From: an uncultured Flavobacteriaceae bacterium
GTDB lineage: Bacteria; Bacteroidota; Bacteroidia; Flavobacteriales; Flavobacteriaceae
NCBI GenBank assembly: GCA_947500585.1
Contig: CANMSN010000001.1
Location: 310,001-374,000 of the forward strand
DNA length: 64,000 nucleotides
Direction: 5' to 3'
The notes under the pieces were generated by a model. The model worked only from the letters and a program-made list of their open reading frames with translations, was not told the origin of the DNA and made no database searches. Made by a program: the position numbers and the translations under genes. The first letter of the stretch is position 1. Each line of letters opens with the position of its first letter. Of the stretch, positions 1-64,000 are shown in pieces.

Positions 1-915
1 AAAGTCCCAGAAAAAATGTTAGGTAGTATTTATGACCATTTGGCGAATATCTATCAAGGTTATGAAATGAACAACCATTGTATTCATTACAAACTTAAAG
101 CTTTAAAAGCTTCTCCAAAAGAAAGCAGATTGTATCATAATCTAGGTTCTTACCTAGTTACTATTAAGTCATATAGACTTGGTATATCCTATTTAAATAA
201 AGCCATAGAAATGGTTCCTAATCACTCTTTTGCAAATTGGATTTTGGCAGTAGCTTATACTGATTTAGAGGACTATGACAAAGCAATGACAACCGTAAAT
301 ATTGCCTTTAAAAATGAAGCTAGCCTATATAAAAGAGGATCAGGAACAGCAGAAAGAGACTTAAGAACACTTAGAGGCCTTTTGTATCATAAACTTGGCG
401 ATTCAGAAAAAGGTATAGCCGATTTAGAAGAAGCTTTAAATATAAACAAGAACAATTCCTTTGCTTATCGAAACTTAGGTACAATCTATTACGATTTAGG
501 AAAATATAATCTAGCATGCCAAAACCTTCAAAAAGCTAATGAACTAGGCTATGAAAAAATTCATGATAGGGATGACTTACAAGCGTATTTAGAACTTTCT
601 TGCGAAAATGCCGCCATTATTGAAAATAAAAAAGAGGCTTTGTCTGAAGCTATTTTAGATACTGAGCCTATCCAGCTATCAAAACTTTCTGATAGACCAT
701 TTATTTACCCTAATCCAACAAAAGCTGAAGTCAAAATTAAAAACCTACCGTTTAAGGACTATCAATATTTAATATTTGATTATACAGGAAAATTAGTATT
801 TCAAGGAGAATCTAAAAAAACACCAATCAATATTTCGCAATTACCATCTGGAGTTTATATCCTAAAAGTTATTAAAAATGATTTAAGTGAAACTTTTAGA
901 GTTATAAAAGAATAA
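1..915 (+). CDS. TPR protein with T9SS type A sorting domain (5' partial)
   Basis: The frame is open from base 1, so the gene starts upstream of the window and 304 residues are visible. The visible part holds several tetratricopeptide-like helical repeats (for example around SFANWILAVAYTDLEDYDKA and SFAYRNLGTIYYDLGKYNLA). It ends in a beta-rich domain of about 70 residues beginning FIYPNPTKAEVKI and closing with LPSGVYILKV...FRVIKE. That ending is the hallmark of the type A C-terminal signal that sends proteins through the type IX secretion system to the Bacteroidota cell surface. I infer a secreted or surface-attached TPR protein; its partner and function are unknown. A strong hairpin terminator follows about 80 bases after the stop. 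The first ATG, at base 16, is internal and not a likely start. Confidence 0.8.
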   Translation, partial: KVPEKMLGSIYDHLANIYQGYEMNNHCIHYKLKALKASPKESRLYHNLGSYLVTIKSYRLGISYLNKAIEMVPNHSFANWILAVAYTDLEDYDKAMTTVNIAFKNEASLYKRGSGTAERDLRTLRGLLYHKLGDSEKGIADLEEALNINKNNSFAYRNLGTIYYDLGKYNLACQNLQKANELGYEKIHDRDDLQAYLELSCENAAIIENKKEALSEAILDTEPIQLSKLSDRPFIYPNPTKAEVKIKNLPFKDYQYLIFDYTGKLVFQGESKKTPINISQLPSGVYILKVIKNDLSETFRVIKE

Positions 916-996
916 CTAAACCTATTCATAAAAGCTTTTTTTGATGCTATACTTTAGACTAAAAAGACCTAACATTTTATTAAATTGATAAAAAAC

Positions 997-1029
997 AAAA
1001 GGAGTTTATTACAAAAAGCTCCTTTTTTT
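997..1029 (+). terminator. Rho-independent terminator
   Basis: The arms AAAAGGAG (997-1004) and CTCCTTTT (1019-1026) are followed by a T run. It lies downstream of the TPR/T9SS gene and ends its transcript before the acyl-CoA ligase promoter. Confidence 0.7.
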
Positions 1030-1037
1030 CTACCTTA

Positions 1038-1067
1038 TTTGAAAATCTTATTTATTTCCTTATTTTG
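1038..1067 (+). promoter_or_regulatory. Putative Bacteroidota promoter of the acyl-CoA ligase
   Basis: TTTG (1038-1041), an 18-base spacer and TTATTTTG (1060-1067) fit the TTTG / TAnnTTTG pattern with one mismatch. The -7 element overlaps the upstream in-frame TTG, which argues that translation starts at the later ATG (1092). Confidence 0.35.
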
Positions 1068-1091
1068 CACACAAAGAAACTTGAAAAAGAA

Positions 1092-2861
1092 ATGACGCAA
1101 ATAACTAAGATATTTGACTTCCCCTATTACCAATTAAATAAATTTAATTTGGATAAAGCATTTACCACCAAATATGATGGCGAATGGCAATCTATTTCTT
1201 CTACAGAATACATAAATCAAATCAATGCTATTAGTAGAGGATTATTACGTCTAGGAATAAAACCCAATGATAAAATTGCAGTTATTTCATCCACAAATAG
1301 AACTGAATGGAATATTTTAGATATTGGTATTCTACAAACTGGAGCTCAAAATATCCCTATTTACCCAACAATTTGTGCCGAAGATTACGAGTATATTTTA
1401 AATCATTCTGAATCTATTTATTGCTTTGTATCTGATGCTGTTGTACTTGAAAAATTAAATACCATTAAAGGCAACACAAAACTTAAAAATATTTACACTT
1501 TCGATGCCATTAGCGGTGAAAATAATTGGACTGATGTTTTAAAACTTGGTGAAGATGATAGTAATCAAAATGAAGTTGAATCAAGAAAAGAAGCCGTAAA
1601 ACCAGAAGATTTAGCGACCTTAATTTACACCTCTGGCACAACCGGGAAACCTAAAGGTGTTATGTTATCGCACAAAAATATTGTTTCTAATGTATTAGAC
1701 AGCGAAAAACGAGTTCCTTTTAGCAAAGGCAAGTCAAAAGCACTTAGTTTTCTTCCTGTATGTCATGTTTTCGAACGTATGATTTTATACCTCTATCAAT
1801 ATTGTGGTGTTGAAATTTATTTCGCCGAGTCAATAGAAAAAATGAGTGACAACCTTAAAGAGGTAAAGCCAACTGTAATGACTGCAGTTCCTCGTCTTTA
1901 TGAAAAAGTTTATGATAAAATTATTGCAAAAGGTGCCGATTTAAAGGGTATTAAAAAAATGCTTTTCTTTTGGGCAGTTAATTTGGGGCTCAGGTTTGAA
2001 CCTTACGGACAAAATGGATGGTGGTATGAAACGCAATTAAAACTTGCTAGAAAACTTATTTTTAGTAAATGGCAAGAGGGCTTGGGTGGTAATCTAGAAA
2101 TTATGGTATCTGGTAGTGCGGCTTTACAACAACGTTTAACACGAATTTTTGCCGCCGCAGGATTACCTATTATGGAGGGTTATGGCTTAACGGAAACCTC
2201 TCCTGTAATTTCTGTAAACGATATGCGAAATGGTGGTTTTAAAATTGGAACCGTTGGAAGAATTATTGATAATGTAGAAATTAAAATAGCTGAAGATGGA
2301 GAAATTCTTTGTAAAGGTCCTAACGTTATGATGGGTTATTATAAAGATTCTGAGAAAACTCTTGAAGTTATGACAGGTGATTATTTCCATACAGGCGATA
2401 TTGGTGAAATTGATTCTGATGGATTTTTAAAAATAACCGATCGTAAAAAAGAAATGTTTAAAACCTCTGGTGGCAAATATGTAGCTCCTGCCCTTTTAGA
2501 AAACCAATTTAAACAATCTCGTTTTATAGAACAAATTATGGTTATTGGTGAAGGTGAAAAAATGCCAGCAGCTTTAATTCAATTAAATTATGAGTTTGTT
2601 AAGGAATGGGCTAAACGACATAATATTGAATACATATCTAACGAAGATATCATTACAAACACTAGTCTTATAGAACGAATACAAGAAGAAATAGATACTG
2701 CTAACACCAACTTTGGTAAATGGGAACAAATTAAAAAATTCGAGATTACTCCAGATGTTTGGTCTATTGATTCTGGGCATCTAACACCTACTATGAAAAT
2801 GAAACGTAAGGTTATAAAAGAAAAATATCTTGATTTAATTGAAAAAATTTATAGGTCTTAA
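1092..2861 (+). CDS. Long-chain fatty-acid--CoA ligase (AMP-forming)
   Basis: This is a 589-residue member of the ANL adenylating superfamily. It activates free fatty acids with ATP and CoA to acyl-CoA, the entry step of beta-oxidation and of lipid recycling. The AMP-binding P-loop YTSGTTGKPKGVMLSHKN lies near residue 179. The adenine/acyl motif GYGLTETSP is in the middle, and the hinge region follows (TGDIGEIDSDGFLKITDRKKE). Length and motifs match the FadD/FACS group that includes bacterial FadD15-like enzymes. I prefer the ATG at 1092 (MTQITKIFDFPYYQL) to the in-frame TTG at 1065, because a promoter element overlaps the TTG. It stands just upstream of the MarR-fad operon on the same strand, which fits a fatty-acid catabolic role. 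The preferred chain length cannot be read from the sequence. Confidence 0.9.
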   Translation: MTQITKIFDFPYYQLNKFNLDKAFTTKYDGEWQSISSTEYINQINAISRGLLRLGIKPNDKIAVISSTNRTEWNILDIGILQTGAQNIPIYPTICAEDYEYILNHSESIYCFVSDAVVLEKLNTIKGNTKLKNIYTFDAISGENNWTDVLKLGEDDSNQNEVESRKEAVKPEDLATLIYTSGTTGKPKGVMLSHKNIVSNVLDSEKRVPFSKGKSKALSFLPVCHVFERMILYLYQYCGVEIYFAESIEKMSDNLKEVKPTVMTAVPRLYEKVYDKIIAKGADLKGIKKMLFFWAVNLGLRFEPYGQNGWWYETQLKLARKLIFSKWQEGLGGNLEIMVSGSAALQQRLTRIFAAAGLPIMEGYGLTETSPVISVNDMRNGGFKIGTVGRIIDNVEIKIAEDGEILCKGPNVMMGYYKDSEKTLEVMTGDYFHTGDIGEIDSDGFLKITDRKKEMFKTSGGKYVAPALLENQFKQSRFIEQIMVIGEGEKMPAALIQLNYEFVKEWAKRHNIEYISNEDIITNTSLIERIQEEIDTANTNFGKWEQIKKFEITPDVWSIDSGHLTPTMKMKRKVIKEKYLDLIEKIYRS

Positions 2862-2986
2862 ACATTATTACGGCTTGTATTTTTGTTAATTAAATGGTAA
2901 ATCACTAAAATTCAGTCTATTATTTTATAAAATTCATGTTTTTTTAATACTTTTATTGATAACAAACCAATTAAAAATTAAAAAAG

Positions 2987-3379
2987 ATGAAAACAAAAAA
3001 CTTTTTAACCGCTGGAATTGTTGGTGGAATTGTAGACTTCCTATTAGGATGGTTATTTTATGGAATTATATTTATAAATGTATTCCCTCAACCTGAAGAA
3101 AGCTCACAAACAATGCTTTACATTTTTCTTGGATGCTTAACGTTTGGATTTTTTGTATCGTATATTTATATGCAATGGGCACAAATTTCAACAGCAGCTA
3201 CTGGTGCAAAAGCTGGAGCCATTATCGGTTTATTTATCGGATTATTTTATAACTTCTTTAATTTAGCAATGATACCTGATGTAACTCTACAATTAGCTGC
3301 CTTAGATGTTGGTATTTCAATTGTAATGACAACCATTATTGGTGCCGTAATAGGTTTAATAAATGGGAAAATGGGATAA
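2987..3379 (+). CDS. Small four-helix integral membrane protein
   Basis: This 130-residue protein is dominated by four hydrophobic segments (about residues 7-30, 43-62, 75-95 and 103-126), rich in Gly and Ala with GxxG-type packing motifs (GIVGGIVDFLLGWLFYG; AGAIIGLFIGLFY). No enzymatic motif is visible. It resembles small uncharacterised Bacteroidota membrane proteins, and I do not recognise a named family. The start ATG follows an A-rich stretch, as is usual here. It is a single-gene unit closed by a strong terminator immediately downstream. Its position between the acyl-CoA ligase and the MarR operon may be coincidental. Confidence 0.7.
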   Translation: MKTKNFLTAGIVGGIVDFLLGWLFYGIIFINVFPQPEESSQTMLYIFLGCLTFGFFVSYIYMQWAQISTAATGAKAGAIIGLFIGLFYNFFNLAMIPDVTLQLAALDVGISIVMTTIIGAVIGLINGKMG

Positions 3380-3400
3380 CCCTTTTATAATAATCTTATT

Positions 3401-3439
3401 AAAACAAAACACCTCTTTGAAAAGGGGTGTTTTGTTTTT
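3401..3439 (+). terminator. Rho-independent terminator
   Basis: Arms of 15 bases (3401-3415 and 3424-3438, one mismatch) are of the form AAAACAAAACACC / GGTGTTTTGTTTT, followed by further T. It lies 20 bases after the small membrane protein gene. Confidence 0.8.
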
Positions 3440-3462
3440 AACACAATCTTATATATTTTATT

Positions 3463-3490
3463 AAATTTATTATGCGTGCATAATAAATTT
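3463..3490. promoter_or_regulatory. 28-bp palindromic operator, probable MarR binding site
   Basis: Two perfect 13-base arms, AAATTTATTATGC and its reverse complement, flank the two-base centre GT. It ends 5 bases before a TATATTTG -7 element (3496-3503) and so covers the -33 region. Its position directly upstream of marR suggests autoregulation of the whole fad operon; the ligand is probably a fatty acid or acyl-CoA. The symmetry is seen directly; the regulator assignment is inferred. Confidence 0.7.
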
Positions 3491-3495
3491 TTTAT

Positions 3496-3503
3496 TATAT
3501 TTG
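3496..3503 (+). promoter_or_regulatory. -7 promoter element of the marR-fad operon
   Basis: TATATTTG matches the Bacteroidota TAnnTTTG consensus exactly and lies 20 bases before the marR start codon. No clear TTTG -33 box is present, because the palindrome occupies that region. Confidence 0.5.
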
Positions 3504-3522
3504 AACACACCAACCTCTCAAG

Positions 3523-3978
3523 ATGAAAGAAAAAACGATAGATTATATACTAAGAACTACTTGGTTAACGGTTCAAAAAATGTATAATGAAGAAGCAGCA
3601 AAATTTGAAAGTACCATGGCAACCGGATTTACACTTTTAAGTATAGACCCTGAAAAAGGAACACCATCTACGGCTTTAGGTCCTAAAATGGGAATGGAAG
3701 CCACCAGTCTTTCTAGAATATTAAAAACCATGGAAAAAAGGGAGTTAATAGAACGTCATCCAAATCCAGATGATGGAAGAGGTGTTATAATTACGTTAAC
3801 AGAATTTGGTAGAGAAAAAAGAAATTATTCAAAAGAAAAGGTATTAACATTTAATGAAGCTATAAAAAACAGTGTTTCAGAAGAAAAACTAAATCATTTT
3901 TACGAAGTAGCTGAAGTTATAACCGATATGGTTTCAAATAAAAAGATATACAATCAAAACGAAAGTATTTTAAAATAA
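3523..3978 (+). CDS. MarR-family transcriptional regulator of the fad operon
   Basis: This 151-residue winged-helix regulator contains the MarR DNA-binding core. The recognition helix is near EATSLSRILKTMEKRELIERHPNPDDGRGV, and the wing DDGRGVIITLTEFG is typical of the family. The family usually binds palindromes as a dimer and is released by small ligands. The gene is the first of an operon: the fadN start codon lies one base after its stop codon, and a 28-bp palindrome sits just upstream. I infer a repressor that senses fatty acids or acyl-CoAs and controls the beta-oxidation genes. This would be a MarR counterpart of FadR, which is a TetR-family protein in Bacillus and a GntR-family protein in E. 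coli. Confidence 0.88.
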   Translation: MKEKTIDYILRTTWLTVQKMYNEEAAKFESTMATGFTLLSIDPEKGTPSTALGPKMGMEATSLSRILKTMEKRELIERHPNPDDGRGVIITLTEFGREKRNYSKEKVLTFNEAIKNSVSEEKLNHFYEVAEVITDMVSNKKIYNQNESILK

Positions 3979-3979
3979 A

Positions 3980-6388
3980 ATGAGCAAACGTAGAATAAAA
4001 AAAGTAGCCATTATTGGTTCTGGTATTATGGGAAGCGGTATTGCTTGTCATTTTGCCAACATAGGTGTCGATGTTTTATTACTCGACATTGTACCCAGAG
4101 AACTTAACGACAAAGAAAAAGCTAAAGGACTTACCTTAGAAGACAAAATAGTTAGAAACAGATTGGTTAACGATGCACTTACAGCATCTTTAAAATCTAA
4201 TCCATCTCCTATTTATCATCAACAATTTGCCAGTAGAATTACTACAGGAAATTTAGAAGATGATATTACTAAAGTAAAAGATGTTGATTGGATTATGGAA
4301 GTTGTTGTTGAACGACTTGATATAAAACAACAAGTTTTTGAAAAATTAGAAAAACACAGAACACCTGGAACCTTAATCACATCTAATACCTCAGGTATTC
4401 CTATTAAGTTTATGAGTGAAGGACGAAGCGAAGATTTTCAAAAACACTTCTGCGGAACGCACTTCTTTAATCCTGCGAGGTATTTAAAATTATTCGAAAT
4501 CATTCCTGGCCCGAAAACGGATGCTTCTGTTTTAGAGTTTTTAAATGGTTATGGTGAACAATTTCTTGGAAAAACCTCGGTAATCGCTAAAGACACTCCA
4601 GCATTTATTGGAAATAGAATTGGAATTTTTAGTATTATGAGTTTGTTTCATACTGTTAACGAGATGGATTTAACCATTGAAGAAGTTGATAAACTTACAG
4701 GCCCAGTAATAGGACGTCCAAAATCGGCAACCTTTAGAACTGTAGATGTCGTTGGTTTAGACACTTTAGTTCACGTTGCCAATGGTATTGCTGAAAATTG
4801 TAAAAATGACGAACAGTTAGAGTTATTTAAACTCCCAGATTTCATCAATACCATGATGGAAAACAAATGGTTAGGAAGCAAAACTGGTCAAGGCTTTTAT
4901 AAGAAGAATGTATCTGCAGATGGACAAAAAGAAATTCTTTCTTTAGATTTAAATACTTTAGAATACCGCTCAGCTAAACGTGCAAAATTTGCAACTTTAG
5001 AATTAACTAAACAAGTAGATAAAGTAGTTGACCGCTTTAAAATCCTAGTGAATGGAAAAGACAAAGCAGGTGAGTTTTACAGAAAAAGTTTCGCTTCATT
5101 ATTTGCTTATGTTTCAAATAGAATTCCAGAAATAACAGACGATTTATACAAAATTGATGATGCTATGAAAGCTGGTTTTGGTTGGGAACATGGGCCTTTC
5201 CAAATTTGGGATGCAATCGGTGTAGAAAAAGGTATTGAACTCATGAAAGCTGAAGGTTTAGAACCTAACTCGTGGGTAAATGAGATGTTAGCATCTGGTA
5301 GTTCTTCTTTCTACACAGTTAAGGATGGAGCAACTTATGCATACGATATTCCTAAAAAATCGCAAGAAAAAATACCAGGACAAGATGCCTTTATCATATT
5401 GGATAATATCAGAAAATCAAACGAAGTATTTAAAAATACGGGCGTTGTTATTGAAGATTTAGGTGATGGCATTTTAAACTGCGAATTCCAATCTAAAATG
5501 AATACCATTGGTGGTGATGTTTTAGCTGGAATTAATAAAGCCATCGATTTAGCTGAAAAAAGTTTTGATGGATTAGTTATTGGTAACCAAGGTGCTAATT
5601 TCTCAGTTGGCGCCAATATTGGTATGATTTTCATGATGGCAGTAGAACAAGAATATGATGAACTAAACGGCGCTGTCAAGTATTTTCAAGATACGATGAT
5701 GCGCATGCGTTATTCATCAATTCCTACAATTTCCGCGCCTCATGGTATGTCGCTTGGCGGTGCATGTGAATTATCCGTGCATGCAGATAAAGTAGTTGCA
5801 GCTGCTGAAACTTATATGGGATTAGTTGAATTTGGTGTTGGCGTTATTCCTGGTGGTGCAGGCTCAAAAGAAATGGCATTACGAGCTTCAGATACGTTTA
5901 GAAAAGGTGATGTAGAACTTAATGTTTTACAAGAATACTTCCTAACAGTTGGTATGGCTAAGGTTTCAACCTCAGGTTATGAAGCTTTCGATTTAGGTTT
6001 ACTTCAAAAAGGGAAAGACATCATAGTTGTTAATAAAGACCGTCAAATAGCAACCGCTAAAGCGCATGCAAAATTAATGGCAGACGCTGGCTATACACAA
6101 CCTGTAAAACGTACTGATGTAAAAGTTTTAGGTAAACAAGCTTTAGGTATGTTTTTAGTTGGTACAGATGCTATGAATGCTAGCCATTACATAAGTGAAC
6201 ACGATCAAAAAATTGCCAACAAATTAGCTTATGTTATGGCAGGTGGCGACTTATCTGAACCAACTTTAGTAAGCGAACAATATTTATTGGATTTAGAGCG
6301 TGAAGCATTTTTAAGTTTATGTACAGAACGAAAAACTTTAGAACGCATTCAACATATGTTGAAAACAGGTAAACCACTACGTAATTAA
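3980..6388 (+). CDS. fadN: Bifunctional 3-hydroxyacyl-CoA dehydrogenase / enoyl-CoA hydratase
   Basis: This 802-residue protein has the dehydrogenase half first and the hydratase half last, the order of Bacillus FadN and the reverse of E. coli FadB. The N-terminal Rossmann motif VAIIGSGIMGSGIACHFA is at about residues 9-26. The dehydrogenase signature THFFNPARYLKLFEIIPG follows, then the C-terminal dimerisation part. A crotonase fold lies at about residues 480-700, with the oxyanion-hole and active-site region PHGMSLGGACELSVHAD and GVGVIPGGAGSKE. It hydrates trans-2-enoyl-CoA and oxidises L-3-hydroxyacyl-CoA with NAD, the middle two steps of beta-oxidation in the cytoplasm. The marR-fadN-fadA-(four-helix bundle)-fadE layout matches the fadNAE operon of Bacillus subtilis in content and order. 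Confidence 0.93.
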   Translation: MSKRRIKKVAIIGSGIMGSGIACHFANIGVDVLLLDIVPRELNDKEKAKGLTLEDKIVRNRLVNDALTASLKSNPSPIYHQQFASRITTGNLEDDITKVKDVDWIMEVVVERLDIKQQVFEKLEKHRTPGTLITSNTSGIPIKFMSEGRSEDFQKHFCGTHFFNPARYLKLFEIIPGPKTDASVLEFLNGYGEQFLGKTSVIAKDTPAFIGNRIGIFSIMSLFHTVNEMDLTIEEVDKLTGPVIGRPKSATFRTVDVVGLDTLVHVANGIAENCKNDEQLELFKLPDFINTMMENKWLGSKTGQGFYKKNVSADGQKEILSLDLNTLEYRSAKRAKFATLELTKQVDKVVDRFKILVNGKDKAGEFYRKSFASLFAYVSNRIPEITDDLYKIDDAMKAGFGWEHGPFQIWDAIGVEKGIELMKAEGLEPNSWVNEMLASGSSSFYTVKDGATYAYDIPKKSQEKIPGQDAFIILDNIRKSNEVFKNTGVVIEDLGDGILNCEFQSKMNTIGGDVLAGINKAIDLAEKSFDGLVIGNQGANFSVGANIGMIFMMAVEQEYDELNGAVKYFQDTMMRMRYSSIPTISAPHGMSLGGACELSVHADKVVAAAETYMGLVEFGVGVIPGGAGSKEMALRASDTFRKGDVELNVLQEYFLTVGMAKVSTSGYEAFDLGLLQKGKDIIVVNKDRQIATAKAHAKLMADAGYTQPVKRTDVKVLGKQALGMFLVGTDAMNASHYISEHDQKIANKLAYVMAGGDLSEPTLVSEQYLLDLEREAFLSLCTERKTLERIQHMLKTGKPLRN

Positions 6389-6488
6389 AATTACTAAGCT
6401 ATTTGCCTTTAGCCACTGGCTATTGGCACATTTTAAAAATTATTTAAGATGCTAGAAGCCAAAAGCTAATAGCTAAAAGCATAAAAAG
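6389..6488. repeat. Intergenic AGCTTTTRGC-type repeat region between fadN and fadA
   Basis: The spacer is built from degenerate units such as GCCTTTAGCC, GGCTATTGGC, GCCAAAAGCTAATAGC and TAAAAGC. It contains a small hairpin TAGCC-act-GGCTA (6410-6422). The same word family recurs at 19991-20087. It looks like a dispersed intergenic palindromic repeat, not a regulatory site specific to fad. Confidence 0.5.
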
Positions 6489-7679
6489 ATGAAACAAGCA
6501 TATATAGTAAAAGCATACAGAACTGCAGTTGGTAAAGCCCCAAAAGGTGTATTCCGCTTTAAAAGAGCCGATGAATTAGGTGCCGAAACCATTCAACACA
6601 TGATGAAGGAATTACCAAATCTGGACGTATCAAGAATTGATGACGTTATAGTTGGTAACGCAATGCCAGAAGGATCGCAAGGGTTAAATATGGCGCGTTT
6701 TATATCATTAATAGGCTTAAATAGTATTGATGTTCCTGGTGTAACTGTAAATCGTTTTTGTTCTTCAGGTATAGAAACTATTGGTATTGCAACAGCTAAA
6801 ATTCAAGCAGGAATGGCAAATTGTATTATTGCTGGTGGCTCAGAAAGTATGAGTTCAGTGCCTATGACAGGATTTAAACCAGATTTAAATTACAACACCG
6901 TTAAAGCTGGACATGAAGATTATTATTGGGGTATGGGAAATACTGCCGAGGCGGTTGCTAATCAGTTTAAAGTATCTCGTGAAGATCAAGATGAATTTGC
7001 ATATCATTCGCACATGAAAGCTTTAAAGGCTCAAGCTGAAAATCGTTTTCAAGATCAAATAGTTCCTATTGATGTAGAACAAATCTATGTTGATTCCAAT
7101 GGAAAAAAAGCAACTAAAAAATATACCGTAACTAAAGATGAAGGTCCGCGTGCTGGAACAAGTAAAGAAGCTTTAGCAAAATTAAGAGCAGTTTTTGCTG
7201 CAGGTGGAAGTGTAACTGCTGGAAACTCTTCTCAAATGAGCGACGGTGCTGCCTTCGTTATGGTAATGAGTGAAGACATGGTTAAAGAATTAAACCTAGA
7301 ACCTATTGCTCGCTTAGTAAATTATGCTGCTGCTGGAGTAGAACCAAGAATTATGGGAATTGGTCCAGTAAAAGCTATTCCAAAAGCATTAAAGCAAGCT
7401 GGTTTACAGCAAAAAGATTTAGAATTAATAGAACTTAATGAAGCTTTTGCATCTCAATCTTTAGCCGTAATAAGAGAATTAGGCTTGAATCCAGATATTA
7501 TTAATGTAAATGGTGGAGCTATTGCATTAGGGCATCCACTTGGTTGTACAGGTGCAAAATTATCAGTCCAATTGTTTGATGAAATGCGTAAACGTAACAT
7601 GACTGGTAAATATGGTGCCGTAACAATGTGTGTTGGAACAGGACAAGGTGCATGTGGAATCTTTGAATTTCTTAATTAG
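6489..7679 (+). CDS. fadA: Acetyl-CoA C-acyltransferase (3-ketoacyl-CoA thiolase)
   Basis: This 396-residue thiolase cleaves 3-ketoacyl-CoA with CoA, releasing acetyl-CoA at the end of each beta-oxidation round. The nucleophilic cysteine is Cys91 in NRFCSSGIETI. The two C-terminal signatures are present: GGAIALGHPLGCTGAK, with the catalytic His, and CVGTGQGACGIFEF, with the acid-base Cys. Length is normal for the family. It is the third gene of the marR-fad operon, 100 bases after fadN, and its product would act on the FadN product. The degradative role is inferred from the operon; biosynthetic acetoacetyl-CoA thiolases have the same motifs. Confidence 0.93.
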   Translation: MKQAYIVKAYRTAVGKAPKGVFRFKRADELGAETIQHMMKELPNLDVSRIDDVIVGNAMPEGSQGLNMARFISLIGLNSIDVPGVTVNRFCSSGIETIGIATAKIQAGMANCIIAGGSESMSSVPMTGFKPDLNYNTVKAGHEDYYWGMGNTAEAVANQFKVSREDQDEFAYHSHMKALKAQAENRFQDQIVPIDVEQIYVDSNGKKATKKYTVTKDEGPRAGTSKEALAKLRAVFAAGGSVTAGNSSQMSDGAAFVMVMSEDMVKELNLEPIARLVNYAAAGVEPRIMGIGPVKAIPKALKQAGLQQKDLELIELNEAFASQSLAVIRELGLNPDIINVNGGAIALGHPLGCTGAKLSVQLFDEMRKRNMTGKYGAVTMCVGTGQGACGIFEFLN

Positions 7680-7711
7680 AATCAAGATTATTAGAACCTG
7701 GATACAAGACG
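7680..7711. repeat. Left flank of an imperfect inverted repeat around the four-helix-bundle gene
   Basis: The words AAGATTATTAGAA...CAAGAC here resemble the reverse complement of the right flank (8063-8100), which reads AAGATTTATAGAC...CAAGAC. Together the two flanks bracket the short gene at 7712-8062. Confidence 0.4.
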
Positions 7712-8062
7712 ATGCATAATTTTAAGAAACTGAAAATTTGGACAGAAAGCATGATCCTTGTTTCAGAATCATATAAAATCACAAGAACATTTCCAAAGTA
7801 TGAAACCTTTGGATTAATAAGTCAGATGAATAGGTGCGCTGTTTCTATTCCTTCAAATATCTCGGAAGGAACTAGTAAAAGCTCCAATAAACATTTTAAC
7901 AAATATCTTGAAGATAGTTTAGGTTCTGCATTTGAATGGGAAACACAATTAAATGTAGCTTTTAATGAAAATTATGTTTCAGAAGAAAAATTTAAAGAAT
8001 TAGAACAAAAAATAACGGAAATACAAAAAATGATTTCAAGTTTTAAATCAAAACTTAAATAA
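7712..8062 (+). CDS. Four-helix-bundle protein (S23/avd-like family)
   Basis: This 116-residue, mostly helical protein has the typical opening HNFKKLKIWTESMILV and the family core QMNRCAVSIPSNISEGTSK. The rest is charged helices (HFNKYLEDSLGSAFEWETQL). The family was first described from intervening sequences in bacterial 23S rRNA genes and is related to the avd accessory proteins of retroelements. Most stand-alone copies have no known function. It splits the otherwise conserved fadA-fadE junction and is bracketed by imperfect inverted repeats, as if inserted as a cassette. It has no motif linking it to fatty-acid oxidation. Transcription is presumably read through from the operon. Confidence 0.85.
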   Translation: MHNFKKLKIWTESMILVSESYKITRTFPKYETFGLISQMNRCAVSIPSNISEGTSKSSNKHFNKYLEDSLGSAFEWETQLNVAFNENYVSEEKFKELEQKITEIQKMISSFKSKLK

Positions 8063-8100
8063 TTAAGTCTTGGTTCTTGACTCTTGAGTCTATAAATCTT
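8063..8100. repeat. Right flank of an imperfect inverted repeat around the four-helix-bundle gene
   Basis: It contains AAGTCTTGGTTCTTGACTC and TTGAGTCTATAAATCTT, which includes the internal repeats TTCTTGACTC and TCTTGAGTC. It is roughly inverted relative to 7680-7711. Confidence 0.4.
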
Positions 8101-8107
8101 AAAATAA

Positions 8108-9919
8108 ATGGAAGCAACAGAAAAAGATATTTTACGTGGTGGTCAATTCCTTGTAAAAGAAACTAATTGTGAAGATATTTTCACACCCGAAGATTTTAAT
8201 GAAGAACAGCTTATGATGAAAGAAGCTGTTACCGAATTTGTTGATCGCGAAATTTGGCCTAATAAAGCACGCTTTGAAGCTAAAGATTATGCTTTAACAG
8301 AATCTTGTATGCGACAAGCTGGAGAAATGGGGTTTTTAGGAGTTTCTGTACCAGAAGAATATGGAGGTATGGGAATGAGCTTTGTATCTACTATGTTGGT
8401 TTGTGATTATATTTCTGGAGCTACTGGCTCCTTCAGTACTGCTTTCGGAGCTCACACAGGCATAGGCACCATGCCAATTACATTATACGGAAATGAAGAA
8501 CAAAAGAAAAAATATGTACCAAAATTAGCGACTGGTGAGTGGTTTGGCTCATATTGTTTAACAGAACCTAGTGCTGGTAGTGATGCCAATTCTGGAAAAA
8601 CCAAAGCTGTTTTGTCTGATGATGGCAAAACATATAAAATTACAGGTCAGAAGATGTGGATTTCTAATGCAGGGTTCTGTAGTTTAATGATTGTTTTTGC
8701 TCGTATTGAGGATGATAAAAACATTACTGGTTTTATAGTAGAATACGATCCTGAAAACCCTAACGGAATTACCATGGGTGAAGAGGAACACAAATTAGGT
8801 ATTCGTGCATCTTCAACACGTCAAGTGTTTTTTAATGACACTGTTGTTCCTGTTGAAAATATGCTTTCTACCAGAGGAAACGGATTTAAAATTGCTATGA
8901 ACGCATTAAACGTTGGAAGAATTAAATTAGCTGCGGCTTGTTTAGATGCGCAACGTAGAACGATTACAGAATCTGTTAAATATGCCAATGAGCGTGTTCA
9001 ATTTAAAGTACCAATTTCTAGCTTTGGTGCTATTCAACAAAAAATAGCTGAAATGGCAACCAACTGTTGGGTTGGTGAAGCCGCAAGTTATAGAGCTGCA
9101 AAAAATATTGAAGATAGAATTGCTATTCGTCAAAACAATGGAAAAGATACGCACCAAGAAGCTGAATTAAAAGGTGTTGAAGAATATGCTATTGAATGTT
9201 CTATTTTAAAAGTAGCCGTATCAGAGCACACACAACATTGTACTGATGAAGGTATTCAAATTTTTGGTGGTATGGGATTCTCTGAAGAAACCCCGATAGA
9301 ATCTGCTTGGAGAGATGCTCGTATTGCTAGAATATATGAGGGAACAAACGAGATTAATCGTATGTTAAGTATTGGTATGCTTATTAAAAAAGCCATGAAA
9401 GGTCATGTTGATTTATTAGGTCCTGCAACTGCTGTGGCTAATGAATTAACTGGTATTCCTTCATTTGATACACCTGATTTCTCAGAATTGTTTTCAGAAG
9501 AGAAAAGCATTATTAAAAACCTTAAAAAATTATTTTTAATGGTTGCTGGAGCTGCTTTGCAAAAATATGGTGAAGAAATTGAAAAGCATCAGCAGTTAAT
9601 GTTAGCGTCTTCAGATATATTAATCCAAATTTATATGGCTGAATCTGCGATTTTACGCGCTGAAAAAATGGCCAAAAAAGATGGTGAAGATAAAGCTAAG
9701 CAGCAAATAGCTATGGCTAAATTAAACTTATTTCATGCTATAGATGTTATTGAAACCGCAGGTAAGCATTCTATTATTTCGTTTTCAACAGGCGATGAGC
9801 AACGCATGATGCTTATGGGATTAAAACGTTATTTAAAATATGTTAACATGCCTAATATTATTGAATTAAGAAACATAATTGCTGATAAGGTTATTAAAGA
9901 AAATAAATATTGCTTCTAG
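8108..9919 (+). CDS. fadE: Acyl-CoA dehydrogenase
   Basis: This 603-residue FAD-dependent acyl-CoA dehydrogenase catalyses the first oxidation of beta-oxidation, acyl-CoA to trans-2-enoyl-CoA. Visible features are the N-terminal helical domain, the FAD/substrate motif CLTEPSAGSDANSG followed by QKMWISNAGF, and the C-terminal signature QIFGGMGFSEETPIESAWRD. The catalytic-base region ARIYEGTNEINRML contains the Glu of the YEGT motif. A C-terminal extension of about 150 residues makes it the long type also seen in Bacillus FadE. It is the last gene of the marR-fadN-fadA operon and is closed by a strong terminator. Electrons would pass to an electron-transfer flavoprotein that is not in this window. 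Confidence 0.93.
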   Translation: MEATEKDILRGGQFLVKETNCEDIFTPEDFNEEQLMMKEAVTEFVDREIWPNKARFEAKDYALTESCMRQAGEMGFLGVSVPEEYGGMGMSFVSTMLVCDYISGATGSFSTAFGAHTGIGTMPITLYGNEEQKKKYVPKLATGEWFGSYCLTEPSAGSDANSGKTKAVLSDDGKTYKITGQKMWISNAGFCSLMIVFARIEDDKNITGFIVEYDPENPNGITMGEEEHKLGIRASSTRQVFFNDTVVPVENMLSTRGNGFKIAMNALNVGRIKLAAACLDAQRRTITESVKYANERVQFKVPISSFGAIQQKIAEMATNCWVGEAASYRAAKNIEDRIAIRQNNGKDTHQEAELKGVEEYAIECSILKVAVSEHTQHCTDEGIQIFGGMGFSEETPIESAWRDARIARIYEGTNEINRMLSIGMLIKKAMKGHVDLLGPATAVANELTGIPSFDTPDFSELFSEEKSIIKNLKKLFLMVAGAALQKYGEEIEKHQQLMLASSDILIQIYMAESAILRAEKMAKKDGEDKAKQQIAMAKLNLFHAIDVIETAGKHSIISFSTGDEQRMMLMGLKRYLKYVNMPNIIELRNIIADKVIKENKYCF

Positions 9920-9945
9920 CAATTTATAGTGACTAACTCAATTCT

Positions 9946-9980
9946 AAAAGCGCTTCAAATTCAATTTTGAAGCGCTTTTT
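9946..9980 (+). terminator. Rho-independent terminator of the fad operon
   Basis: The stem AAAAGCGCTTCAAA / TTTGAAGCGCTTTT ends in a T run, 26 bases after the fadE stop codon. Confidence 0.85.
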
Positions 9981-10010
9981 ATTTTCAGTACTTTAGATAA
10001 AAATTTATAT

Positions 10011-11345
10011 ATGAAAAAGCTACTACTCGTTTTAATCTTTTTGTCAACGTATTCAATTACTGCGCAAAAAGACAAACAATTATATGATATTATTAATGCT
10101 GTTTCAGCAGATAGAATTCAAAAAGATATTCAAACCTTAGTCAATTTTGGTACAAGAAATACCTTTAGTGATACAATTTCAGAAACCAGAGGTATCGGTG
10201 CAGCAAGACGCTGGATTAAATCAGAATTTGAAAATATCTCAAAAAATTGCGATAACTGTTTAAATGTTTTTTATCAAAAAGATCTTGTTTCAAAAGAAGG
10301 TAATAATCGCGTTCCTCATGATGCGTGGGTAGTAAATGTTGTTGCTATACAAAAAGGCACAAAATACCCTAACCGCTTTGTTATTATGAGTGGTGATATT
10401 GATTCTCGTGCTAGTGACACCATGAATTTTACAATTGATGCCCCTGGTGCAAACGACAATGCTTCAGGTATGGTCGGAACTATTGAAGCCGCTAGAGTGC
10501 TTTCAAAATATAAGTTTGAAAGTAGTATTATTTATGTTGGCTTATCTGGTGAAGAACAAGGTCTTTTTGGAGGTGCAGGTTTAGCCGCCTATGCTAAAGA
10601 AAAAGGTTGGGATATTATTGGCATATTAAATAATGACATGATTGGAAATATTAAAGGTGTTGATGGCGTTATTGATAATAGAACATTTAGAATTTTTTCT
10701 GAACCTGTACCACCAACTGAAACAGACAGAGAACGAAGAATGCGACGGTTTTATGGTGGTGAAGTTAATGGAATTTCACGTCAGTTAGCACGTTACGTTC
10801 ATAAAAATGTAAAAACCTATATGCCAGAAATGAATCCTATGATGGTTTATAGATTGGATCGTTTTGGTCGCGGCGGACATCATCGTCCATTTAACGATTT
10901 AGGGTTTGCAGGGATTAGAATTATGGAAGCTCATGAAAACTACACACAGCAACATCAAGATATTAGAGAGGAGAATGGTATTAAATATGGTGATGTTATC
11001 GAGCATGTTAATTTTGATTATGCCAAAAAACTGACGGCCGTCAACGCCATTAATTTAGCAAGTTTGGGTGCCGCACCATCAGCTCCCAAAACAGTAGTAA
11101 TCGGAGGTATTGTAGAGCCTGCTGCCAAATTAAAATGGGATAAAGTTGATGGTGCTAAAGGCTATAAAATTTATTGGAGAGATACCACCTCCCCTACTTG
11201 GGATCATAGCAGGTATGTTGGTGACGTTTCAGAATTCACTCTTGATGGTATCGTTATTGATAATTTCTTTTTTGGAGTGGCCTCGGTTGGCGAAAATGGC
11301 TTCGAGAGTATGGTTGTTTTTCCTAACGATGTTCTTAAAAATTAA
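10011..11345 (+). CDS. Secreted M28-family zinc aminopeptidase
   Basis: The protein has 444 residues with a signal peptide (MKKLLLVLIFLSTYSITAQ). The M28 core follows: SGDIDSRASD (about 127-136), PGANDNASG with metal-bridging Asp149, SGEEQGLFGG with catalytic Glu181 and Glu182, and NNDMIGN with Asp209. The position usually held by the first zinc-ligand His (HxDS) is Asp129 here; this may be a subfamily trait. The last about 90 residues, AAPSAPKTVVIGGIVEPAAKLKWDKV onward, look like a fibronectin-III-type domain. I infer a periplasmic or exported exopeptidase for scavenging peptides. It lies in tandem with the M1 peptidase (27-base gap), so the two probably share a transcript and a nutritional role. 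Confidence 0.88.
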   Translation: MKKLLLVLIFLSTYSITAQKDKQLYDIINAVSADRIQKDIQTLVNFGTRNTFSDTISETRGIGAARRWIKSEFENISKNCDNCLNVFYQKDLVSKEGNNRVPHDAWVVNVVAIQKGTKYPNRFVIMSGDIDSRASDTMNFTIDAPGANDNASGMVGTIEAARVLSKYKFESSIIYVGLSGEEQGLFGGAGLAAYAKEKGWDIIGILNNDMIGNIKGVDGVIDNRTFRIFSEPVPPTETDRERRMRRFYGGEVNGISRQLARYVHKNVKTYMPEMNPMMVYRLDRFGRGGHHRPFNDLGFAGIRIMEAHENYTQQHQDIREENGIKYGDVIEHVNFDYAKKLTAVNAINLASLGAAPSAPKTVVIGGIVEPAAKLKWDKVDGAKGYKIYWRDTTSPTWDHSRYVGDVSEFTLDGIVIDNFFFGVASVGENGFESMVVFPNDVLKN

Positions 11346-11372
11346 TTATTTTAAATAGTTGTTTAATTAAAT

Positions 11373-13019
11373 ATGATGAATCGATTATTATTAATATGCT
11401 TATTTTTTAGTGTTTCAACCTTCTATTTGAACGCTCAAGCTTTACTCTCTGAAAAAAATAACTTTACAAGACAAGACACCTTAAGAGGAAACATAACTCC
11501 CGAACGCGCTTGGTGGGATTTAACCTATTATCATTTAGACATAAAGGTAGATCCAGATAAAAAATATATTTCGGGAAAAAACACCATTCAATATAAAGTT
11601 TTAGAAAACAATTCTGTCATGCAAATTGATTTGCAACCGCCATTAAAAATCACCAAAGTCGTTCAAAACAACACAGAATTAGAGGTTGAACATGACGGAA
11701 ATGCACATTTTATAACTTTAAAAGATAATCAAAATATTGGTGATGTTTTAAGTTTAGACGTTCATTATGAAGGGCATCCAAAAGAAGCGGTTAGAGCGCC
11801 TTGGGATGGTGGTATTTCATGGAAAAAAGATGCTAATGGAAATCATTTTATTGCATCATCTTGCCAAGGTTTAGGCGCTAGTGTTTGGTGGCCAAATAAA
11901 GATCATATGTACGATGAAGTAGATAGCATGCTTATTAGTGTAAATATTCCTGATAAATTAATAAACGTTTCAAATGGAAGACTACGAAGTATAGAAAGAA
12001 TTGGTGATACAAAAACATATCATTGGATTGTCAAGAGCCCAATAAATAACTATGGCGTAAATATAAATATTGGAGATTATGTGAACTTTTCAGAAGTCTA
12101 TGATGGCATGGCGGGAAATCTAGATATGGATTACTATGTATTAAGAGATAATCTTGAAAAAGCCAAATCACATTTTAAAGATGCGCCAAAAATGATGAAA
12201 GCTTTCGAGCATTGGTTTGGACAATATCCGTTCTATAGAGATAGCTTTAAATTAGTTGAAGTGCCTTATTTAGGTATGGAACATCAAAGTTCTGTAACCT
12301 ATGGAAATCAGTACAAGACAGGTTATTTAGGCACTGATTTATCTGGAACTGGTTGGGGCTTAAAATTTGATTTTATTATTATTCATGAATCTGGACACGA
12401 ATGGTTTGCTAACAGCATTACGAATAAAGATGTGGCAGATATGTGGATTCACGAGGGTTTTACTGCATATTCCGAAAATTTATTTCTAGATTATTATTAC
12501 GGAAAAGAAGCCTCTGCTGAATATGTAATAGGCACGCGTAAAAATATTCAAAACGACAGACCTTTAATTGGACAATATGGTGTTAATAAAGAAGGTTCAT
12601 CAGACATGTATTATAAAGGCGCCAATATGCTTCACACCTTAAGACAACTTATTGAAGATGACGAAAAATGGCGACAAATTTTGCGTAAAATGAATGTAGA
12701 GTTTTATCATCAAACAGTAACAACCCAAAAAATTGAAGATTTTTTAAGTAGAGAAACGGGCATTGATTTAACAGCGTTTTTCAATCAATATTTAAGAACC
12801 ATTAAAATTCCAACTTTAGAATATTCAATAGACAAAAAGAATTTAAAATACAGATGGACTAATATCATTGAGAATTTTGATATGCCAATTCAAATAAAAA
12901 TAAATGATAAAGAACAATGGTTATTTCCTAAAGCCCAATGGCATACTTTAAAGTTAGATTCTAAAATAACGGGGTTTGAAATTGACCCTGATTTTTATGT
13001 GCAATCTAAAAAACTATAG
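11373..13019 (+). CDS. Secreted M1-family metallopeptidase (aminopeptidase N-like)
   Basis: The protein has 548 residues with a signal peptide (MMNRLLLICLFFSVSTFYLNAQA). An N-terminal beta-saddle domain is recognisable from YYHLDIKVDPDKKYISGKNTI. The catalytic zinc site HESGH (residues 338-342) is followed 18 residues later by Glu361 in MWIHEGF, which gives the M1 pattern HExxH-x18-E. The exopeptidase motif appears as GMEHQSS. It is shorter than E. coli PepN (about 870 residues) because the large C-terminal helical domain is missing, as in many Bacteroidota members. Either of two adjacent ATG codons could start it. It should release N-terminal residues from peptides in the periplasm, alongside the M28 enzyme upstream. 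Confidence 0.9.
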   Translation: MMNRLLLICLFFSVSTFYLNAQALLSEKNNFTRQDTLRGNITPERAWWDLTYYHLDIKVDPDKKYISGKNTIQYKVLENNSVMQIDLQPPLKITKVVQNNTELEVEHDGNAHFITLKDNQNIGDVLSLDVHYEGHPKEAVRAPWDGGISWKKDANGNHFIASSCQGLGASVWWPNKDHMYDEVDSMLISVNIPDKLINVSNGRLRSIERIGDTKTYHWIVKSPINNYGVNINIGDYVNFSEVYDGMAGNLDMDYYVLRDNLEKAKSHFKDAPKMMKAFEHWFGQYPFYRDSFKLVEVPYLGMEHQSSVTYGNQYKTGYLGTDLSGTGWGLKFDFIIIHESGHEWFANSITNKDVADMWIHEGFTAYSENLFLDYYYGKEASAEYVIGTRKNIQNDRPLIGQYGVNKEGSSDMYYKGANMLHTLRQLIEDDEKWRQILRKMNVEFYHQTVTTQKIEDFLSRETGIDLTAFFNQYLRTIKIPTLEYSIDKKNLKYRWTNIIENFDMPIQIKINDKEQWLFPKAQWHTLKLDSKITGFEIDPDFYVQSKKL

Positions 13020-13026
13020 TTATTAA

Positions 13027-13602
13027 TTGGAAGATTTTCCAGAAATACATTTTGAACGTGACACCGATTGGTACGATTGGTTACTCAACAATCACAACAA
13101 AGCAAAAGGCATTTATCTTATTTTTTATAAGTTAGAATTAAATATCCCTACCATGCGTTGGGAAGAAGCAGTAAAAGTGGCGCTTTGTTTTGGTTGGATA
13201 GATTCTAAAGTTCAAAGCTTAGGCAATGGAAAAAGAAGACAGTACTTCAGTCCGAGAAATCCGAAAGGAAACTGGAGTGCACTCAACAAAAAACATGTTG
13301 ACCAATTAATTGCTAATGGATTAATGCAAGAAGCTGGTTATAAAATGATTGATTTAGCAAAAGAAACTGGAACTTGGAGTGAAATGGATGATGTTGAAAA
13401 TGGTATTATTCCAGAAGATTTACAAGCTGCTTTTGATGAAAATAATAGAGCCTATGAACATTACCAAAACTTCTCAAAAGGCTACAGAAAAAGTTATTTA
13501 GCTTGGTTGCATAGTGCTAAACGAGAAGAAACCAGAAAAAAACGAATATCAGAAATTATAGAATTGTGTCATAATAATATTAAAAGTAGGGATTTAAAAT
13601 AA
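13027..13602 (+). CDS. YdeI/OmpD-associated family protein
   Basis: This 191-residue cytoplasmic protein has the YdeI-family pattern: an N-terminal region DTDWYDWLLNNH...GIYLIFYKL, the core EEAVKVALCFGWIDSKVQSLG, then YFSPRNPKGNWSALNKKHV. The C-terminal SKGYRKSYLAWLHSAKREETRKKRI is rich in Lys and Arg. Family members have been linked loosely to stress or antimicrobial-peptide survival; the biochemical role is unknown. The only sensible start is TTG at 13027, seven bases after the M1 stop, because the next in-frame ATG would remove the conserved N-terminus. It may be co-transcribed with the peptidases. Confidence 0.85.
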   Translation: MEDFPEIHFERDTDWYDWLLNNHNKAKGIYLIFYKLELNIPTMRWEEAVKVALCFGWIDSKVQSLGNGKRRQYFSPRNPKGNWSALNKKHVDQLIANGLMQEAGYKMIDLAKETGTWSEMDDVENGIIPEDLQAAFDENNRAYEHYQNFSKGYRKSYLAWLHSAKREETRKKRISEIIELCHNNIKSRDLK

Positions 13603-13604
13603 TT

Positions 13605-13727
13605 ATGAAAAGTAAAAAATTTACGGTCGGTTTATTAGACCAATATCACATAACCATTCCCAAAAACATTTTCAAACCCTTTGTAGAAGCAAAACATTCA
13701 AGAGTAAAAGTTATAGATAAACTATAA
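13605..13727 (+). pseudogene. 40-residue ORF, probable truncated DUF1905-like protein
   Basis: The ORF begins two bases after the YdeI-family stop codon and encodes MKSKKFTVGLLDQYHITIPK and then about 20 more residues, ending KVIDKL. The beginning resembles the N-terminus of small DUF1905/YdeI-associated proteins, which normally run to about 90-150 residues, so this looks like a 5' remnant. Its stop codon overlaps the end of the convergent fructokinase gene by 6 bases. It could instead be an intact micro-protein. The family resemblance is from memory and not from a search. Confidence 0.45.
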
Positions 13728-14606
13728 CGGATTCATAAAAGCCTCAATATCATTTTCATCTAAAATAGGGTTTGCGCCTTCGTTACTAGCCACTAGTGCA
13801 CCAACAGCACATGCTAAATCTATAGCTTTTTGAGGTGATTCGTTATTTAATAGTTCACTAATGAGAGTTCCTAAAAAGGAATCGCCAGCACCCACGGTAT
13901 CTACTACTTCAATTTTATAACCACTATTATAATACAATTTTTCATTGTACAACAAAACGGCTCCAAACGGTCCTTTAGTAACACAAATATGCTTAGTATT
14001 CGTTTTTTGGGCAATGAAATTTAAATTTTGCTCTAAGGAATTAAATTTTGAACCCAAAAACTTACTTACTTCATATAATTCTTCATCATTAAATTTAATA
14101 AAATCTGCTTCACGCATAAGGTGAGTAAGAATTTCATTAGTGTAATGAGGAGCTCTTAAATTTAAATCGAAAACCTTATATTTAGCTAGCTTAACGAGTT
14201 TATGAAGTGTTTTTCTAGAAATAGCATCACGAGTTGATAAACTCCCAAATACTAAAGCATCAGATGTTTTTACTGCTAATTCAGATTGCTTTGTTAACGT
14301 AATTTTATCCCAAGCACAGGGGTATTCAATACTGTAAGATGCAGACCCTTTTTCGTTTAAAGTCACTTTTACCTCACCCGTTTTGTAGTTATCTAAAATT
14401 GAAACACAGTCTGTATTTACTTTTTGCTCACTTAAATAGTGAAGTATTTCATTACCTAAATCATCTTTTCCAACAGCGCTAATGATGGTAACATCATTAC
14501 TAAAAAAACTAGACCGAACCGCTACATTTAATGGTGCGCCTCCTATTTTTTTATGCGAAGGAAAAACATCCCATAGCACTTCGCCAAAACAAACAATTTT
14601 AGCCAT
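13722..14606 (-). CDS. PfkB-family carbohydrate kinase, probable fructokinase
   Basis: This 294-residue ribokinase-fold enzyme has the N-terminal signature CFGEVLWDVFPSHKKIGGAPLNVA (GEVLWD and GGAP are typical of fructokinases). The C-terminal PfkB signature DTVGAGDSFLG carries the catalytic Asp. It phosphorylates a sugar hydroxyl with ATP, and the genomic setting points to fructose. It is the last of three minus-strand genes with a phosphatase/hydrolase fusion and a sucrose-phosphate-synthase-like enzyme, so it could salvage the fructose released when sucrose is cleaved. It is separated from the glycosyltransferase gene by a 210-base gap holding an inverted-repeat element, so co-transcription is not certain. 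Fructose specificity is inferred, not shown by the sequence. Confidence 0.85.
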   Translation of the reverse strand: MAKIVCFGEVLWDVFPSHKKIGGAPLNVAVRSSFFSNDVTIISAVGKDDLGNEILHYLSEQKVNTDCVSILDNYKTGEVKVTLNEKGSASYSIEYPCAWDKITLTKQSELAVKTSDALVFGSLSTRDAISRKTLHKLVKLAKYKVFDLNLRAPHYTNEILTHLMREADFIKFNDEELYEVSKFLGSKFNSLEQNLNFIAQKTNTKHICVTKGPFGAVLLYNEKLYYNSGYKIEVVDTVGAGDSFLGTLISELLNNESPQKAIDLACAVGALVASNEGANPILDENDIEAFMNPL

Positions 14607-14665
14607 AAATTCTAACTTAAATAGTTATTTAAAAATTCGTATTTCTTTGATTATGCATAATGGTA

Positions 14666-14736
14666 TTTGTCATTCAGAACGAAGTGAAGAATCTGTTCAT
14701 AATCAATGAGATTCCTCGTTACCTCGGAATGACAAA
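14666..14736. repeat. Inverted-repeat element with TTTGTCATTC ends
   Basis: The ends are TTTGTCATTC and GAATGACAAA, with imperfectly complementary inner arms (GAAGTGAAGAATCT against AGATTCCTCGTTACC). Related half-elements are seen at 29734-29760. It lies in the 14607-14816 gap, which otherwise holds nothing I can identify. It looks like a dispersed Flavobacteriia intergenic repeat. Confidence 0.6.
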
Positions 14737-14816
14737 ATCAAGATATTTTATAGGTTTATGATAAATTATGGATCATCATCAAAAAAAAATTAAAACGAAT
14801 ATGTTATTGAAATCAT

Positions 14817-16097
14817 TTAATAAAATAAGTTCGACTCCATGGTTTGCTGATTTATAGAGCTTTTAAAAACTTCAAGCATACGTTTTGCAATACCTGTCCA
14901 ACCAAAATTACGTCGTGCAAAACGAGCGCCTTCTACAGAAAGTTCGTTCCGCATTTTAGGATACAATAATGGCATAGACATCATAGCTCCAAATTCAAGA
15001 GGTCTGTGAGGATCTGCAAATAAAGCTTGGTTGCCAAAATCAATTAAATCATATAAACCTCCATGAACAGTAATGACGCTTGGCGTTCCACAAGCCATGG
15101 CTTCAATAGCCACCATTCCAAAAGGTTCGTAACGCGATGGCATTGCAAAAATATTAGCTGATCTATAAACATTAGCTAAGTCTTCGTCAGCTACATAACT
15201 TTTCCATTTTATTTTATCCATAACTCCAAGTTCGGTTGCTAATTTTTTCAATTTAGCCACACCTTCGTCGTCCTGATCGGATTGATCACTACCAATAGCA
15301 GCTACCAATCTTGCTTCAGGACAAAGTTCAAGTACTGTAGGTAAGGCCTGTATTAAAAGGTCATACCCCTTATTATGTGCCATCCTACCTAAAGCCAAAA
15401 CATCGGTTGGCTGAATATCATATTTCGATCTAATTTTATCATTCTCTTTTGATGGCACAGGAAAAAAGCGATTTTCATCAATTCCTGGTGGAATCATTCC
15501 ACAATTTTTTGGCAAAACATCATATTGTTTTGTTAGTAAATCTACTTGAGGTAAGGTTGTAGCTATAACATAATTACACATTTGATATACAAAATATTCC
15601 TTTTGAATACGTTCTTTAAAACGATAGGTTTTCTCCATTTCCTTTTCATCCATATCATTACCCATAGTATGTTGTTTCCACCAACCTACGGAGTGTGGTG
15701 TGTGCACATGCGATATACCAAGTTCTTCAGCTATTTTCTGTCCAGCAAAACCCGCATCCCAATAATGAGAGTAAACAATATCATATTTTTTTCCTTCTTT
15801 TTTAATTGCTGCCAAACAATTTGTAACAAACTTTTTTAGATGATCGTGCATGTCTTCTTTTCGGATAAACTTTTTACCACCAAAAGGAATACGCCATACA
15901 CTATAATTTTCATCTACATGATCGTATTCTGGTTGGTCTTCAAACTGACGCGTAACTAAGTCTACTTTTTTACCTAATCTGCTAAAACGTTCTGCAAGCT
16001 CTAAAACATAAACTACTTGACCACCAGTATCTGGTTTTCCAAATTCAGCATTTGCACCTACATAGCCATGTAAAGAGATCATTAATATTGATTTCAT
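14817..16097 (-). CDS. GT4-family glycosyltransferase, sucrose-phosphate-synthase-like
   Basis: This 426-residue GT-B glycosyltransferase has the N-terminal acceptor motif of sucrose synthases and sucrose-phosphate synthases (SLHGYVGANAEFGKPDTGGQ, then VVYVLELA) and the HTPHSVGWWK segment. The C-terminal donor site reads SRYEPFGMVAIEAMACGTP, with the ExxxxxxxE pair of retaining GT4 enzymes. The likely reaction is NDP-glucose plus fructose-6-phosphate to sucrose-6-phosphate. The neighbour at 16120-18204, 22 bases away, begins with a sucrose-phosphate-phosphatase-like domain, which supports this. Unlike plant enzymes it is a bare catalytic domain. Sucrose could serve as a compatible solute or a carbon store here; that is inference. 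Confidence 0.83.
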   Translation of the reverse strand: MKSILMISLHGYVGANAEFGKPDTGGQVVYVLELAERFSRLGKKVDLVTRQFEDQPEYDHVDENYSVWRIPFGGKKFIRKEDMHDHLKKFVTNCLAAIKKEGKKYDIVYSHYWDAGFAGQKIAEELGISHVHTPHSVGWWKQHTMGNDMDEKEMEKTYRFKERIQKEYFVYQMCNYVIATTLPQVDLLTKQYDVLPKNCGMIPPGIDENRFFPVPSKENDKIRSKYDIQPTDVLALGRMAHNKGYDLLIQALPTVLELCPEARLVAAIGSDQSDQDDEGVAKLKKLATELGVMDKIKWKSYVADEDLANVYRSANIFAMPSRYEPFGMVAIEAMACGTPSVITVHGGLYDLIDFGNQALFADPHRPLEFGAMMSMPLLYPKMRNELSVEGARFARRNFGWTGIAKRMLEVFKSSINQQTMESNLFY

Positions 16098-16119
16098 AGT
16101 TTCTTATTTTAGTTAATAT

Positions 16120-18204
16120 TTAAATTATTTTTAAATCGTGGCAAGCTGAAATATATTGTGCTGCAGACCACGCTTGGTATGCTTTTCCCATGGGTTTTCC
16201 AGTTGTGCCGTGCGCCCATTCTGTAAATTCCCATTCTTCATTTATGCCCTCTTTATTTATTAAAGCCAGTTTATGTAATTCTGCAATGGCAACATCTTTA
16301 AACCCTAACTTATTTATAAATTTCACCCAAAAACCACCTACAAAAGGCCATATACCTCCGTTATGATAATGATTAGGTAAATTGAGAAGATTTACAGTAT
16401 AATAAGGACGCCAATCGGGATCTCCTGGACTTACAACTGGGTATACATTAGAAACTGGAAAAGGATCATTTACGCCTACTCCCAGCATAAAACGAAAGGT
16501 TTGATGTGCTTTTTCAAAATCTACTGCACCATGTAAAAAAGCTAGAACATTGCCAAAAACATCACAACGCCAACTAAAATCAAATGGCGTAGTTTGTGCT
16601 ATTAAATAAGACGTATCGCCTAAAGTAAACTGTTTTTCTGCAAATGAAACCGATTGAAATAATTTTTGCTGTGTTGAAGGCCAGAAATTTTGAATGATTT
16701 CTTTTTTAATGACTTGAGACCAACGGATATTTTCTCCTGCTTGTTCATAATCGCCTAACATTTCTAACATACGGCCAAAACATACATTGGCACGATACCA
16801 AAGAATTTCATCATAGAGAATATTATAACTTCTACCAAATAAATCGGTCCAATCTCCTGCTTCTGGTATTTCTAACAGTGCATCATTATTACTATCATGA
16901 GCACCAAGCCATCGCATGGTTTCCTTAATATCTGAAATATGAGTTCTTAAAAATTCTAAATCTTTAGTTACATTAACATATTCATAAAAGGCAATTACCA
17001 CCCAAATACCACTATCTATAGAACAAATACCGCCTACTCCTGAATAATCTGGCTCATTGTTTTTAATACGCACATTGGAAGGAATTTGTCCGTTTCGTGA
17101 TATATGATCAAATAACGTTATAAGTGTTTGACGCGCACATTTATGGATCTCTTTGTCTTCATGGATAAGTGGCAATGCACCAATAACCGTAATGGCACCA
17201 TCTCTAGCCCAAACGCTGTAATAATTCTCATCAGTTCCATGGGCAACATTATCTTTAATAGAACATGCTGAAAAACCTAGAGGTGTAATATTCTTTTTTA
17301 ATGCTTCAATGGCTTTTTTATAACCTTCTCGGATTAAGGCGATTTTTTCATCCTCATCCTCATCAGCGATATTGCTTAACTCTTGCTTTATGAAAAAATC
17401 ATCAGTATGATCTTCTTCACCAATAATTAATGCCTCTTCTGGTAAAATATTATAATAAATTAATCCCTCAATAACACCATCTCCTTTTTCATTTTCTGAA
17501 TGATAGACCTGTCTGTGTTTTGTGTATGTGTATAGTTCTTCATGTGCATTAGCAACTACAATACCTTTAATATTTTCTATATCAAACATAGCAGAATCAT
17601 TTCCACTATCTCCAGCAACTAATATGTTTTCAGCAGTTATGTTAAGTTTCCGTAATAACCACTGTAAAGCATTACCTTTATTTGCCCACTTAGGTAAAAT
17701 ATCCAAATATTGCTCGCCAGAATACACCACATTGATATCCATATTAGCTTTGATAAAATCATTTTCAATGCTTGTAATTAATTCTGTTGTGGCATTATGA
17801 AAATAATAGCTTCGTTTATAGGCATGTTGAAACCTTGTTGGTTGCTCACTAATAGGATGATCTATATTTTGAATAATAGTTTCAACAGATTTTAAGTCCC
17901 ATCCATCATCCAAAATATCGTTAAACTCTTTTATGACGGATTTATTTTTAAAATCATATATATGAGTTCCAACACCAGAAATTATATAGTCTGGTTTAGG
18001 CAATATTCCTTTTCCGATTAAATTTAGAACATCGTCTATTAAGCGCCCCGTATTGTAAGTAAGAAGGATGTCTTTACTTGGTTTGTGTTTTTTCCACACT
18101 TTACGAAAGTTGCTTTTTTGTGTATGGAAGTCTATTAAGGTATTGTCAATATCAAAAGAAAGAAGCTTTATATTAGGCTTAACATGATCTTCAGTTTTGC
18201 TCAT
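16120..18204 (-). CDS. Fusion: HAD sucrose-phosphate phosphatase + (alpha/alpha)6 glycoside hydrolase
   Basis: This 694-residue protein has two parts. Residues 1 to about 255 form a HAD-IIB phosphatase: the nucleophile motif LLSFDIDNTLIDF near residue 15, then LLTYNTGR, and the metal motif LVAGDSGNDSAMF, as in sucrose-6-phosphate phosphatase. From about residue 285 on there is an all-helical toroid: YYSVWARDGAITVIGALP, then EAGDWTDLFGRSYNILYDE, then NLPNHYHNGGIWPFVGGFW, then TTGKPMGKAYQAWSAAQY. This resembles GH100 neutral invertases and amylo-1,6-glucosidases. It is the first gene of the sucrose module and precedes the synthase-like gene. I infer that one chain both finishes sucrose synthesis and hydrolyses an alpha-glycoside, perhaps sucrose itself. 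The hydrolase specificity is unresolved. Confidence 0.8.
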   Translation of the reverse strand: MSKTEDHVKPNIKLLSFDIDNTLIDFHTQKSNFRKVWKKHKPSKDILLTYNTGRLIDDVLNLIGKGILPKPDYIISGVGTHIYDFKNKSVIKEFNDILDDGWDLKSVETIIQNIDHPISEQPTRFQHAYKRSYYFHNATTELITSIENDFIKANMDINVVYSGEQYLDILPKWANKGNALQWLLRKLNITAENILVAGDSGNDSAMFDIENIKGIVVANAHEELYTYTKHRQVYHSENEKGDGVIEGLIYYNILPEEALIIGEEDHTDDFFIKQELSNIADEDEDEKIALIREGYKKAIEALKKNITPLGFSACSIKDNVAHGTDENYYSVWARDGAITVIGALPLIHEDKEIHKCARQTLITLFDHISRNGQIPSNVRIKNNEPDYSGVGGICSIDSGIWVVIAFYEYVNVTKDLEFLRTHISDIKETMRWLGAHDSNNDALLEIPEAGDWTDLFGRSYNILYDEILWYRANVCFGRMLEMLGDYEQAGENIRWSQVIKKEIIQNFWPSTQQKLFQSVSFAEKQFTLGDTSYLIAQTTPFDFSWRCDVFGNVLAFLHGAVDFEKAHQTFRFMLGVGVNDPFPVSNVYPVVSPGDPDWRPYYTVNLLNLPNHYHNGGIWPFVGGFWVKFINKLGFKDVAIAELHKLALINKEGINEEWEFTEWAHGTTGKPMGKAYQAWSAAQYISACHDLKII

Positions 18205-18480
18205 AAATGATCTTATTTTATCAAATTAAAAGATGAATTTGTCAAAAATTAAGACTTTAAGGTTTAAAAAACAAGAAAAGAAGGCGTATTCTAGTTGATA
18301 TTCTTAATGTGATAAATTGACACTGATAGAATAAGAAATCATAAAATTACATAGTGGGTTTTTATAAAATTGATAATGGATTATTGACTAGGCATGAAGT
18401 TATAATAAAATATTCAAAGTGTTTAATAAGACGATAAAATCCGTCAACCAACTGAACTTATATTAACTAAAAACAAATTA
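18205..18480. other. Intergenic gap, upstream region of the sucrose module
   Basis: This AT-rich stretch has no ORF with coding character. It must contain the promoter of the phosphatase-hydrolase gene; the best candidate is TTAATTTG (minus strand, near 18222-18229), one mismatch from TAnnTTTG. Nothing else is recognisable. Confidence 0.35.
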
Positions 18481-18517
18481 AAAACAGGCTGTCTAAAAAA
18501 TGAAGACAGCCTGTTTT
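18481..18517 (-). terminator. Rho-independent terminator of the MoxR gene
   Basis: There is a perfect 14-bp stem (AAAACAGGCTGTCT / AGACAGCCTGTTTT) with a 9-base loop, just after the stop codon of the minus-strand AAA+ gene. Confidence 0.85.
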
Positions 18518-18523
18518 AATATT

Positions 18524-19990
18524 TTAAATACCACTTATAAAACTACCATAAGGATCCTTAAATTGGATCCCTTCAGAAAACCTTTGCTTACTAAGAAGTT
18601 TGAATTCCACTAATGCCCAAAGCACAGATTCTTTTACAAAATAGCTGTCTTGTTTGTTTAAGTTAGGTTGATACTTCGCTAACAAATCATCAAGTGGAGA
18701 AATGGCATCTAACAAAGCCTTATATTCTTTATCACGCAAATCATCTAACAATTCAAAGCCATCTTTTTGGTTAAAAAACCACGACACAATATCATCATAT
18801 GGACTTTCATCTTCTTGTTTTTGAAGTTTACTAATCTTTGGAAAAAACTCTTCGAATAAACTTTTTACAGCCTCACCTATTAAATTATAAGCAACAACTG
18901 CTGCACCTTCTTGCTCACCTTCATAAACCAATTCCACTTTTCCAATAATTGCTGGAATAATACCAACAAAATCACTTAAACGCAGCATCGTTATTTTATC
19001 TCCTGAAATTAACGCCCGACGTTCTGCTGTACTTAATAAGTTTTCCAACGCAGTTATACTTAATCGGGCACTTACACCACTTTTAGCATCAATAAATTCA
19101 CTTTCACGAGCTTCAAAAACAATTTGTTCCAATAAATCTCTTGCTAAATCTGGCACCATGACCATACTTTTTTGTCCTTCTACAGATCGTGCTTCTTGTT
19201 CAGTTATTAATCTTGCAGTTTCAATATCTACGGGATAGTGTGTTAATATTTGAGAACCTATTCTATCTTTTAAAGGCGTTACTATACTACCTCTATTTGT
19301 ATAATCTTCAGGGTTTGCAGTAAATAAAAATTGAATATCTAAAGGTAACCTCAGCTTGAAACCTCTTATTTGAATATCGCCTTCTTGTAAGATATTAAAT
19401 AATGCAACTTGAATTCTAGCTTGTAAATCGGGTAATTCGTTAATAACAAAAATACATCGATTTGCACGAGGAATCATACCATAATGAATCACGCGATCAT
19501 CGGCGTAACTCAACTTTAAATTTGCTGCTTTTATAGGATCTACATCTCCAATAATATCTGCAACTGTTACATCTGGTGTTGCTAATTTTTCAGCAAAACG
19601 TTCACTTCTGTGTAACCAATAAATAGGCGTGTCATCACCTTTTTCATTGATTAATTCTGATGCAAAACGAGATATTGGATTTAGTGGATTATCATTAATT
19701 TCAGACCCTTCAACCACTGGAATGTATTCATCTAATAAATTAAGCATCAAGCGAGCTAAACGTGTTTTTGCTTGACCTCGTAATCCTAATAAATTGATAT
19801 TATGTCGCGACAAAATAGCGCGTTCCAATTCTGGAATTACTGTATTTTCATAACCATGAACACCTTCAAAGGTGGTTTCTTTGTTTCTTATTTTTTCAAT
19901 TAAATTATCTCTCAACTCATCTTTTATAGATTTACTTTGATAATCTACTTTTTTTAATGCTCCTAAAGTTTTAATGCTTTCTATTTTCAT
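18524..19990 (-). CDS. MoxR / magnesium-chelatase-I-like AAA+ ATPase
   Basis: This 488-residue AAA+ protein has Walker A at residues 69-76 (GLRGQAKT) and a Walker B/helix-2 insert block CIFVINELPDLQARIQVALF, in which Asn-Glu replaces Asp-Glu, as is common in the chelatase-like branch. Sensor and arginine-finger regions follow (FTANPEDYTNRGSIVTPLKD, then RIG). The last about 130 residues form a helical extension. MoxR ATPases act with VWA-domain partners as metal-insertion or remodelling chaperones, and the VWA partner is encoded directly upstream (20088-21215). The client is unknown. The proximity to the cbb3 oxidase cluster is suggestive only. Confidence 0.85.
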   Translation of the reverse strand: MKIESIKTLGALKKVDYQSKSIKDELRDNLIEKIRNKETTFEGVHGYENTVIPELERAILSRHNINLLGLRGQAKTRLARLMLNLLDEYIPVVEGSEINDNPLNPISRFASELINEKGDDTPIYWLHRSERFAEKLATPDVTVADIIGDVDPIKAANLKLSYADDRVIHYGMIPRANRCIFVINELPDLQARIQVALFNILQEGDIQIRGFKLRLPLDIQFLFTANPEDYTNRGSIVTPLKDRIGSQILTHYPVDIETARLITEQEARSVEGQKSMVMVPDLARDLLEQIVFEARESEFIDAKSGVSARLSITALENLLSTAERRALISGDKITMLRLSDFVGIIPAIIGKVELVYEGEQEGAAVVAYNLIGEAVKSLFEEFFPKISKLQKQEDESPYDDIVSWFFNQKDGFELLDDLRDKEYKALLDAISPLDDLLAKYQPNLNKQDSYFVKESVLWALVEFKLLSKQRFSEGIQFKDPYGSFISGI

Positions 19991-20087
19991 ATATTTTAGC
20001 TTTTGGCTGCTGGCTTTTTGCCTTTAGCTCTTACTCAAAATGGGTTGTTTTCTAATAGCTAATAGCAAAAGGCTAAAAGCTGATTAA
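19991..20087. repeat. Intergenic AGCTTTTRGC-type repeat region between the VWA and MoxR genes
   Basis: AGCTTTTGGC (19998-20007) and GGCTAAAAGCT (20071-20081) form the ends of a degenerate inverted repeat. The inner units are GCTGGCTTTTTGCC and AATAGCTAATAGC. It is the same word family as at 6389-6488. Confidence 0.5.
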
Positions 20088-21215
20088 TTATCCTCTAATT
20101 CTTTTTTTTCTGTTTGTTTCGTAATCTTCAAAAATCATTTCACCCAAACCTTTAAGTCCAGTGTAAAATGCTTTACCTTGATTTGCATAGGTAAACTCTC
20201 TAACAAATTGCATTAAATAACTGTCCTTCGCAATCATAAAAGTTGTTATGGGAATATGCAATCGTCTCGCTTGTTGTGCCATAGCATAACACTTATTCAC
20301 GATATGTTTATCTAAACCATTACTGTTTTTGTAATACTCACCATCTGGTAAACGCAAGCAACTTGGTTTACCATCTGTTATCATAAAAATTTGTTTATTG
20401 GTATTTCGTTTTCTGCGCAATAAATCCATAGCCAATTGTAAACCAGCCACAGTGTTGGTATGATATGGCCCAACTTTTAAATAAGGCAAATCTTTAATTT
20501 CAATTTGCCAAGCGTCGTTACCGAAAACTAAAATATCGAGTGTGTCTTTTGGATAACGCGTTGTAATCAATTCTGCTAAAGCCATGGCTACTTTTTTAGC
20601 AGGTGTAATTCTATCTTCACCGTAAAGTATCATACTGTGACTAATATCAATCATCAAAATAGTACTCATTTGCGATTTATGGAGCGTCTCTTCAACAACT
20701 AAATCATCTTCTGTTAAACTAAAATCGCCTATAACATTACTAATTTGAGCATTCTTCAAACTTTCAGTCATAGATACTTTATCTAAAGCATCACCAAATT
20801 GATAAGCTCTAAAATCGCCCGTGTGTTCATCACCAATTCCTGCACTTTTACTTTTATGATTTCCTTGTCCACTGCGTTTAATCTTTCCAAAAATATGATC
20901 AAGAGCTTGTTGACGAATGGCTCGCTCAGTTTTTGCAGTAATGGCAATATCCCCATTGCCGTCTGGATCAATTTCTTCTTTTATATATCCCTTCTTTTTA
21001 AGGTCTTCAATAAAATCGTCAATGGAATATTCAGCAGTGGTAAGTTTATATTCTTTATCTAATTCTCGTAACCAATCTATGGCTTCGTCAAAATCGCCCG
21101 AAGTATGAGTGATTAACTCCTTAAAGACTTCAAAAAGTTTATCGAAAGGCGATTTATAAGGCGCTTCATAAGTTTTAAATATGAAGCCTTTTTTATTAAA
21201 ATTCTTTTTTATCAT
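20088..21215 (-). CDS. VWA-domain protein, partner of the MoxR ATPase
   Basis: This 375-residue soluble protein has a charged helical N-terminal half (about residues 1-170) and a C-terminal von Willebrand factor A domain. The metal-ion-dependent adhesion site is visible as MIDISHSM (DxSxS, about residues 193-197), a Thr in the HTNTVAGLQLA region, and ITDGKPSC with its Asp. This layout is that of the ChlD/CoxE-like partners of MoxR ATPases. No signal peptide is visible, so it should be cytoplasmic. It is the upstream gene of the VWA-MoxR pair, with a 97-base spacer made of repeats. The Crp/Fnr gene ends 79 bases upstream on the same strand, so read-through from the regulator is possible. Confidence 0.85.
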   Translation of the reverse strand: MIKKNFNKKGFIFKTYEAPYKSPFDKLFEVFKELITHTSGDFDEAIDWLRELDKEYKLTTAEYSIDDFIEDLKKKGYIKEEIDPDGNGDIAITAKTERAIRQQALDHIFGKIKRSGQGNHKSKSAGIGDEHTGDFRAYQFGDALDKVSMTESLKNAQISNVIGDFSLTEDDLVVEETLHKSQMSTILMIDISHSMILYGEDRITPAKKVAMALAELITTRYPKDTLDILVFGNDAWQIEIKDLPYLKVGPYHTNTVAGLQLAMDLLRRKRNTNKQIFMITDGKPSCLRLPDGEYYKNSNGLDKHIVNKCYAMAQQARRLHIPITTFMIAKDSYLMQFVREFTYANQGKAFYTGLKGLGEMIFEDYETNRKKRIRG

Positions 21216-21294
21216 AGCACCATAAAAATAGTGTATTTTGCTGAGAAAAAAGAAACAGAATAATTAGATTTATTTATTGCAAGATTACAATAAA

Positions 21295-21972
21295 CTACTC
21301 AACTCGTTTTAAAGCATTTAAATCTTCAATTTTGATGTATTTTCCATGAGTTGAAATCAAGCCTTCTTTTTTAAATTGAGACAATATTCGAATTGCAGAT
21401 TCAGTTGCTGTACCAACTATATTTGCAAAATCTTCACGAGATAACAGCACACTTAAAGTACCATCGGGGTTTACACCAAAACTATCATGAATATAAATTA
21501 ATGTTTCGGCTAAACGCTGACGTACAGATTTTTGAGCCATATTTACTATAACATCATCGGCTTCTTTTAAATCATGCGCCATGTCTTTCAACATATCGTA
21601 AGAAAACTTGGGATTCTTCTGAAGATCAGCAATAATTTCACTTTTAGGAATAAAACAAACTTCCATATCATTTAGCGCCGTGGCTTGTAAATTTGAACTC
21701 TCATCGGTAACCAGAGAACGCTGCCCGATTAATTGCCCTTTAACAACCATTTTTACAATTTGGTCTTTACCGTTTTCACTTAATTTAGACAGTTTACAAA
21801 TACCGTCTTTTACACAATAAACACCATTTATAGATTCGCCTTCTTCAAAAAGAATGGTTCCTTTTTTTATCGTTTTAGCTGTTTTACAAGCAGAAATTCT
21901 AACTAGCTCATCCTTGGTCAAAGACTTCAGGGAATTAAACTGTTTAATAATACATTGTTCACATTTTCCCAT
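21295..21972 (-). CDS. Crp/Fnr-family regulator, FNR-like oxygen sensor candidate
   Basis: This 225-residue protein has an N-terminal cysteine pair (Cys4, Cys7 in MGKCEQC) and further Cys29 and Cys106, a spacing that could hold an oxygen-labile iron-sulfur cluster as in FNR. A cyclic-nucleotide-type beta-barrel follows (KKGTILFEEGESINGVYCVKDG), then a C-terminal winged helix (SREDFANIVGTATESAIRIL). I start it at the ATG at 21972; the longer frame adds 15 residues without family character and would run toward the regulatory site. It diverges from ccoI, and an ATGAC-N4-ATCAT box lies 39-52 bases upstream of its start codon. I infer that it activates the cbb3 and hemN promoters in low oxygen and may control itself. 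Cluster binding is a prediction. Confidence 0.88.
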   Translation of the reverse strand: MGKCEQCIIKQFNSLKSLTKDELVRISACKTAKTIKKGTILFEEGESINGVYCVKDGICKLSKLSENGKDQIVKMVVKGQLIGQRSLVTDESSNLQATALNDMEVCFIPKSEIIADLQKNPKFSYDMLKDMAHDLKEADDVIVNMAQKSVRQRLAETLIYIHDSFGVNPDGTLSVLLSREDFANIVGTATESAIRILSQFKKEGLISTHGKYIKIEDLNALKRVE

Positions 21973-22010
21973 ACTGATAAGTTTGTTTGTAACGTAAAAA
22001 TAAATAAAAC

Positions 22011-22024
22011 ATGACAAATATCAT
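22011..22024 (+). promoter_or_regulatory. FNR-like box upstream of ccoI
   Basis: ATGAC-AAAT-ATCAT is a 14-bp imperfect palindrome of the FNR type (TTGAT-N4-ATCAA). It lies 22 bases before a GACTTTTG -7 element, the same spacing as at the ccoS and hemN promoters. It sits in the divergent region with the Crp/Fnr gene, so it could control both. Confidence 0.7.
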
Positions 22025-22046
22025 ATTTATAAGCAAGTTGTTTTTA

Positions 22047-22054
22047 GACTTTTG
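22047..22054 (+). promoter_or_regulatory. -7 element of the ccoI promoter
   Basis: GACTTTTG is one mismatch from TAnnTTTG and is preceded by the FNR-like box at the class II distance. It predicts a transcript start near 22059, about 22 bases before the start codon. Confidence 0.5.
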
Positions 22055-22080
22055 TTTAAGGTATAAATGAGCAAATATTT

Positions 22081-24456
22081 ATGGACACAAAAACGTGTTT
22101 CCACTGTGGATTAGACGCAAAAACTTCTGAAATCATTTTTGATTATAAATCATTTTGTTGTAATGGCTGCAAAACCGTTTACGAAATTTTTAGTGTTAAC
22201 AATTTAACATGTTATTACGATTTACAACAAACTCCAGGAGCTACACCAAAAGAAATTTCAGGTAAGTATAACTTTTTAGAAAATGCTAAAATAGTTGAGC
22301 AGTTATTGGAATTTAATGACGGAAAAACTCAAATAGTTACGTTATACATTCCGCATATTCATTGTAGTTCTTGTATTTGGATTCTTGAAAATTTGAATAA
22401 ATTAAATTCAGCTATAAACACATCTATAGTGAATTTTGGAAAAAAGACGGTTCGAGTAACCTTCAATTCTGAAATAATATCATTAAAAGATTTAGCAACA
22501 CTTTTAAGCAGTATTGGTTACGAACCATTTATAAGTTTAGACGATTATAGTGTTGGTAAAAAACATATTGATCGATCTTTAATTTACAAATTAGGCGTTG
22601 CAGGTTTCGCTTTCGGAAATGTGATGTTTTTATCGTTTCCTGAATATTTTCAGGTAGGCGAGTTTTGGTTAGAAAAGTATAAACACCTTTTTAGGTGGTT
22701 GATGTTTTTCTTTTCACTTCCAGTGGTTTTTTACTCTGCTCTAGATTATTTTATTTCAGCATTTAAAGGTCTTCGATCTAAAATTTTAAATATTGATGTA
22801 CCCATTGCTTTAGGCGTTACGGTTCTATTTGTTAGAAGTTCTGCCGAAATTATATTCGATATAGGTTCAGGTTTTTTTGATAGTTTAACAGGACTCATTT
22901 TCTTTTTACTGCTTGGTAAATTCTTTCAACAAAAAACATATACGTTTTTATCTTTTGAGCGTGACTATAAATCCTATTTCCCTATCGGGATTACGAAAAT
23001 TAAAGATGATGGAAAAGAAGAGTCTATTCAAGTATATGATATTAAAAAAGGAGATCGACTACTTATTAGAAATGAAGAACTCATTCCTGTTGATTGCATC
23101 TTAATTAAAGGAAAAGCACGTATTGATTATAGTTTTGTTACTGGCGAATCGAAAACGGTTTCGAAACAATCTGGCGACAAGCTTTTTGCTGGTGGAAAAC
23201 AGCTAGAAGGCAGCATTGAAATTGATGTTTTAAAAAGCGTTGAACAGAGTTATTTAACACAATTATGGAGTAGTGATGTCTTTAAAAAAGATAAAGAATT
23301 AGCATTCACCAATATTACAAACAGTATTAGTAAACGCTTTACTCTAGCTATTTTATTAATTGCATGTATGGCTACTTCATTTTGGTTATTAACCGATTCC
23401 AGTAAAGCGCTAAACGTATTTACATCGGTTTTAATTATTGCTTGCCCATGTGCTATTGCGCTTTCTGCGCCCTTTACTTTTGGGAATGTTTTACGGATTT
23501 TGGGTAAGAAGAAATTCTACTTAAAAAACGCTTCCGTTATTGAGCAACTGGCAAATATCAATACCATCATTTTTGATAAAACAGGAACCATTACTGCAAA
23601 TAAAGAAACTACTATAAGTTATGAAGGTTTAAATCTATCTGATGATGAAGAATCTTTGCTAAAAAGTACATTAAGAGGTTCAAATCATCCTTTAAGTAGA
23701 TCGCTTTATAATTTATTAAATGAACATGACATTATCTCACTAGATCATTTTGAAGAACATTTAGGAAAAGGCATTGAAGCTAACTATCAAAACCAAAACA
23801 TAAAAATTGGTTCTGCTCCTTTTGTAGGTTTTAAAACAGATACTGCTACTTTAAATACGGCGGTACATATTAGCACAAATAATCAATACAAAGGAAAATT
23901 CACGTTTTATAATAAGTATAGAAAAGGATTATCAAAATTATTTAACAGATTAAAAAAGGATTACGATTTAGTGATTTTATCAGGTGATAATGCTGGTGAA
24001 AAAGACAATCTCACGAAGTTACTTCCAACTAAAACCAAATTGCTTTTCAATCAAAAACCTGAAGATAAATTAGAATATATAAAATACCATCAAACTGAAG
24101 GCGCAAAAGTTTTAATGATTGGTGATGGTTTAAATGATGCTGGTGCCTTAGCGCAAAGTGATGTTGGTATTGCCATTTCTGAAAATGTGAACGTGTTTTC
24201 TCCTGCTTGCGATGCTATTTTAGATGCTTCAAAGTTCAATCAACTATACAACTATATAAACGTTTCAAAATCGGCTATAAAAATTATTAAATGGAGTTTT
24301 TTATTGTCGTTTATCTATAATATCATAGGGCTTTATTTTGCAGTAACTGGACAATTAGAGCCTGTTGTTGCTGCTATTTTAATGCCATTAAGTTCAATAA
24401 GCATTGTTGCTTTCACAACAATTACAACCAATGTTTTAACTAGAAAACTAGATTAA
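22081..24456 (+). CDS. ccoI: Copper-transporting P1B-type ATPase for cbb3 oxidase (CcoI/FixI-like)
   Basis: The protein has 791 residues. It opens with a Cys-rich metal-binding segment (CFHCGLDAK, then KSFCCNGCKTVYEIF) and a heavy-metal-associated domain with IHCSSCIW near residue 95. Transmembrane helices follow, with the ion-path motif CPCAIAL near residue 454. The phosphorylation motif DKTGTI is near residue 499 and GDGLNDAGAL near residue 681. The product pumps Cu(I) out of the cytoplasm and supplies copper for the haem-copper centre of cbb3 oxidase. The extra N-terminal Cys domain is typical of the Bacteroidota CcoI/FixI branch. It is the first gene on the plus strand of the oxidase cluster, 73 bases before ccoS, and has its own FNR-like promoter. 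Confidence 0.9.
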   Translation: MDTKTCFHCGLDAKTSEIIFDYKSFCCNGCKTVYEIFSVNNLTCYYDLQQTPGATPKEISGKYNFLENAKIVEQLLEFNDGKTQIVTLYIPHIHCSSCIWILENLNKLNSAINTSIVNFGKKTVRVTFNSEIISLKDLATLLSSIGYEPFISLDDYSVGKKHIDRSLIYKLGVAGFAFGNVMFLSFPEYFQVGEFWLEKYKHLFRWLMFFFSLPVVFYSALDYFISAFKGLRSKILNIDVPIALGVTVLFVRSSAEIIFDIGSGFFDSLTGLIFFLLLGKFFQQKTYTFLSFERDYKSYFPIGITKIKDDGKEESIQVYDIKKGDRLLIRNEELIPVDCILIKGKARIDYSFVTGESKTVSKQSGDKLFAGGKQLEGSIEIDVLKSVEQSYLTQLWSSDVFKKDKELAFTNITNSISKRFTLAILLIACMATSFWLLTDSSKALNVFTSVLIIACPCAIALSAPFTFGNVLRILGKKKFYLKNASVIEQLANINTIIFDKTGTITANKETTISYEGLNLSDDEESLLKSTLRGSNHPLSRSLYNLLNEHDIISLDHFEEHLGKGIEANYQNQNIKIGSAPFVGFKTDTATLNTAVHISTNNQYKGKFTFYNKYRKGLSKLFNRLKKDYDLVILSGDNAGEKDNLTKLLPTKTKLLFNQKPEDKLEYIKYHQTEGAKVLMIGDGLNDAGALAQSDVGIAISENVNVFSPACDAILDASKFNQLYNYINVSKSAIKIIKWSFLLSFIYNIIGLYFAVTGQLEPVVAAILMPLSSISIVAFTTITTNVLTRKLD

Positions 24457-24465
24457 AAATTAAAC

Positions 24466-24479
24466 ATGATAAAAGTCAT
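24466..24479 (+). promoter_or_regulatory. FNR-like box upstream of ccoS-ccoNO
   Basis: ATGAT-AAAA-GTCAT fits the same ATGAY-N4-RTCAT pattern as at ccoI and hemN. Its centre would be about 41 bases before the predicted transcript start, the class II activator position. Confidence 0.75.
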
Positions 24480-24501
24480 TTTTTAACAAAAAGTATGAAA
24501 G

Positions 24502-24509
24502 TACTTTTG
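24502..24509 (+). promoter_or_regulatory. -7 element of the ccoS-ccoNOQP promoter
   Basis: TACTTTTG fits TAnnTTTG exactly and lies 22 bases after the FNR-like box. It shows that the oxidase genes have a promoter separate from that of ccoI. Confidence 0.65.
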
Positions 24510-24529
24510 AACCATAACTTCAAATAGGT

Positions 24530-24715
24530 ATGAGTGTTATATATATTTTATTAGCTATAAGCATTGTTGTAGCCGTTGGTTTTTTTATCGCTTTTATCAT
24601 GGCGGTAAAAAGTGGACAGTACGATGATAGCTATACACCTTCAGTAAGAATGCTTTTTGAAGATGAACTTATTAAAGAAAAAACAAATAAGAAAATACTA
24701 ACCAAAAAAGATTAA
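24530..24715 (+). CDS. ccoS: cbb3 oxidase maturation protein CcoS
   Basis: This 61-residue protein has one N-terminal transmembrane helix (VIYILLAISIVVAVGFFIAF) and a short charged tail with the SGQYDD...PSVRMLFEDE region typical of CcoS. CcoS is needed for cofactor (haem and copper) insertion into the catalytic subunit of cbb3 oxidase, acting with CcoI. It sits between ccoI and ccoNO, its usual place in Bacteroidota, 12 bases before the oxidase gene. It is the first gene behind the second FNR-like promoter. Confidence 0.9.
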   Translation: MSVIYILLAISIVVAVGFFIAFIMAVKSGQYDDSYTPSVRMLFEDELIKEKTNKKILTKKD

Positions 24716-24727
24716 CAACTATACATT

Positions 24728-26911
24728 ATGGATTTGCAACAATTTCATTACGATAATAAAATCGTTAAAAACTTTCTCTATGCCACAATGCTTTGGGGTG
24801 TTGTTGGTATGTTAGTAGGTTTACTACTGGCGTTTATGTTTTTATTTCCAAACTTAACCGATGGCATTTCGTGGTTAAGCTTTGGTAGATTACGTCCGTT
24901 ACATACCAACGCTGTAATTTTTGCCTTTGTAGGTAATGCCATTTTTGCTGGTGTTTACTACTCTACACAACGATTGTTAAAGGCAAGAATGTTTAACGAT
25001 ACCTTAAGTAAAATAAACTTCTGGGGCTGGCAACTTATTATTGTTGGAGCAGCCATAACATTACCTTTGGGTTACACAACATCAAAAGAATATGCCGAAT
25101 TAGAATGGCCTTTTGATATTGCCATTGCTCTTATATGGGTCGTTTTTGGTTGGAATTTAATTGGTACTATTTTAAAACGAAGACAACGCCATTTATATGT
25201 AGCCATTTGGTTTTACATTGCCACTTTTGTTACCGTTGCTGTTCTTCATATTTTTAATAGTTTAGAATTACCAGTTAGTGCTTTAAAAAGTTACTCGGTT
25301 TACGCTGGGGTTCAAGATGCCCTAGTACAATGGTGGTATGGGCATAATGCGGTGGCTTTCTTTTTAACCACACCGTTTTTAGGATTGATGTACTATTTTG
25401 TACCTAAAGCTGCTAACAGGCCGGTGTATTCTTATCGACTATCAATTGTTCACTTTTGGTCGTTAATATTCATATATATTTGGGCAGGACCTCATCATTT
25501 ATTATATACAGCATTACCAGAATGGGCTCAAAATTTAGGTGTTGCATTCTCAGTTATGCTATTAATGCCATCTTGGGGTGGTATGATAAACGGACTTTTA
25601 ACCTTGCGTGGTGCTTGGGATAAAGTAAGAACCGATCCTGTTTTAAAATTCATGGTTGTAGCTATTACAGGTTACGGTATGGCAACTTTTGAAGGTCCAA
25701 CGTTATCCCTTAAAAATGTAAACGCTATCGCCCATTTTACTGACTGGATTATTGCTCACGTTCACGTAGGTGCTTTAGCTTGGAATGGTTTCTTAACCTT
25801 TGGGATGATTTATTTCTTGGTTCCTAAACTATTCAAAACAAAATTATACTCTTTAGCGTTAGCAAATCTACATTTCTGGATTGGTACTTTAGGCATTATC
25901 ATGTACGCTTTACCAATGTATGTTGCTGGATTTACGCAAGCTAGTATGTGGAAACAATTTAATCCAGATGGTACATTAACTTATGGAAACTTCTTAGAAA
26001 CCGTTACCGAAATTATGCCAATGTATTGGATGCGTGCTATTGGTGGAACTCTGTTCATAGTTGGTATGCTAATTCTAGTATACAATATTATTTTAACCAT
26101 AAAACAAGGTAGCAAGGTTGAAGATGAATTAGCTGAAGCTGCTGCTCTAGAACGCGTTACTAAAAAACGCACGTCAAGCGAAGGTTGGCACACTTGGTTA
26201 GAAAGAAGACCTATACAATTAACATTATTAGCAACCGTAGCTATTTTAATTGGAGGTGTTGTACAAATTGTACCAACTATTATGGTAAAATCTAATATTC
26301 CAACTATAGCTAGTGTAAAACCATATACACCGTTAGAATTAGAAGGTCGAGATATTTATATTCGAGAAGGTTGTGTGGGTTGCCACTCGCAAATGATTCG
26401 TCCGTTTAGAAGTGAAGTAGAACGCTATGGCGAATACTCAAAAGCTGGAGAATATGTTTACGATCATCCATTCCTTTGGGGAAGTAAACGTACTGGGCCA
26501 GATTTACATCGAGTTGGTGGTAAATATTCTGATAATTGGCATTTCAATCATATGTATGATCCGCAAAGTACCTCATCGGGTTCAATTATGCCACGTTATC
26601 CATGGTTAATAACAGGATCTTCAAGTAAACTTGATAAATCTCAAACCGAAGCCAAAATGGAAGTTATGGTAGCATTAGGTGTGCCATACACTGAAGAAGA
26701 TATAGCAAATGCTCAAACCAACATGTTAACTCAGGGCGAACAAATTGAAAAAAATCTTTATACCGATCCAGACTTTGTGATTTCATATGAGGCTGATAAA
26801 AAGTATGCCGCTGAAAACGGAGATGATTTTATTGAAATGAAGAACAGAGAAATTGTAGCATTAATAGCCTATTTACAAAGGTTAGGAACAGATATTAAAG
26901 TTGAAAATTAG
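24728..26911 (+). CDS. ccoNO: cbb3-type cytochrome c oxidase, fused subunits I and II (CcoNO)
   Basis: This 727-residue protein joins a polytopic haem-copper oxidase subunit I (about residues 1-480) to the monohaem cytochrome subunit II. Subunit I motifs include [43 protein letters not shown] and [19 protein letters not shown], with the haem and CuB histidines. The CcoO part has one transmembrane anchor (about 495-515), then [16 protein letters not shown] near residue 550 with the CxxCH haem-c site. The enzyme reduces oxygen to water with high affinity and pumps protons in the inner membrane. Fusion of CcoN and CcoO is common in Bacteroidota. It is followed by ccoQ and ccoP, so a complete oxidase is encoded here. 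Confidence 0.95.
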
Positions 26912-26930
26912 TTAATAGTTAGTAGTTGTT

Positions 26931-26961
26931 GGTTATTAGTTTTAACCATTAACTAATAACC
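26931..26961. repeat. Hairpin between ccoNO and ccoQ
   Basis: GGTTATTAGT (26931-26940) and ACTAATAACC (26952-26961) form a 10-bp stem. The surrounding words (GTTAATAGTTAGTAG, ACCAGTAACC) are repetitive. It could protect mRNA ends or be a dispersed repeat. It is not followed by a T run, so it is not a terminator. Confidence 0.55.
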
Positions 26962-26984
26962 AGTAACCAAAAACAAAAAAAATC

Positions 26985-27170
26985 ATGTTAAAATTTGTAA
27001 AAAACCATATGGAGAGTATTACTGGTATTGAGATATACCCAATCATCTCTCTACTTATCTTTTTCATCTTTTTTGTAGTGCTATTTTGGTGGGTATTTAC
27101 CGCTAAAAAAGACTATATAAAAACAGTAAGCAACATACCATTAGACAACCAAAACGACGATATATTATGA
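26985..27170 (+). CDS. ccoQ: cbb3 oxidase small subunit (CcoQ-like)
   Basis: This 61-residue protein has a single transmembrane helix (PIISLLIFFIFFVVLFWWVF) and a polar C-terminal tail with DYIKTVSNIPLD. Size, topology and position between ccoNO and ccoP identify it as the small CcoQ/FixQ-type subunit, which stabilises the complex. Sequence conservation in this family is low, so the call rests largely on context. Its stop overlaps the ccoP start (ATGA at 27167-27170), which indicates translational coupling. Confidence 0.85.
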   Translation: MLKFVKNHMESITGIEIYPIISLLIFFIFFVVLFWWVFTAKKDYIKTVSNIPLDNQNDDIL

Positions 27171-28102
27171 GACATTTAATTCCATCCTGGATTCGTGTTC
27201 CAGTAGCCTTTTTTATAATTTTCGGAGCTGTAGAGTATTTTATAGACTCAGGAGACAAACCTGCATTCGTAGAATATCCGGTTGTACTTTTATTCCTTTT
27301 TCTGGTACTTTTAATACTAATAGCCATTGAAGCTATTGTTGGTGCTCTAGAAAACGTTATGCTTCATAAACTAGATAAGGAAGCCAAAGCACGTTTTTTA
27401 GCCGAAAAAGAAAAAACAATCAAGTTTACTTGGTTAAAAAATACATACATCAAACTTCTGGGTCAAAAACCTATTGAAGAAGAACACGACATTATATTAG
27501 ACCATAATTATGATGGTATAAAAGAATTAGACAACAATTTACCACCATGGTGGCTTTATGGCTTTTATGCCTCAATTATTTTTGGAGCTATTTACCTTAT
27601 TAGATATCATATTTTTGATGGAGAAAATCAATTTGACGAATTAGAAACCGAATTAGCCGATGCCAGAATTGCTATTGAAGCTTATAAAAAAACAGCTAAA
27701 AACTTAGTAGATGTTAACACCGTAACACTTTTAACTGAAGCTGGAGATTTAGCCTCTGGAAAAACTATTTTCGAAACTAACTGCGTTGCATGTCATATGG
27801 CAGACGGAGGTGGAGGTATTGGCCCTAATTTAACTGATGAATACTGGATTTTAGGTGGCGATATAAAAAGTGTTTTCAAAACAGTTTCTGAAGGCGGACG
27901 GTCTGGAAAAGGTATGATTGCTTGGAAACAACAATTAAAACCACTTGAAATGGCTCAGGTGGCTAGCTATGTATTAACCTTTCAAGGTACAACACCAGCA
28001 AATCCTAAAGCTGCTGAAGGCAATATTTGGGTTGATAAAATTAGTGAAGAATCCACTACGGAATCCGTAGAAACAGTCATAGATTCAACAATTACAAATT
28101 AA
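27167..28102 (+). CDS. ccoP: cbb3 oxidase subunit III, membrane cytochrome c (CcoP)
   Basis: This 311-residue protein has an N-terminal membrane segment (SWIRVPVAFFIIFGAVEYF), a second hydrophobic pair (VVLLFLFLVLLILIAIEAIV) and a further helix (PPWWLYGFYASIIFGAIYLI). A periplasmic cytochrome-c domain follows, with the haem site CVACH near residue 205 and the distal GMIAWKQQLKP methionine region. Only one CxxCH is present, whereas proteobacterial CcoP carries two. It passes electrons from soluble cytochromes to CcoO. It overlaps ccoQ by four bases. A 105-bp inverted-repeat element separates it from ccoG. Confidence 0.92.
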   Translation: MRHLIPSWIRVPVAFFIIFGAVEYFIDSGDKPAFVEYPVVLLFLFLVLLILIAIEAIVGALENVMLHKLDKEAKARFLAEKEKTIKFTWLKNTYIKLLGQKPIEEEHDIILDHNYDGIKELDNNLPPWWLYGFYASIIFGAIYLIRYHIFDGENQFDELETELADARIAIEAYKKTAKNLVDVNTVTLLTEAGDLASGKTIFETNCVACHMADGGGGIGPNLTDEYWILGGDIKSVFKTVSEGGRSGKGMIAWKQQLKPLEMAQVASYVLTFQGTTPANPKAAEGNIWVDKISEESTTESVETVIDSTITN

Positions 28103-28107
28103 TATGA

Positions 28108-28212
28108 TGTCATGTTGAGTGTCCCGATTTTTATCGGAACGTATCGAGAATTATCACTAAAAAGTGTGTCGATACAAAATTTCAAAAAAACAAAATTTCA
28201 CCCGACATGACA
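28108..28212. repeat. Long inverted-repeat element between ccoP and ccoG
   Basis: The ends TGTCATGTTGAGTG and CACCCGACATGACA pair at 12 of 14 positions, and the other two would be wobble pairs. Inner arms GTATCGA (28141-28147) and TCGATAC (28169-28175) also pair. A small hairpin CCGAT-tttt-ATCGG lies at 28124-28137. It resembles a dispersed palindromic or miniature element without coding capacity. Confidence 0.65.
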
Positions 28213-28230
28213 TTAATTTAGCAACGAAAA

Positions 28231-29655
28231 GTGGAAACCCCAGAAAACGAAATATTCAGAGATTCTATTGGAACAGTTACCGAAGAAGGCAAACGTGCTT
28301 GGGTGTACCCTAAAAAACCAAGTGGCAAATTTTATGAATATAGAAAATGGGTGAGCTATTTTCTACTAGCATTTTTATTCTTGTCGCCTTTTATTAAAAT
28401 AAACGGTAACCAGTTTTTAATGTTTAATGTTTTAGAACGCCGCTTTAATATTTTCGGATTTCCATTTTGGCCGCAAGATTTTCATTTGTTTGTTATTTCC
28501 ATGTTGATTGGGGTTGTTTTCATAACACTATTCACAGTTGCCTTTGGTAGAGTTTTTTGTGGGTGGATTTGTCCGCAAACCATATTTATGGAAATGGTTT
28601 TTCGCAGAATTGAATATTGGATTGAAGGAGACAGAAACAAACAACGTAAACTAGATAGACAAAAATGGGATGCTGAAAAAATAAAAAAGCGTTTATTAAA
28701 ATGGTTTATATTTTTAATCATATCTTTTTTAATAGCTAATGTATTTCTAGCCTACTTAATAAGTGGCGATAAACTTTTACGTTATATAACTGATGGCCCT
28801 TTTCAGCACTTAAGCACCTTATTTCCGCTTATCATTTTTACTGCTGTATTCTATTTTGTTTTTGCTTGGTTCAGAGAACAAGTATGTATTATAGCCTGTC
28901 CTTACGGAAGATTACAAGGTGTTTTATTAGATAATAAATCTATTGTTGTTGCCTACGACCATAAACGTGGGGAAGCTGAAAATGGTAGAAAATCATTTAG
29001 AAAAAATGAAGACAGACAAGCTTTAGGACATGGTGATTGTATTGATTGTGTTCAATGTGTAAATGTTTGTCCAACAGGAATTGATATTAGAAACGGCACA
29101 CAATTAGAATGCGTTAATTGTACAGCTTGTATAGATGAATGCGACCATATCATGGAAAGTATTAATCTACCAAAAGGGTTAATTAGATATACAAGTGAAG
29201 AAAATATAGAGAAAAAAGCACCATTTAAATTAACGCCAAGAATTAAAGGGTACATAGCTGTTTTAACTATTTTAACTGGTTTACTAACTGGAATGCTTTT
29301 TTTAAGAAATGATGTTGAAGCTAATATTCTGAGATTACCTGGACAATTATATGAGCATAAAGAGAACAACATTATTAGCAATGTATTTACATATAAACTT
29401 GTTAATAAAACCACGGTAGATATTGAAAATGTAAGTTTCAAATTAATGTCTCATAAAGGTAAATTGAAGCTGGTTGCAACCAGTGAAAATTTTGTAGTTC
29501 CAAGTCAAGGAATTGCTAAAGGGACTTTATTTATTGAAATTAATAATACCTCCCTTTCGGGTGATAGAAATAAAATTAAAATTGGTGTTTATCAGGGTGA
29601 TGAACTTATTGAAACAACAACGGCAAACTTTTTAGGACCAAGAAGTTTTAAATAG
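28231..29655 (+). CDS. ccoG: cbb3 oxidase accessory protein CcoG (4Fe-4S ferredoxin type)
   Basis: This 474-residue membrane protein has helices near residues 45-65, 90-110, 160-180 and 190-210. It carries FGRVFCGWICPQTIFMEMVF and, in the middle, two 4Fe-4S motif sets (CIDCVQCVNVCPTG and CVNCTACIDECDH). After a last transmembrane helix, a periplasmic Ig-like domain closes the protein. CcoG acts as a cupric reductase that supplies Cu(I) for cbb3 assembly. The start is GTG at 28231 (VETPENEIFRDSIGTV); no better in-frame ATG exists before the conserved region. It belongs to the same assembly set as CcoI, CcoS and the FixH-like protein downstream. Confidence 0.93.
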   Translation: METPENEIFRDSIGTVTEEGKRAWVYPKKPSGKFYEYRKWVSYFLLAFLFLSPFIKINGNQFLMFNVLERRFNIFGFPFWPQDFHLFVISMLIGVVFITLFTVAFGRVFCGWICPQTIFMEMVFRRIEYWIEGDRNKQRKLDRQKWDAEKIKKRLLKWFIFLIISFLIANVFLAYLISGDKLLRYITDGPFQHLSTLFPLIIFTAVFYFVFAWFREQVCIIACPYGRLQGVLLDNKSIVVAYDHKRGEAENGRKSFRKNEDRQALGHGDCIDCVQCVNVCPTGIDIRNGTQLECVNCTACIDECDHIMESINLPKGLIRYTSEENIEKKAPFKLTPRIKGYIAVLTILTGLLTGMLFLRNDVEANILRLPGQLYEHKENNIISNVFTYKLVNKTTVDIENVSFKLMSHKGKLKLVATSENFVVPSQGIAKGTLFIEINNTSLSGDRNKIKIGVYQGDELIETTTANFLGPRSFK

Positions 29656-29675
29656 TTAATGGCCATTGGCTGTTT

Positions 29676-29702
29676 CCTGCAAGGTTTTAAAAACCTTGTA
29701 GG
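29676..29702. repeat. Palindromic intergenic repeat after ccoG
   Basis: CCTGCAAGGTTTT and AAAACCTTGTAGG form a 13-bp stem with one wobble pair around a single base. This type of palindrome is common between genes in Bacteroidota. It has no T run. Confidence 0.6.
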
Positions 29703-29733
29703 TATAAATTGAAAATTAATTTTAACTAAAAAC

Positions 29734-29760
29734 AGATTCTCTCCTTCGAGGGAATGACAA
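29734..29760. repeat. Half of a TGTCATTC-type element
   Basis: AGATTCTCTCCTTCGAGG followed by GAATGACAA matches one half of the element at 14666-14736. It is located just before the fixH-like start codon. Confidence 0.45.
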
Positions 29761-29772
29761 AAATATTAAGCG

Positions 29773-30219
29773 ATGAAATTTAATTGGGGAACAGGAATAG
29801 TAATAGCGTTTATAGGCTTCATTAGCTTTATCATGTATTTTATTATCACTATGAATATTGATGATAAATACAACCACGATTTGGTAACTGAAGATTACTA
29901 CGCTGAAGAATTAGCATACCAAAAGGATATTGATAAATTAAAAAACTCGAAAAATTTAATCGAAAACATTACTTATCAAAAAACCAAGGAAGGTTTAAAA
30001 ATCTTATTCCCAAATAATATCGATTTTAAAAACATTACTGGAAAAGTGTTCCTATATAGACCATCTAACAAACAATTAGACTTTGATACTGCTATTTCAC
30101 TGTCTAAATCTTATTTGCTCATACCTGACAATCGTTTGGTAGATGGTCGTTGGAACATTAAAATAGATTGGCAATATAACGGAAAATCTTATTTGTTTAA
30201 AGAATCTATAAATTATTAA
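29773..30219 (+). CDS. ccoH: FixH/CcoH-family cbb3 assembly protein
   Basis: This 148-residue protein has one N-terminal transmembrane helix (GTGIVIAFIGFISFIMYFI), and the DDKYNHDLVTEDYYAEELAY segment after it is diagnostic of FixH. A small extracytoplasmic beta domain follows, ending WNIKIDWQYNGKSYLFKE. FixH/CcoH helps to assemble and stabilise cbb3 oxidase. It lies between ccoG and the SafE-like gene, with one base between its stop and the next start. Repeats occupy the 117 bases in front of it. Confidence 0.9.
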   Translation: MKFNWGTGIVIAFIGFISFIMYFIITMNIDDKYNHDLVTEDYYAEELAYQKDIDKLKNSKNLIENITYQKTKEGLKILFPNNIDFKNITGKVFLYRPSNKQLDFDTAISLSKSYLLIPDNRLVDGRWNIKIDWQYNGKSYLFKESINY

Positions 30220-30220
30220 T

Positions 30221-30922
30221 ATGCTAATTTCTGCATTTATATTGGGTTTATTAGGAAGTTTTCACTGTGTTGGTATGTGTGGACCTATTGCTTTTATGCT
30301 TCCTGTTGACCGAACAAATGCATATAAGAAGGTTATGCAAATAACCATTTATCATTTTGGAAGATTATTAGCTTACAGTATAATAGGTCTCACTTTTGGT
30401 CTTCTTGGTAAAAGCTTATATATTTTTGGTTACCAACAACAACTTTCAATTTTAATTGGAATTTTAATGATTCTGGTTGTAATAATTCCACAAAAAGCTT
30501 TTAATACATACAACTTTTCAAAACCCATTTATAAACTGATTTCAAAAGTTAAATCTGCCTTAGGTTCCGCATTAAAGAAAAAAACTATGGATACCTTTTT
30601 GACCATAGGTTTCTTAAACGGCTTTTTACCTTGCGGGTTGGTTTACATGGCTGTTTTTGCTGCAATAGCTGGTGGCAATGCATTAAATGGCAGTTTATAT
30701 ATGGTAGTTTTTGGATTGGGAACTATACCCTTAATGACTACCGCCATTTACTTTAGTCAGTTTTTAAAAGGCTCTTTAAGACAAAAAATACAAAAAGCAA
30801 TTCCAATTTTTGTAGTTATTATTGGCTTGTTATTTATTCTTCGTGGCTTAGGACTCGGCATTCCTTACCTTTCTCCTTCCCTTGTTTATGATGTAGTTTC
30901 TAACGCTATTAATTGTCATTAA
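30221..30922 (+). CDS. Sulfite exporter TauE/SafE-family (DsbD-like) membrane protein of the cbb3 cluster
   Basis: This 233-residue polytopic protein (about six helices) starts MLISAFILGLLGSFHCVGMC and then reads GPIAF. A second conserved block is FLNGFLPCGLVYMAVFAAIAGG. The paired Cys residues (HCVGMCGP and PCG) are the signature of the DsbD-like SafE family that accompanies ccoGHIS in many genomes. It is probably involved in copper handling or thiol transfer during oxidase assembly, although family members are also annotated as sulfite exporters. It is the last gene of the oxidase cluster. No clear terminator follows. Confidence 0.85.
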   Translation: MLISAFILGLLGSFHCVGMCGPIAFMLPVDRTNAYKKVMQITIYHFGRLLAYSIIGLTFGLLGKSLYIFGYQQQLSILIGILMILVVIIPQKAFNTYNFSKPIYKLISKVKSALGSALKKKTMDTFLTIGFLNGFLPCGLVYMAVFAAIAGGNALNGSLYMVVFGLGTIPLMTTAIYFSQFLKGSLRQKIQKAIPIFVVIIGLLFILRGLGLGIPYLSPSLVYDVVSNAINCH

Positions 30923-31018
30923 ACCAATAATTTAGATAGCTTTTTACTATTAATTTTAACCATAAAATTTCATGAATGTTAATTTTTTTATAAAATTTAG
31001 TAGTTTTATTTTCTTTTG

Positions 31019-31035
31019 TAATAGTAATGCTATTA
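31019..31035. promoter_or_regulatory. Candidate TetR operator
   Basis: TAATAG-N5-CTATTA is a perfect inverted repeat with 6-bp arms. It touches the TATATTTG -7 element (31034-31041) upstream of the TetR gene, where autorepression would be expected. Confidence 0.4.
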
Positions 31036-31041
31036 TATTTG
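31034..31041 (+). promoter_or_regulatory. -7 element of the TetR-ABC-HlyD-TolC operon
   Basis: TATATTTG fits TAnnTTTG exactly, 19 bases before the ATG at 31060. A TTTG at 31015-31018 is closer than the usual -33 distance. Confidence 0.4.
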
Positions 31042-31059
31042 CGTTAAACTTAATTGATA

Positions 31060-31734
31060 ATGGAAAAATTACTATCAAATTTAAAAATAGCAGTTCCCGA
31101 AAAAATCTATGTAAAAGATCCTGAATCGTCAAATCTTGGGAAACGCATTGTAGAACATGGTATTCTATTAATTAACGAAATAGGATTTGATAGTTTTACA
31201 TTTAAAAAATTAGGAATTAGAATTGGTTCAAACGAAAGTTCTATTTACAGATATTTTGAAAGTAAACACAAACTTTTGTTATACTTATCATCTTGGTATT
31301 GGGCATGGTTAGAATATCAATTGGTATTTGAAACTCATAATATTTCAGATAAAAAGGAAAAGCTAACCAAGGCTATAGAAATTGTTACGAGAACAACCAA
31401 AGAAGATTCTAACTTCTCACATATTAATGAAGTTGTTTTAAATAATATAATCATCAATGAAAACTCAAAATCATTTTTAACCAAAGAAGTCGATCAAGAA
31501 AATAAAGATGGGTATTTTGTTATCTATAAACGCGTTGTTCTGCGTTTAAAAGACATGATTAAAGATTTAAAACCAGATTATAACTATCCTTCAAGTTTAG
31601 CTAGCACTGTTATAGAAGGCGGTTTGCATCAACACTTTTTAAAAGATCATTTTGCTTCAATCACAGATTGTAAAGAAGATGTAACACCATCAAATTTCCT
31701 AGTAAACTTAACCTTAAATACATTAAACTTATAA
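31060..31734 (+). CDS. TetR/AcrR-family regulator of an export operon
   Basis: This 224-residue protein has a TetR-type N-terminal helix-turn-helix: RIVEHGILLINEIGFDSFTF followed by KKLGIRIGSNESSIYRYFES, where the SSIYRYFESK recognition-helix end is diagnostic. The C-terminal ligand-binding half is helical and not informative. I use the ATG at 31060; an in-frame TTG six bases earlier is less likely. It leads a four-gene operon (two bases to the ABC gene) and probably represses it until the exported compound or a related ligand binds. A short inverted repeat overlaps its -7 element. Confidence 0.85.
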   Translation: MEKLLSNLKIAVPEKIYVKDPESSNLGKRIVEHGILLINEIGFDSFTFKKLGIRIGSNESSIYRYFESKHKLLLYLSSWYWAWLEYQLVFETHNISDKKEKLTKAIEIVTRTTKEDSNFSHINEVVLNNIIINENSKSFLTKEVDQENKDGYFVIYKRVVLRLKDMIKDLKPDYNYPSSLASTVIEGGLHQHFLKDHFASITDCKEDVTPSNFLVNLTLNTLNL

Positions 31735-31736
31735 CT

Positions 31737-33407
31737 ATGGCACAACCAAACATGACTCCTTGGCAACGCTTAATCGGGTTAGTTCAACTTGAAAAAAGAG
31801 ACATTCTTCAAATTTTTTACTATGCTATTTTTGCAGGTGTAGTTGCATTAACCCTACCACTGGGTATCCAGGCTATAATAAACTTAATTCAAGGTGCTCA
31901 AATATCAACATCTTGGGTAATACTTGTTATTTTGGTAACTGTTGGTGTTGCGTTCTCTGGTATTTTACAACTTATGCAAATACGTATTATTGAAACCATA
32001 CAACAACGTATTTTCATGCGGTCTTCTTTTGAATTAACATATAGATTTCCAAAAATTAAAATGACTGAGTTACGCAATTACTATCCGCCAGAATTAGCAA
32101 ACCGTTTTTTTGATACGCTGACCATTCAAAAAGGGTTATCTAAAATTTTGATAGATATTCCAACGGCTGTTTTGCAAATTTTATTTGCGCTCATATTACT
32201 ATCATTTTATCATCCATTCTTTATCATATTTGGTTTTTTATTATTAATACTAATCTTTATAGTTTTTAAATTTACAGCAAAAAGAGGCTTAGAAACCAGC
32301 CTTGTAGAATCAAAACATAAATATAAAGTTGCACACTGGATTGAGGAAATTGCCAGAACACTGATAAGCTTTAAACTTTCTGGACAGACCAATTTAGGGT
32401 TATCCAAAAATGACGATTTAGTAAATGACTATTTAAAAGCTAGAGAAAGTCATTTTAAAGTTTTGGTCATTCAGTTTATTCAAATGATAAGCTTTAAAGT
32501 TATCGTTACTGCTAGTTTACTATTAATTGGTGGTGCATTGGTTTTAAATCAGGAAATGAATATTGGGCAATTTGTTGCTGCAGAAATTATAATTCTTTTA
32601 GTAATAGCATCTGTTGAAAAACTAATTTTAGGATTAGAATCTTTTTATGATGTATTAACTTCTTTAGAAAAAATTGGTCAAATTTTAGATAAAGATATTG
32701 AAAATCAATATGCAGAAAAACCTACTTTCAAGGACAACATTACTATTGAATTAGATAAAGTATCATATAGTGTGCCTGAAAGAGAAGTACCAATAATCAA
32801 TAATATTTCTTTAAAAATACATCCTGAGAGTAGAATTTTGGTCTCAGGAGAAAGTGGTTCTGGCAAGTCTACTTTACTAAGATTAATAGCTGGAGTAATA
32901 GAATCTACTTCAGGACACATTTATGTAAACAATTTATCAATTTCTAGTTTAAATTTAAATCATTACAGAGCACAATTGGGCTTATCATTAACTGAAGAAA
33001 CGCCATTTGAAGGCAGTATAAAAGCTAATCTCACATTTGGTAATAAAGATATTACTGACGACGAGATATTTGAAACGCTTAATAATGTAGGGTTAATGGA
33101 TTTTATTAGAGAACAACCAGATGGACTAGAAACTATTTTATATCCAGATGGCAAACAAATGTCGCATACAGTTTCTAAAAAACTAGTGCTTTCTCGGGCT
33201 ATTTTAAAGAAGCCAAAAGTATTAATTCTTGAAGATGCTTTAGATAGGTTCAACCCTATTGAAACTAATTCTATAATTAAATATTTAACTCATAAAGATA
33301 GACCTTGGGCACTCATTGTAGTAAGCGGTAATGATAGTTGGAAAACTAAGTGTTCGCAAGTTATTGAATTAGATAAAGGTGAAATAAAAAATATAAATAA
33401 TGCTTAA
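31737..33407 (+). CDS. ABC transporter, fused membrane and ATPase domains, with degenerate ATPase motifs
   Basis: This 556-residue half-transporter has six membrane helices (about residues 20-300) and a C-terminal nucleotide-binding domain. Walker A is intact (GESGSGKST, 371-379). The other motifs are abnormal: the Q-loop region reads GLSLTEETPFEGS without Gln, the LSGGQ signature is replaced by HTVSKKLVLSRA (about 477-488), Walker B reads VLILEDALDRF with Glu-Asp instead of Asp-Glu, and the H-loop reads VVSGND without His. It overlaps the HlyD-type gene by 8 bases, and a TolC-type gene follows. This is the layout of a type I secretion or tripartite export system. With these changes, ATP hydrolysis may be slow or the protein may work in an unusual way. 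The substrate is unknown. Confidence 0.85.
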   Translation: MAQPNMTPWQRLIGLVQLEKRDILQIFYYAIFAGVVALTLPLGIQAIINLIQGAQISTSWVILVILVTVGVAFSGILQLMQIRIIETIQQRIFMRSSFELTYRFPKIKMTELRNYYPPELANRFFDTLTIQKGLSKILIDIPTAVLQILFALILLSFYHPFFIIFGFLLLILIFIVFKFTAKRGLETSLVESKHKYKVAHWIEEIARTLISFKLSGQTNLGLSKNDDLVNDYLKARESHFKVLVIQFIQMISFKVIVTASLLLIGGALVLNQEMNIGQFVAAEIIILLVIASVEKLILGLESFYDVLTSLEKIGQILDKDIENQYAEKPTFKDNITIELDKVSYSVPEREVPIINNISLKIHPESRILVSGESGSGKSTLLRLIAGVIESTSGHIYVNNLSISSLNLNHYRAQLGLSLTEETPFEGSIKANLTFGNKDITDDEIFETLNNVGLMDFIREQPDGLETILYPDGKQMSHTVSKKLVLSRAILKKPKVLILEDALDRFNPIETNSIIKYLTHKDRPWALIVVSGNDSWKTKCSQVIELDKGEIKNINNA

Positions 33408-34758
33408 CATATCTCATAATAAACTAAATAAAAAAGTAGATTTATCAGTTTTTAAATCTAGTAAGGATATTTTTAATAAAGACTATTACAAAACATTTAA
33501 TAAGTTTTTATTAGCGACTGCCATTGTATTATTTATTATCCTCTTTTTACCATGGACGCAGAATATTACAGGCCAAGGTTTAGTAACGACTTTAACACCA
33601 AATCAGCGACCACAAACCATACAATCTCAAATTCCTGGGCGTATTGAAGAATGGTTTGTAAGAGAGGGCGATTCTGTAAAAAAAGGAGACACCATTTTAA
33701 GAATTTCTGAAATAAAAAGTGAATATTTTGATGACCAATTAGTTGAAAGAACCAATCAGCAAATACAAGCAAAATCATCATCGGTAAATGCGTATCAAGG
33801 CAAAGTAAAGGCTCTAAACAGGCAAGTTTCGGCATTAATTAATGAACAGAAGCTTAAAATGGAACAGACCAAAAACAAGTTAATGCAAGCCAAACTTAAA
33901 GTGCAAAGCGATAGTATTGATTTTGAAGCTGCAAAAACGAATATTAAAATTGCTGAAACACAATTTAATCGTATTCAAACTCTACAAGATGAAGGTTTAA
34001 AAGCTATGAAAGATGTTGAAGAAAAACGCTTAAAGCTTCAAGAAACTCAAGCTAAACTTCTTTCTCAAGAAAATAAATATTTAGCTAGTAAAAATGAAGT
34101 AATTAATGCACAGATAGAACTTTCTAGAATTAATGCGCAATACGCCGATAAAATATCGAAAGCACAAAGCGATAAATTTACAGCGCAATCTAGTCAATTT
34201 GATACCGAAGCTCAGGTTACTAAACTTGAAAATGATTATACCAATTATAAAATTAGAAACAGTTTACTATATGTAACTGCTCCACAAAGTGGATTTATAA
34301 ATAAAGCCCTTCGCGGTGGTATTGGAGTAACCTTTAAAGAAGGTGAAGAACTTGTAGGGATTATGCCAGCTAAATATGATTTAGCAGTTGAAACATTCGT
34401 TCGCCCTATAGATTTGCCACTTCTACACCCAGGCGAAAAAGTTCGTATTCAGTTTGATGGTTGGCCAGCAATTGTTTTTAGCGGGTGGCCTAATGTTTCT
34501 TACGGTACTTATGGCGCTAAAGTTATAGCCATTGAAAGATTCATTAGTAGCAATGGAAAATATAGGGTTTTACTAGCTCCAGATGAAGAAGACCATGAGT
34601 GGCCAGAAGCAATTCGTGTAGGTTCTGGTGCTAAAACTATTGCATTATTAGAAGATGTGCCTATTTGGTTTGAGCTATGGCGACAAATTAACAGTTTCCC
34701 TCCTAATTACTATCAACCAGAAAATGGAGAATCTAGTACTAAAGACGCAAAAAAATGA
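33400..34758 (+). CDS. HlyD-family periplasmic adaptor (membrane fusion protein)
   Basis: This 452-residue protein has one N-terminal transmembrane helix (FNKFLLATAIVLFIILFLPW) and a first lipoyl half (IPGRIEEWFVREGDSVKKGD). A long coiled-coil hairpin covers about residues 110-280. The second lipoyl half is LYVTAPQSGFINKALRGGIG, followed by a beta-barrel domain. The length and coiled coil match adaptors that link an inner-membrane ABC exporter to an outer-membrane TolC channel. It overlaps the ABC gene by 8 bases and the TolC gene by 4, so the three are translationally coupled. Confidence 0.92.
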   Translation: MLNISHNKLNKKVDLSVFKSSKDIFNKDYYKTFNKFLLATAIVLFIILFLPWTQNITGQGLVTTLTPNQRPQTIQSQIPGRIEEWFVREGDSVKKGDTILRISEIKSEYFDDQLVERTNQQIQAKSSSVNAYQGKVKALNRQVSALINEQKLKMEQTKNKLMQAKLKVQSDSIDFEAAKTNIKIAETQFNRIQTLQDEGLKAMKDVEEKRLKLQETQAKLLSQENKYLASKNEVINAQIELSRINAQYADKISKAQSDKFTAQSSQFDTEAQVTKLENDYTNYKIRNSLLYVTAPQSGFINKALRGGIGVTFKEGEELVGIMPAKYDLAVETFVRPIDLPLLHPGEKVRIQFDGWPAIVFSGWPNVSYGTYGAKVIAIERFISSNGKYRVLLAPDEEDHEWPEAIRVGSGAKTIALLEDVPIWFELWRQINSFPPNYYQPENGESSTKDAKK

Positions 34759-36158
34759 AACTGAAAATATTAATCATAATACTTTCTTTCAGCAGTTTTA
34801 TTTCTGCACAAGATAGTTTAGAGGTAATTAGCTTGTCTGAATATTTAGGTTATGTAAAAACATTTCACCCTATAGTAAAACAGGCAAACTTGATAATAAA
34901 CGAAAGCGAAGCTAAACTACTAAAAGCCCGTGGTGCTTTCGACCCAAAATTAGAAGTTGATTATGACAGAAAAAAGTTTAAAAGCACCGAATATTACGAT
35001 AAACTTAATGCTGCTTTTAAAATACCAACATGGTATGGTGTAGAATTAAAAGGAAATTTTGAAGAAAATGACGGTTTATTTTTAAATCCAGAAGGAAACC
35101 TGCCAGAAGATGGTTTATATAGTGTTGGTGTTTCTGTTTCTGTGGCTCGCGGTTTACTTATCAATAAGCGTATGGCTATGTTAAAACAGTCAAAAATGTT
35201 CGTGAAACAAGCAAAAGTAGACAGACAGTTATTGGTAAATAATATTTTATATGAGGCTACACTAACCTATTTTAAATGGCTCAGAACCTATAATGAAAAA
35301 CGTGTTTATGAAGATTTTTTAGTAAACGCTAAAATGCGTTTTGATGGTATAAAGCGAAGCTATAATGCTGGTGAAATGTCTGCCATAGATACCGTTGAAG
35401 CACGAATTGCATTAAACGATAGAAAACTAAATCTTGAGAAATCTAGAATTAAGTTTGTAAAATCATCATTAGAACTTTCTAATTATTTATGGTTAAACGA
35501 AAACACACCAATAGAAATAAAAGATAATGTAATTCCAGATTTAAATACATTCCAATCGGTAGATGTTACTTTAAATACTTCGGAATTAGATATTGAAAGC
35601 TTAGACATCACTAATCATCCAAAGCTTCAATCATTAGACTATAAATTACAAAGTTTAAATATTGAAAAACGATTAAAACTTAATAATTTACTACCAAAAA
35701 TAGATTTACAGTATAATTTTTTATCTGAAACACCAGATATTTCTAGGTCTTTTAGTACTGCGGCTTATAAAAGTGGATTGAATATTAGTTTTCCGTTATT
35801 CTTAAGAAAAGAACGTGGTGATTTAAGGTTAGCAAAACTTAAAATGCAGGATACTAAATTCGAAATTCAATCTACAGAAGTGACTTTAAAAAACAAAATT
35901 GATGCTATAAATCAAGAACTTGAGTCTTTTGTTTCACAAAATGAATTTACTCGTGTTATCGTTGATGATTATGGTACCATGTTAAAAGCAGAGGAACGCA
36001 AATTCTTTTTAGGTGAAAGCTCTTTGTTTTTAGTAAACTCAAGAGAGTCTAAACTTATAGATGCTAAATTAAAAGCGATTGAATTAGAGAATAATTTTTT
36101 CAACACCAAAGCAGGTTTATTTAATGTTTTAGCCATATCAGATGTTGATATTAACTAA
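34755..36158 (+). CDS. TolC-family outer-membrane channel protein
   Basis: The protein has 467 residues with a signal peptide (MKLKILIIILSFSSFISAQ). It is made of long amphipathic helices in two structural repeats, typical of TolC/OEP proteins (TYNEKRVYEDFLVNAKMRFD and IDTVEARIALNDRKLNLEKS in the first half; PKIDLQYNFL and SGLNISFPLFLRKERGDLRL in the second). It forms the trimeric exit duct of the tripartite system with the HlyD adaptor and the ABC transporter. It is the last gene of the TetR-led operon and is followed directly by a terminator. Confidence 0.92.
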   Translation: MKLKILIIILSFSSFISAQDSLEVISLSEYLGYVKTFHPIVKQANLIINESEAKLLKARGAFDPKLEVDYDRKKFKSTEYYDKLNAAFKIPTWYGVELKGNFEENDGLFLNPEGNLPEDGLYSVGVSVSVARGLLINKRMAMLKQSKMFVKQAKVDRQLLVNNILYEATLTYFKWLRTYNEKRVYEDFLVNAKMRFDGIKRSYNAGEMSAIDTVEARIALNDRKLNLEKSRIKFVKSSLELSNYLWLNENTPIEIKDNVIPDLNTFQSVDVTLNTSELDIESLDITNHPKLQSLDYKLQSLNIEKRLKLNNLLPKIDLQYNFLSETPDISRSFSTAAYKSGLNISFPLFLRKERGDLRLAKLKMQDTKFEIQSTEVTLKNKIDAINQELESFVSQNEFTRVIVDDYGTMLKAEERKFFLGESSLFLVNSRESKLIDAKLKAIELENNFFNTKAGLFNVLAISDVDIN

Positions 36159-36159
36159 T

Positions 36160-36195
36160 AAAAAAGGATTCACATAATTTGTGACTCCTTTTTCG
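36160..36195. terminator. Bidirectional terminator between tolC-type and usp genes
   Basis: AAAAAGGA...TCCTTTTT with an inner TTCACA/TGTGA pairing. It serves both the plus-strand export operon and the minus-strand hemN-usp unit. Confidence 0.7.
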
Positions 36196-36225
36196 TCTAG
36201 TTAGTAATTATAGTAATCCTAAATA

Positions 36226-37059
36226 TTAAATTTTAAAAGTGATTACTGGTAATGTGGCATGATTTGCAACATCTTCTCCTATACTCCCTTCAAAAAAATG
36301 TGCTAAACCCTTTTTACCATGTGTAGGTATAGCAATTAAGTCTGCTCCTATTTTATTGGAAAAATTTAAAATCCCATCTTCAACGGTATAATCAGATACA
36401 TAATGTACATCCTCCATTTTATCTATGTTACCTTCAGCTTGTGTGAAAAAGTTAAATACGCGCTTCTCCATTTCTTGCGAACTTTTAAATCTATCATTTG
36501 GTAAATTTACGTATACGAAATACACTTTTGAGCCTGTTTTACTAAACATATCAATAGCTTTTTTATAAGCGTCAATGCATTCTTCTGAAAAATCGCAAGC
36601 AAAAGTTACGACATCAAAATTTATTTGCGTTATGGTATTTTTAACAACTAAAACAGGAATTTCAGCATTTCTAACAACACGCTCGGTATTAGATCCTACA
36701 AAAAACTCCATAACACCACTTGTGCCGTGAGATCCCATCACTATAAGGTCTGCATCATGTTTTTTTGCAACATCATCTACTTCACTAAATACTTTAAAAT
36801 GCTTAACAATTGGCGTCACTTTTATATCTTTTAAATAATCCTTCTCTAAAAAATCTTCAAACTTTTGTTCTGCCAACTTAAAAAAGAAAACTGTTTTTTG
36901 AGATTGCAACTCATCTGAAGAGGTAAGCATCAAGTCAGACATTTCAAGCATGTGTAGCACTAATAATTCTGCATCATTTTTCTTTGCTAATTTAGCAGCA
37001 GTTTTTAATGCATATTCTGAGTGTTCAGAAAAATCTACGGGTACAATAATTTTTTTCAT
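36226..37059 (-). CDS. Universal stress protein, tandem UspA domains
   Basis: This 277-residue protein consists of two UspA domains. The first (about 1-142) opens KKIIVPVDFSEHSEYALKTA and holds the nucleotide-binding loop MGSHGTSGVMEFFVGSNTER. The second (about 148-277) opens FDVVTFACDFSEECIDAY and ends PTHGKKGLAHFFEGSIGEDV. Tandem Usp proteins are often induced in low oxygen or stationary phase. It lies 28 bases after the hemN stop on the same strand, so it is probably transcribed from the FNR-like hemN promoter. The physiological partner is unknown. Confidence 0.9.
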   Translation of the reverse strand: MKKIIVPVDFSEHSEYALKTAAKLAKKNDAELLVLHMLEMSDLMLTSSDELQSQKTVFFFKLAEQKFEDFLEKDYLKDIKVTPIVKHFKVFSEVDDVAKKHDADLIVMGSHGTSGVMEFFVGSNTERVVRNAEIPVLVVKNTITQINFDVVTFACDFSEECIDAYKKAIDMFSKTGSKVYFVYVNLPNDRFKSSQEMEKRVFNFFTQAEGNIDKMEDVHYVSDYTVEDGILNFSNKIGADLIAIPTHGKKGLAHFFEGSIGEDVANHATLPVITFKI

Positions 37060-37087
37060 GGTATCTTTTTTTAGGTTAAACTGTCAT

Positions 37088-38440
37088 TTAAAACAATTGC
37101 GTATTGGGTTGTTTTCTTTGTAATAATAAATCAAAAGCCATACAAACATTTCTTATAAATGGTTGCCCTTTTGCTGTTACTTCAATACTATTTGAATGTA
37201 TATGAAGTAACCCATCATTTTCCATTTCCTTTAAACGTATCAAAGTTTCTGGAAGTTGTTTAAAATAGAGATTTTCCTTTGTCCAACTTGTTTTAAATTG
37301 ACACATTAAATCTAAAATATGTTTTCTAATAATTAAATCTTCTTCATTTAAAATATGCCCTCTATAAACTGGTAAAATATTATTTTTTAATAAATTATAA
37401 TAACTTTCAATACCTTTTACATTTTGAGAAAAACCATACCAACTATCACTAATTGAAGATACGCCTAAACCAATCATAGCTTGTGTTTTTGAGGCGGTAT
37501 ACCCCATAAAATTTCTATGCAATTTATTAGTTATAAGAGATTTGTAAAGCGAATCTGTAGGTAGTGCAAAATGATCCATCCCTATTTCATGGTATCCAAC
37601 TTCTTTAAGTAATGCTTTCCCTAATTCGTATTGCTGTCTTTTTATATGAGCAGATGGCAAATCAGAATCTTTAAAACCACGTTGCCCGTTTCCTATTATC
37701 CATGGTACATGCGCATAACTATAAAATGCCAAACGATCTGGAAATAACGATTTTGTTTTTAAAATCGTTTCCTTTACATGCTCTAATTTTTGAAACGGTA
37801 AACCGAAAATAATATCATGCCCAACAGATGTATAGCCAATTTCTCTAGCGGCTTCTGTTGCTTGCTTTACGTTTTCAAAAGGTTGAATTCTGTGTATAGC
37901 CTTTTGCACGGTTTCATTATAGTCTTGTACGCCGTAGCTAACACGCCTAAAACCTACATCATATAATGCTTGTAAATGTTCTGAAGTTGTATTGTTTGGG
38001 TGACCTTCAAAACTAAATTCATAACCTTCAGCAAGTTCAGATCGTTTCAAAATACCATTAATTAAGTATTTTAAATTATCTGGACTAAAAAATGTTGGTG
38101 TTCCACCACCGAGATGTAATTCTTTAATTATAGGTTTTTCATCAAACAATTCTAAATATAAATTCCATTCTTTTAAAACCGCATTTATATAAGGCGACTC
38201 TACACTGTGCTGTTTCGTAATGCGCTTGTTGCAACCGCAAAATGTGCATAAACTTTCACAAAAAGGTAAATGAATATAAAGACTTATACCTTCTTTTGAG
38301 TTACTTTCTTGAAATGAATTTATCACAGACTTTTTCCAATTTTCCAAAGAAAAACTATTAGAATTCCAATACGGAACCGTTGGATAACTCGTGTAACGAG
38401 GACCCGCTATATTATATTTATTTACTAACGAACTTAACAT
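37088..38440 (-). CDS. hemN: Oxygen-independent coproporphyrinogen III dehydrogenase
   Basis: This 450-residue radical-SAM enzyme converts coproporphyrinogen III to protoporphyrinogen IX without oxygen in haem synthesis. The iron-sulfur motif is CESLCTFCGC (CxxxCxxC), near residue 65. It is preceded by PRYTSYPTVPYWNSNSF, and GGGTPTFF and FGLPFQ follow; all are typical of HemN, as opposed to HemW. I choose the ATG at 38440: the predicted transcript start from the -7 element at 38458-38465 falls near 38453, which leaves almost no leader for the upstream ATG at 38449. The FNR-like box at 38488-38501 suggests induction in low oxygen, matching the enzyme's use. Confidence 0.93.
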   Translation of the reverse strand: MLSSLVNKYNIAGPRYTSYPTVPYWNSNSFSLENWKKSVINSFQESNSKEGISLYIHLPFCESLCTFCGCNKRITKQHSVESPYINAVLKEWNLYLELFDEKPIIKELHLGGGTPTFFSPDNLKYLINGILKRSELAEGYEFSFEGHPNNTTSEHLQALYDVGFRRVSYGVQDYNETVQKAIHRIQPFENVKQATEAAREIGYTSVGHDIIFGLPFQKLEHVKETILKTKSLFPDRLAFYSYAHVPWIIGNGQRGFKDSDLPSAHIKRQQYELGKALLKEVGYHEIGMDHFALPTDSLYKSLITNKLHRNFMGYTASKTQAMIGLGVSSISDSWYGFSQNVKGIESYYNLLKNNILPVYRGHILNEEDLIIRKHILDLMCQFKTSWTKENLYFKQLPETLIRLKEMENDGLLHIHSNSIEVTAKGQPFIRNVCMAFDLLLQRKQPNTQLF

Positions 38441-38457
38441 ACCTAACATTTATAATT

Positions 38458-38465
38458 CAAAAGTA
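38458..38465 (-). promoter_or_regulatory. -7 element of the hemN promoter
   Basis: On the minus strand this reads TACTTTTG, identical to the ccoS promoter element and at the same 22-base distance from its FNR-like box. Confidence 0.65.
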
Positions 38466-38487
38466 TAAGAAACCTTAATCTTAAAAT

Positions 38488-38501
38488 ATGATATATGTCA
38501 T
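38488..38501 (-). promoter_or_regulatory. FNR-like box upstream of hemN
   Basis: ATGAT-ATAT-GTCAT as written on the plus strand (ATGAC-ATAT-ATCAT on the minus strand). It is the third ATGAY-N4-RTCAT site and lies in the divergent hemN/sodC region. Confidence 0.75.
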
Positions 38502-38509
38502 ATGGAATA

Positions 38510-38541
38510 TTTGCAATTGGTTTATTAAACTCTTAACTTTC
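38510..38541 (+). promoter_or_regulatory. Putative sodC promoter
   Basis: TTTG (38510-38513), a 20-base spacer and TAACTTTC (38534-38541, one mismatch to TAnnTTTG) lie upstream of the superoxide dismutase start codon. Confidence 0.35.
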
Positions 38542-38564
38542 GAATAAATAAAAAAATACTAAAA

Positions 38565-39143
38565 ATGAAAAAATTAACTGTTTTAATAGTTGTACTAGCC
38601 TTAATTTTTGTGGCTTGTAAAAATGAAAAAAAAGAACCTGTAATAGAAGATGCAGTTGAAGAAGTGATAGAGGTAGTTGAAGTTGCAACTCCTAAAAAAG
38701 TAACCATGGCATTAGCTGCTAAAAGTGATAGTAATGTAAGTGGAAATGTTGTATTTACTGAAGAAGATGGAACCGTTAACATGACAGCCACTATAAGCGG
38801 TTTGGAAGCTGGTGAACATGCCATACATATTCATGCTTCGTCTGATTGTTCTTCACCTGACGGAAAATCTGCTGGTGGACATTGGAACCCAACTGCTCAA
38901 CAGCATGGAAAATGGGGAGATGATACTGGCTACCATAAAGGTGATATAGGAAACTTTACTGCAGATGAAAGCGGAAATGGTACTATTTCTTTCTCTACTG
39001 ATGAATGGTGTATTGGCTGTGACGATGAAACCAAAAATATTTTAGGAAAAGGTGTTATTGTGCATGCTGGAGCAGATGATTTTACATCACAACCTTCTGG
39101 TGCCGCTGGTGCTAGAGTTAGTTGTGCTGGAATAATTGAATAA
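38565..39143 (+). CDS. sodC: Cu/Zn superoxide dismutase family lipoprotein
   Basis: This 192-residue protein has a lipoprotein signal (MKKLTVLIVVLALIFVAC, lipid-anchored Cys18) and an acidic linker. The SodC fold follows: metal histidines in HAIHIHASSDCSSPDGKSAG, then GGHWNPTAQQHGKWGDD and GYHKGDIGNF, and near the end VIVHAGADDF. The Cys pair for the conserved disulfide is present (SSDCSS and VSCAG). It dismutates superoxide in the periplasm or at the outer membrane. It diverges from hemN and is closed by a strong terminator. Confidence 0.92.
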   Translation: MKKLTVLIVVLALIFVACKNEKKEPVIEDAVEEVIEVVEVATPKKVTMALAAKSDSNVSGNVVFTEEDGTVNMTATISGLEAGEHAIHIHASSDCSSPDGKSAGGHWNPTAQQHGKWGDDTGYHKGDIGNFTADESGNGTISFSTDEWCIGCDDETKNILGKGVIVHAGADDFTSQPSGAAGARVSCAGIIE

Positions 39144-39162
39144 TATTCAATCTTATTGTAAT

Positions 39163-39194
39163 AAAAAAAGCTACTGAAACAGTAGCTTTTTTAA
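39163..39194. terminator. Bidirectional terminator between sodC and argS
   Basis: The perfect stem AAAAAAGCTACTG / CAGTAGCTTTTTT with a three-base loop serves both convergent genes. Confidence 0.85.
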
Positions 39195-39231
39195 TGCATT
39201 TATTTTAAGAAAATCAGGTTATTAATAATTT

Positions 39232-41016
39232 CTACATACGCTCAGGAACCTGAATTCCTAAAACACTAAACCCATTTTTAATAGTTTGCGCAACTACTTT
39301 TGATAATTGTACTCTAAATATTTTTTCATCCTCGCTATCTGCTCCTAAAATAGATACATTTTGATAGAAAGAATTAAACTCTTTAACCAAATCGTAAGTA
39401 TAATTAGCTACTAAAGCAGGACTATGTTGCGTAGCAGCATTTTGTATAACCTCTGGAAATAACTGTAATTGCTTTAAAAGCTCTTTTTCTTTGGGGTGAA
39501 GTTGCATTTCGACTGCACTCAGCGCAGTGTTCGAAATCATGTCCGCTTTACGCAAAATAGCTTGAATTCTAGCATAAGTATATTGAATAAAAGGACCTGT
39601 ATTTCCTTGAAAATCGATAGAATCTTTTGGATCGAATAGAATACGTTTTTTAGGGTCTACTTTTAAAATATAATATTTTAAAGCGCCTAAACCTATTGTT
39701 TTATAAAGCGCTTTCTTCTCTGATTCTGAATAACCATCAAGCTTACCTAATTCTTCAGATATTTCTTCAGCGGTATTAGCCATTTCATAAATTAAATCGT
39801 CAGCATCTACTACAGTGCCTTCTCTACTCTTCATCTTACCACTTGGCAAGTCTACCATGCCGTAACTTAAATGATATAGATTTTTTGCCCAATCAAAGCC
39901 TAATTTCTTTAGAATTAGAAACAACACCTGAAAATGATAATCTTGCTCGTTACCAACAGTATAAACCATACCTCCAACATCTGGAAAGTCTTTTATACGT
40001 TGTATAGCGGTACCAATATCTTGTGTCATATAAACCGCTGTACCATCTGACCGTTGTACTATTTTTTTATCAAGTCCGTCTTCGGTTAAATCACACCAAA
40101 CTGAACCATCTTCTTCTTTAATGAATACTCCAGACTTTAAACCTTGTTCAACAAATTCCTTTCCTAATAGATAAGTATTACTTTCGTAATAAAGTGTATC
40201 AAAATCTACTCCTAAATTTTTGTAGGTTTCATTAAAGCCATCATAAACCCAACCATTCATTTTTTTCCAAAGCGTAACAACTTCTTCATCTCCAGCTTCC
40301 CATTTTAAAAGCATTTGTTGAGCTTCTAACAAAATTGGTGCGTTTTTTTTTGCTTCTTCTTCTGAATGACCTTCGTTAACTAAATCCTGAATTTGCTTTT
40401 TATATTCTTGGTCAAACTTTACATAATAATTTCCAACCAATTTATCACCTTTTAAACCTGTGCTTTTAGGAGTTTCGCCATTTCCAAATTTCTCCCAAGC
40501 CAACATGCTTTTACAAATATGGATGCCTCTGTCATTTATAATTTGAGTTTTATAAACCTTTTTACCTGATGCCTTTAAAATTTTAGCAACACTATAACCT
40601 AAAAGGTTATTTCTAACATGGCCTAAATGTAACGGCTTATTGGTGTTTGGTGAAGAATACTCAACCATAATGGCCTTTTCATCTGCCTTTGGCAAAACAA
40701 AACCATAGGTTTCAGTATCCTTAATGTCATTGAAAAAATTGAGGTAATAAGAATCACTAATCTCTACATTCAAAAAGCCTTTTACGACATTAAATGACTT
40801 TACATCGTTTACGTGTTCAACTAAATAATCGCCAATAGTTTCTCCTATTTGAACCGGATTTCCTTTTACAAAGCGTAGCATTGGAAAAATAACAACAGTA
40901 ATATCTCCAGCAAATTCTTTTCGCGTTGCTTGAAATTCTACCGATTCTAAATCGATATTATAAATTGTAAAAACAGCTTGTTTTACATGGGTTGTTAAAG
41001 TCTCTTGAAGGCTCAT
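39232..41016 (-). CDS. argS: Arginyl-tRNA synthetase
   Basis: This 594-residue class I synthetase charges tRNA-Arg. The N-terminal Add-1 domain is followed by the HIGH-type motif NKPLHLGHVRNN and the KMSKS-equivalent GKMKSREG. The C-terminal DALR anticodon-binding domain includes NFIQYTYARIQ-like residues (here GPFIQYTYARIQAIL). Within the C-terminal domain, about residues 494-504 (the segment ISNTALSAVEM) are encoded by a palindromic repeat that normally lies between genes in this group. It appears to be an in-frame insertion tolerated in the start of the DALR domain. The synthetase is otherwise complete. Confidence 0.95.
   Translation of the reverse strand: MSLQETLTTHVKQAVFTIYNIDLESVEFQATRKEFAGDITVVIFPMLRFVKGNPVQIGETIGDYLVEHVNDVKSFNVVKGFLNVEISDSYYLNFFNDIKDTETYGFVLPKADEKAIMVEYSSPNTNKPLHLGHVRNNLLGYSVAKILKASGKKVYKTQIINDRGIHICKSMLAWEKFGNGETPKSTGLKGDKLVGNYYVKFDQEYKKQIQDLVNEGHSEEEAKKNAPILLEAQQMLLKWEAGDEEVVTLWKKMNGWVYDGFNETYKNLGVDFDTLYYESNTYLLGKEFVEQGLKSGVFIKEEDGSVWCDLTEDGLDKKIVQRSDGTAVYMTQDIGTAIQRIKDFPDVGGMVYTVGNEQDYHFQVLFLILKKLGFDWAKNLYHLSYGMVDLPSGKMKSREGTVVDADDLIYEMANTAEEISEELGKLDGYSESEKKALYKTIGLGALKYYILKVDPKKRILFDPKDSIDFQGNTGPFIQYTYARIQAILRKADMISNTALSAVEMQLHPKEKELLKQLQLFPEVIQNAATQHSPALVANYTYDLVKEFNSFYQNVSILGADSEDEKIFRVQLSKVVAQTIKNGFSVLGIQVPERM
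39506..39537. repeat. Palindromic repeat inserted in frame in argS
   Basis: The ends are ATTTCGA (39506-39512) and TCGAAAT (39531-39537), with CACT/AGTG pairing inside. The 15 bases TTCGACTGCACTCAG (39508-39522) match TTCGACTTCGCTCAG in the infA-rpmJ spacer (53990-54004) at 13 positions. Confidence 0.65.
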
Positions 41017-41481
41017 TAATTATAACACTTTTAAGTGAGCAAAGATAAAATTTTTATTAAAGTAGCTTGCTAAAATTTAATTTTAAAAAGTGGCACTAAT
41101 ATTGTGACGAGAATACTATTTTTATGTTGTAATAGCAGTTAAAAAACTGATAAATAATATATGACTTAAAACTAAAAAACAAGATGCATTTTATCGATAA
41201 AAGTGTAGTTTTTCTATGATTTTTGCCGTTAATCTATTCGTCGATATTTACCCTAGTTTTTTGGTGTCCTTTTGTCTAATTTATTGGTATTAAAACGCAG
41301 AAATTAGATTTTAATAAGGCTTTTTACAACTTTTGTTTAGTAAAGCTATTATTAACTCCAATTAATTGGATAAAATTTAAATTAACAAATACATTATTGC
41401 TTAATAAAGCGATCTTACTTTCCCTCAAAACTAAGACACCTTTAATTATTGCTTTATTATAGTTTGTAGTATAAGTGTTGT
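41017..41481. other. 465-base intergenic region between argS and the histidine kinase
   Basis: This AT-rich region has no coding ORF and no tRNA that I can see. It contains the argS -7 candidate (41040-41047), a perfect 14-bp palindrome TCCAATTAATTGGA (41357-41370) and the upstream region of the kinase gene. The middle about 250 bases hold nothing I recognise. Confidence 0.5.
41040..41047 (-). promoter_or_regulatory. -7 element of the argS promoter
   Basis: On the minus strand this reads TATCTTTG, an exact TAnnTTTG match 24 bases before the argS ATG. Confidence 0.35.
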
Positions 41482-43548
41482 ATGAGGAAACTAATTACTT
41501 TAATTCTACTATGTTTATCTATAATCTTTGGTTATTCTCAAACCAATGAAATAGATAGTCTTTCCATAGAATTAGCTTTTCAAAATCCTGATTCAACCAA
41601 AGTAAACACTTCTTTAAGATTAATAAAATCGCTATATGAATCTGAAGATTACGATAAAGCTTTACAATACATTATTGAAAGTGAAAAACTATCTACTAAC
41701 TTAAATTATACGCAGGGTATTGTAGAAGTAACCTATTACAAGGCATTAATTTATGCTCAAAAAGACGACTATATAAATGCTATAAACGGTTATACGAAGT
41801 CGAAGGCCATGTATAAAACACTTAACGATACACTTGGCGTAGCTAAAGTAAATAATAGTATTGGCTTAATTGAAATTAAACGTGGCAATTATAATAAAGG
41901 CTTACAATACGCGCTTGCAGCTATTAAAGTTCTAGAAAGTAAAAATCTTAAACAAGAATTACGTTTAGCCTATAGCAATCTTGCTAATGCTTACTATAAT
42001 ATAAAAGCTTTTGACAAAGCCACTGAATTTTACCTAAAAGCATTAGATATTCAAGAATTATTAAATGACCAAGAAGGAATAAACGAATCTAACACACGTT
42101 TGGCTGAACTGTACTCCAACAAAAAAGAGCATAGAAAAGCTATTGAATACTACGAAAAAATTCTAGATGGTGTTGGTGGAAACACAGATTCTATTCGTGC
42201 CATTGTATTACCAAAACTGGGTGGCGAATACTTACAATTCAACGATTATGAAAAGGCCAAAAAATACTTAGTTCAAGGATATAACCTAAATTATAAATCT
42301 GAAGACCAAGCAAATTTATTAACTGTTTTAAATAACTTAGGAGATTTAAATTTACGAGAAAACCGACTAGTTTTAGCAGAAAAACAAATACTGGAGGCAG
42401 GCGCTATTGCAAAAAAGATTAATAATAATGTTGAGTTACTCAAGCATTATAAGCTAATGAAAGCTTTAGATTCTACAAGGCGCAGATTCGATAGGGCTTA
42501 TAAATGGCAACGTGAATATTACAATTTACTGAATACGCTTAATGAGAATACCACAACTAATATAAATAAAGCACCAGCTGGATTTGAGTTAGATCCTGAT
42601 TTTGACGAGAATGAATTACCAAAAGCCAAAGAAATAACAGCTAATAAAGTTGATATAAAAAATCAAGAAGAATTTAATAAATTCAAATTGATTTTTTATG
42701 CATTATTAGCGGCTTTCGTAATTGTATCAACATTTTTAGTCCTTATTTATCTAAAACGAAATAATAATATAAAATACACCCAAGAGCTAGAAGAAAAAAA
42801 TATTAAAATTGAATTACAGAATGAAGCATTTTCAGAACAAACTAAACACCTCGAAAATGTTAATAATGTAAAGGACAAATTATTTTCAATAGTATCACAT
42901 GATTTAAAAGATTCACTTTCCTCAATTAATGGCTTTATAGATTTACTAAAAGATGGATCTTTATCTAGAGAAGAATTCGATAGTTTAATTCCTGAATTAA
43001 GTGAAAACGCAAATAATGCATCGTTACTTTTATTTAATTTGCTAAACTGGTCTAAATCTCAAATGCAATCATTAGAGCCTAAACCTAGCTTATTTGATAT
43101 ACAAGAAGTATTTGAAAATAAAGTAAGACTTATTGACCAGCGCATTGAAAGTAAGGGTATTAAATTAGTGGATCATTCGTTAAGAGATTTTGCTTACGCA
43201 GATAGAAGCATGATAGAAATTGTTATTCAAAATTTACTAGCCAATGCTTTAAAATTTTGTAAAAATGGTGATACTATCACTGTATCAAACCATATTAGTA
43301 ATGGGAGTTGTATAATAAGTGTAGCAGATACAGGCATAGGTATTTCTAAAGAAAATATAAACAAATTATTTAAAAGTAATTCATTTACAACCGTGGGCAC
43401 AAACAACGAGAAAGGAACTGGTTTAGGGCTTTCTATTTGTAAAGAACTGGTTGAACTTAACCACGGTAAAATTTGGGTAGAAAGCACTGAAAATGTTGGA
43501 AGTACATTTTACGTGCAATTGCCAAAAGCGAAACCCAACAATAGTTAA
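41482..43548 (+). CDS. TPR-containing sensor histidine kinase
   Basis: The protein has 688 residues with a signal peptide (MRKLITLILLCLSIIFGYSQ). About eight tetratricopeptide repeats span residues 30-340 in the periplasm. One transmembrane helix lies near 401-425 (KLIFYALLAAFVIVSTFLVL), then a coiled coil and the kinase core: H-box SIVSHDLKDSLSSI with phospho-acceptor His473, N-box VIQNLLANALKFC, G1 VADTGIGIS and G2 GTGLGLSICKEL. The layout is common in Bacteroidota. No response regulator is encoded next to it, so it is an orphan kinase in this window. It converges on ctlX with only three bases between the stop codons. The signal is unknown; TPRs suggest a protein or peptide partner. Confidence 0.92.
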   Translation: MRKLITLILLCLSIIFGYSQTNEIDSLSIELAFQNPDSTKVNTSLRLIKSLYESEDYDKALQYIIESEKLSTNLNYTQGIVEVTYYKALIYAQKDDYINAINGYTKSKAMYKTLNDTLGVAKVNNSIGLIEIKRGNYNKGLQYALAAIKVLESKNLKQELRLAYSNLANAYYNIKAFDKATEFYLKALDIQELLNDQEGINESNTRLAELYSNKKEHRKAIEYYEKILDGVGGNTDSIRAIVLPKLGGEYLQFNDYEKAKKYLVQGYNLNYKSEDQANLLTVLNNLGDLNLRENRLVLAEKQILEAGAIAKKINNNVELLKHYKLMKALDSTRRRFDRAYKWQREYYNLLNTLNENTTTNINKAPAGFELDPDFDENELPKAKEITANKVDIKNQEEFNKFKLIFYALLAAFVIVSTFLVLIYLKRNNNIKYTQELEEKNIKIELQNEAFSEQTKHLENVNNVKDKLFSIVSHDLKDSLSSINGFIDLLKDGSLSREEFDSLIPELSENANNASLLLFNLLNWSKSQMQSLEPKPSLFDIQEVFENKVRLIDQRIESKGIKLVDHSLRDFAYADRSMIEIVIQNLLANALKFCKNGDTITVSNHISNGSCIISVADTGIGISKENINKLFKSNSFTTVGTNNEKGTGLGLSICKELVELNHGKIWVESTENVGSTFYVQLPKAKPNNS

Positions 43549-43551
43549 AAA

Positions 43552-44487
43552 CTACAGTTTAGGCAAAAACACCTCAGCCATCATACAACGTGCGCTACCA
43601 CCACCACAAGTTTCAATAGTTTCTAAAGAACTTGATACTATTTTAGTATGTTTTTCAAGTGTTTTAATTTGAGAAGAAGTAAGCGAATCATAAGCCGACT
43701 GACTCATAATTAAATAACGTTCATCATTTGCTCCTTTTACTTGAAGCATATTGCCTGCAAAGTTAGTTACCTGTGCTTCGGTAATATCCACTATCTCTTT
43801 TCCATCTTCTTTTAGATGCTTGATAACATTTTTGCGTTCTTTTTTATCATCAATACTGCTTAAACAAATTACTGCAAAAGTTTCTCCAATACACATCATA
43901 ACATTGGTATGGTAAATAGCCTTCCGTTCTCCATTAACCGTTTGATTTGCTGTAAAAATAACTGGCGAATATTCAAAATCTTCGCAAAATTCAATAAACA
44001 AATCCTCATCCGCACGCGGTGATAAAGCGCAATACGCTTTTCTATTTATACGATCTAATATTATACTGCCTGTTCCTTCTAAAAACAACTGTTCTTCCTC
44101 GGCACTAGTGTAGTCAATAATATTATTAATTTGAAAACCTTCTTGTTCTAGAGTTTCAAGAATATCTTCACGACGCTCTAATCGTCTATTTTCTGCAAAC
44201 ATTGGGTATATACCAACATCGCCATTTTCATGAAACGACACCCAGTTATTTGGAAAAATTGAATCCGGTGTATCCGTTTCTTTTTTATCGTCAACTACTA
44301 TAACATTTACACCAATACCTCTTAGTTTTTCAACATAATCATCAAACTCTTTTTGAGCTTTGGTATTAATTGTTTCTGGTAAAACACCGTCAATAGATTC
44401 TTGATAATAATTGTTAACAGCTGTTTGCTCGTTCATCCTGAAGTTTACTGGACGAACCATTAAAATGGTATTTGTAGTTTGTTGCAT
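43552..44487 (-). CDS. ctlX: Citrulline utilisation hydrolase CtlX-like
   Basis: This 311-residue member of the arginine-deiminase superfamily of guanidino-group-modifying enzymes opens with TILMVRPVNFRMNEQTAVNN, typical of CtlX. DSIFPNNWVSFHENG carries the substrate-binding Asp-Asn, FLEGTGSIILDR the catalytic Glu, and CGGGSARCMMAEVFLP the catalytic Cys (probably Cys301). CtlX converts citrulline or a related ureido/guanidino compound. It lies 6 bases downstream of a second family member, so both are likely co-transcribed for arginine or methylarginine breakdown. The exact substrate is inferred from the family. Confidence 0.88.
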   Translation of the reverse strand: MQQTTNTILMVRPVNFRMNEQTAVNNYYQESIDGVLPETINTKAQKEFDDYVEKLRGIGVNVIVVDDKKETDTPDSIFPNNWVSFHENGDVGIYPMFAENRRLERREDILETLEQEGFQINNIIDYTSAEEEQLFLEGTGSIILDRINRKAYCALSPRADEDLFIEFCEDFEYSPVIFTANQTVNGERKAIYHTNVMMCIGETFAVICLSSIDDKKERKNVIKHLKEDGKEIVDITEAQVTNFAGNMLQVKGANDERYLIMSQSAYDSLTSSQIKTLEKHTKIVSSSLETIETCGGGSARCMMAEVFLPKL

Positions 44488-44493
44488 TTTGAT

Positions 44494-45408
44494 TTAATCT
44501 CTAATTAAAGGCATTGTAGTACATCTTAATAAACCTTCTTGTTTACCAATTTCAGCATAAGGAACCTCTTCTACGGTAAATCCTTGATCTCTTAACCAAT
44601 TATTAAGTCTAGTAAAGTTTTTTTCTGAAATAATTACATCTTCAGAAATTGAAAAGACATTACTACACATTTGATACATTTCATCTTTAGTAATTTCGAA
44701 AACATTTTCTTCACCAAAAAAATTGATTAACCATTCATATTCTTTTTCAATTAAAAATCCGTTTTTATGAATAATAGCTTTTCCTTTTCCTAAAGGATTA
44801 AAACAGCAATCTAAATGTAACGCGTTCTCTTTTGCGTTTGTATTGGATTTTCTAAGTTCAAACGGCTTTACTATTTTATTTGGAAATAATTCTTGAATAG
44901 CAATAACAGCATTTGTATTAGTACGCGCTGTAATTAAATCTGCATAGTCTTCACCTGAATAAGTGCCTATAAAAATATATTCATTCCAAGGCATAACATC
45001 GCCGCCCTCAACATGACAAGCTTCTGGTAAAATAATACGTTTATCCTCAGCTACTTGATTCCAGATATAATCAATAGCATGAACTTCTTCCTCTCTATGA
45101 GGTAAAATATTAGCCTCTATTAAAATATCGTCGATTACAAAAGCTATATCTCTTGCAAATATTTGGTTGCAATTTTCAATAACTTCAGGTCTGTAAACCT
45201 TAACATCATATTTTTCAAAAACAGCAGCTACCGACTCCATTTCAATGACCATATCGGCTTCTTTAGGGTAGGTGCCAGCCAAAACGTGCTCAATACTCTT
45301 AGGGTCATAGCAGTCTTCAACTCTAGGCACTGGCCCGTTACTTATTGCAGTTCCTAAAACTACAGCTCTTAAACGAGAGCTCTCGTTTTTTACATTTAAT
45401 TTTAACAT
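44494..45408 (-). CDS. Dimethylarginine dimethylaminohydrolase-like / amidinotransferase family protein
   Basis: This 304-residue protein has the five-bladed propeller motifs of guanidino-modifying enzymes: NQIFARDIAFVIDD (substrate Asp), CHVEGGDVMPWNEYIFIGTY (EGGD), ENALHLDCCFNPLGKGKAI (catalytic His), and at the end GLLRCTTMPLIRD with the nucleophilic Cys296. The family covers DDAH, arginine deiminase and amidinotransferases, and the size fits DDAH-type hydrolases. It is the upstream gene of the pair with ctlX. A -7 element lies 36 bases before the start. Which guanidino compound it attacks is not decided by the sequence. Confidence 0.85.
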   Translation of the reverse strand: MLKLNVKNESSRLRAVVLGTAISNGPVPRVEDCYDPKSIEHVLAGTYPKEADMVIEMESVAAVFEKYDVKVYRPEVIENCNQIFARDIAFVIDDILIEANILPHREEEVHAIDYIWNQVAEDKRIILPEACHVEGGDVMPWNEYIFIGTYSGEDYADLITARTNTNAVIAIQELFPNKIVKPFELRKSNTNAKENALHLDCCFNPLGKGKAIIHKNGFLIEKEYEWLINFFGEENVFEITKDEMYQMCSNVFSISEDVIISEKNFTRLNNWLRDQGFTVEEVPYAEIGKQEGLLRCTTMPLIRD

Positions 45409-45443
45409 AAAATAAAGCTAAAAATCTATTAAAATATTAAAAC

Positions 45444-45451
45444 CAAAACTA
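45444..45451 (-). promoter_or_regulatory. -7 element of the DDAH-like/ctlX promoter
   Basis: On the minus strand this reads TAGTTTTG, an exact TAnnTTTG match. No clear -33 TTTG is visible. Confidence 0.35.
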
Positions 45452-45500
45452 ATGATAATTAAACACTTTTTAAATTATTCTTAAAAATATTACTTATAAA

Positions 45501-45532
45501 TAAAAAAGCTTTATAGAAAAACTATAAAGCTT
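45501..45532 (-). terminator. Terminator of gltA
   Basis: The perfect stem AAGCTTTATAG / CTATAAAGCTT is followed by a T run on the minus strand, about 30 bases after the gltA stop. Confidence 0.8.
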
Positions 45533-45560
45533 GATAATATTATAAATAGCTAGGTGACTT

Positions 45561-46850
45561 CTATCTTTTATTAACTGGAGCAAATTTACGCTCAGTTTCT
45601 CCTGTGTACATTTGTCTTGGTCTTCCAATTGGCTCCTTACGCAAACGCATTTCACGCCATTGAGCAATCCAACCAGGTAATCGACCTAATGCAAACATAA
45701 CTGTAAACATATCTGTTGGTATACCCATACCTCTGTATATAATTCCAGAATAAAAATCAACATTAGGATAAAGTTTTCTATCAACAAAATAACTATCCTC
45801 TAATGCCTCTTTTTCAAGACCTTTAGCGATATCTAAAATAGGGTCTTCAATACCTAAATCTCCTAAAACTTCATCGGCCGCTATTTTAATAATTTTAGCT
45901 CTTGGATCAAAGTTTTTATATACTCTGTGACCAAAGCCCATTAAACGAAACGGATCGTTTTTATCTTTAGCTTTTGCCATATATTTTTTAGTATCTCCAC
46001 CATCTTCCTTAATGGCTTCTAGCATTTCTAGAACAGCTTGGTTTGCACCACCATGAAGTGGCCCCCATAAAGCTGAAATTCCTGCAGAAAGCGAAGCAAA
46101 TAAACCAGCATGAGATGACCCAACTATTCTTACTGTTGATGTTGAACAATTTTGTTCATGGTCTGCATGAAGAATTAACAATTTATCTAAAGCATTTACT
46201 AAAATTGGATTTTGTTCATATTTTTCTTCATTAGGTTGTTTGAACATCATTTTCAAAATATTCTCTACGTAACCTAAAGACGAATCGCCGTAATATAATG
46301 GTAATCCCTTTTTCTTACGCATAGTCCAAGCCACCAATATTGGAAACTTTCCTAAAATTCGAACAATAGCATTGTACATTTCTTCCTCAGACTCAACATT
46401 TACGCTAGATGGGTTAAACGCTGTTAATGCACTTGTTAATGAAGATAACACACCCATTGGATGAGCTGATTTTGGAAATGCATCCAAGATTTTCTTAACA
46501 TCGTCGTCAACTACAGAATGCTTTTTTATATCTGAATGAAATTTATTTAATTTTTCAGCAGAAGGTAATTCCCCAAAAATCAATAAATATGCGACTTCTA
46601 AAAAATCTGCTTTTTCAGCTAACTCTTCTATAGAATACCCTCTGTATCTTAAAATTCCTTTTTCGCCATCTAAAAAAGTAATAGCACTTTCGCAAGAGCC
46701 AGTATTCTTATAACCAGGATCTAAAGTAATAACACCTCCAGTAGCAGATCTAAGCGCTTTTATATCTATTGCAACTTCATCTTCAGAACCTTTTACTAAA
46801 GGAAATTCATACTTCTTACCGTCTATTTCTATTGTTGCAATATTAGCCAT
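45561..46850 (-). CDS. gltA: Citrate synthase
   Basis: This 429-residue type II citrate synthase condenses acetyl-CoA and oxaloacetate to start the TCA cycle. The active-site histidines lie in KLLILHADHEQNCSTSTVRI and in LMGFGHRVYKNFDPR, and the catalytic Asp in the NVDFYSGIIYRGMGIP block. An N-terminal beta-rich extension (residues 1-50) is typical of the hexameric NADH-sensitive type. It follows eno and carA on the same strand, but each has its own terminator, so they are separate units. The gene order rplQ-carA-eno-gltA is conserved in Flavobacteriaceae. Confidence 0.96.
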   Translation of the reverse strand: MANIATIEIDGKKYEFPLVKGSEDEVAIDIKALRSATGGVITLDPGYKNTGSCESAITFLDGEKGILRYRGYSIEELAEKADFLEVAYLLIFGELPSAEKLNKFHSDIKKHSVVDDDVKKILDAFPKSAHPMGVLSSLTSALTAFNPSSVNVESEEEMYNAIVRILGKFPILVAWTMRKKKGLPLYYGDSSLGYVENILKMMFKQPNEEKYEQNPILVNALDKLLILHADHEQNCSTSTVRIVGSSHAGLFASLSAGISALWGPLHGGANQAVLEMLEAIKEDGGDTKKYMAKAKDKNDPFRLMGFGHRVYKNFDPRAKIIKIAADEVLGDLGIEDPILDIAKGLEKEALEDSYFVDRKLYPNVDFYSGIIYRGMGIPTDMFTVMFALGRLPGWIAQWREMRLRKEPIGRPRQMYTGETERKFAPVNKR

Positions 46851-46970
46851 ATATTTTTGTGAATTTATTTAATTATTTGGATGGCTAAATTACGAAATAA
46901 GTGCCAATTTAAGAAACCAATTAACAAAGGTTTTAACATTATAATATATCATCAAAATTGGTGATAAATA

Positions 46971-47004
46971 AAAAAGCGATTGTTAAAAATAACAATCGCT
47001 TTTT
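46971..47004 (-). terminator. Terminator of eno
   Basis: A perfect 15-bp stem AAAAAGCGATTGTTA / TAACAATCGCTTTTT with a four-base loop. Confidence 0.85.
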
Positions 47005-47023
47005 GAGAAAATATAATTTAGTT

Positions 47024-48328
<1,305 letters not shown>

Positions 48329-48349
48329 TTAAATCTTAATTTATTAACC

Positions 48350-48357
48350 CAAATTTA
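48350..48357 (-). promoter_or_regulatory. -7 element of the eno promoter
   Basis: On the minus strand this reads TAAATTTG, an exact TAnnTTTG match 34 bases before the eno start. Confidence 0.4.
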
Positions 48358-48430
48358 CGGCTATTTCTAATTTATTTTTAGATGTTTTTAAAGAAATTTT
48401 AAAAATGACACCTATAACGTTTTAGTTAAA

Positions 48431-48468
48431 TAAAACCCTCAAAATGAATTTATCTTTTGAGGGTTTTA
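48431..48468 (-). terminator. Terminator of carA
   Basis: A 14-bp perfect stem TAAAACCCTCAAAA / TTTTGAGGGTTTTA, directly after the carA stop on the minus strand. Confidence 0.85.
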
Positions 48469-48474
48469 TAGTAT

Positions 48475-49578
48475 TTATTTTTTAATGTTTTCTATAAATT
48501 GGTCGAATAGATATTCAGCATCATGAGGACCAGGACTAGCTTCTGGATGGTATTGTACCGAAAAGCAGTTTTTGTTTTTCATAGCTAAACCAGCTACTGT
48601 ATGATCATTTAAATGTACATGTGTTATTTCTAAATCTGGATGTACTTCAGCTTCTTCTCTGTTTACTGCAAATCCATGATTTTGAGACGTTATTTCACCT
48701 TTTCCAGTAATCATATTTTTTACTGGGTGATTTATACCTCTATGACCATTATGCATTTTATATGTAGACACGCCATTTGCAAGAGCAATAACTTGATGTC
48801 CTAGGCATATACCAAATAATGGTAAATCTCTTTTTATTATTTCTTTAGCAACTTCTTGAGCTTCTGTTAGAGGTTCTGGATCTCCAGGACCGTTAGATAA
48901 AAAATAACCATCTGGTTTAAAAGCTTCTAACTCTTCAAATTTTGCATTGTATGGAAATACTTTTATATAAGCGTCTCTTTTGGCTATGTTTCGTAGGATA
49001 TTCTTTTTAATCCCAATATCTAAAGCTGCAACTTTGTACGTGGCATTTTCATCTCCAAAATAATAAGGCGCTTTGGTTGATACTTTTGAAGCCAATTCTA
49101 AACCTTCCATATTTGGAACATCAGCTAGCTGTTTTTTTAAACCTTCTATATTATCAACCTCTGTTGAAATAACAGCATTCATGGCTCCGTTATCTCGAAT
49201 ATAGCTAACCAAAGCCCGTGTATCTACATCAGATATGGCAAACAAATTATTTTTATCTAAAAAATCTTCTAATGAACCCTCAGAATCTACACGAGAATAT
49301 TCGTAACTAAAATTCTTAACTATTAGTCCAGCAATTTTAATGGAATCAGATTCTACTTCATCTGCATTTGTTCCATAATTACCAATATGTACATTGGTTG
49401 CTACCATAAGTTGTCCGTAGTAGGATGGATCTGTAAAAATCTCTTGATAACCAGTCATTCCTGTGTTAAAACAAACCTCGCCAAAGGCCGTACCTTGTTT
49501 ATTACCAACTGCTTTACCGTAAAAAATGGTACCATCTGCTAAAAGAATGATGGCTTTTTGTCTTTTTTGATATTTCAT
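48475..49578 (-). CDS. carA: Carbamoyl-phosphate synthase small subunit
   Basis: This 367-residue glutamine amidotransferase subunit supplies ammonia to CarB for carbamoyl phosphate, used for pyrimidine and arginine synthesis. The N-terminal CarA domain includes GEVCFNTGMTGYQEIFTDPS. The class I amidotransferase domain has the nucleophile Cys in LFGICLGHQVIALA (about residue 257), the QNHGFAV strand and the catalytic His-Glu in QYHPEASPGPHDAEYLFDQF. carB is not in the window, so the subunits are encoded apart. A terminator isolates it from eno. Confidence 0.96.
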   Translation of the reverse strand: MKYQKRQKAIILLADGTIFYGKAVGNKQGTAFGEVCFNTGMTGYQEIFTDPSYYGQLMVATNVHIGNYGTNADEVESDSIKIAGLIVKNFSYEYSRVDSEGSLEDFLDKNNLFAISDVDTRALVSYIRDNGAMNAVISTEVDNIEGLKKQLADVPNMEGLELASKVSTKAPYYFGDENATYKVAALDIGIKKNILRNIAKRDAYIKVFPYNAKFEELEAFKPDGYFLSNGPGDPEPLTEAQEVAKEIIKRDLPLFGICLGHQVIALANGVSTYKMHNGHRGINHPVKNMITGKGEITSQNHGFAVNREEAEVHPDLEITHVHLNDHTVAGLAMKNKNCFSVQYHPEASPGPHDAEYLFDQFIENIKK

Positions 49579-49699
49579 GTGTTAGTTTATATTTTTTTTA
49601 ATGTCACATGTAGCATCCATAATGGGATTCTATTTTACCAGAAACTTACCGAGATGGATGTTTCATTATAAAAAAAAGTTTTACAAATTTGCATAAAAA

Positions 49700-49728
49700 A
49701 AAGGATAAACTAAAATAGTTTATCCTTT
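49700..49728 (-). terminator. Terminator of the secreted-protein gene
   Basis: The perfect 13-bp stem AAAGGATAAACTA / TAGTTTATCCTTT with a three-base loop and an A/T run on the downstream side (minus strand). Confidence 0.8.
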
Positions 49729-49734
49729 CCTTTT

Positions 49735-50508
49735 CTAATTTTTAATAGAATTATAGTAGGTTAATATATCCTTAACATCGGGTATCCTATTATACTTGAG
49801 ATTTCGTTTTTTAACAAATCTTTTTACATCATCTAAATTTGAGTCATCTATTAATTTCAATATCTCAGACTTCTTCAATTTTATGGAAGTCATTTGCTCT
49901 TCATTATTTTTTTTAATATAGTAATTACTAGTTTGGCTATACTTCTTCGAACTAGTGTAAGTCTTTGTCATTGGATCTTGAGCACCTGGATTAATTCTTA
50001 ATTTATAATTTGACAACAGTGAATATTCATCAGAATTCCACAACACTTCAAAAAATGTATCTCTAGATAACTCTTTATTATAGTAAGGTTTTAATACTCT
50101 ATTATTAATTAAAACTTGTTTAACCTGTGCAGTAGCTGGATTAACTATTAAAATGGAGTCATTTTTTAATCTAATTTCAAACCTTTGATGCCTCAAATTG
50201 TAATTTACTGATTCAAGATCAAAAATTTTATCTTCAAACCATATTCTAGATAAATTATTCCAACTTTTAAAAAGATATATACTACCCTCTATATCACTAT
50301 TTCCAGAATTAGCTTGTCCACGACCATATTCGATAATATTCAATCCAAAAAGACTTTTTGAATAATTAGCTCCAAAACTAATATTAGCCCCCCCTGCCCC
50401 TGTTAAAGGGTTTATATAAGTACCACTAGTATTAGCGTTAGTAGAAGTTTGAGCAATACAAACGGAGGTTAATGTAACAAGTAATAAAAAAATATGTATT
50501 CTATGCAT
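49735..50508 (-). CDS. Secreted protein of unknown function
   Basis: The protein has 257 residues from the ATG at 50508, chosen because the signal peptide begins there (MHRIHIFLLLVTLTSVCIAQ). The longer open frame runs backwards into rplQ and must be non-coding. After cleavage there is a Ser/Thr/Asn-rich, Gly-rich region (TSGTYINPLTGAGGANISFG). A beta-rich middle follows (YLFKSWNNLSRIWFEDKIFD, then RFEIRLKNDSILIVNP), and a Lys-rich helical end. I do not recognise a family. It has its own terminator and sits between rplQ and carA, which are usually adjacent in relatives, so it looks like a lineage-specific insertion. Its base use resembles its neighbours. Confidence 0.75.
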   Translation of the reverse strand: MHRIHIFLLLVTLTSVCIAQTSTNANTSGTYINPLTGAGGANISFGANYSKSLFGLNIIEYGRGQANSGNSDIEGSIYLFKSWNNLSRIWFEDKIFDLESVNYNLRHQRFEIRLKNDSILIVNPATAQVKQVLINNRVLKPYYNKELSRDTFFEVLWNSDEYSLLSNYKLRINPGAQDPMTKTYTSSKKYSQTSNYYIKKNNEEQMTSIKLKKSEILKLIDDSNLDDVKRFVKKRNLKYNRIPDVKDILTYYNSIKN

Positions 50509-50525
50509 ATTGAATTGTTTTAAAA

Positions 50526-50556
50526 AAAAAAGATAAGTAAAATACTTATCTTTTTT
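50526..50556 (-). terminator. Terminator of the ribosomal cluster (after rplQ)
   Basis: The perfect stem AAAAAAGATAAGTA / TACTTATCTTTTTT with a three-base loop ends the alpha operon. Confidence 0.85.
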
Positions 50557-50575
50557 AAACTTTCTTATAATTAAT

Positions 50576-51046
50576 TTATTCTTCTTCGTTTGATGCTTGA
50601 GTTTCAACTGGAGCAGCAGCAGGTTTTGATCCTCCTCTTCTACTTCTTCTAGTTGTTTTCTTAGCTTTTTTATCGGCATTGTAAATGTCGTTGTAATCTA
50701 CAAGCTCTATCATAGCCATATCAGCATTATCACCTAAACGATTACCAAGTTTTATAATTCTTGTATAACCTCCTGGTCTATCACCAATCTTAGCAGCAAC
50801 ATCTCTAAACAATTCAGCCACAGCTTCTTTTTGTCTTAAACGTGCCATTACAATACGTCTGTTGTGTGTAGTGTCTTCTTTAGATTTAGTAATCATTGGC
50901 TCAACAAATTGTTTTAAAGCTTTAGCTTTAGCAACTGTTGTATTAATACGCTTGTGCTCTATTAACGAACAAGCCATATTAGCTAACATTGATTTTCTGT
51001 GAGCAGTCTGTCTACCTAAGTGATTTATTTTTTTTCCGTGTCTCAT
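50576..51046 (-). CDS. rplQ: 50S ribosomal protein L17
   Basis: This 156-residue protein has the L17 core [20 protein letters not shown] followed by [23 protein letters not shown]-terminal extension of about 40 residues is rich in Arg, Ala and Glu ([20 protein letters not shown]), as in Bacteroidota. It is the last gene of the alpha operon. The rpoA-rplQ spacer carries an 18-bp palindrome. Confidence 0.97.
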
Positions 51047-51075
51047 GACATTTAGTTTATCATCTTGCTACCAAA

Positions 51076-51093
51076 TCCCGATAGCTATCGGGA
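51076..51093. repeat. 18-bp perfect palindrome in the rpoA-rplQ spacer
   Basis: TCCCGATAGCTATCGGGA is fully self-complementary. This word recurs between genes in many Bacteroidota (from memory). It has no T run. Confidence 0.6.
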
Positions 51094-51110
51094 GAGCAAA
51101 ATATGATTAA

Positions 51111-52103
51111 TTAATCTTTATCTAATTTATATTTTGATAAGTCCATTCCGAAATTAAGCCCTTTCACATTTACTAGTTCTTCTAGTTCTGTTAAAGATTT
51201 TTTACCAAAATTTCTGAATTTCATTAAATCATTTTTGTTGAATGACACTAAGTCTCCTAAAGTATCAACTTCTGCCGCTTTTAAACAATTAAGTGCACGT
51301 ACAGATAAATCCATATCGATTAACTTAGTTTTAAGCAACTGACGCATGTGAAGTGACTCTTCATCATAAGTTTCAGTTTGTGCTATTTCATCAGCTTCTA
51401 AAGTGATACGCTCATCAGAGAATAACATGAAGTGGTGAATTAAAGTTTTAGCACCTTCAGTCAAAGCATCTTGCGGTGTAATTGATCCATCAGTGATAAT
51501 TTCAAAAACTAATTTTTCATAATCCGTTTTTTGTTCAACACGATAGTTTTCAATACTATACTTAACGTTTTTTATTGGTGTGTAAATTGAATCTGTAAAG
51601 ATAGTTCCTATTGGTGCTGAAGCTTTCTTATTTTCTTCTGCAGGAACATAACCTCTACCTTTTTCAATAGTAATTTCCATGTTAAAATTCACTTTAGGAT
51701 CTAAGTTACAGATAACTAATTCTGTATTTAGTACTTGAAATCCTGAAATAAATTTTTGAAAATCTCCAGCAGTAATACGTTCTTGACCAGAAATAGAAAT
51801 TGAAATTGATTCATTGTCTATATCTTCAATTTGTCTTTTAAAACGAACTTGCTTTAAGTTTAAAATGATTTCTGTTACATCTTCAACCACCCCTGCAATT
51901 GCAGAAAATTCATGGTCTACACCTTCTATTCTAACCGATGTGATAGCAAATCCCTCTAAAGAAGATAATAAAACTCTCCTTAGTGCATTACCTACTGTTA
52001 ATCCATAACCTGGTTCTAGTGGTCTGAATTCGAATTTACCTTCGAAATCAGTAGAATCAATCATGATTACTTTATCGGGTTTCTGAAAATTAAATACTGC
52101 CAT
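51111..52103 (-). CDS. rpoA: RNA polymerase alpha subunit
   Basis: The protein has 330 residues. The N-terminal dimerisation domain starts [20 protein letters not shown], with the conserved [20 protein letters not shown] and [20 protein letters not shown]. The C-terminal domain carries helix-hairpin-helix motifs ([34 protein letters not shown]) that contact upstream DNA and activators such as FNR-type proteins. Length and position between rpsD and rplQ are standard. Confidence 0.98.
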
Positions 52104-52197
52104 ATTTTCTTCGTTTTAATTGTTATTTAGTTGCGCGATTTAAAAGTTTGAAGAAGACTAATAAATCCTTTGGCCAAATACCAATATGATTAATTTA

Positions 52198-52803
52198 TTA
52201 TTTAGAATATAATTCGACGATGAATTGTTCGTTTATGTTTTCTGGAATTTGAATTCTTGCAGGAACAGAAACATAAGTTCCTTGCTTAGTATCATCATTC
52301 CAAGTAATCCATTCGTATACTTGACTTGAGTTTGAAAGTGATCTTTCAATAGCTTCAAGCGATTTAGATTTTTCTCTTACTGCAACAACATCTCCAGCTT
52401 TTAAAGAATATGAAGGAATATTTACTAATTCTCCATTTACAGTAATATGTCTGTGAGATACTAATTGTCTAGCACCACTTCTAGTAGGAGCAATTCCCAT
52501 TCTAAAAACAACGTTATCTAAACGAGATTCACAAAGTTGTAATAAAACTTCACCTGTAATGCCTTGAGCAGTTCTTGCTTTTTTAAATAAACCTCTAAAT
52601 TGTCTTTCTAAAATACCGTAAGTATATTTAGCTTTTTGCTTCTCCATTAATTGGATTGCATATTCAGATTTTTTACCACGACGCCTAGCGTTTCCGTGTT
52701 GACCTGGAGGGTAATTTCTTTTTTCAAAAGACTTATCTTCTCCGAAAATAGCTTCTCCGAATTTTCGAGCTATTTTAGTTTTAGGACCAGTATATCTTGC
52801 CAT
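52198..52803 (-). CDS. rpsD: 30S ribosomal protein S4
   Basis: This 201-residue protein has [20 protein letters not shown] at the N-terminus and the S4 RNA-binding domain [20 protein letters not shown], then [20 protein letters not shown]. No Cys4 zinc site is visible at the N-terminus, so this is the zinc-free form. S4 initiates small-subunit assembly and in many bacteria represses its own operon. Confidence 0.97.
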
Positions 52804-52973
52804 TTTAAATTTGTTTTAAGAGTGATTATGAATTAAGGTCTTAATCTTATCCTTCGATAATCGTTGATCTCTTGTTGATACTTGTTAATTATTTTTTTCA
52901 GTCTGCAAATTTACATATAAAAAACCAATATCAACTGTTAAAACAATTGATATTAATTAGTTAAATGTATTGC

Positions 52974-53366
52974 TTAAACTCTTCTACGTTTTGGAGGACG
53001 ACATCCATTATGTGGTAATGGTGTAACATCAATAATTTCTGTTACTTCTATACCTGCATTGTGGATTGAACGAATAGCAGATTCTCTACCATTTCCTGGT
53101 CCTTTTACATATACCTTTACTTTCTTTAAACCAGCTTCTGATGCTACAGCTGCAGCATCTTCAGCTGCTAATTGAGCAGCATAAGGTGTGTTTTTCTTAG
53201 AACCTCTAAATCCCATTTTACCAGCAGATGACCATGAAATAACGTCGCCTTTTTTGTTGGTAAGTGAAATAATGATGTTGTTAAAAGAAGCTGTTACATG
53301 AGCTTCTCCTACAGAGTCAACAATAACTTTACGTTTTTTTGTGCTCTTTGTATTTGTTTTTGCCAT
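52974..53366 (-). CDS. rpsK: 30S ribosomal protein S11
   Basis: This 130-residue protein has the S11 core [20 protein letters not shown] and the conserved C-terminus [20 protein letters not shown] followed by [12 protein letters not shown]. It lies between rpsM and rpsD. The 99-base spacer on the rpsM side holds short repetitive words (AACTGAAAACTATTAAAA on the minus strand) and no gene. Confidence 0.97.
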
Positions 53367-53465
53367 TTTTAATAGTTTTCAGTTGTTAGTTGATAGTCGC
53401 TAGAATCCTAAACCTTTATAATTTCAAACAGATTCCTTCCAACGTCTAATACTAAAGACTAATTA

Positions 53466-53840
53466 TTATTTAGTTGCTTTTTTCTTATTAGCAACCGTTT
53501 TTCTTCTACCCTTTCTTGTTCTAGAGTTGTTCTTAGTACGTTGTCCTCTTAATGGAAGTCCCGATCTATGACGAATCCCTCTGTAACATCCAATATCCAT
53601 TAATCGCTTAATGTTTAATTGTGTTTCAGAACGTAATTCGCCTTCGATTGTAAAAGAACCAACAGCTTCACGAATGCCTGCTATTTGATCATCGTTCCAA
53701 TCTTGAACTTTTATACTTTCGTCTACTTTAGCCTCAGCCAAAATTTCTTTTGCTCTACTTCTACCTATTCCATAGATATAAGTTAAAGAAATAACTCCTC
53801 TTTTGTTTTTTGGTATGTCTACACCTGCAATTCTTGCCAT
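53466..53840 (-). CDS. rpsM: 30S ribosomal protein S13
   Basis: This 124-residue protein starts [20 protein letters not shown], and [13 protein letters not shown] is the helix-two-turn-helix. The basic tail ([20 protein letters not shown]) contacts tRNA in the P site. It lies directly after rpmJ in the alpha operon, as usual. Confidence 0.97.
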
Positions 53841-53843
53841 AAT

Positions 53844-53960
53844 TTACCCTTGTCTTTGTTTAAATCTAGGATTCTTTTTGTTTATCACGTAAAGTCTACC
53901 TTTTCTACGCACGATTTTACAATCTGCACTTCTCTTTTTAACGGATGCTCTTACTTTCAT
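53844..53960 (-). CDS. rpmJ: 50S ribosomal protein L36, zinc-free form
   Basis: This is a 38-residue gene, too short for many gene callers: [20 protein letters not shown] then [18 protein letters not shown]. The ends MKVRASVKK and KQRQG are diagnostic. The Cys3-His zinc site of the common form (Cys11, Cys14, Cys27, His32) is reduced to a single Cys14, so this is the C-minus type. It ends three bases before the rpsM start codon. Confidence 0.95.
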
Positions 53961-53985
53961 CTTTTCTAATTTTAATTAAATTATA

Positions 53986-54007
53986 TGTCTTCGACTTCGC
54001 TCAGACA
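53986..54007. repeat. Short inverted repeat in the infA-rpmJ spacer
   Basis: TGTCT...AGACA encloses TCGACTTCGCTC. The word TTCGACTTCGCTCAG is shared (13 of 15) with the repeat inside argS. Confidence 0.5.
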
Positions 54008-54017
54008 CCAATTCAAT

Positions 54018-54233
54018 TTAGTATCTATAAGTTATTCGAGCCTTCGTTAAATCGTAAGGACTCATTTCTAATTTTACTTTATCTCCTGGTAACAATTTAA
54101 TATAATGCATACGCATTTTACCAGAAATATGTGCAGTCACAATGTGACCATTCTCTAATTCCACACGAAACATCGCATTTGATAATGCTTCTATAATTGT
54201 TCCGTCTTGTTCTATTGCTGCTTGTTTTGCCAT
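54018..54233 (-). CDS. infA: Translation initiation factor IF-1
   Basis: This 71-residue OB-fold protein has [20 protein letters not shown] and the conserved [20 protein letters not shown]. It binds the ribosomal A site during initiation. It lies between secY and rpmJ, 10 bases after secY. No adk or map gene intervenes. Confidence 0.97.
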
Positions 54234-54243
54234 AGTATAATAA

Positions 54244-55602
54244 TTAAGCTACTGCTTTTCTATTTTTACCTGTCTTCATCAAACCATCATAATGTCTATT
54301 CAACAAATAAGAATTTATTTGCTGCATAGTGTCAATCGCAACTCCAACCATAATTAATAATGATGTTCCTCCAAAAAATAAAGCCCATCCTGCTTGTACA
54401 CCCATAAGTTTAACAATAAACGCTGGAAACACAGCAATAAGTGCTAAAAATATAGAACCTGGTAAGGTTATTTGAGACATTATTTTATCTAAATACTCAG
54501 ATGTTTCAGAACCTGGACGAATACCTGGAATAAAACCACCGCTTCGTTTTAAGTCATCAGCCATTTTGTTTGTTGGTACCGTAATCGCTGTATAAAAATA
54601 TGTAAACACAATTATTAATAAAGCGAAAGTTACATTATACCAAAATCCAAACATATCTGAAAAATTTGTTTGCATCCACACACCTGCTGCTGTTTCTTTC
54701 AAAAATGAGGATCCTCCTATTAAACTTGGAACAAACATAATAGCTTGTGCAAATATAATTGGCATAACTCCAGAAGCATTAAGCTTTAATGGAATATATT
54801 GTCTTGAACCAGCCATGGCACTTTTTTCATAACCACCAGTTGCAGTTCTTCTTGCATATTGTACAGCAATCTTTCTAACACCCATTACTAACATAATTGA
54901 AGCTAAAATTATCACAAACCATATTACCAATTCAAAAAGAATAAGCATCACATTATTGCCTTCTAATCTAGTTGCAGCATTTTGTAAAAATGCTTTCGGT
55001 AAGGTTGCAATAATACCAACCATAATTAATAATGAAATACCATTACCAATACCTTTATCAGTAATCTTTTCACCTAACCACATAGCAAATATACATCCCG
55101 TTACTAATATCACAATTGATGAAATCATAAAAGTCGTTGGGGAAAAACCACTTATTAACAATGCACTAGTTGAACCAAGACCGGTTAAGGAAGGTAAACT
55201 TGCTAAATAACCAGGAGCTTGTAATAAACAAATTGCAATGGTTAACCAACGTGTTATTTGAGTAATTTTCTTTTGTCCGCTAGCACCTTCTTTTTGAAGT
55301 TTTTGTAAATAAGGAATTGCTATTCCCATTAACTGCACTACAATAGAAGCAGAAATGTATGGCATGATACCCAATGCAAACACAGATGCATTTGCAAAAG
55401 CTCCACCAGTAAAGGCATTAAGTAAACCTAATATACCAGTTCCAGCAGCATCTCCCAAAGCACCTAATTTAGACGTATCAATACCTGGTAAAACAACTTG
55501 TGCACCAAAACGATAAACTAATAACAGACCTAGTGTAACTATGATTCTGTTTCTTAGCTCCTCAATTTTCCAAACATTCTTTAACGATTCTATAAATTTC
55601 AT
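54244..55602 (-). CDS. secY: Protein translocase subunit SecY
   Basis: This 452-residue inner-membrane channel protein has ten transmembrane helices. The first cytoplasmic segment and helix read [20 protein letters not shown]. The plug/second-helix region reads [20 protein letters not shown]. The cytoplasmic loop before the C-terminal half carries [20 protein letters not shown] and [16 protein letters not shown]; these motifs are typical of SecY. It works with SecE and SecG for Sec-dependent export, including the signal-peptide proteins seen in this window. Position after rplO is standard. Confidence 0.98.
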
Positions 55603-55616
55603 ACTTATAATACGTC

Positions 55617-56069
55617 TTATAAAGTTACAGCTTCTCCTCCAGCAGCTTCAATAGCAGCTTTTGCTGAAGCAGTAAACTTGTGAGCAGATACTTTTAATTT
55701 TGCTTTTAATTCTCCACGTCCCATTATTTTTACTAGATCATTTTTTCCAGCTAAACGATTGGTGAATAATGTTTCAAAATCTACTGTATCTTTTATTTTC
55801 TTATCATCTACCAATTGCTGTAAGGTATCTAAATTGATTCCTTGATACTCAACACGGTTAATGTTAGTAAAACCAAACTTAGGAACACGTCTTTGAAGAG
55901 GCATTTGACCACCTTCAAATCCTAGTTTCTTAGAATAACCAGAACGCGATTTAGCTCCTTTGTGACCACGTGTTGCCGTACCACCTTTACCAGAACCTTG
56001 TCCTCTACCTATTCTTTTTCCTTGGTTTTTTACTGAACCTTCTGCAGGTTTTAAATTACTTAAATCCAT
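55617..56069 (-). CDS. rplO: 50S ribosomal protein L15
   Basis: This 150-residue protein has the Gly/Arg-rich N-terminus RIGRGQGSGKGGTATRGHKG and the core GFEGGQMPLQRRVPKFGFTN. It lies between rpmD and secY in the spc operon. Confidence 0.97.
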   Translation of the reverse strand: MDLSNLKPAEGSVKNQGKRIGRGQGSGKGGTATRGHKGAKSRSGYSKKLGFEGGQMPLQRRVPKFGFTNINRVEYQGINLDTLQQLVDDKKIKDTVDFETLFTNRLAGKNDLVKIMGRGELKAKLKVSAHKFTASAKAAIEAAGGEAVTL

Positions 56070-56080
56070 TTTCAGTTATA

Positions 56081-56263
56081 TTATTTTGTTTCTTCAACAG
56101 AAACTAAATGTGAAACTTTAGCAACCATACCTAAAATATTAGGTGTAGCTTCATGCTCTTTTACTTGACCAATCTTTTTAAGACCAAGAGCTTCTAAAGT
56201 TCTTTTTTGTCTTTGCGTGCGATTGATTGCGCTTTTAACTTTTGTTACTTTAATTTTTGCCAT
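56081..56263 (-). CDS. rpmD: 50S ribosomal protein L30
   Basis: This 60-residue protein has KVTKVKSAINRTQRQKRTLE and ALGLKKIGQVKEHEATPNIL, the complete L30 fold. It lies between rpsE and rplO. Confidence 0.96.
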   Translation of the reverse strand: MAKIKVTKVKSAINRTQRQKRTLEALGLKKIGQVKEHEATPNILGMVAKVSHLVSVEETK

Positions 56264-56274
56264 TTCTGTCTTTA

Positions 56275-56799
56275 TTAAGCGTTAAAAACTTGTTCAAGTG
56301 AAATACCTCTATCTCTAGCAATTGCATTCGCATCTCTTAGTTGTAATAAAGCATCAAAAGTTGCTTTAACTACATTATGAGGATTTGAAGACCCTTGAGA
56401 TTTTGATAATACATCATGTACTCCAACAGCTTCAAGTACTGTTCTTACAGCACCACCAGCAATTACTCCTGTACCAGGGGCAGCAGGAATAATATTTACT
56501 CTAGCTCCACCATATTTTCCTTTTTGCTCATGTGGTAATGTTCCTTTAATAATAGGAATTCTTACAAGGTTCTTTTTAGCATCTTCTACTGCTTTTGCAA
56601 TGGCACTAGCAACATCTTTAGATTTTCCTAAACCTTGTCCTACAACACCAGCTTCATCTCCAACCACTACGATTGCTGAGAAACCAAATGCTCTACCACC
56701 TTTAGTTACTTTTGTAACTCTTTGTACACCAACTAAACGATCTTTAAGATCTAATCCACCTGGTTTTACTAATTCTGCACTTTTATATTTTTTAAACAT
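56275..56799 (-). CDS. rpsE: 30S ribosomal protein S5
   Basis: This 174-residue protein has the double-stranded-RNA-binding-like segment [20 protein letters not shown] and the signature [20 protein letters not shown]. The C-terminal domain ends [11 protein letters not shown]. It follows rplR with a six-base gap. Confidence 0.97.
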
Positions 56800-56805
56800 A
56801 ATATC

Positions 56806-57162
56806 TTAGAATTTAAGTCCTGCTTCTCTAGCGCCTTCAGCTAATGATTTTACTCTACCATGGTATAAATACCCTCCTCTATCAAAAGCGATAGTTTCTA
56901 CACCAGCTTTTAAAGCTTTTTCAGCAAGCGACTTACCTACTAATTTAGCTACTTCTGATTTAGTTGCCTTTGCAGCACTAATGTCTTTGTCTCTTGAAGA
57001 TGCAGCACTGATAGTATTACCAGTTACATCATCAACTATTTGAGCATAAATTTCTTTATTACTTCTATAAACAGCTAATCTAGGTCTTGCTTCTGTACCA
57101 GAAACAACCTTACGGATTCTGTTTTTTATTCTTAGTCTTCTTTCGTTCTTTGTCAATGCCAT
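56806..57162 (-). CDS. rplR: 50S ribosomal protein L18
   Basis: This 118-residue 5S rRNA-binding protein reads [20 protein letters not shown] at the start and [20 protein letters not shown] near the end. Standard place between rplF and rpsE. Confidence 0.97.
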
Positions 57163-57173
57163 AACTTAAATTA

Positions 57174-57716
57174 TTAAGCTGATTTACCTGCTTTTCTTCT
57201 TATTTCCTCACCAACGAACTTAATTCCTTTACCCTTATAAGGTTCTGGTCTTCTGAAACCACGAATTTTTGCCGCTACTTGACCAACAAGTTGTTTATCA
57301 AATGATGTTAGTTTCACTATTGGATTTTTTCCCTTTTCTGAAATAGTTTCCACTTTTACTTCTGGAGCTACATTCAAAATAATATTATGAGAAAATCCTA
57401 AGGCTAAATCTAATTTTTGTCCTTGGTTTGATGCTCTATAACCAACACCTACCAATTCTAACTCTTTAGTCCATCCTTTAGATACACCTTCAATCATATT
57501 ATGCATTAAAGATCTGTATAGACCATGTTTAGCTTTTTGATCTTTTGTATCTGAAGAACGTGTAACCCAAACGCTACCATCTTCAACTTTTATTTCAATA
57601 GAATCGTAATTTTGTGTTAACTCTCCTAATTTCCCTTTTACAGTCACAACGTTATCTTTAACATCAACTGTTACACCTTCTGGAATGGCTACTGGATTAT
57701 TTCCTATTCTTGACAT
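57174..57716 (-). CDS. rplF: 50S ribosomal protein L6
   Basis: This 180-residue protein starts MSRIGNNPVAIPEGVTVDVK. The C-terminal signature reads RRPEPYKGKGIKFVGEEIRR. Two L6 alpha-beta repeats are recognisable. Confidence 0.97.
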   Translation of the reverse strand: MSRIGNNPVAIPEGVTVDVKDNVVTVKGKLGELTQNYDSIEIKVEDGSVWVTRSSDTKDQKAKHGLYRSLMHNMIEGVSKGWTKELELVGVGYRASNQGQKLDLALGFSHNIILNVAPEVKVETISEKGKNPIVKLTSFDKQLVGQVAAKIRGFRRPEPYKGKGIKFVGEEIRRKAGKSA

Positions 57717-57734
57717 TTCTTTCTGGCTTTAAAA

Positions 57735-58133
57735 TTAGTATACGTAACATAAAACTTCTCCACCAACATTATCTCTTTTAGCTTGTTTACCTGTCATCAC
57801 TCCGTGAGAAGTTGAAACAATAGCAATACCAAGACCATTTAAGATTCTAGGCAAATCATTAGCACCTGCATACTTACGTAAACCTGGTGTACTAATTCTT
57901 TGAAGTTTTTTAATTACTGGTTCTTTTGTTTCTTTATTGTACTTAAGGGCTATTTTAATAGTGCCTTGTACAGTTGAATCATCAAATTTATAACTTAAAA
58001 TATATCCTTGTTCGAATAATATTTTAGTTATGTCTTTTTTAAGATTAGATGCAGGAATCTCAACCACTCTGTGGTTAGCACGCACTGCATTTCTAATTCT
58101 TGTCAAATAATCCGCAATTGGATCTGAGTACAT
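57735..58133 (-). CDS. rpsH: 30S ribosomal protein S8
   Basis: This 132-residue protein starts DPIADYLTRIRNAVRANHRV and ends with the S8 signature GIAIVSTSHGVMTGKQAKRD. S8 represses the spc operon in E. coli; no site can be recognised here. Confidence 0.97.
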   Translation of the reverse strand: MYSDPIADYLTRIRNAVRANHRVVEIPASNLKKDITKILFEQGYILSYKFDDSTVQGTIKIALKYNKETKEPVIKKLQRISTPGLRKYAGANDLPRILNGLGIAIVSTSHGVMTGKQAKRDNVGGEVLCYVY

Positions 58134-58201
58134 AATGAATTGATTTTGTGGTCTTGGTTTTCGAACTATTTCGAACCTTAAACCTGATTATTTAAATAAT
58201 A

Positions 58202-58471
58202 TTACCAACTAGCTTTTCTTACTCCAGGGATAAGGCCTTGATTAGCCATTTCTCTAAAAGTTACACGAGAAATTCCAAAAGTTCTCATGTATCCTTTTGG
58301 TCTTCCTGTTAATTTACATCTATTATGCTGACGTATGGGAGACGCATTTTTAGGTAGCTTTTGTAATGCTTCATAATCGCCAGCTTCTTTTAAAGCTTTG
58401 CGTTTTTCAGCATATTTCGCTACTGTTTTTGCTCTTTTCACCTCACGGGCTTTCATTGATTCTTTAGCCAT
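58202..58471 (-). CDS. rpsN: 30S ribosomal protein S14, zinc-free long form
   Basis: This 89-residue protein has [20 protein letters not shown] and the C-terminal signature [20 protein letters not shown]. The CxxC zinc motifs of the short form are absent, so this is the C-minus type. It lies three bases after rplE. Confidence 0.96.
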
Positions 58472-58474
58472 ATC

Positions 58475-59026
58475 TTAGTTCTTTTGAAAAGGTAACCCTA
58501 GTTCAGTTAATAATGATTTTGCTTCTTTATCAGTATCTGCGGTTGTTACAAATGTAATATCCATACCAGAAATTTTATTCACTTTATCAATGTTTATTTC
58601 TGGGAAAATAATTTGTTCTGTAATTCCTAAATTGTAATTACCTCTACCATCAAATCCTGTAGCCTTAATTCCGTTAAAATCTCTAACACGTGGAAGTGCT
58701 GAAGTAACCAAACGGTCTAAAAACTCATACATTCTTTCACCACGTAAAGTTACTTTAACACCAATTGGCATGCCTTTACGTAATTTAAATGATGCAACAT
58801 CCTTTTTAGATAATGTAGATATCGCTTTTTGTCCAGATATAGTTGTTAATTCTTCTACTGCGTAGTCGATTAACTTTTTGTCTGCAACGGCAGCTCCAAC
58901 ACCTTTAGATATTACTATCTTGGTAAGTTTAGGAACTTGCATTACATTTTTATATCCAAATTCGTCTGTAAGAGCTGCAATTACTCTGCTTTTATACTCT
59001 TCTTTAAGTCTTGGTGAATATGCCAT
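58475..59026 (-). CDS. rplE: 50S ribosomal protein L5
   Basis: This 183-residue 5S rRNA-binding protein has [20 protein letters not shown] at the N-terminus and the signature [20 protein letters not shown]. It also has [20 protein letters not shown]. Standard place between rplX and rpsN. Confidence 0.97.
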
Positions 59027-59028
59027 AA

Positions 59029-59340
59029 CTATATTACTTCATTAGATTTTGTTGAAAATCTTACTTTTTTATCGCCTTCCATTCTATAACCAACTCTTGT
59101 TGTTTCTCCTTTTGAGGTTAACAACGATAAGTTTGAAATATGAATAGCAGCTTCTTTCTCTACAATGCCTCCTTGAGGGTTTTGTGCACTTGGTTTAGTA
59201 TGTTTCTTAACCATATTTACACCCTCAACAATTGCCTTGTTCTTTTCTATTAATACCTTTTGTACTTTACCTTCAGATCCTTTGTGGTCTCCAGCAATTA
59301 CTTTTACAGTATCTCCAGTTTTTATTTTAAGCTTTCCCAT
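59029..59340 (-). CDS. rplX: 50S ribosomal protein L24
   Basis: This 103-residue protein has the KOW motif [20 protein letters not shown] at the N-terminus and [20 protein letters not shown] in the middle. It is an early assembly protein of the large subunit. Confidence 0.97.
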
Positions 59341-59354
59341 CTTAATATTCTGTA

Positions 59355-59723
59355 TTAAAGCACCTCTGGTGCTAATGATACAATCTTCATGAATTGTTTA
59401 TCACGAAGCTCTCTAGCAACAGGACCGAATACACGTGTACCTCTCATCTCACCCGTTGGGTTTAATAAAACACAAGCATTATCGTCAAATCTTATATAAG
59501 ATCCATCTGGTCTTCTTACTTCTTTCTTAGTACGCACAACAACTGCTGTAGAAACTGCTTTTTTCTTAATGTTGCCATTAGGAGTTGCATCTTTAACAGA
59601 AACAACTATCTTATCTCCTACAGAAGCATATCTTCTTTTAGTACCTCCTAAAACACGGATAACTAAAACTTCTTTTGCCCCAGTATTGTCTGCTACCTTT
59701 AATCTTGATTCTTGCTGTAACAT
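59355..59723 (-). CDS. rplN: 50S ribosomal protein L14
   Basis: This 122-residue protein has [20 protein letters not shown] and the signature [20 protein letters not shown]. The end [20 protein letters not shown] is standard. Confidence 0.98.
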
Positions 59724-59725
59724 AA

Positions 59726-59983
59726 TTATTTAGCTCTTTCTAGGATTTCTACTAATCTCCAACATTTAGATTTACTTAAAGGTCTTGTTTCCATGATCTT
59801 TACAGTATCTCCAATATTACAATCGTTTGTTTCGTCGTGTGCTACGTACTTTTTCGTTTTTAAAACGAATTTTCCATACATAGGATGTTTTACTTTTTTA
59901 ACTTCAGCAACCACAATTGATTTCTGCATTTTGTTACTAGTAACAACTCCTATACGTTCTTTTCTTAAATTTCTTGTTTCCAT
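59726..59983 (-). CDS. rpsQ: 30S ribosomal protein S17
   Basis: This 85-residue OB-fold protein reads [20 protein letters not shown] and later [20 protein letters not shown], the S17 signature. It is separated by two bases from rplN. Confidence 0.97.
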
Positions 59984-59995
59984 CTTTCAGCAGAA

Positions 59996-60187
59996 TTATT
60001 GTAATTCTCTTTTAGTTAATTCTGTCGCAATTCTAGCTACAGTTCTTCTTATAGAACGTAATTGAATTGGATTTTCTAAAGGAGATATTGCATGAGCCAA
60101 TTTTAGGTCTGAATAACTCTTTTTTGTTTCACCAAGTTTCTCTTGTAACTCAGCTACAGATAATTCTTTAATTTCTGATTGTTTCAT
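59996..60187 (-). CDS. rpmC: 50S ribosomal protein L29
   Basis: This 63-residue protein (MKQSEIKELSVAELQEKLGE) contains the helical hairpin of L29 and the signature PLENPIQLRSIRRTVARIAT. I start at 60187; the longer frame would add 12 residues overlapping rplP and lacking conservation. Confidence 0.96.
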   Translation of the reverse strand: MKQSEIKELSVAELQEKLGETKKSYSDLKLAHAISPLENPIQLRSIRRTVARIATELTKRELQ

Positions 60188-60200
60188 AATATCAAATAAA

Positions 60201-60620
60201 TTATGCTTCGTAATCTCTAGCAATTAAAAACTTAGTTTTTACAGGTAATTTTTGAGCTGCTAAACGCAATGCTTCTTTAGCTACATCTAAAGGCACACCA
60301 CCAACTTCAAAAATTACTCTTCCTGGTTTACATACAGCAACCCAGTACTCAACAGCACCTTTACCTTTACCCATACGTACTTCAAGAGGCTTTTTTGTAA
60401 TAGGCTTGTCTGGAAATACTTTAATCCAAAGTTGCCCTTCTCTTTTCATGTAACGTGTAGCGGCAATACGAGCTGCTTCAATTTGACGTGATGTCAAAAA
60501 AGTTGAGTCTAATACTTTTATTCCAAAAGTTCCGTTTGAAAGTTGGTTTCCTCTTTGAGAAAGACCTTTCATACGTCCCTTTTGTTGCTTACGAAATTTT
60601 GTTCTTTTAGGCTGTAACAT
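60201..60620 (-). CDS. rplP: 50S ribosomal protein L16
   Basis: This 139-residue protein reads [20 protein letters not shown] at the start and carries the L16 signatures [20 protein letters not shown] and [20 protein letters not shown]. Contacts the A-site tRNA. Confidence 0.97.
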
Positions 60621-60641
60621 TTTTCTTTAGTTTATAAAAAA

Positions 60642-61370
60642 TTACTTTCTACGACGAGGTTTATTATCTCTGTTTCCACCACGTCCTCCGGCTCCACCTT
60701 TTCCTTGCTTTTTGGACAATCCAACTAGCGGAGAAAGTTCTCTTTTACCATATACTTCACCTTTCATGATCCATACTTTAACACCCAATCTACCATAAGT
60801 AGTGTGTGCCTCAACTAAAGCATAATCAATATCGGCTCTAAAGGTTGATAAAGGAATACGTCCTTCTTTGTAGTGTTCAGAACGTGCCATTTCAGCACCG
60901 TTTAAACGTCCACTAATTTGAACTTTGATTCCTTCAGCATTCATACGCATTGTAGCAGCAATCGCCATTTTTATTGCACGTCTGTATGAAATTCTGTTTT
61001 CAATTTGACGAGCAATACTTGAGCCTACTAAAAATGCATCAAGTTCAGGTCTTTTAATTTCAAAGATGTTAATCTGAACTTCTTTTCCAGTAATTTTTTT
61101 AAGCTCTTCTTTTAACTTGTCTACCTCTTGACCACCTTTCCCAATAATAATACCAGGTCTAGCAGTAGTGATAGTAACGGTTACAAGTTTAAGGGTACGC
61201 TCAATAATTACTCTACTCACACTAGCTTTAGCTAAACGTACGTGTACGTATTTTCTAATCTTATCGTCTTCGGCAAGTTTATCTCCATAATCATTACCTC
61301 CATACCAGTTAGACTCCCATCCTCTGATAATACCTAAGCGATTTCCGATTGGATTTGTTTTTTGTCCCAT
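60642..61370 (-). CDS. rpsC: 30S ribosomal protein S3
   Basis: This 242-residue protein has [20 protein letters not shown], the KH domain [20 protein letters not shown] and the C-terminal signature [21 protein letters not shown] Gly/Arg-rich tail ([20 protein letters not shown]) is typical of Bacteroidota. Confidence 0.97.
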
Positions 61371-61379
61371 ACTTCTATC

Positions 61380-61787
61380 TTAGCTTTGTGTGTTATTATT
61401 AGCTCCAACTACGATTGTTACGTGGTTTGAACGTTTTCTAATTCTGTGTGCACGACCTTGAGGAGCTGGACGTAATCTTTTTAACATAGATCCGCTATCA
61501 ACTTTAATCTCTTTTACTACCAATTCAGCCTCTTCAATGTTAGCTTCTTCGTTTTTAGATTGCCAGTTTGCAATTGCAGACAATAACAATTTCTCTAAAC
61601 GTCCAGATGCTTCTTTTTGGTTGAACTTTAATATATTAAGTGCATGCTCTACTTTTTCGCCTCTTACTAAATCGGCTACTAAACGCATTTTTCTAGGTGA
61701 TGTAGGACAGTTATTAAGTTTAGCAAAAGCAACATGCTTTTTTGCTTCCTTAATAGCGTCTGCCATTTGTTTTTTACGAGTTCCCAT
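61380..61787 (-). CDS. rplV: 50S ribosomal protein L22
   Basis: This 135-residue protein has the core [20 protein letters not shown] and the exit-tunnel hairpin [20 protein letters not shown]. Standard position between rpsS and rpsC. Confidence 0.97.
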
Positions 61788-61793
61788 AGCTTA

Positions 61794-62072
61794 CTACTTT
61801 TTACCTTTATTTTTAGCACCTGCATGTCCACGGAATGAACGTGTTGGTGAAAATTCTCCTAATTTATGACCTACCATGTTTTCAGTAACATATACTGGTA
61901 CAAATTGACGGCCATTATGAACTGCAATTGTTTGTCCAACAAAATCAGGAGTAATCATACTAGCACGAGACCAAGTTTTGATTACTGTTTTTTTGTTATT
62001 TTCAACATTAACAGCTACTTTCTTTTCTAATTTATAATGAACGTAAGGTCCTTTTTTTAATGATCTTGCCAT
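61794..62072 (-). CDS. rpsS: 30S ribosomal protein S19
   Basis: This 92-residue protein starts [19 protein letters not shown]. It has the signature [20 protein letters not shown] followed by [14 protein letters not shown]. It lies three bases after rplB. Confidence 0.98.
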
Positions 62073-62075
62073 GTC

Positions 62076-62903
62076 TTATTTCTTTCTACGTTCTACAATA
62101 TATTTGTTACTTGCTTTAGTCTTAGAACGGGTTCTGTAACCTTTAGCTGGTATACCGTTTCTAGAACGAGGATGTCCACCTGAAGATTTACCTTCACCAC
62201 CACCCATTGGGTGATCAACTGGATTCATTACTACTGGTCTAGTTCTTGGACGTCTACCTAACCATCTTGTTCTACCAGCTTTACCACCAACTAATAATTG
62301 ATGATCTGAGTTAGAAACAACACCAATTGTAGCCATACAATTAACAAGAATTAATCTTGTTTCACCTGATGGCAACTTAACTGTAGCAAATTTACCATCT
62401 CTTGCCATTAACTGAGCAAAAGCACCAGCACTACGTGCCATAACAGCACCTTGACCAGGACGTAACTCTACACAAGATATAATAGTTCCTAATGGAATTT
62501 CACTTAATGGCATCGCGTTTCCAATTTCTGGAGCAATACCTTCTTTACCAGATACTACATTTTGCCCAACTTGAAGTCCATTTTGTGCAATAATATATCT
62601 TTTTTCACCATCTTGATAATTCAATAATGCGATAAAAGCTGTTCTGTTTGGATCGTATTGAATTGAAGCTACTTCACCAGGAATACCTGCTTTGTCTCTT
62701 TTAAAATCGATAATACGATACTTTTTCTTATGACCACCACCAATGTAGCGCATGGTCATTTTTCCTTGACTGTTTCTACCACCAGACCTTTTATTCGGAA
62801 CGAGTAAACTCTTTTCCGGCTTATCAGTAGTAATGGCGTCATAACCGTTTACTACTCTAAATCGCTGTCCTGGTGTGATTGGTTTTAATTTTCTTACTGA
62901 CAT
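62076..62903 (-). CDS. rplB: 50S ribosomal protein L2
   Basis: This 275-residue protein near the peptidyl-transferase centre has [20 protein letters not shown] at the start and the signature [20 protein letters not shown] containing the essential His. Length is normal. Confidence 0.98.
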
Positions 62904-62913
62904 TAGTCTTTAA

Positions 62914-63204
62914 TTACATGTTACTGTATAAATCAATCATTTCACCTTCCGCCAGTTGTACAATTGCCTTTTTAACGGCATTTGTTTTACCATGTTGAAT
63001 ACCCGTTTTTGTAAACTTGGTACTACGATCTGGACGGACATTTATAGTACGAACTTTTTCAACAGAAACACCATAAGCAGCTTCAACTGCTTTTTTGATT
63101 TCTACCTTGTTCGCCTTTGTATTCACTGCGAAAGTGTAGCAGTTTCTTAACTCGCTATCTGCTGTCGCTTTTTCTGTGATTATAGGTTTAATTAAGATAC
63201 TCAT
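62914..63204 (-). CDS. rplW: 50S ribosomal protein L23
   Basis: This 96-residue protein starts MSILIKPIITEKATADSELR and continues NCYTFAVNTKANKVEIKKAV. L23 forms the docking site for trigger factor and SRP at the tunnel exit. Confidence 0.97.
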   Translation of the reverse strand: MSILIKPIITEKATADSELRNCYTFAVNTKANKVEIKKAVEAAYGVSVEKVRTINVRPDRSTKFTKTGIQHGKTNAVKKAIVQLAEGEMIDLYSNM

Positions 63205-63209
63205 TGTTT

Positions 63210-63839
63210 CTATTTACTTAAATTTGTTTCAATTCCTGCTAAAGCTCCTTCTAAAAGCACTACTTGATTTGCATTTAAAATCTTGTAAGTACTTAATTCT
63301 GATGAAGTTACAACTTCAGAGCTTTTTAAATTACGCGATGACAAATATACGTTATTATTTGAGCCACCCAACACAAACAGTGTTTTTTTGTTTTCAAGCT
63401 CTAAAGCCTTTAAAACTGCTGTAAAATTCTTAGTCTTAACAGAGTCAAAATTAAAGTCTTCTAAAACTGTAATTGACTGCTCTCCTGCTTTGATACTTAA
63501 GGCAGATTTACGTGCTAAACGCTTTAAGCTTTTATTAAGTTTGAAGCTGTAATTTCTTGGCCTTGGACCGAACATACGACCACCACCTTTAAATACACCA
63601 GACTTAATACTACCTGCTCTTGCCGTACCAGTTCCTTTTTGCTTTTTAATCTTACGTGTACTTCCTGAAATCTCAGCTCTTTCTTTCGATTTGTGAGTTC
63701 CTTGACGTTGGTTTGCTAAATATTGTTTAACATCCAAATATACCGCGTGATTATTAGGCTCAATAGCGAACACATCTTTAGAAAGGTCTACCTTTCTACC
63801 TGTGTCTTTTCCGTTTATATCTAAAACTGCTACTTTCAT
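63210..63839 (-). CDS. rplD: 50S ribosomal protein L4
   Basis: This 209-residue protein starts [20 protein letters not shown]. It has the tunnel loop KQKGTGTARAGSIKSGVFKG and GGRMFGPRPRNYSFKLNKSL. In E. coli L4 also represses the S10 operon. Its start overlaps the rplC stop by one base (TAATG). Confidence 0.97.
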   Translation of the reverse strand: MKVAVLDINGKDTGRKVDLSKDVFAIEPNNHAVYLDVKQYLANQRQGTHKSKERAEISGSTRKIKKQKGTGTARAGSIKSGVFKGGGRMFGPRPRNYSFKLNKSLKRLARKSALSIKAGEQSITVLEDFNFDSVKTKNFTAVLKALELENKKTLFVLGGSNNNVYLSSRNLKSSEVVTSSELSTYKILNANQVVLLEGALAGIETNLSK

Positions 63840-64000
63840 TATTTTCTAATAATTACATAAGCGTTTTTGTGACCAGGAACACATCCTTTAACCACAAGTA
63901 GATTCTTTTCAGCAACTACTTTTAAAACTCTTAAATTTTGAACTTTAACTGTGTCTCCACCCATTCTTCCTGCCATCTTCATGCCTTTAAAAACACGAGC
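63839..64000 (-). CDS. rplC: 50S ribosomal protein L3 (partial, C-terminal part)
   Basis: The last 53 residues are visible before the window ends: [20 protein letters not shown], then [19 protein letters not shown] and [14 protein letters not shown]. The block [17 protein letters not shown] is diagnostic of L3. The gene continues beyond the right edge; rpsJ would be expected upstream. Confidence 0.95.

Follow-up and report, generated by a model that had tools for sequence, protein, structure and literature searches.

A conserved flavobacterial promoter design, with a putative FNR-type box at a fixed position, at ccoI, ccoS-ccoNOQP and hemN

The three ATGAY-N4-RTCAT sites upstream of ccoI, ccoS and hemN in this uncultured Flavobacteriaceae bacterium are members of a conserved flavobacterial promoter design, through which an FNR-like regulator at a fixed position very probably turns on genes for low-oxygen respiration and heme synthesis. 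All three lie in the window, the whole stretch of 64,000 nucleotides that was analysed, at the positions and with the letters given by the first-pass annotation, and each is indeed followed by exactly 22 bases and then a -7 element (Table 1). The annotation took ACTTTTG as the consensus of that element; the element is present, whereas its consensus is TAnnTTTG. Because the flavobacterial -7 box, TAnnTTTG, is placed at -12 to -5 in the available part of PMC9723704, a spacing of 22 puts the box centre at -41.5, in agreement with the class II position originally proposed. Relative to the predicted transcript starts, the sites thus have the box near -41.5 that characterises class II Crp/Fnr promoters.

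Table 1. Boxes, -7 elements and genes of the promoters in the window
Feature	Position	Strand	Remark
Box 1, ATGACAAATATCAT	22011-22024	read on +	common to divergent fnr and ccoI promoters; kept upstream of ccoI in relatives
-7 element of ccoI, GACTTTTG	22047-22054	+	22 bases past box 1; predicted start ~22059
Likely -7 element of fnr, TATTTTTA	21995-22002	-	8 bases past box 1, fnr direction
Box 2, ATGATAAAAGTCAT	24466-24479	read on +	upstream of ccoS
-7 element of ccoS-ccoNOQP, TACTTTTG	24502-24509	+	22 bases past box 2; predicted start ~24514
Box 3, ATGACATATATCAT	38488-38501	read on -	upstream of hemN
-7 element of hemN, TACTTTTG	38465-38458	-	22 bases past box 3; predicted start ~38453
fnr-like gene	21295-21972	-	225 aa from conserved Met; cNMP_binding and HTH_Crp_2 domains
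ccoI-type heavy-metal P-type ATPase	22081-24456	+	name from family and place
ccoS	24530-24715	+	TIGR00847, FixS
Fused ccoN-ccoO	24728-26911	+	-
Reading frame in ccoQ place	26985-27170	+	61 aa; no NCBIfam match
ccoP-like	27167-28102	+	TIGR00782, 107.8 bits; below cut-off 179.95
ccoG	28231-29655	+	-
hemN	37088-38440	-	start taken at second Met (38440)
Universal stress protein gene	36226-37059	-	28 bases past hemN

Without its -7 element, the box occurs at a frequency little above chance: with up to one mismatch there are 15 in the window against 9.43 expected, and 6 of 100 shuffles reach 15. The box followed by 22 bases and xAxxTTTG (first base free) has three perfect matches in the window, a number reached by 1 of 100 shuffles, and 0.21 occurrences are expected when one mismatch is allowed. 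The fourth of the four exact boxes in the window (47871-47884) was rejected as a promoter box because of its position inside a 430-aa reading frame and its lack of a -7 element. The box alone was likewise rejected as a marker across the window's genome, which holds 33 exact boxes vs 30 copies of the reversed pattern. Spacing makes the difference: a -7-like element (TAnnTTTG with at most one of its six fixed positions changed) stands at spacing 22 after 10 of 14 intergenic boxes vs 1 of 19 in-gene boxes, where "intergenic" is a mechanical reading-frame call and two of the 14 (L003 and L026) extend over the opening bases of a predicted frame. At other offsets around the same 14 boxes, 9 of 420 positions match; against this background the 10 of 14 at spacing 22 have a binomial P of 1.9e-10. 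The four intergenic boxes lacking the element at 22 include one that is flanked by hemA and an AraC-type gene. Further boxed genes in this genome are pta and those for malate dehydrogenase and for thioredoxin-like, YceI, CBS, TonB-C and anion-transporter-like proteins. The genome-wide enrichment near respiratory genes that the first-pass annotation anticipated is strong once the spacing is included, with respiratory, heme and fermentation genes downstream and conservation throughout the family.

In the family at large, the full pattern of box, 22 bases and -7 element has 441 matches, distributed over 97 of 120 genomes, and its reversed control has one. A spacing of 21 in the same genomes gives 30 matches, somewhat more than the 4 of its own control, and a small number of genuine spacing-21 promoters may therefore exist. 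TTGAT-N4-ATCAA at spacing 22 gives 10 matches vs 2 for its own control, which bears out the claim that the half-site is ATGAY and not the classical TTGAT (441 vs 10 in the 120 genomes). Together, the spacing, reversed-pattern, spacing-21 and TTGAT controls reject a chance origin of the pattern. Around 345 oriented ATGAY sites in relatives' loci, TAnnTTTG was found 82 times at spacing 22, 27 times at spacing 8 and at most 3 times at any other spacing.

With slightly looser ends, the pattern stands upstream of ccoI in 89 of 96 loci, ccoS in 78 of 91 and hemN in 28 of 30; the distinct spacing-22 promoters number 86 for ccoI and 77 for ccoS, the loci include duplicate genomes (L092/L129, L096/L153 and L087/L124), and many of the named ones belong to Winogradskyella or Tenacibaculum. 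Boxed ccoI promoters have spacing 22 in 89 of 93 cases, and 25 of these 93 boxes begin with C or G. For hemN a separate set was used, the 30 best hemN matches of the 120 genomes, because none of the 21 cco-cluster loci with hemN has a box within 260 bases upstream of that gene; in 13 of these 21, hemN is flanked by ccoI and ccoS, and its transcription may start at the ccoI promoter. We placed the hemN start of the window at the second Met because a Met occurs 16-20 bases past the -7 element in all 29 boxed loci, and hemN perhaps shares one transcript with the universal stress protein gene that follows it. Boxed genes in the sampled relatives encode cytochrome c, PFL, PEPCK, PPDK, NadA, HPF and Usp.

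The spacer itself is biased, with T at positions 2-5 (-33 to -30) in 75-100% of ccoI, ccoS and hemN promoters and in 47-78% at 60 other sites. Such a T-run would be at home in a promoter element, and one could imagine that palindrome and -7 element form a constitutive promoter with no regulator site at all. We regard this as extremely improbable, since the palindrome is two-fold symmetric, has the Crp/Fnr form, is kept at particular genes and is rare in genomes that carry neither this Fnr nor the receiver-Crp fusion described below.

The favoured candidate for the regulator is encoded beside box 1, where the first-pass annotation had correctly placed a Crp/Fnr-type gene divergent from ccoI. 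Its product has Pfam domains PF00027 and PF13545, and its best NCBIfam match is the FNR subfamily model PRK11161.1 (102.8 bits, under the cut-off of 228). An AlphaFold model (mean pLDDT 77.9, pTM 0.56) matches the FNR fold, with the A. fischeri FNR structures 9qly and 5e44 at ranks 9 and 17. Four candidate cluster cysteines had been proposed, and C4, C7, C53 and C106 are conserved in 130 of 130 homologues (121 distinct sequences); only three of them, however, align with FNR ligands. The positions of E. coli FNR C20, C23 and C122 are kept as Cys, whereas that of C29 is Asn in 117 of the 130 sequences, Ser in 12, a gap in one and Cys in none. The E. coli arrangement of four Cys ligands is thus absent from the 130 homologues, and the protein either uses other ligands or has no cluster. 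On the DNA side, recognition-helix residues E191, I194 and R195 are present in all 130 sequences, and the box they would read is ATGAY-N4-RTCAT rather than TTGAT-N4-ATCAA.

The incomplete set of ligand positions leaves room for a Crp/Fnr-type protein that senses another signal (NO, CO or redox via thiols) in place of a [4Fe-4S] oxygen sensor, a reading also favoured by the high similarity of FNR and DNR motifs described in the available part of PMC8510549. We consider it unlikely in view of the invariance of the four cysteines, of targets such as the cbb3 oxidase, hemN and PFL, and of the FixL-like heme-PAS kinase that accompanies the receiver-Crp system of other genera.

Box 1 also faces the fnr gene. 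TAnnTTT stands at spacing 8 on the fnr side of the box in 67 of 86 distinct fnr-ccoI gaps, and from this short distance to the likely fnr -7 element autorepression is predicted. The fnr-ccoI box therefore looks like a putative autorepression site as well; E. coli FNR is autorepressed.

The number of sites per genome follows the regulator. Taking a best E below 1e-58 as this Fnr and a match at 1e-100 or better as receiver-Crp, the 46 genomes with this Fnr only have a mean of 4.04 sites (two of them have none), vs 0.46 in the 24 genomes with neither regulator (P 1.3e-9); among genomes of at least 2.5 Mb the means are 4.16 (43 genomes) vs 0.5 (8 genomes; P 4.3e-5). The genomes with neither are a poor control. 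Of the 24, 13 fall below 2 Mb and 23 have no hemN at 1e-120, and the drop in this set of mostly small, hemN-poor genomes is therefore due in part to the loss of targets; five of the 24 have a match, 11 in all, six of which fall in one 82%-complete genome.

These counts also bear on the idea that the boxes are genuine activator sites whose main binding protein is another Crp/Fnr member of the genome. Four genes of the window's genome score above the Pfam cut-off for a Crp-type HTH, and the paralogue C3:19947-20582 combines SCDACVNSTC (C-X2-C-X4-C, a more classical spacing) and a later Cys in TILCYF with a related recognition helix, its relative L328 having E and I-R at the same helix places. 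We nevertheless find this idea quite improbable: across genera a box lies in the promoter region of the ccoI-adjacent fnr itself, and site number tracks this Fnr or receiver-Crp also at 2.5 Mb and above, a comparison that is not a clean test since the 24 genomes with neither were not sorted by paralogue.

In 27 genomes a receiver-Crp fusion is found instead of this Fnr, and the promoter pattern is kept in 25 of them. The fusion gene lies behind a FixL-like heme-PAS kinase gene in all 12 loci examined. The heme His and distal Arg of kinase L361 align with those of FixL (1d06); among 12 aligned kinases the His is present in all and the Arg in 11 (Met in L355), and all five kinases scanned have Pfam domains for PAS and then HisKA-HATPase. 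A PAS domain with heme His and distal Arg followed by HisKA-HATPase is the mark of a FixL-type kinase, and a heme/oxygen function is predicted for these proteins. In some relatives, the same boxes seem to serve another, putative oxygen-sensing system.

We therefore think it likely that the three sites belong to an oxygen-responsive regulon of the FNR type and serve as class II activator sites, from which Fnr turns on ccoI, ccoS-ccoNOQP and hemN-usp. The best explanation starts from the box, its spacing, enrichment and conservation, the genes it precedes, and the association of box number with Fnr or receiver-Crp. At low oxygen, the Fnr encoded divergently from ccoI, as a dimer with a predicted Fe-S cluster, would bind ATGAY-N4-RTCAT at -48 to -35 and touch RNA polymerase whose sigma factor, the main one of Bacteroidota, reads the TAnnTTTG -7 element. 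The three transcripts and about seven more promoters in the window's genome would be activated in this way. At box 1, the same dimer would cover -34 to -21 of the fnr promoter and probably repress fnr. A broader proposal, towards which we lean modestly, is that a single fixed low-oxygen promoter design (-41.5 box, TAnnTTTG) is common to flavobacteria and probably to other Bacteroidia, with an interchangeable sensor: by genus it would be an Fnr whose cysteine set is new (C-X2-C, C53, C106), a FixL-like kinase with receiver-Crp fusion, or both, and the fnr-ccoI box would activate ccoI and repress fnr.

Expression data from F. psychrophilum are in keeping with this scheme: under oxygen limitation its cbb3 oxidase and heme enzymes go up, according to the available part of PMC9723704. 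In that part we found neither a regulator nor a box for the response, and the terms "crp" and "hemN" have no occurrences in the main text as available. Among the literature matches listed, no promoter rule for flavobacterial low-oxygen gene control was found. The design described here supplies a promoter rule for low-oxygen control that can be searched for and tested in this large group, whose members live in the sea and in soil. It also suggests a new set of candidate ligands for an FNR-type cluster and amounts to a natural experiment, the oxygen sensor changing while DNA sites and target genes are retained.

In proteobacteria, FNR controls the cbb3 oxidase and hemN, and in alphaproteobacteria FnrN/FnrL and FixL-FixJ/FxkR-FixK control fixNOQP and hemN (see also PMC7888657). 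The flavobacterial protein resembles FNR of E. coli and Aliivibrio fischeri in its Crp/Fnr fold, its N-terminal C-X2-C and the Cys at the C122 position, and its promoters resemble class II FNR promoters in their symmetric box centred at -41.5 and their low-oxygen metabolism targets. It differs from both FNRs in its half-site (ATGAY vs TTGAT), in its recognition helix (T-E-S-x-I-R vs V-E-T-I-S-R in FNR), in having C53 conserved in place of a Cys at the third ligand position, and in the pairing of its box with a TAnnTTTG -7 element. As with alphaproteobacterial FnrN/FnrL/FixK, a cbb3 oxidase, a copper ATPase and hemN come under putative low-oxygen Crp/Fnr-type control, and the targets parallel the cbb3 oxidase and heme-synthesis genes of the F. 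psychrophilum oxygen-limitation response, with the same -7 TAnnTTTG at -12 to -5 (PMC9723704, available part). The flavobacterial receiver-Crp system shares with the alphaproteobacterial one a heme-PAS kinase of the FixL type. Unlike the separate FixJ and FixK of alphaproteobacteria, it has a receiver-Crp fusion behind the kinase gene, and unlike the alphaproteobacterial systems, two putative sensor types here share one promoter design.

The first-pass annotation had proposed three FNR-type promoters, at ccoI, ccoS-ccoNOQP and hemN, a finding that proves correct and better supported than the sequence alone could show. On re-reading of the window, the three boxes (ATGAY-N4-RTCAT), their 22-base spacers and the -7 element behind each match its description exactly; TAnnTTTG is the consensus of this Bacteroidota promoter element. 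By itself the exact box is unremarkable in the 3.757-Mb genome, where it has 33 copies and its reverse has 30; what stands out is the box combined with its spacing. By a mechanical reading-frame call, 14 of the 33 copies are intergenic and 19 lie within predicted genes, and a -7-like element (TAnnTTTG with no more than one of its six fixed positions altered) stands exactly 22 bases off in 10 of the 14 versus 1 of the 19. Other offsets around the same intergenic boxes gave 9 of 420 positions (both hand counts; P = 1.9e-10). The genome-wide enrichment of motif plus spacing that the annotation anticipated is present. The ten promoters are listed in the table; the intergenic boxes L002, C7:66837 (L021), L023 and L026 have no -7-like element at 22, and that of L023 (C8:126713) is flanked by hemA and a gene for an AraC-type regulator. 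A CRP-like box, GTGAC-N4-GTCAC followed after the same 22 bases by TATTTTTG, occurs at C4:3347-3390, with a further Crp-type HTH match roughly 2 kb away at C4:1333.

Genes, boxes and boxed promoters (box plus -7-like element at 22 bases) in the window and its genome
Feature	Location	Coordinates	Strand	Remark
Crp/Fnr gene (fnr)	window	21295-21972	minus	start at conserved Met
Box 1 (fnr/ccoI)	window	22011-22024
Box 2 (ccoS)	window	24466-24479
Box 3 (hemN)	window	38488-38501	minus
ccoI-type P-type ATPase gene	window			boxed promoter
ccoS, fused ccoNO, ccoP-like gene, ccoG	window			boxed promoter at ccoS
hemN, then universal stress protein gene	window			boxed promoter at hemN
Phosphate acetyltransferase gene	own genome			boxed promoter; match ends at locus edge
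Malate dehydrogenase gene	own genome			boxed promoter
Thioredoxin-like protein gene	own genome			boxed promoter
YceI-like protein gene	own genome			boxed promoter
CBS-domain protein gene	own genome			boxed promoter
TonB C-terminal-domain protein gene	own genome			boxed promoter
Anion-transporter-like protein gene	own genome			boxed promoter

The same design recurs in relatives. Across 120 family genomes the exact pattern of box, 22 bases and -7 element has 441 matches, in 97 genomes, versus a single match for the reversed control. With the spacing set to 21 bases the matches number 30, spread over 21 genomes (control 4), and TTGAT-N4-ATCAA with 22 bases gives 10 in 7 genomes (control 2), where an even share would be about 110 because that box is fourfold more restricted; the annotation's choice of ATGAY over TTGAT as the half-site therefore stands. 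Class-wide there are 206 matches in 78 of 198 genomes (control 2), 188 of them outside the family; the design extends past the family, more thinly.

In 100 loci around fnr, ccoI-ccoS-ccoN is usually divergent from the regulator gene. With the first and last box bases free and the -7 element read as xAxxTTTG, a box precedes ccoI in 93 of 96 loci (89 with the element at 22) and ccoS in 90 of 91 (78 at 22); the strict box is found at 67 ccoI loci, 65 of them with the 22-base spacing, and at 82 ccoS loci, 77 of them so spaced. The box precedes hemN in 29 of 30 loci, counting our own; the 22-base position behind it holds xAxxTTTG in 28 of them and TACTTTCG in the remaining one. The fnr loci hold 345 distinct oriented ATGAY sites; 82 of these have TAnnTTTG at spacing 22 and 27 at spacing 8, and no other spacing occurs in more than 3. 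None of 36 oriented TTGAY sites has it at 22.

Class II sites of CRP and FNR are centred at -41.5. A Flavobacterium psychrophilum study (PMC9723704) puts the -7 box at -12 to -5, and with 22 bases between, our boxes would lie at -48 to -35, centred at -41.5, which agrees with the class II placement first suggested. On this numbering, transcripts are predicted to start at 22059, 24514 and 38453, and spacer positions 2-5 would be -33 to -30, where the base is T in 75-100% of ccoI, ccoS and hemN promoters and in 47-78% of other sites. The consensus after the -7 element of 88 distinct ccoI promoters is taacAGGTAtAA; a conserved AGGTA (22059-22063, also in relatives) coincides with the predicted ccoI start. 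Read towards fnr, 67 of 86 distinct fnr-ccoI gaps have TAnnTTT 8 bases beyond the box, and no other spacing is seen in more than 6; the motif ends in G (the full -7 consensus) in 36 of the 67 and in A, as in the window, in 31. On the same numbering, this spacing would make the box cover -34 to -21 of the fnr promoter, its -33 region included, and therefore predicts that Fnr represses its own gene while activating ccoI.

Among 130 homologous sequences of the regulator (121 distinct), C4, C7, C53 and C106 are invariant, and C29 and C59 are cysteine in 118 and 120; C4, C7 and C106 fall on FNR ligand positions, and the position of E. coli C29 holds Asn in 117, Ser in 12 and a gap in one. Fnr scores below the cut-off of the NCBIfam FNR model, and its AlphaFold model (mean pLDDT 77.9, pTM 0.56) best matches 2gau, its other matches including Aliivibrio fischeri FNR (ranks 9 and 17). 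E191, I194 and R195 of the recognition helix are kept in all 130; FNR has Ser where Fnr has this Ile, a substitution that may explain ATGAY. A second Crp/Fnr gene of this genome (C3:19947-20582, L193), with C-X2-C-X4-C and a later Cys, is nearer the classical FNR cysteine spacing than fnr is.

This Fnr is present in 69 of the 120 genomes; another 32 have only distant Crp/Fnr matches, and the remaining 19 have none at 1e-20. Fifteen Fnr-less genomes were chosen for inspection, most of them because they have many boxes; in 13 of these, 17 of 20 matches were ~350-aa proteins beginning with a receiver domain; the four scanned combine receiver, cNMP-binding and Crp HTH domains and share the E...I-R helix of Fnr. 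A kinase gene directly precedes this receiver-Crp gene in all 12 Fnr-less loci read (L353-L364), and scans of five of these kinases gave PAS, HisKA and HATPase domains. Against the PDB, the PAS domain of L361 matched FixL, DosP, other heme-PAS sensors and one further kinase (14 sequences, 1e-5), with the heme His and the distal Arg of FixL both aligned; across the 12 kinases the His is kept in all and the Arg in 11. A boxed ~280-aa gene, Usp in the one case scanned, often follows this gene pair, and receiver-Crp genes also lie within ~1 kb of fnr in genomes G110, G134, G153, G121, G061, G071, G159 and G173. In the 12 loci TAnnTTTG stands at 22 in 22 of 70 oriented [AC]TGAY sites and elsewhere in one; the box is directly upstream of ccoI in 3 of 4 and of hemN in the only case, and Fnr-less G056 and G027 also have the hemN box. 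Sites number 145 in 23 genomes with both regulators, 186 in 46 with Fnr only (P = 1.3e-9) and 99 in 27 with receiver-Crp only (P = 1.4e-7), versus 11 in 24 with neither, a poor control in that 13 of the 24 are below 2 Mb and hemN is missing from 23 of them but present in 81 of the 96 others. Among genomes of at least 2.5 Mb the counts are 179 in 43 (P = 4.3e-5) and 96 in 25 (P = 2.0e-4) versus 4 in 8, all these P values treating genomes as independent, though they are not fully so.

We also looked at the first gene downstream of 60 further sites in 15 genomes, hand-picked among the matches listed and leaving out those seen to be at ccoS and hemN; groups were formed by BLAST and named after scanning one or two members of each. 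Those that recur include thioredoxin-like proteins (8, plus our genome's), c-type cytochrome lipoproteins (7), HPF/S30AE (5), NadA (4), Usp (3), pta (2, plus our genome's), and two each of PEPCK, alginate-export-type, 149-aa-type cytochrome c and glyoxalase-fold proteins, with PFL, PPDK, a pyruvate-kinase-barrel protein, NosL and ccoN as singles. Low-oxygen metabolism accounts for many of these genes; several of the singletons have no obvious place in it. A ~600-aa protein (HSFHIPVMGIG near its start) lies behind the box in three genera (L264, L275, L294), the one member scanned having no Pfam match at 1e-5.

A literature search, with most subscription journals outside its reach, found no description of this promoter design. 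FNR control of cbb3 oxidase is an already known principle; the variant seen here adds the ATGAY half-site, its constant spacing to the Bacteroidota -7 element, a box with a predicted double use, a distinct set of conserved cysteines and a probable exchange of sensors.
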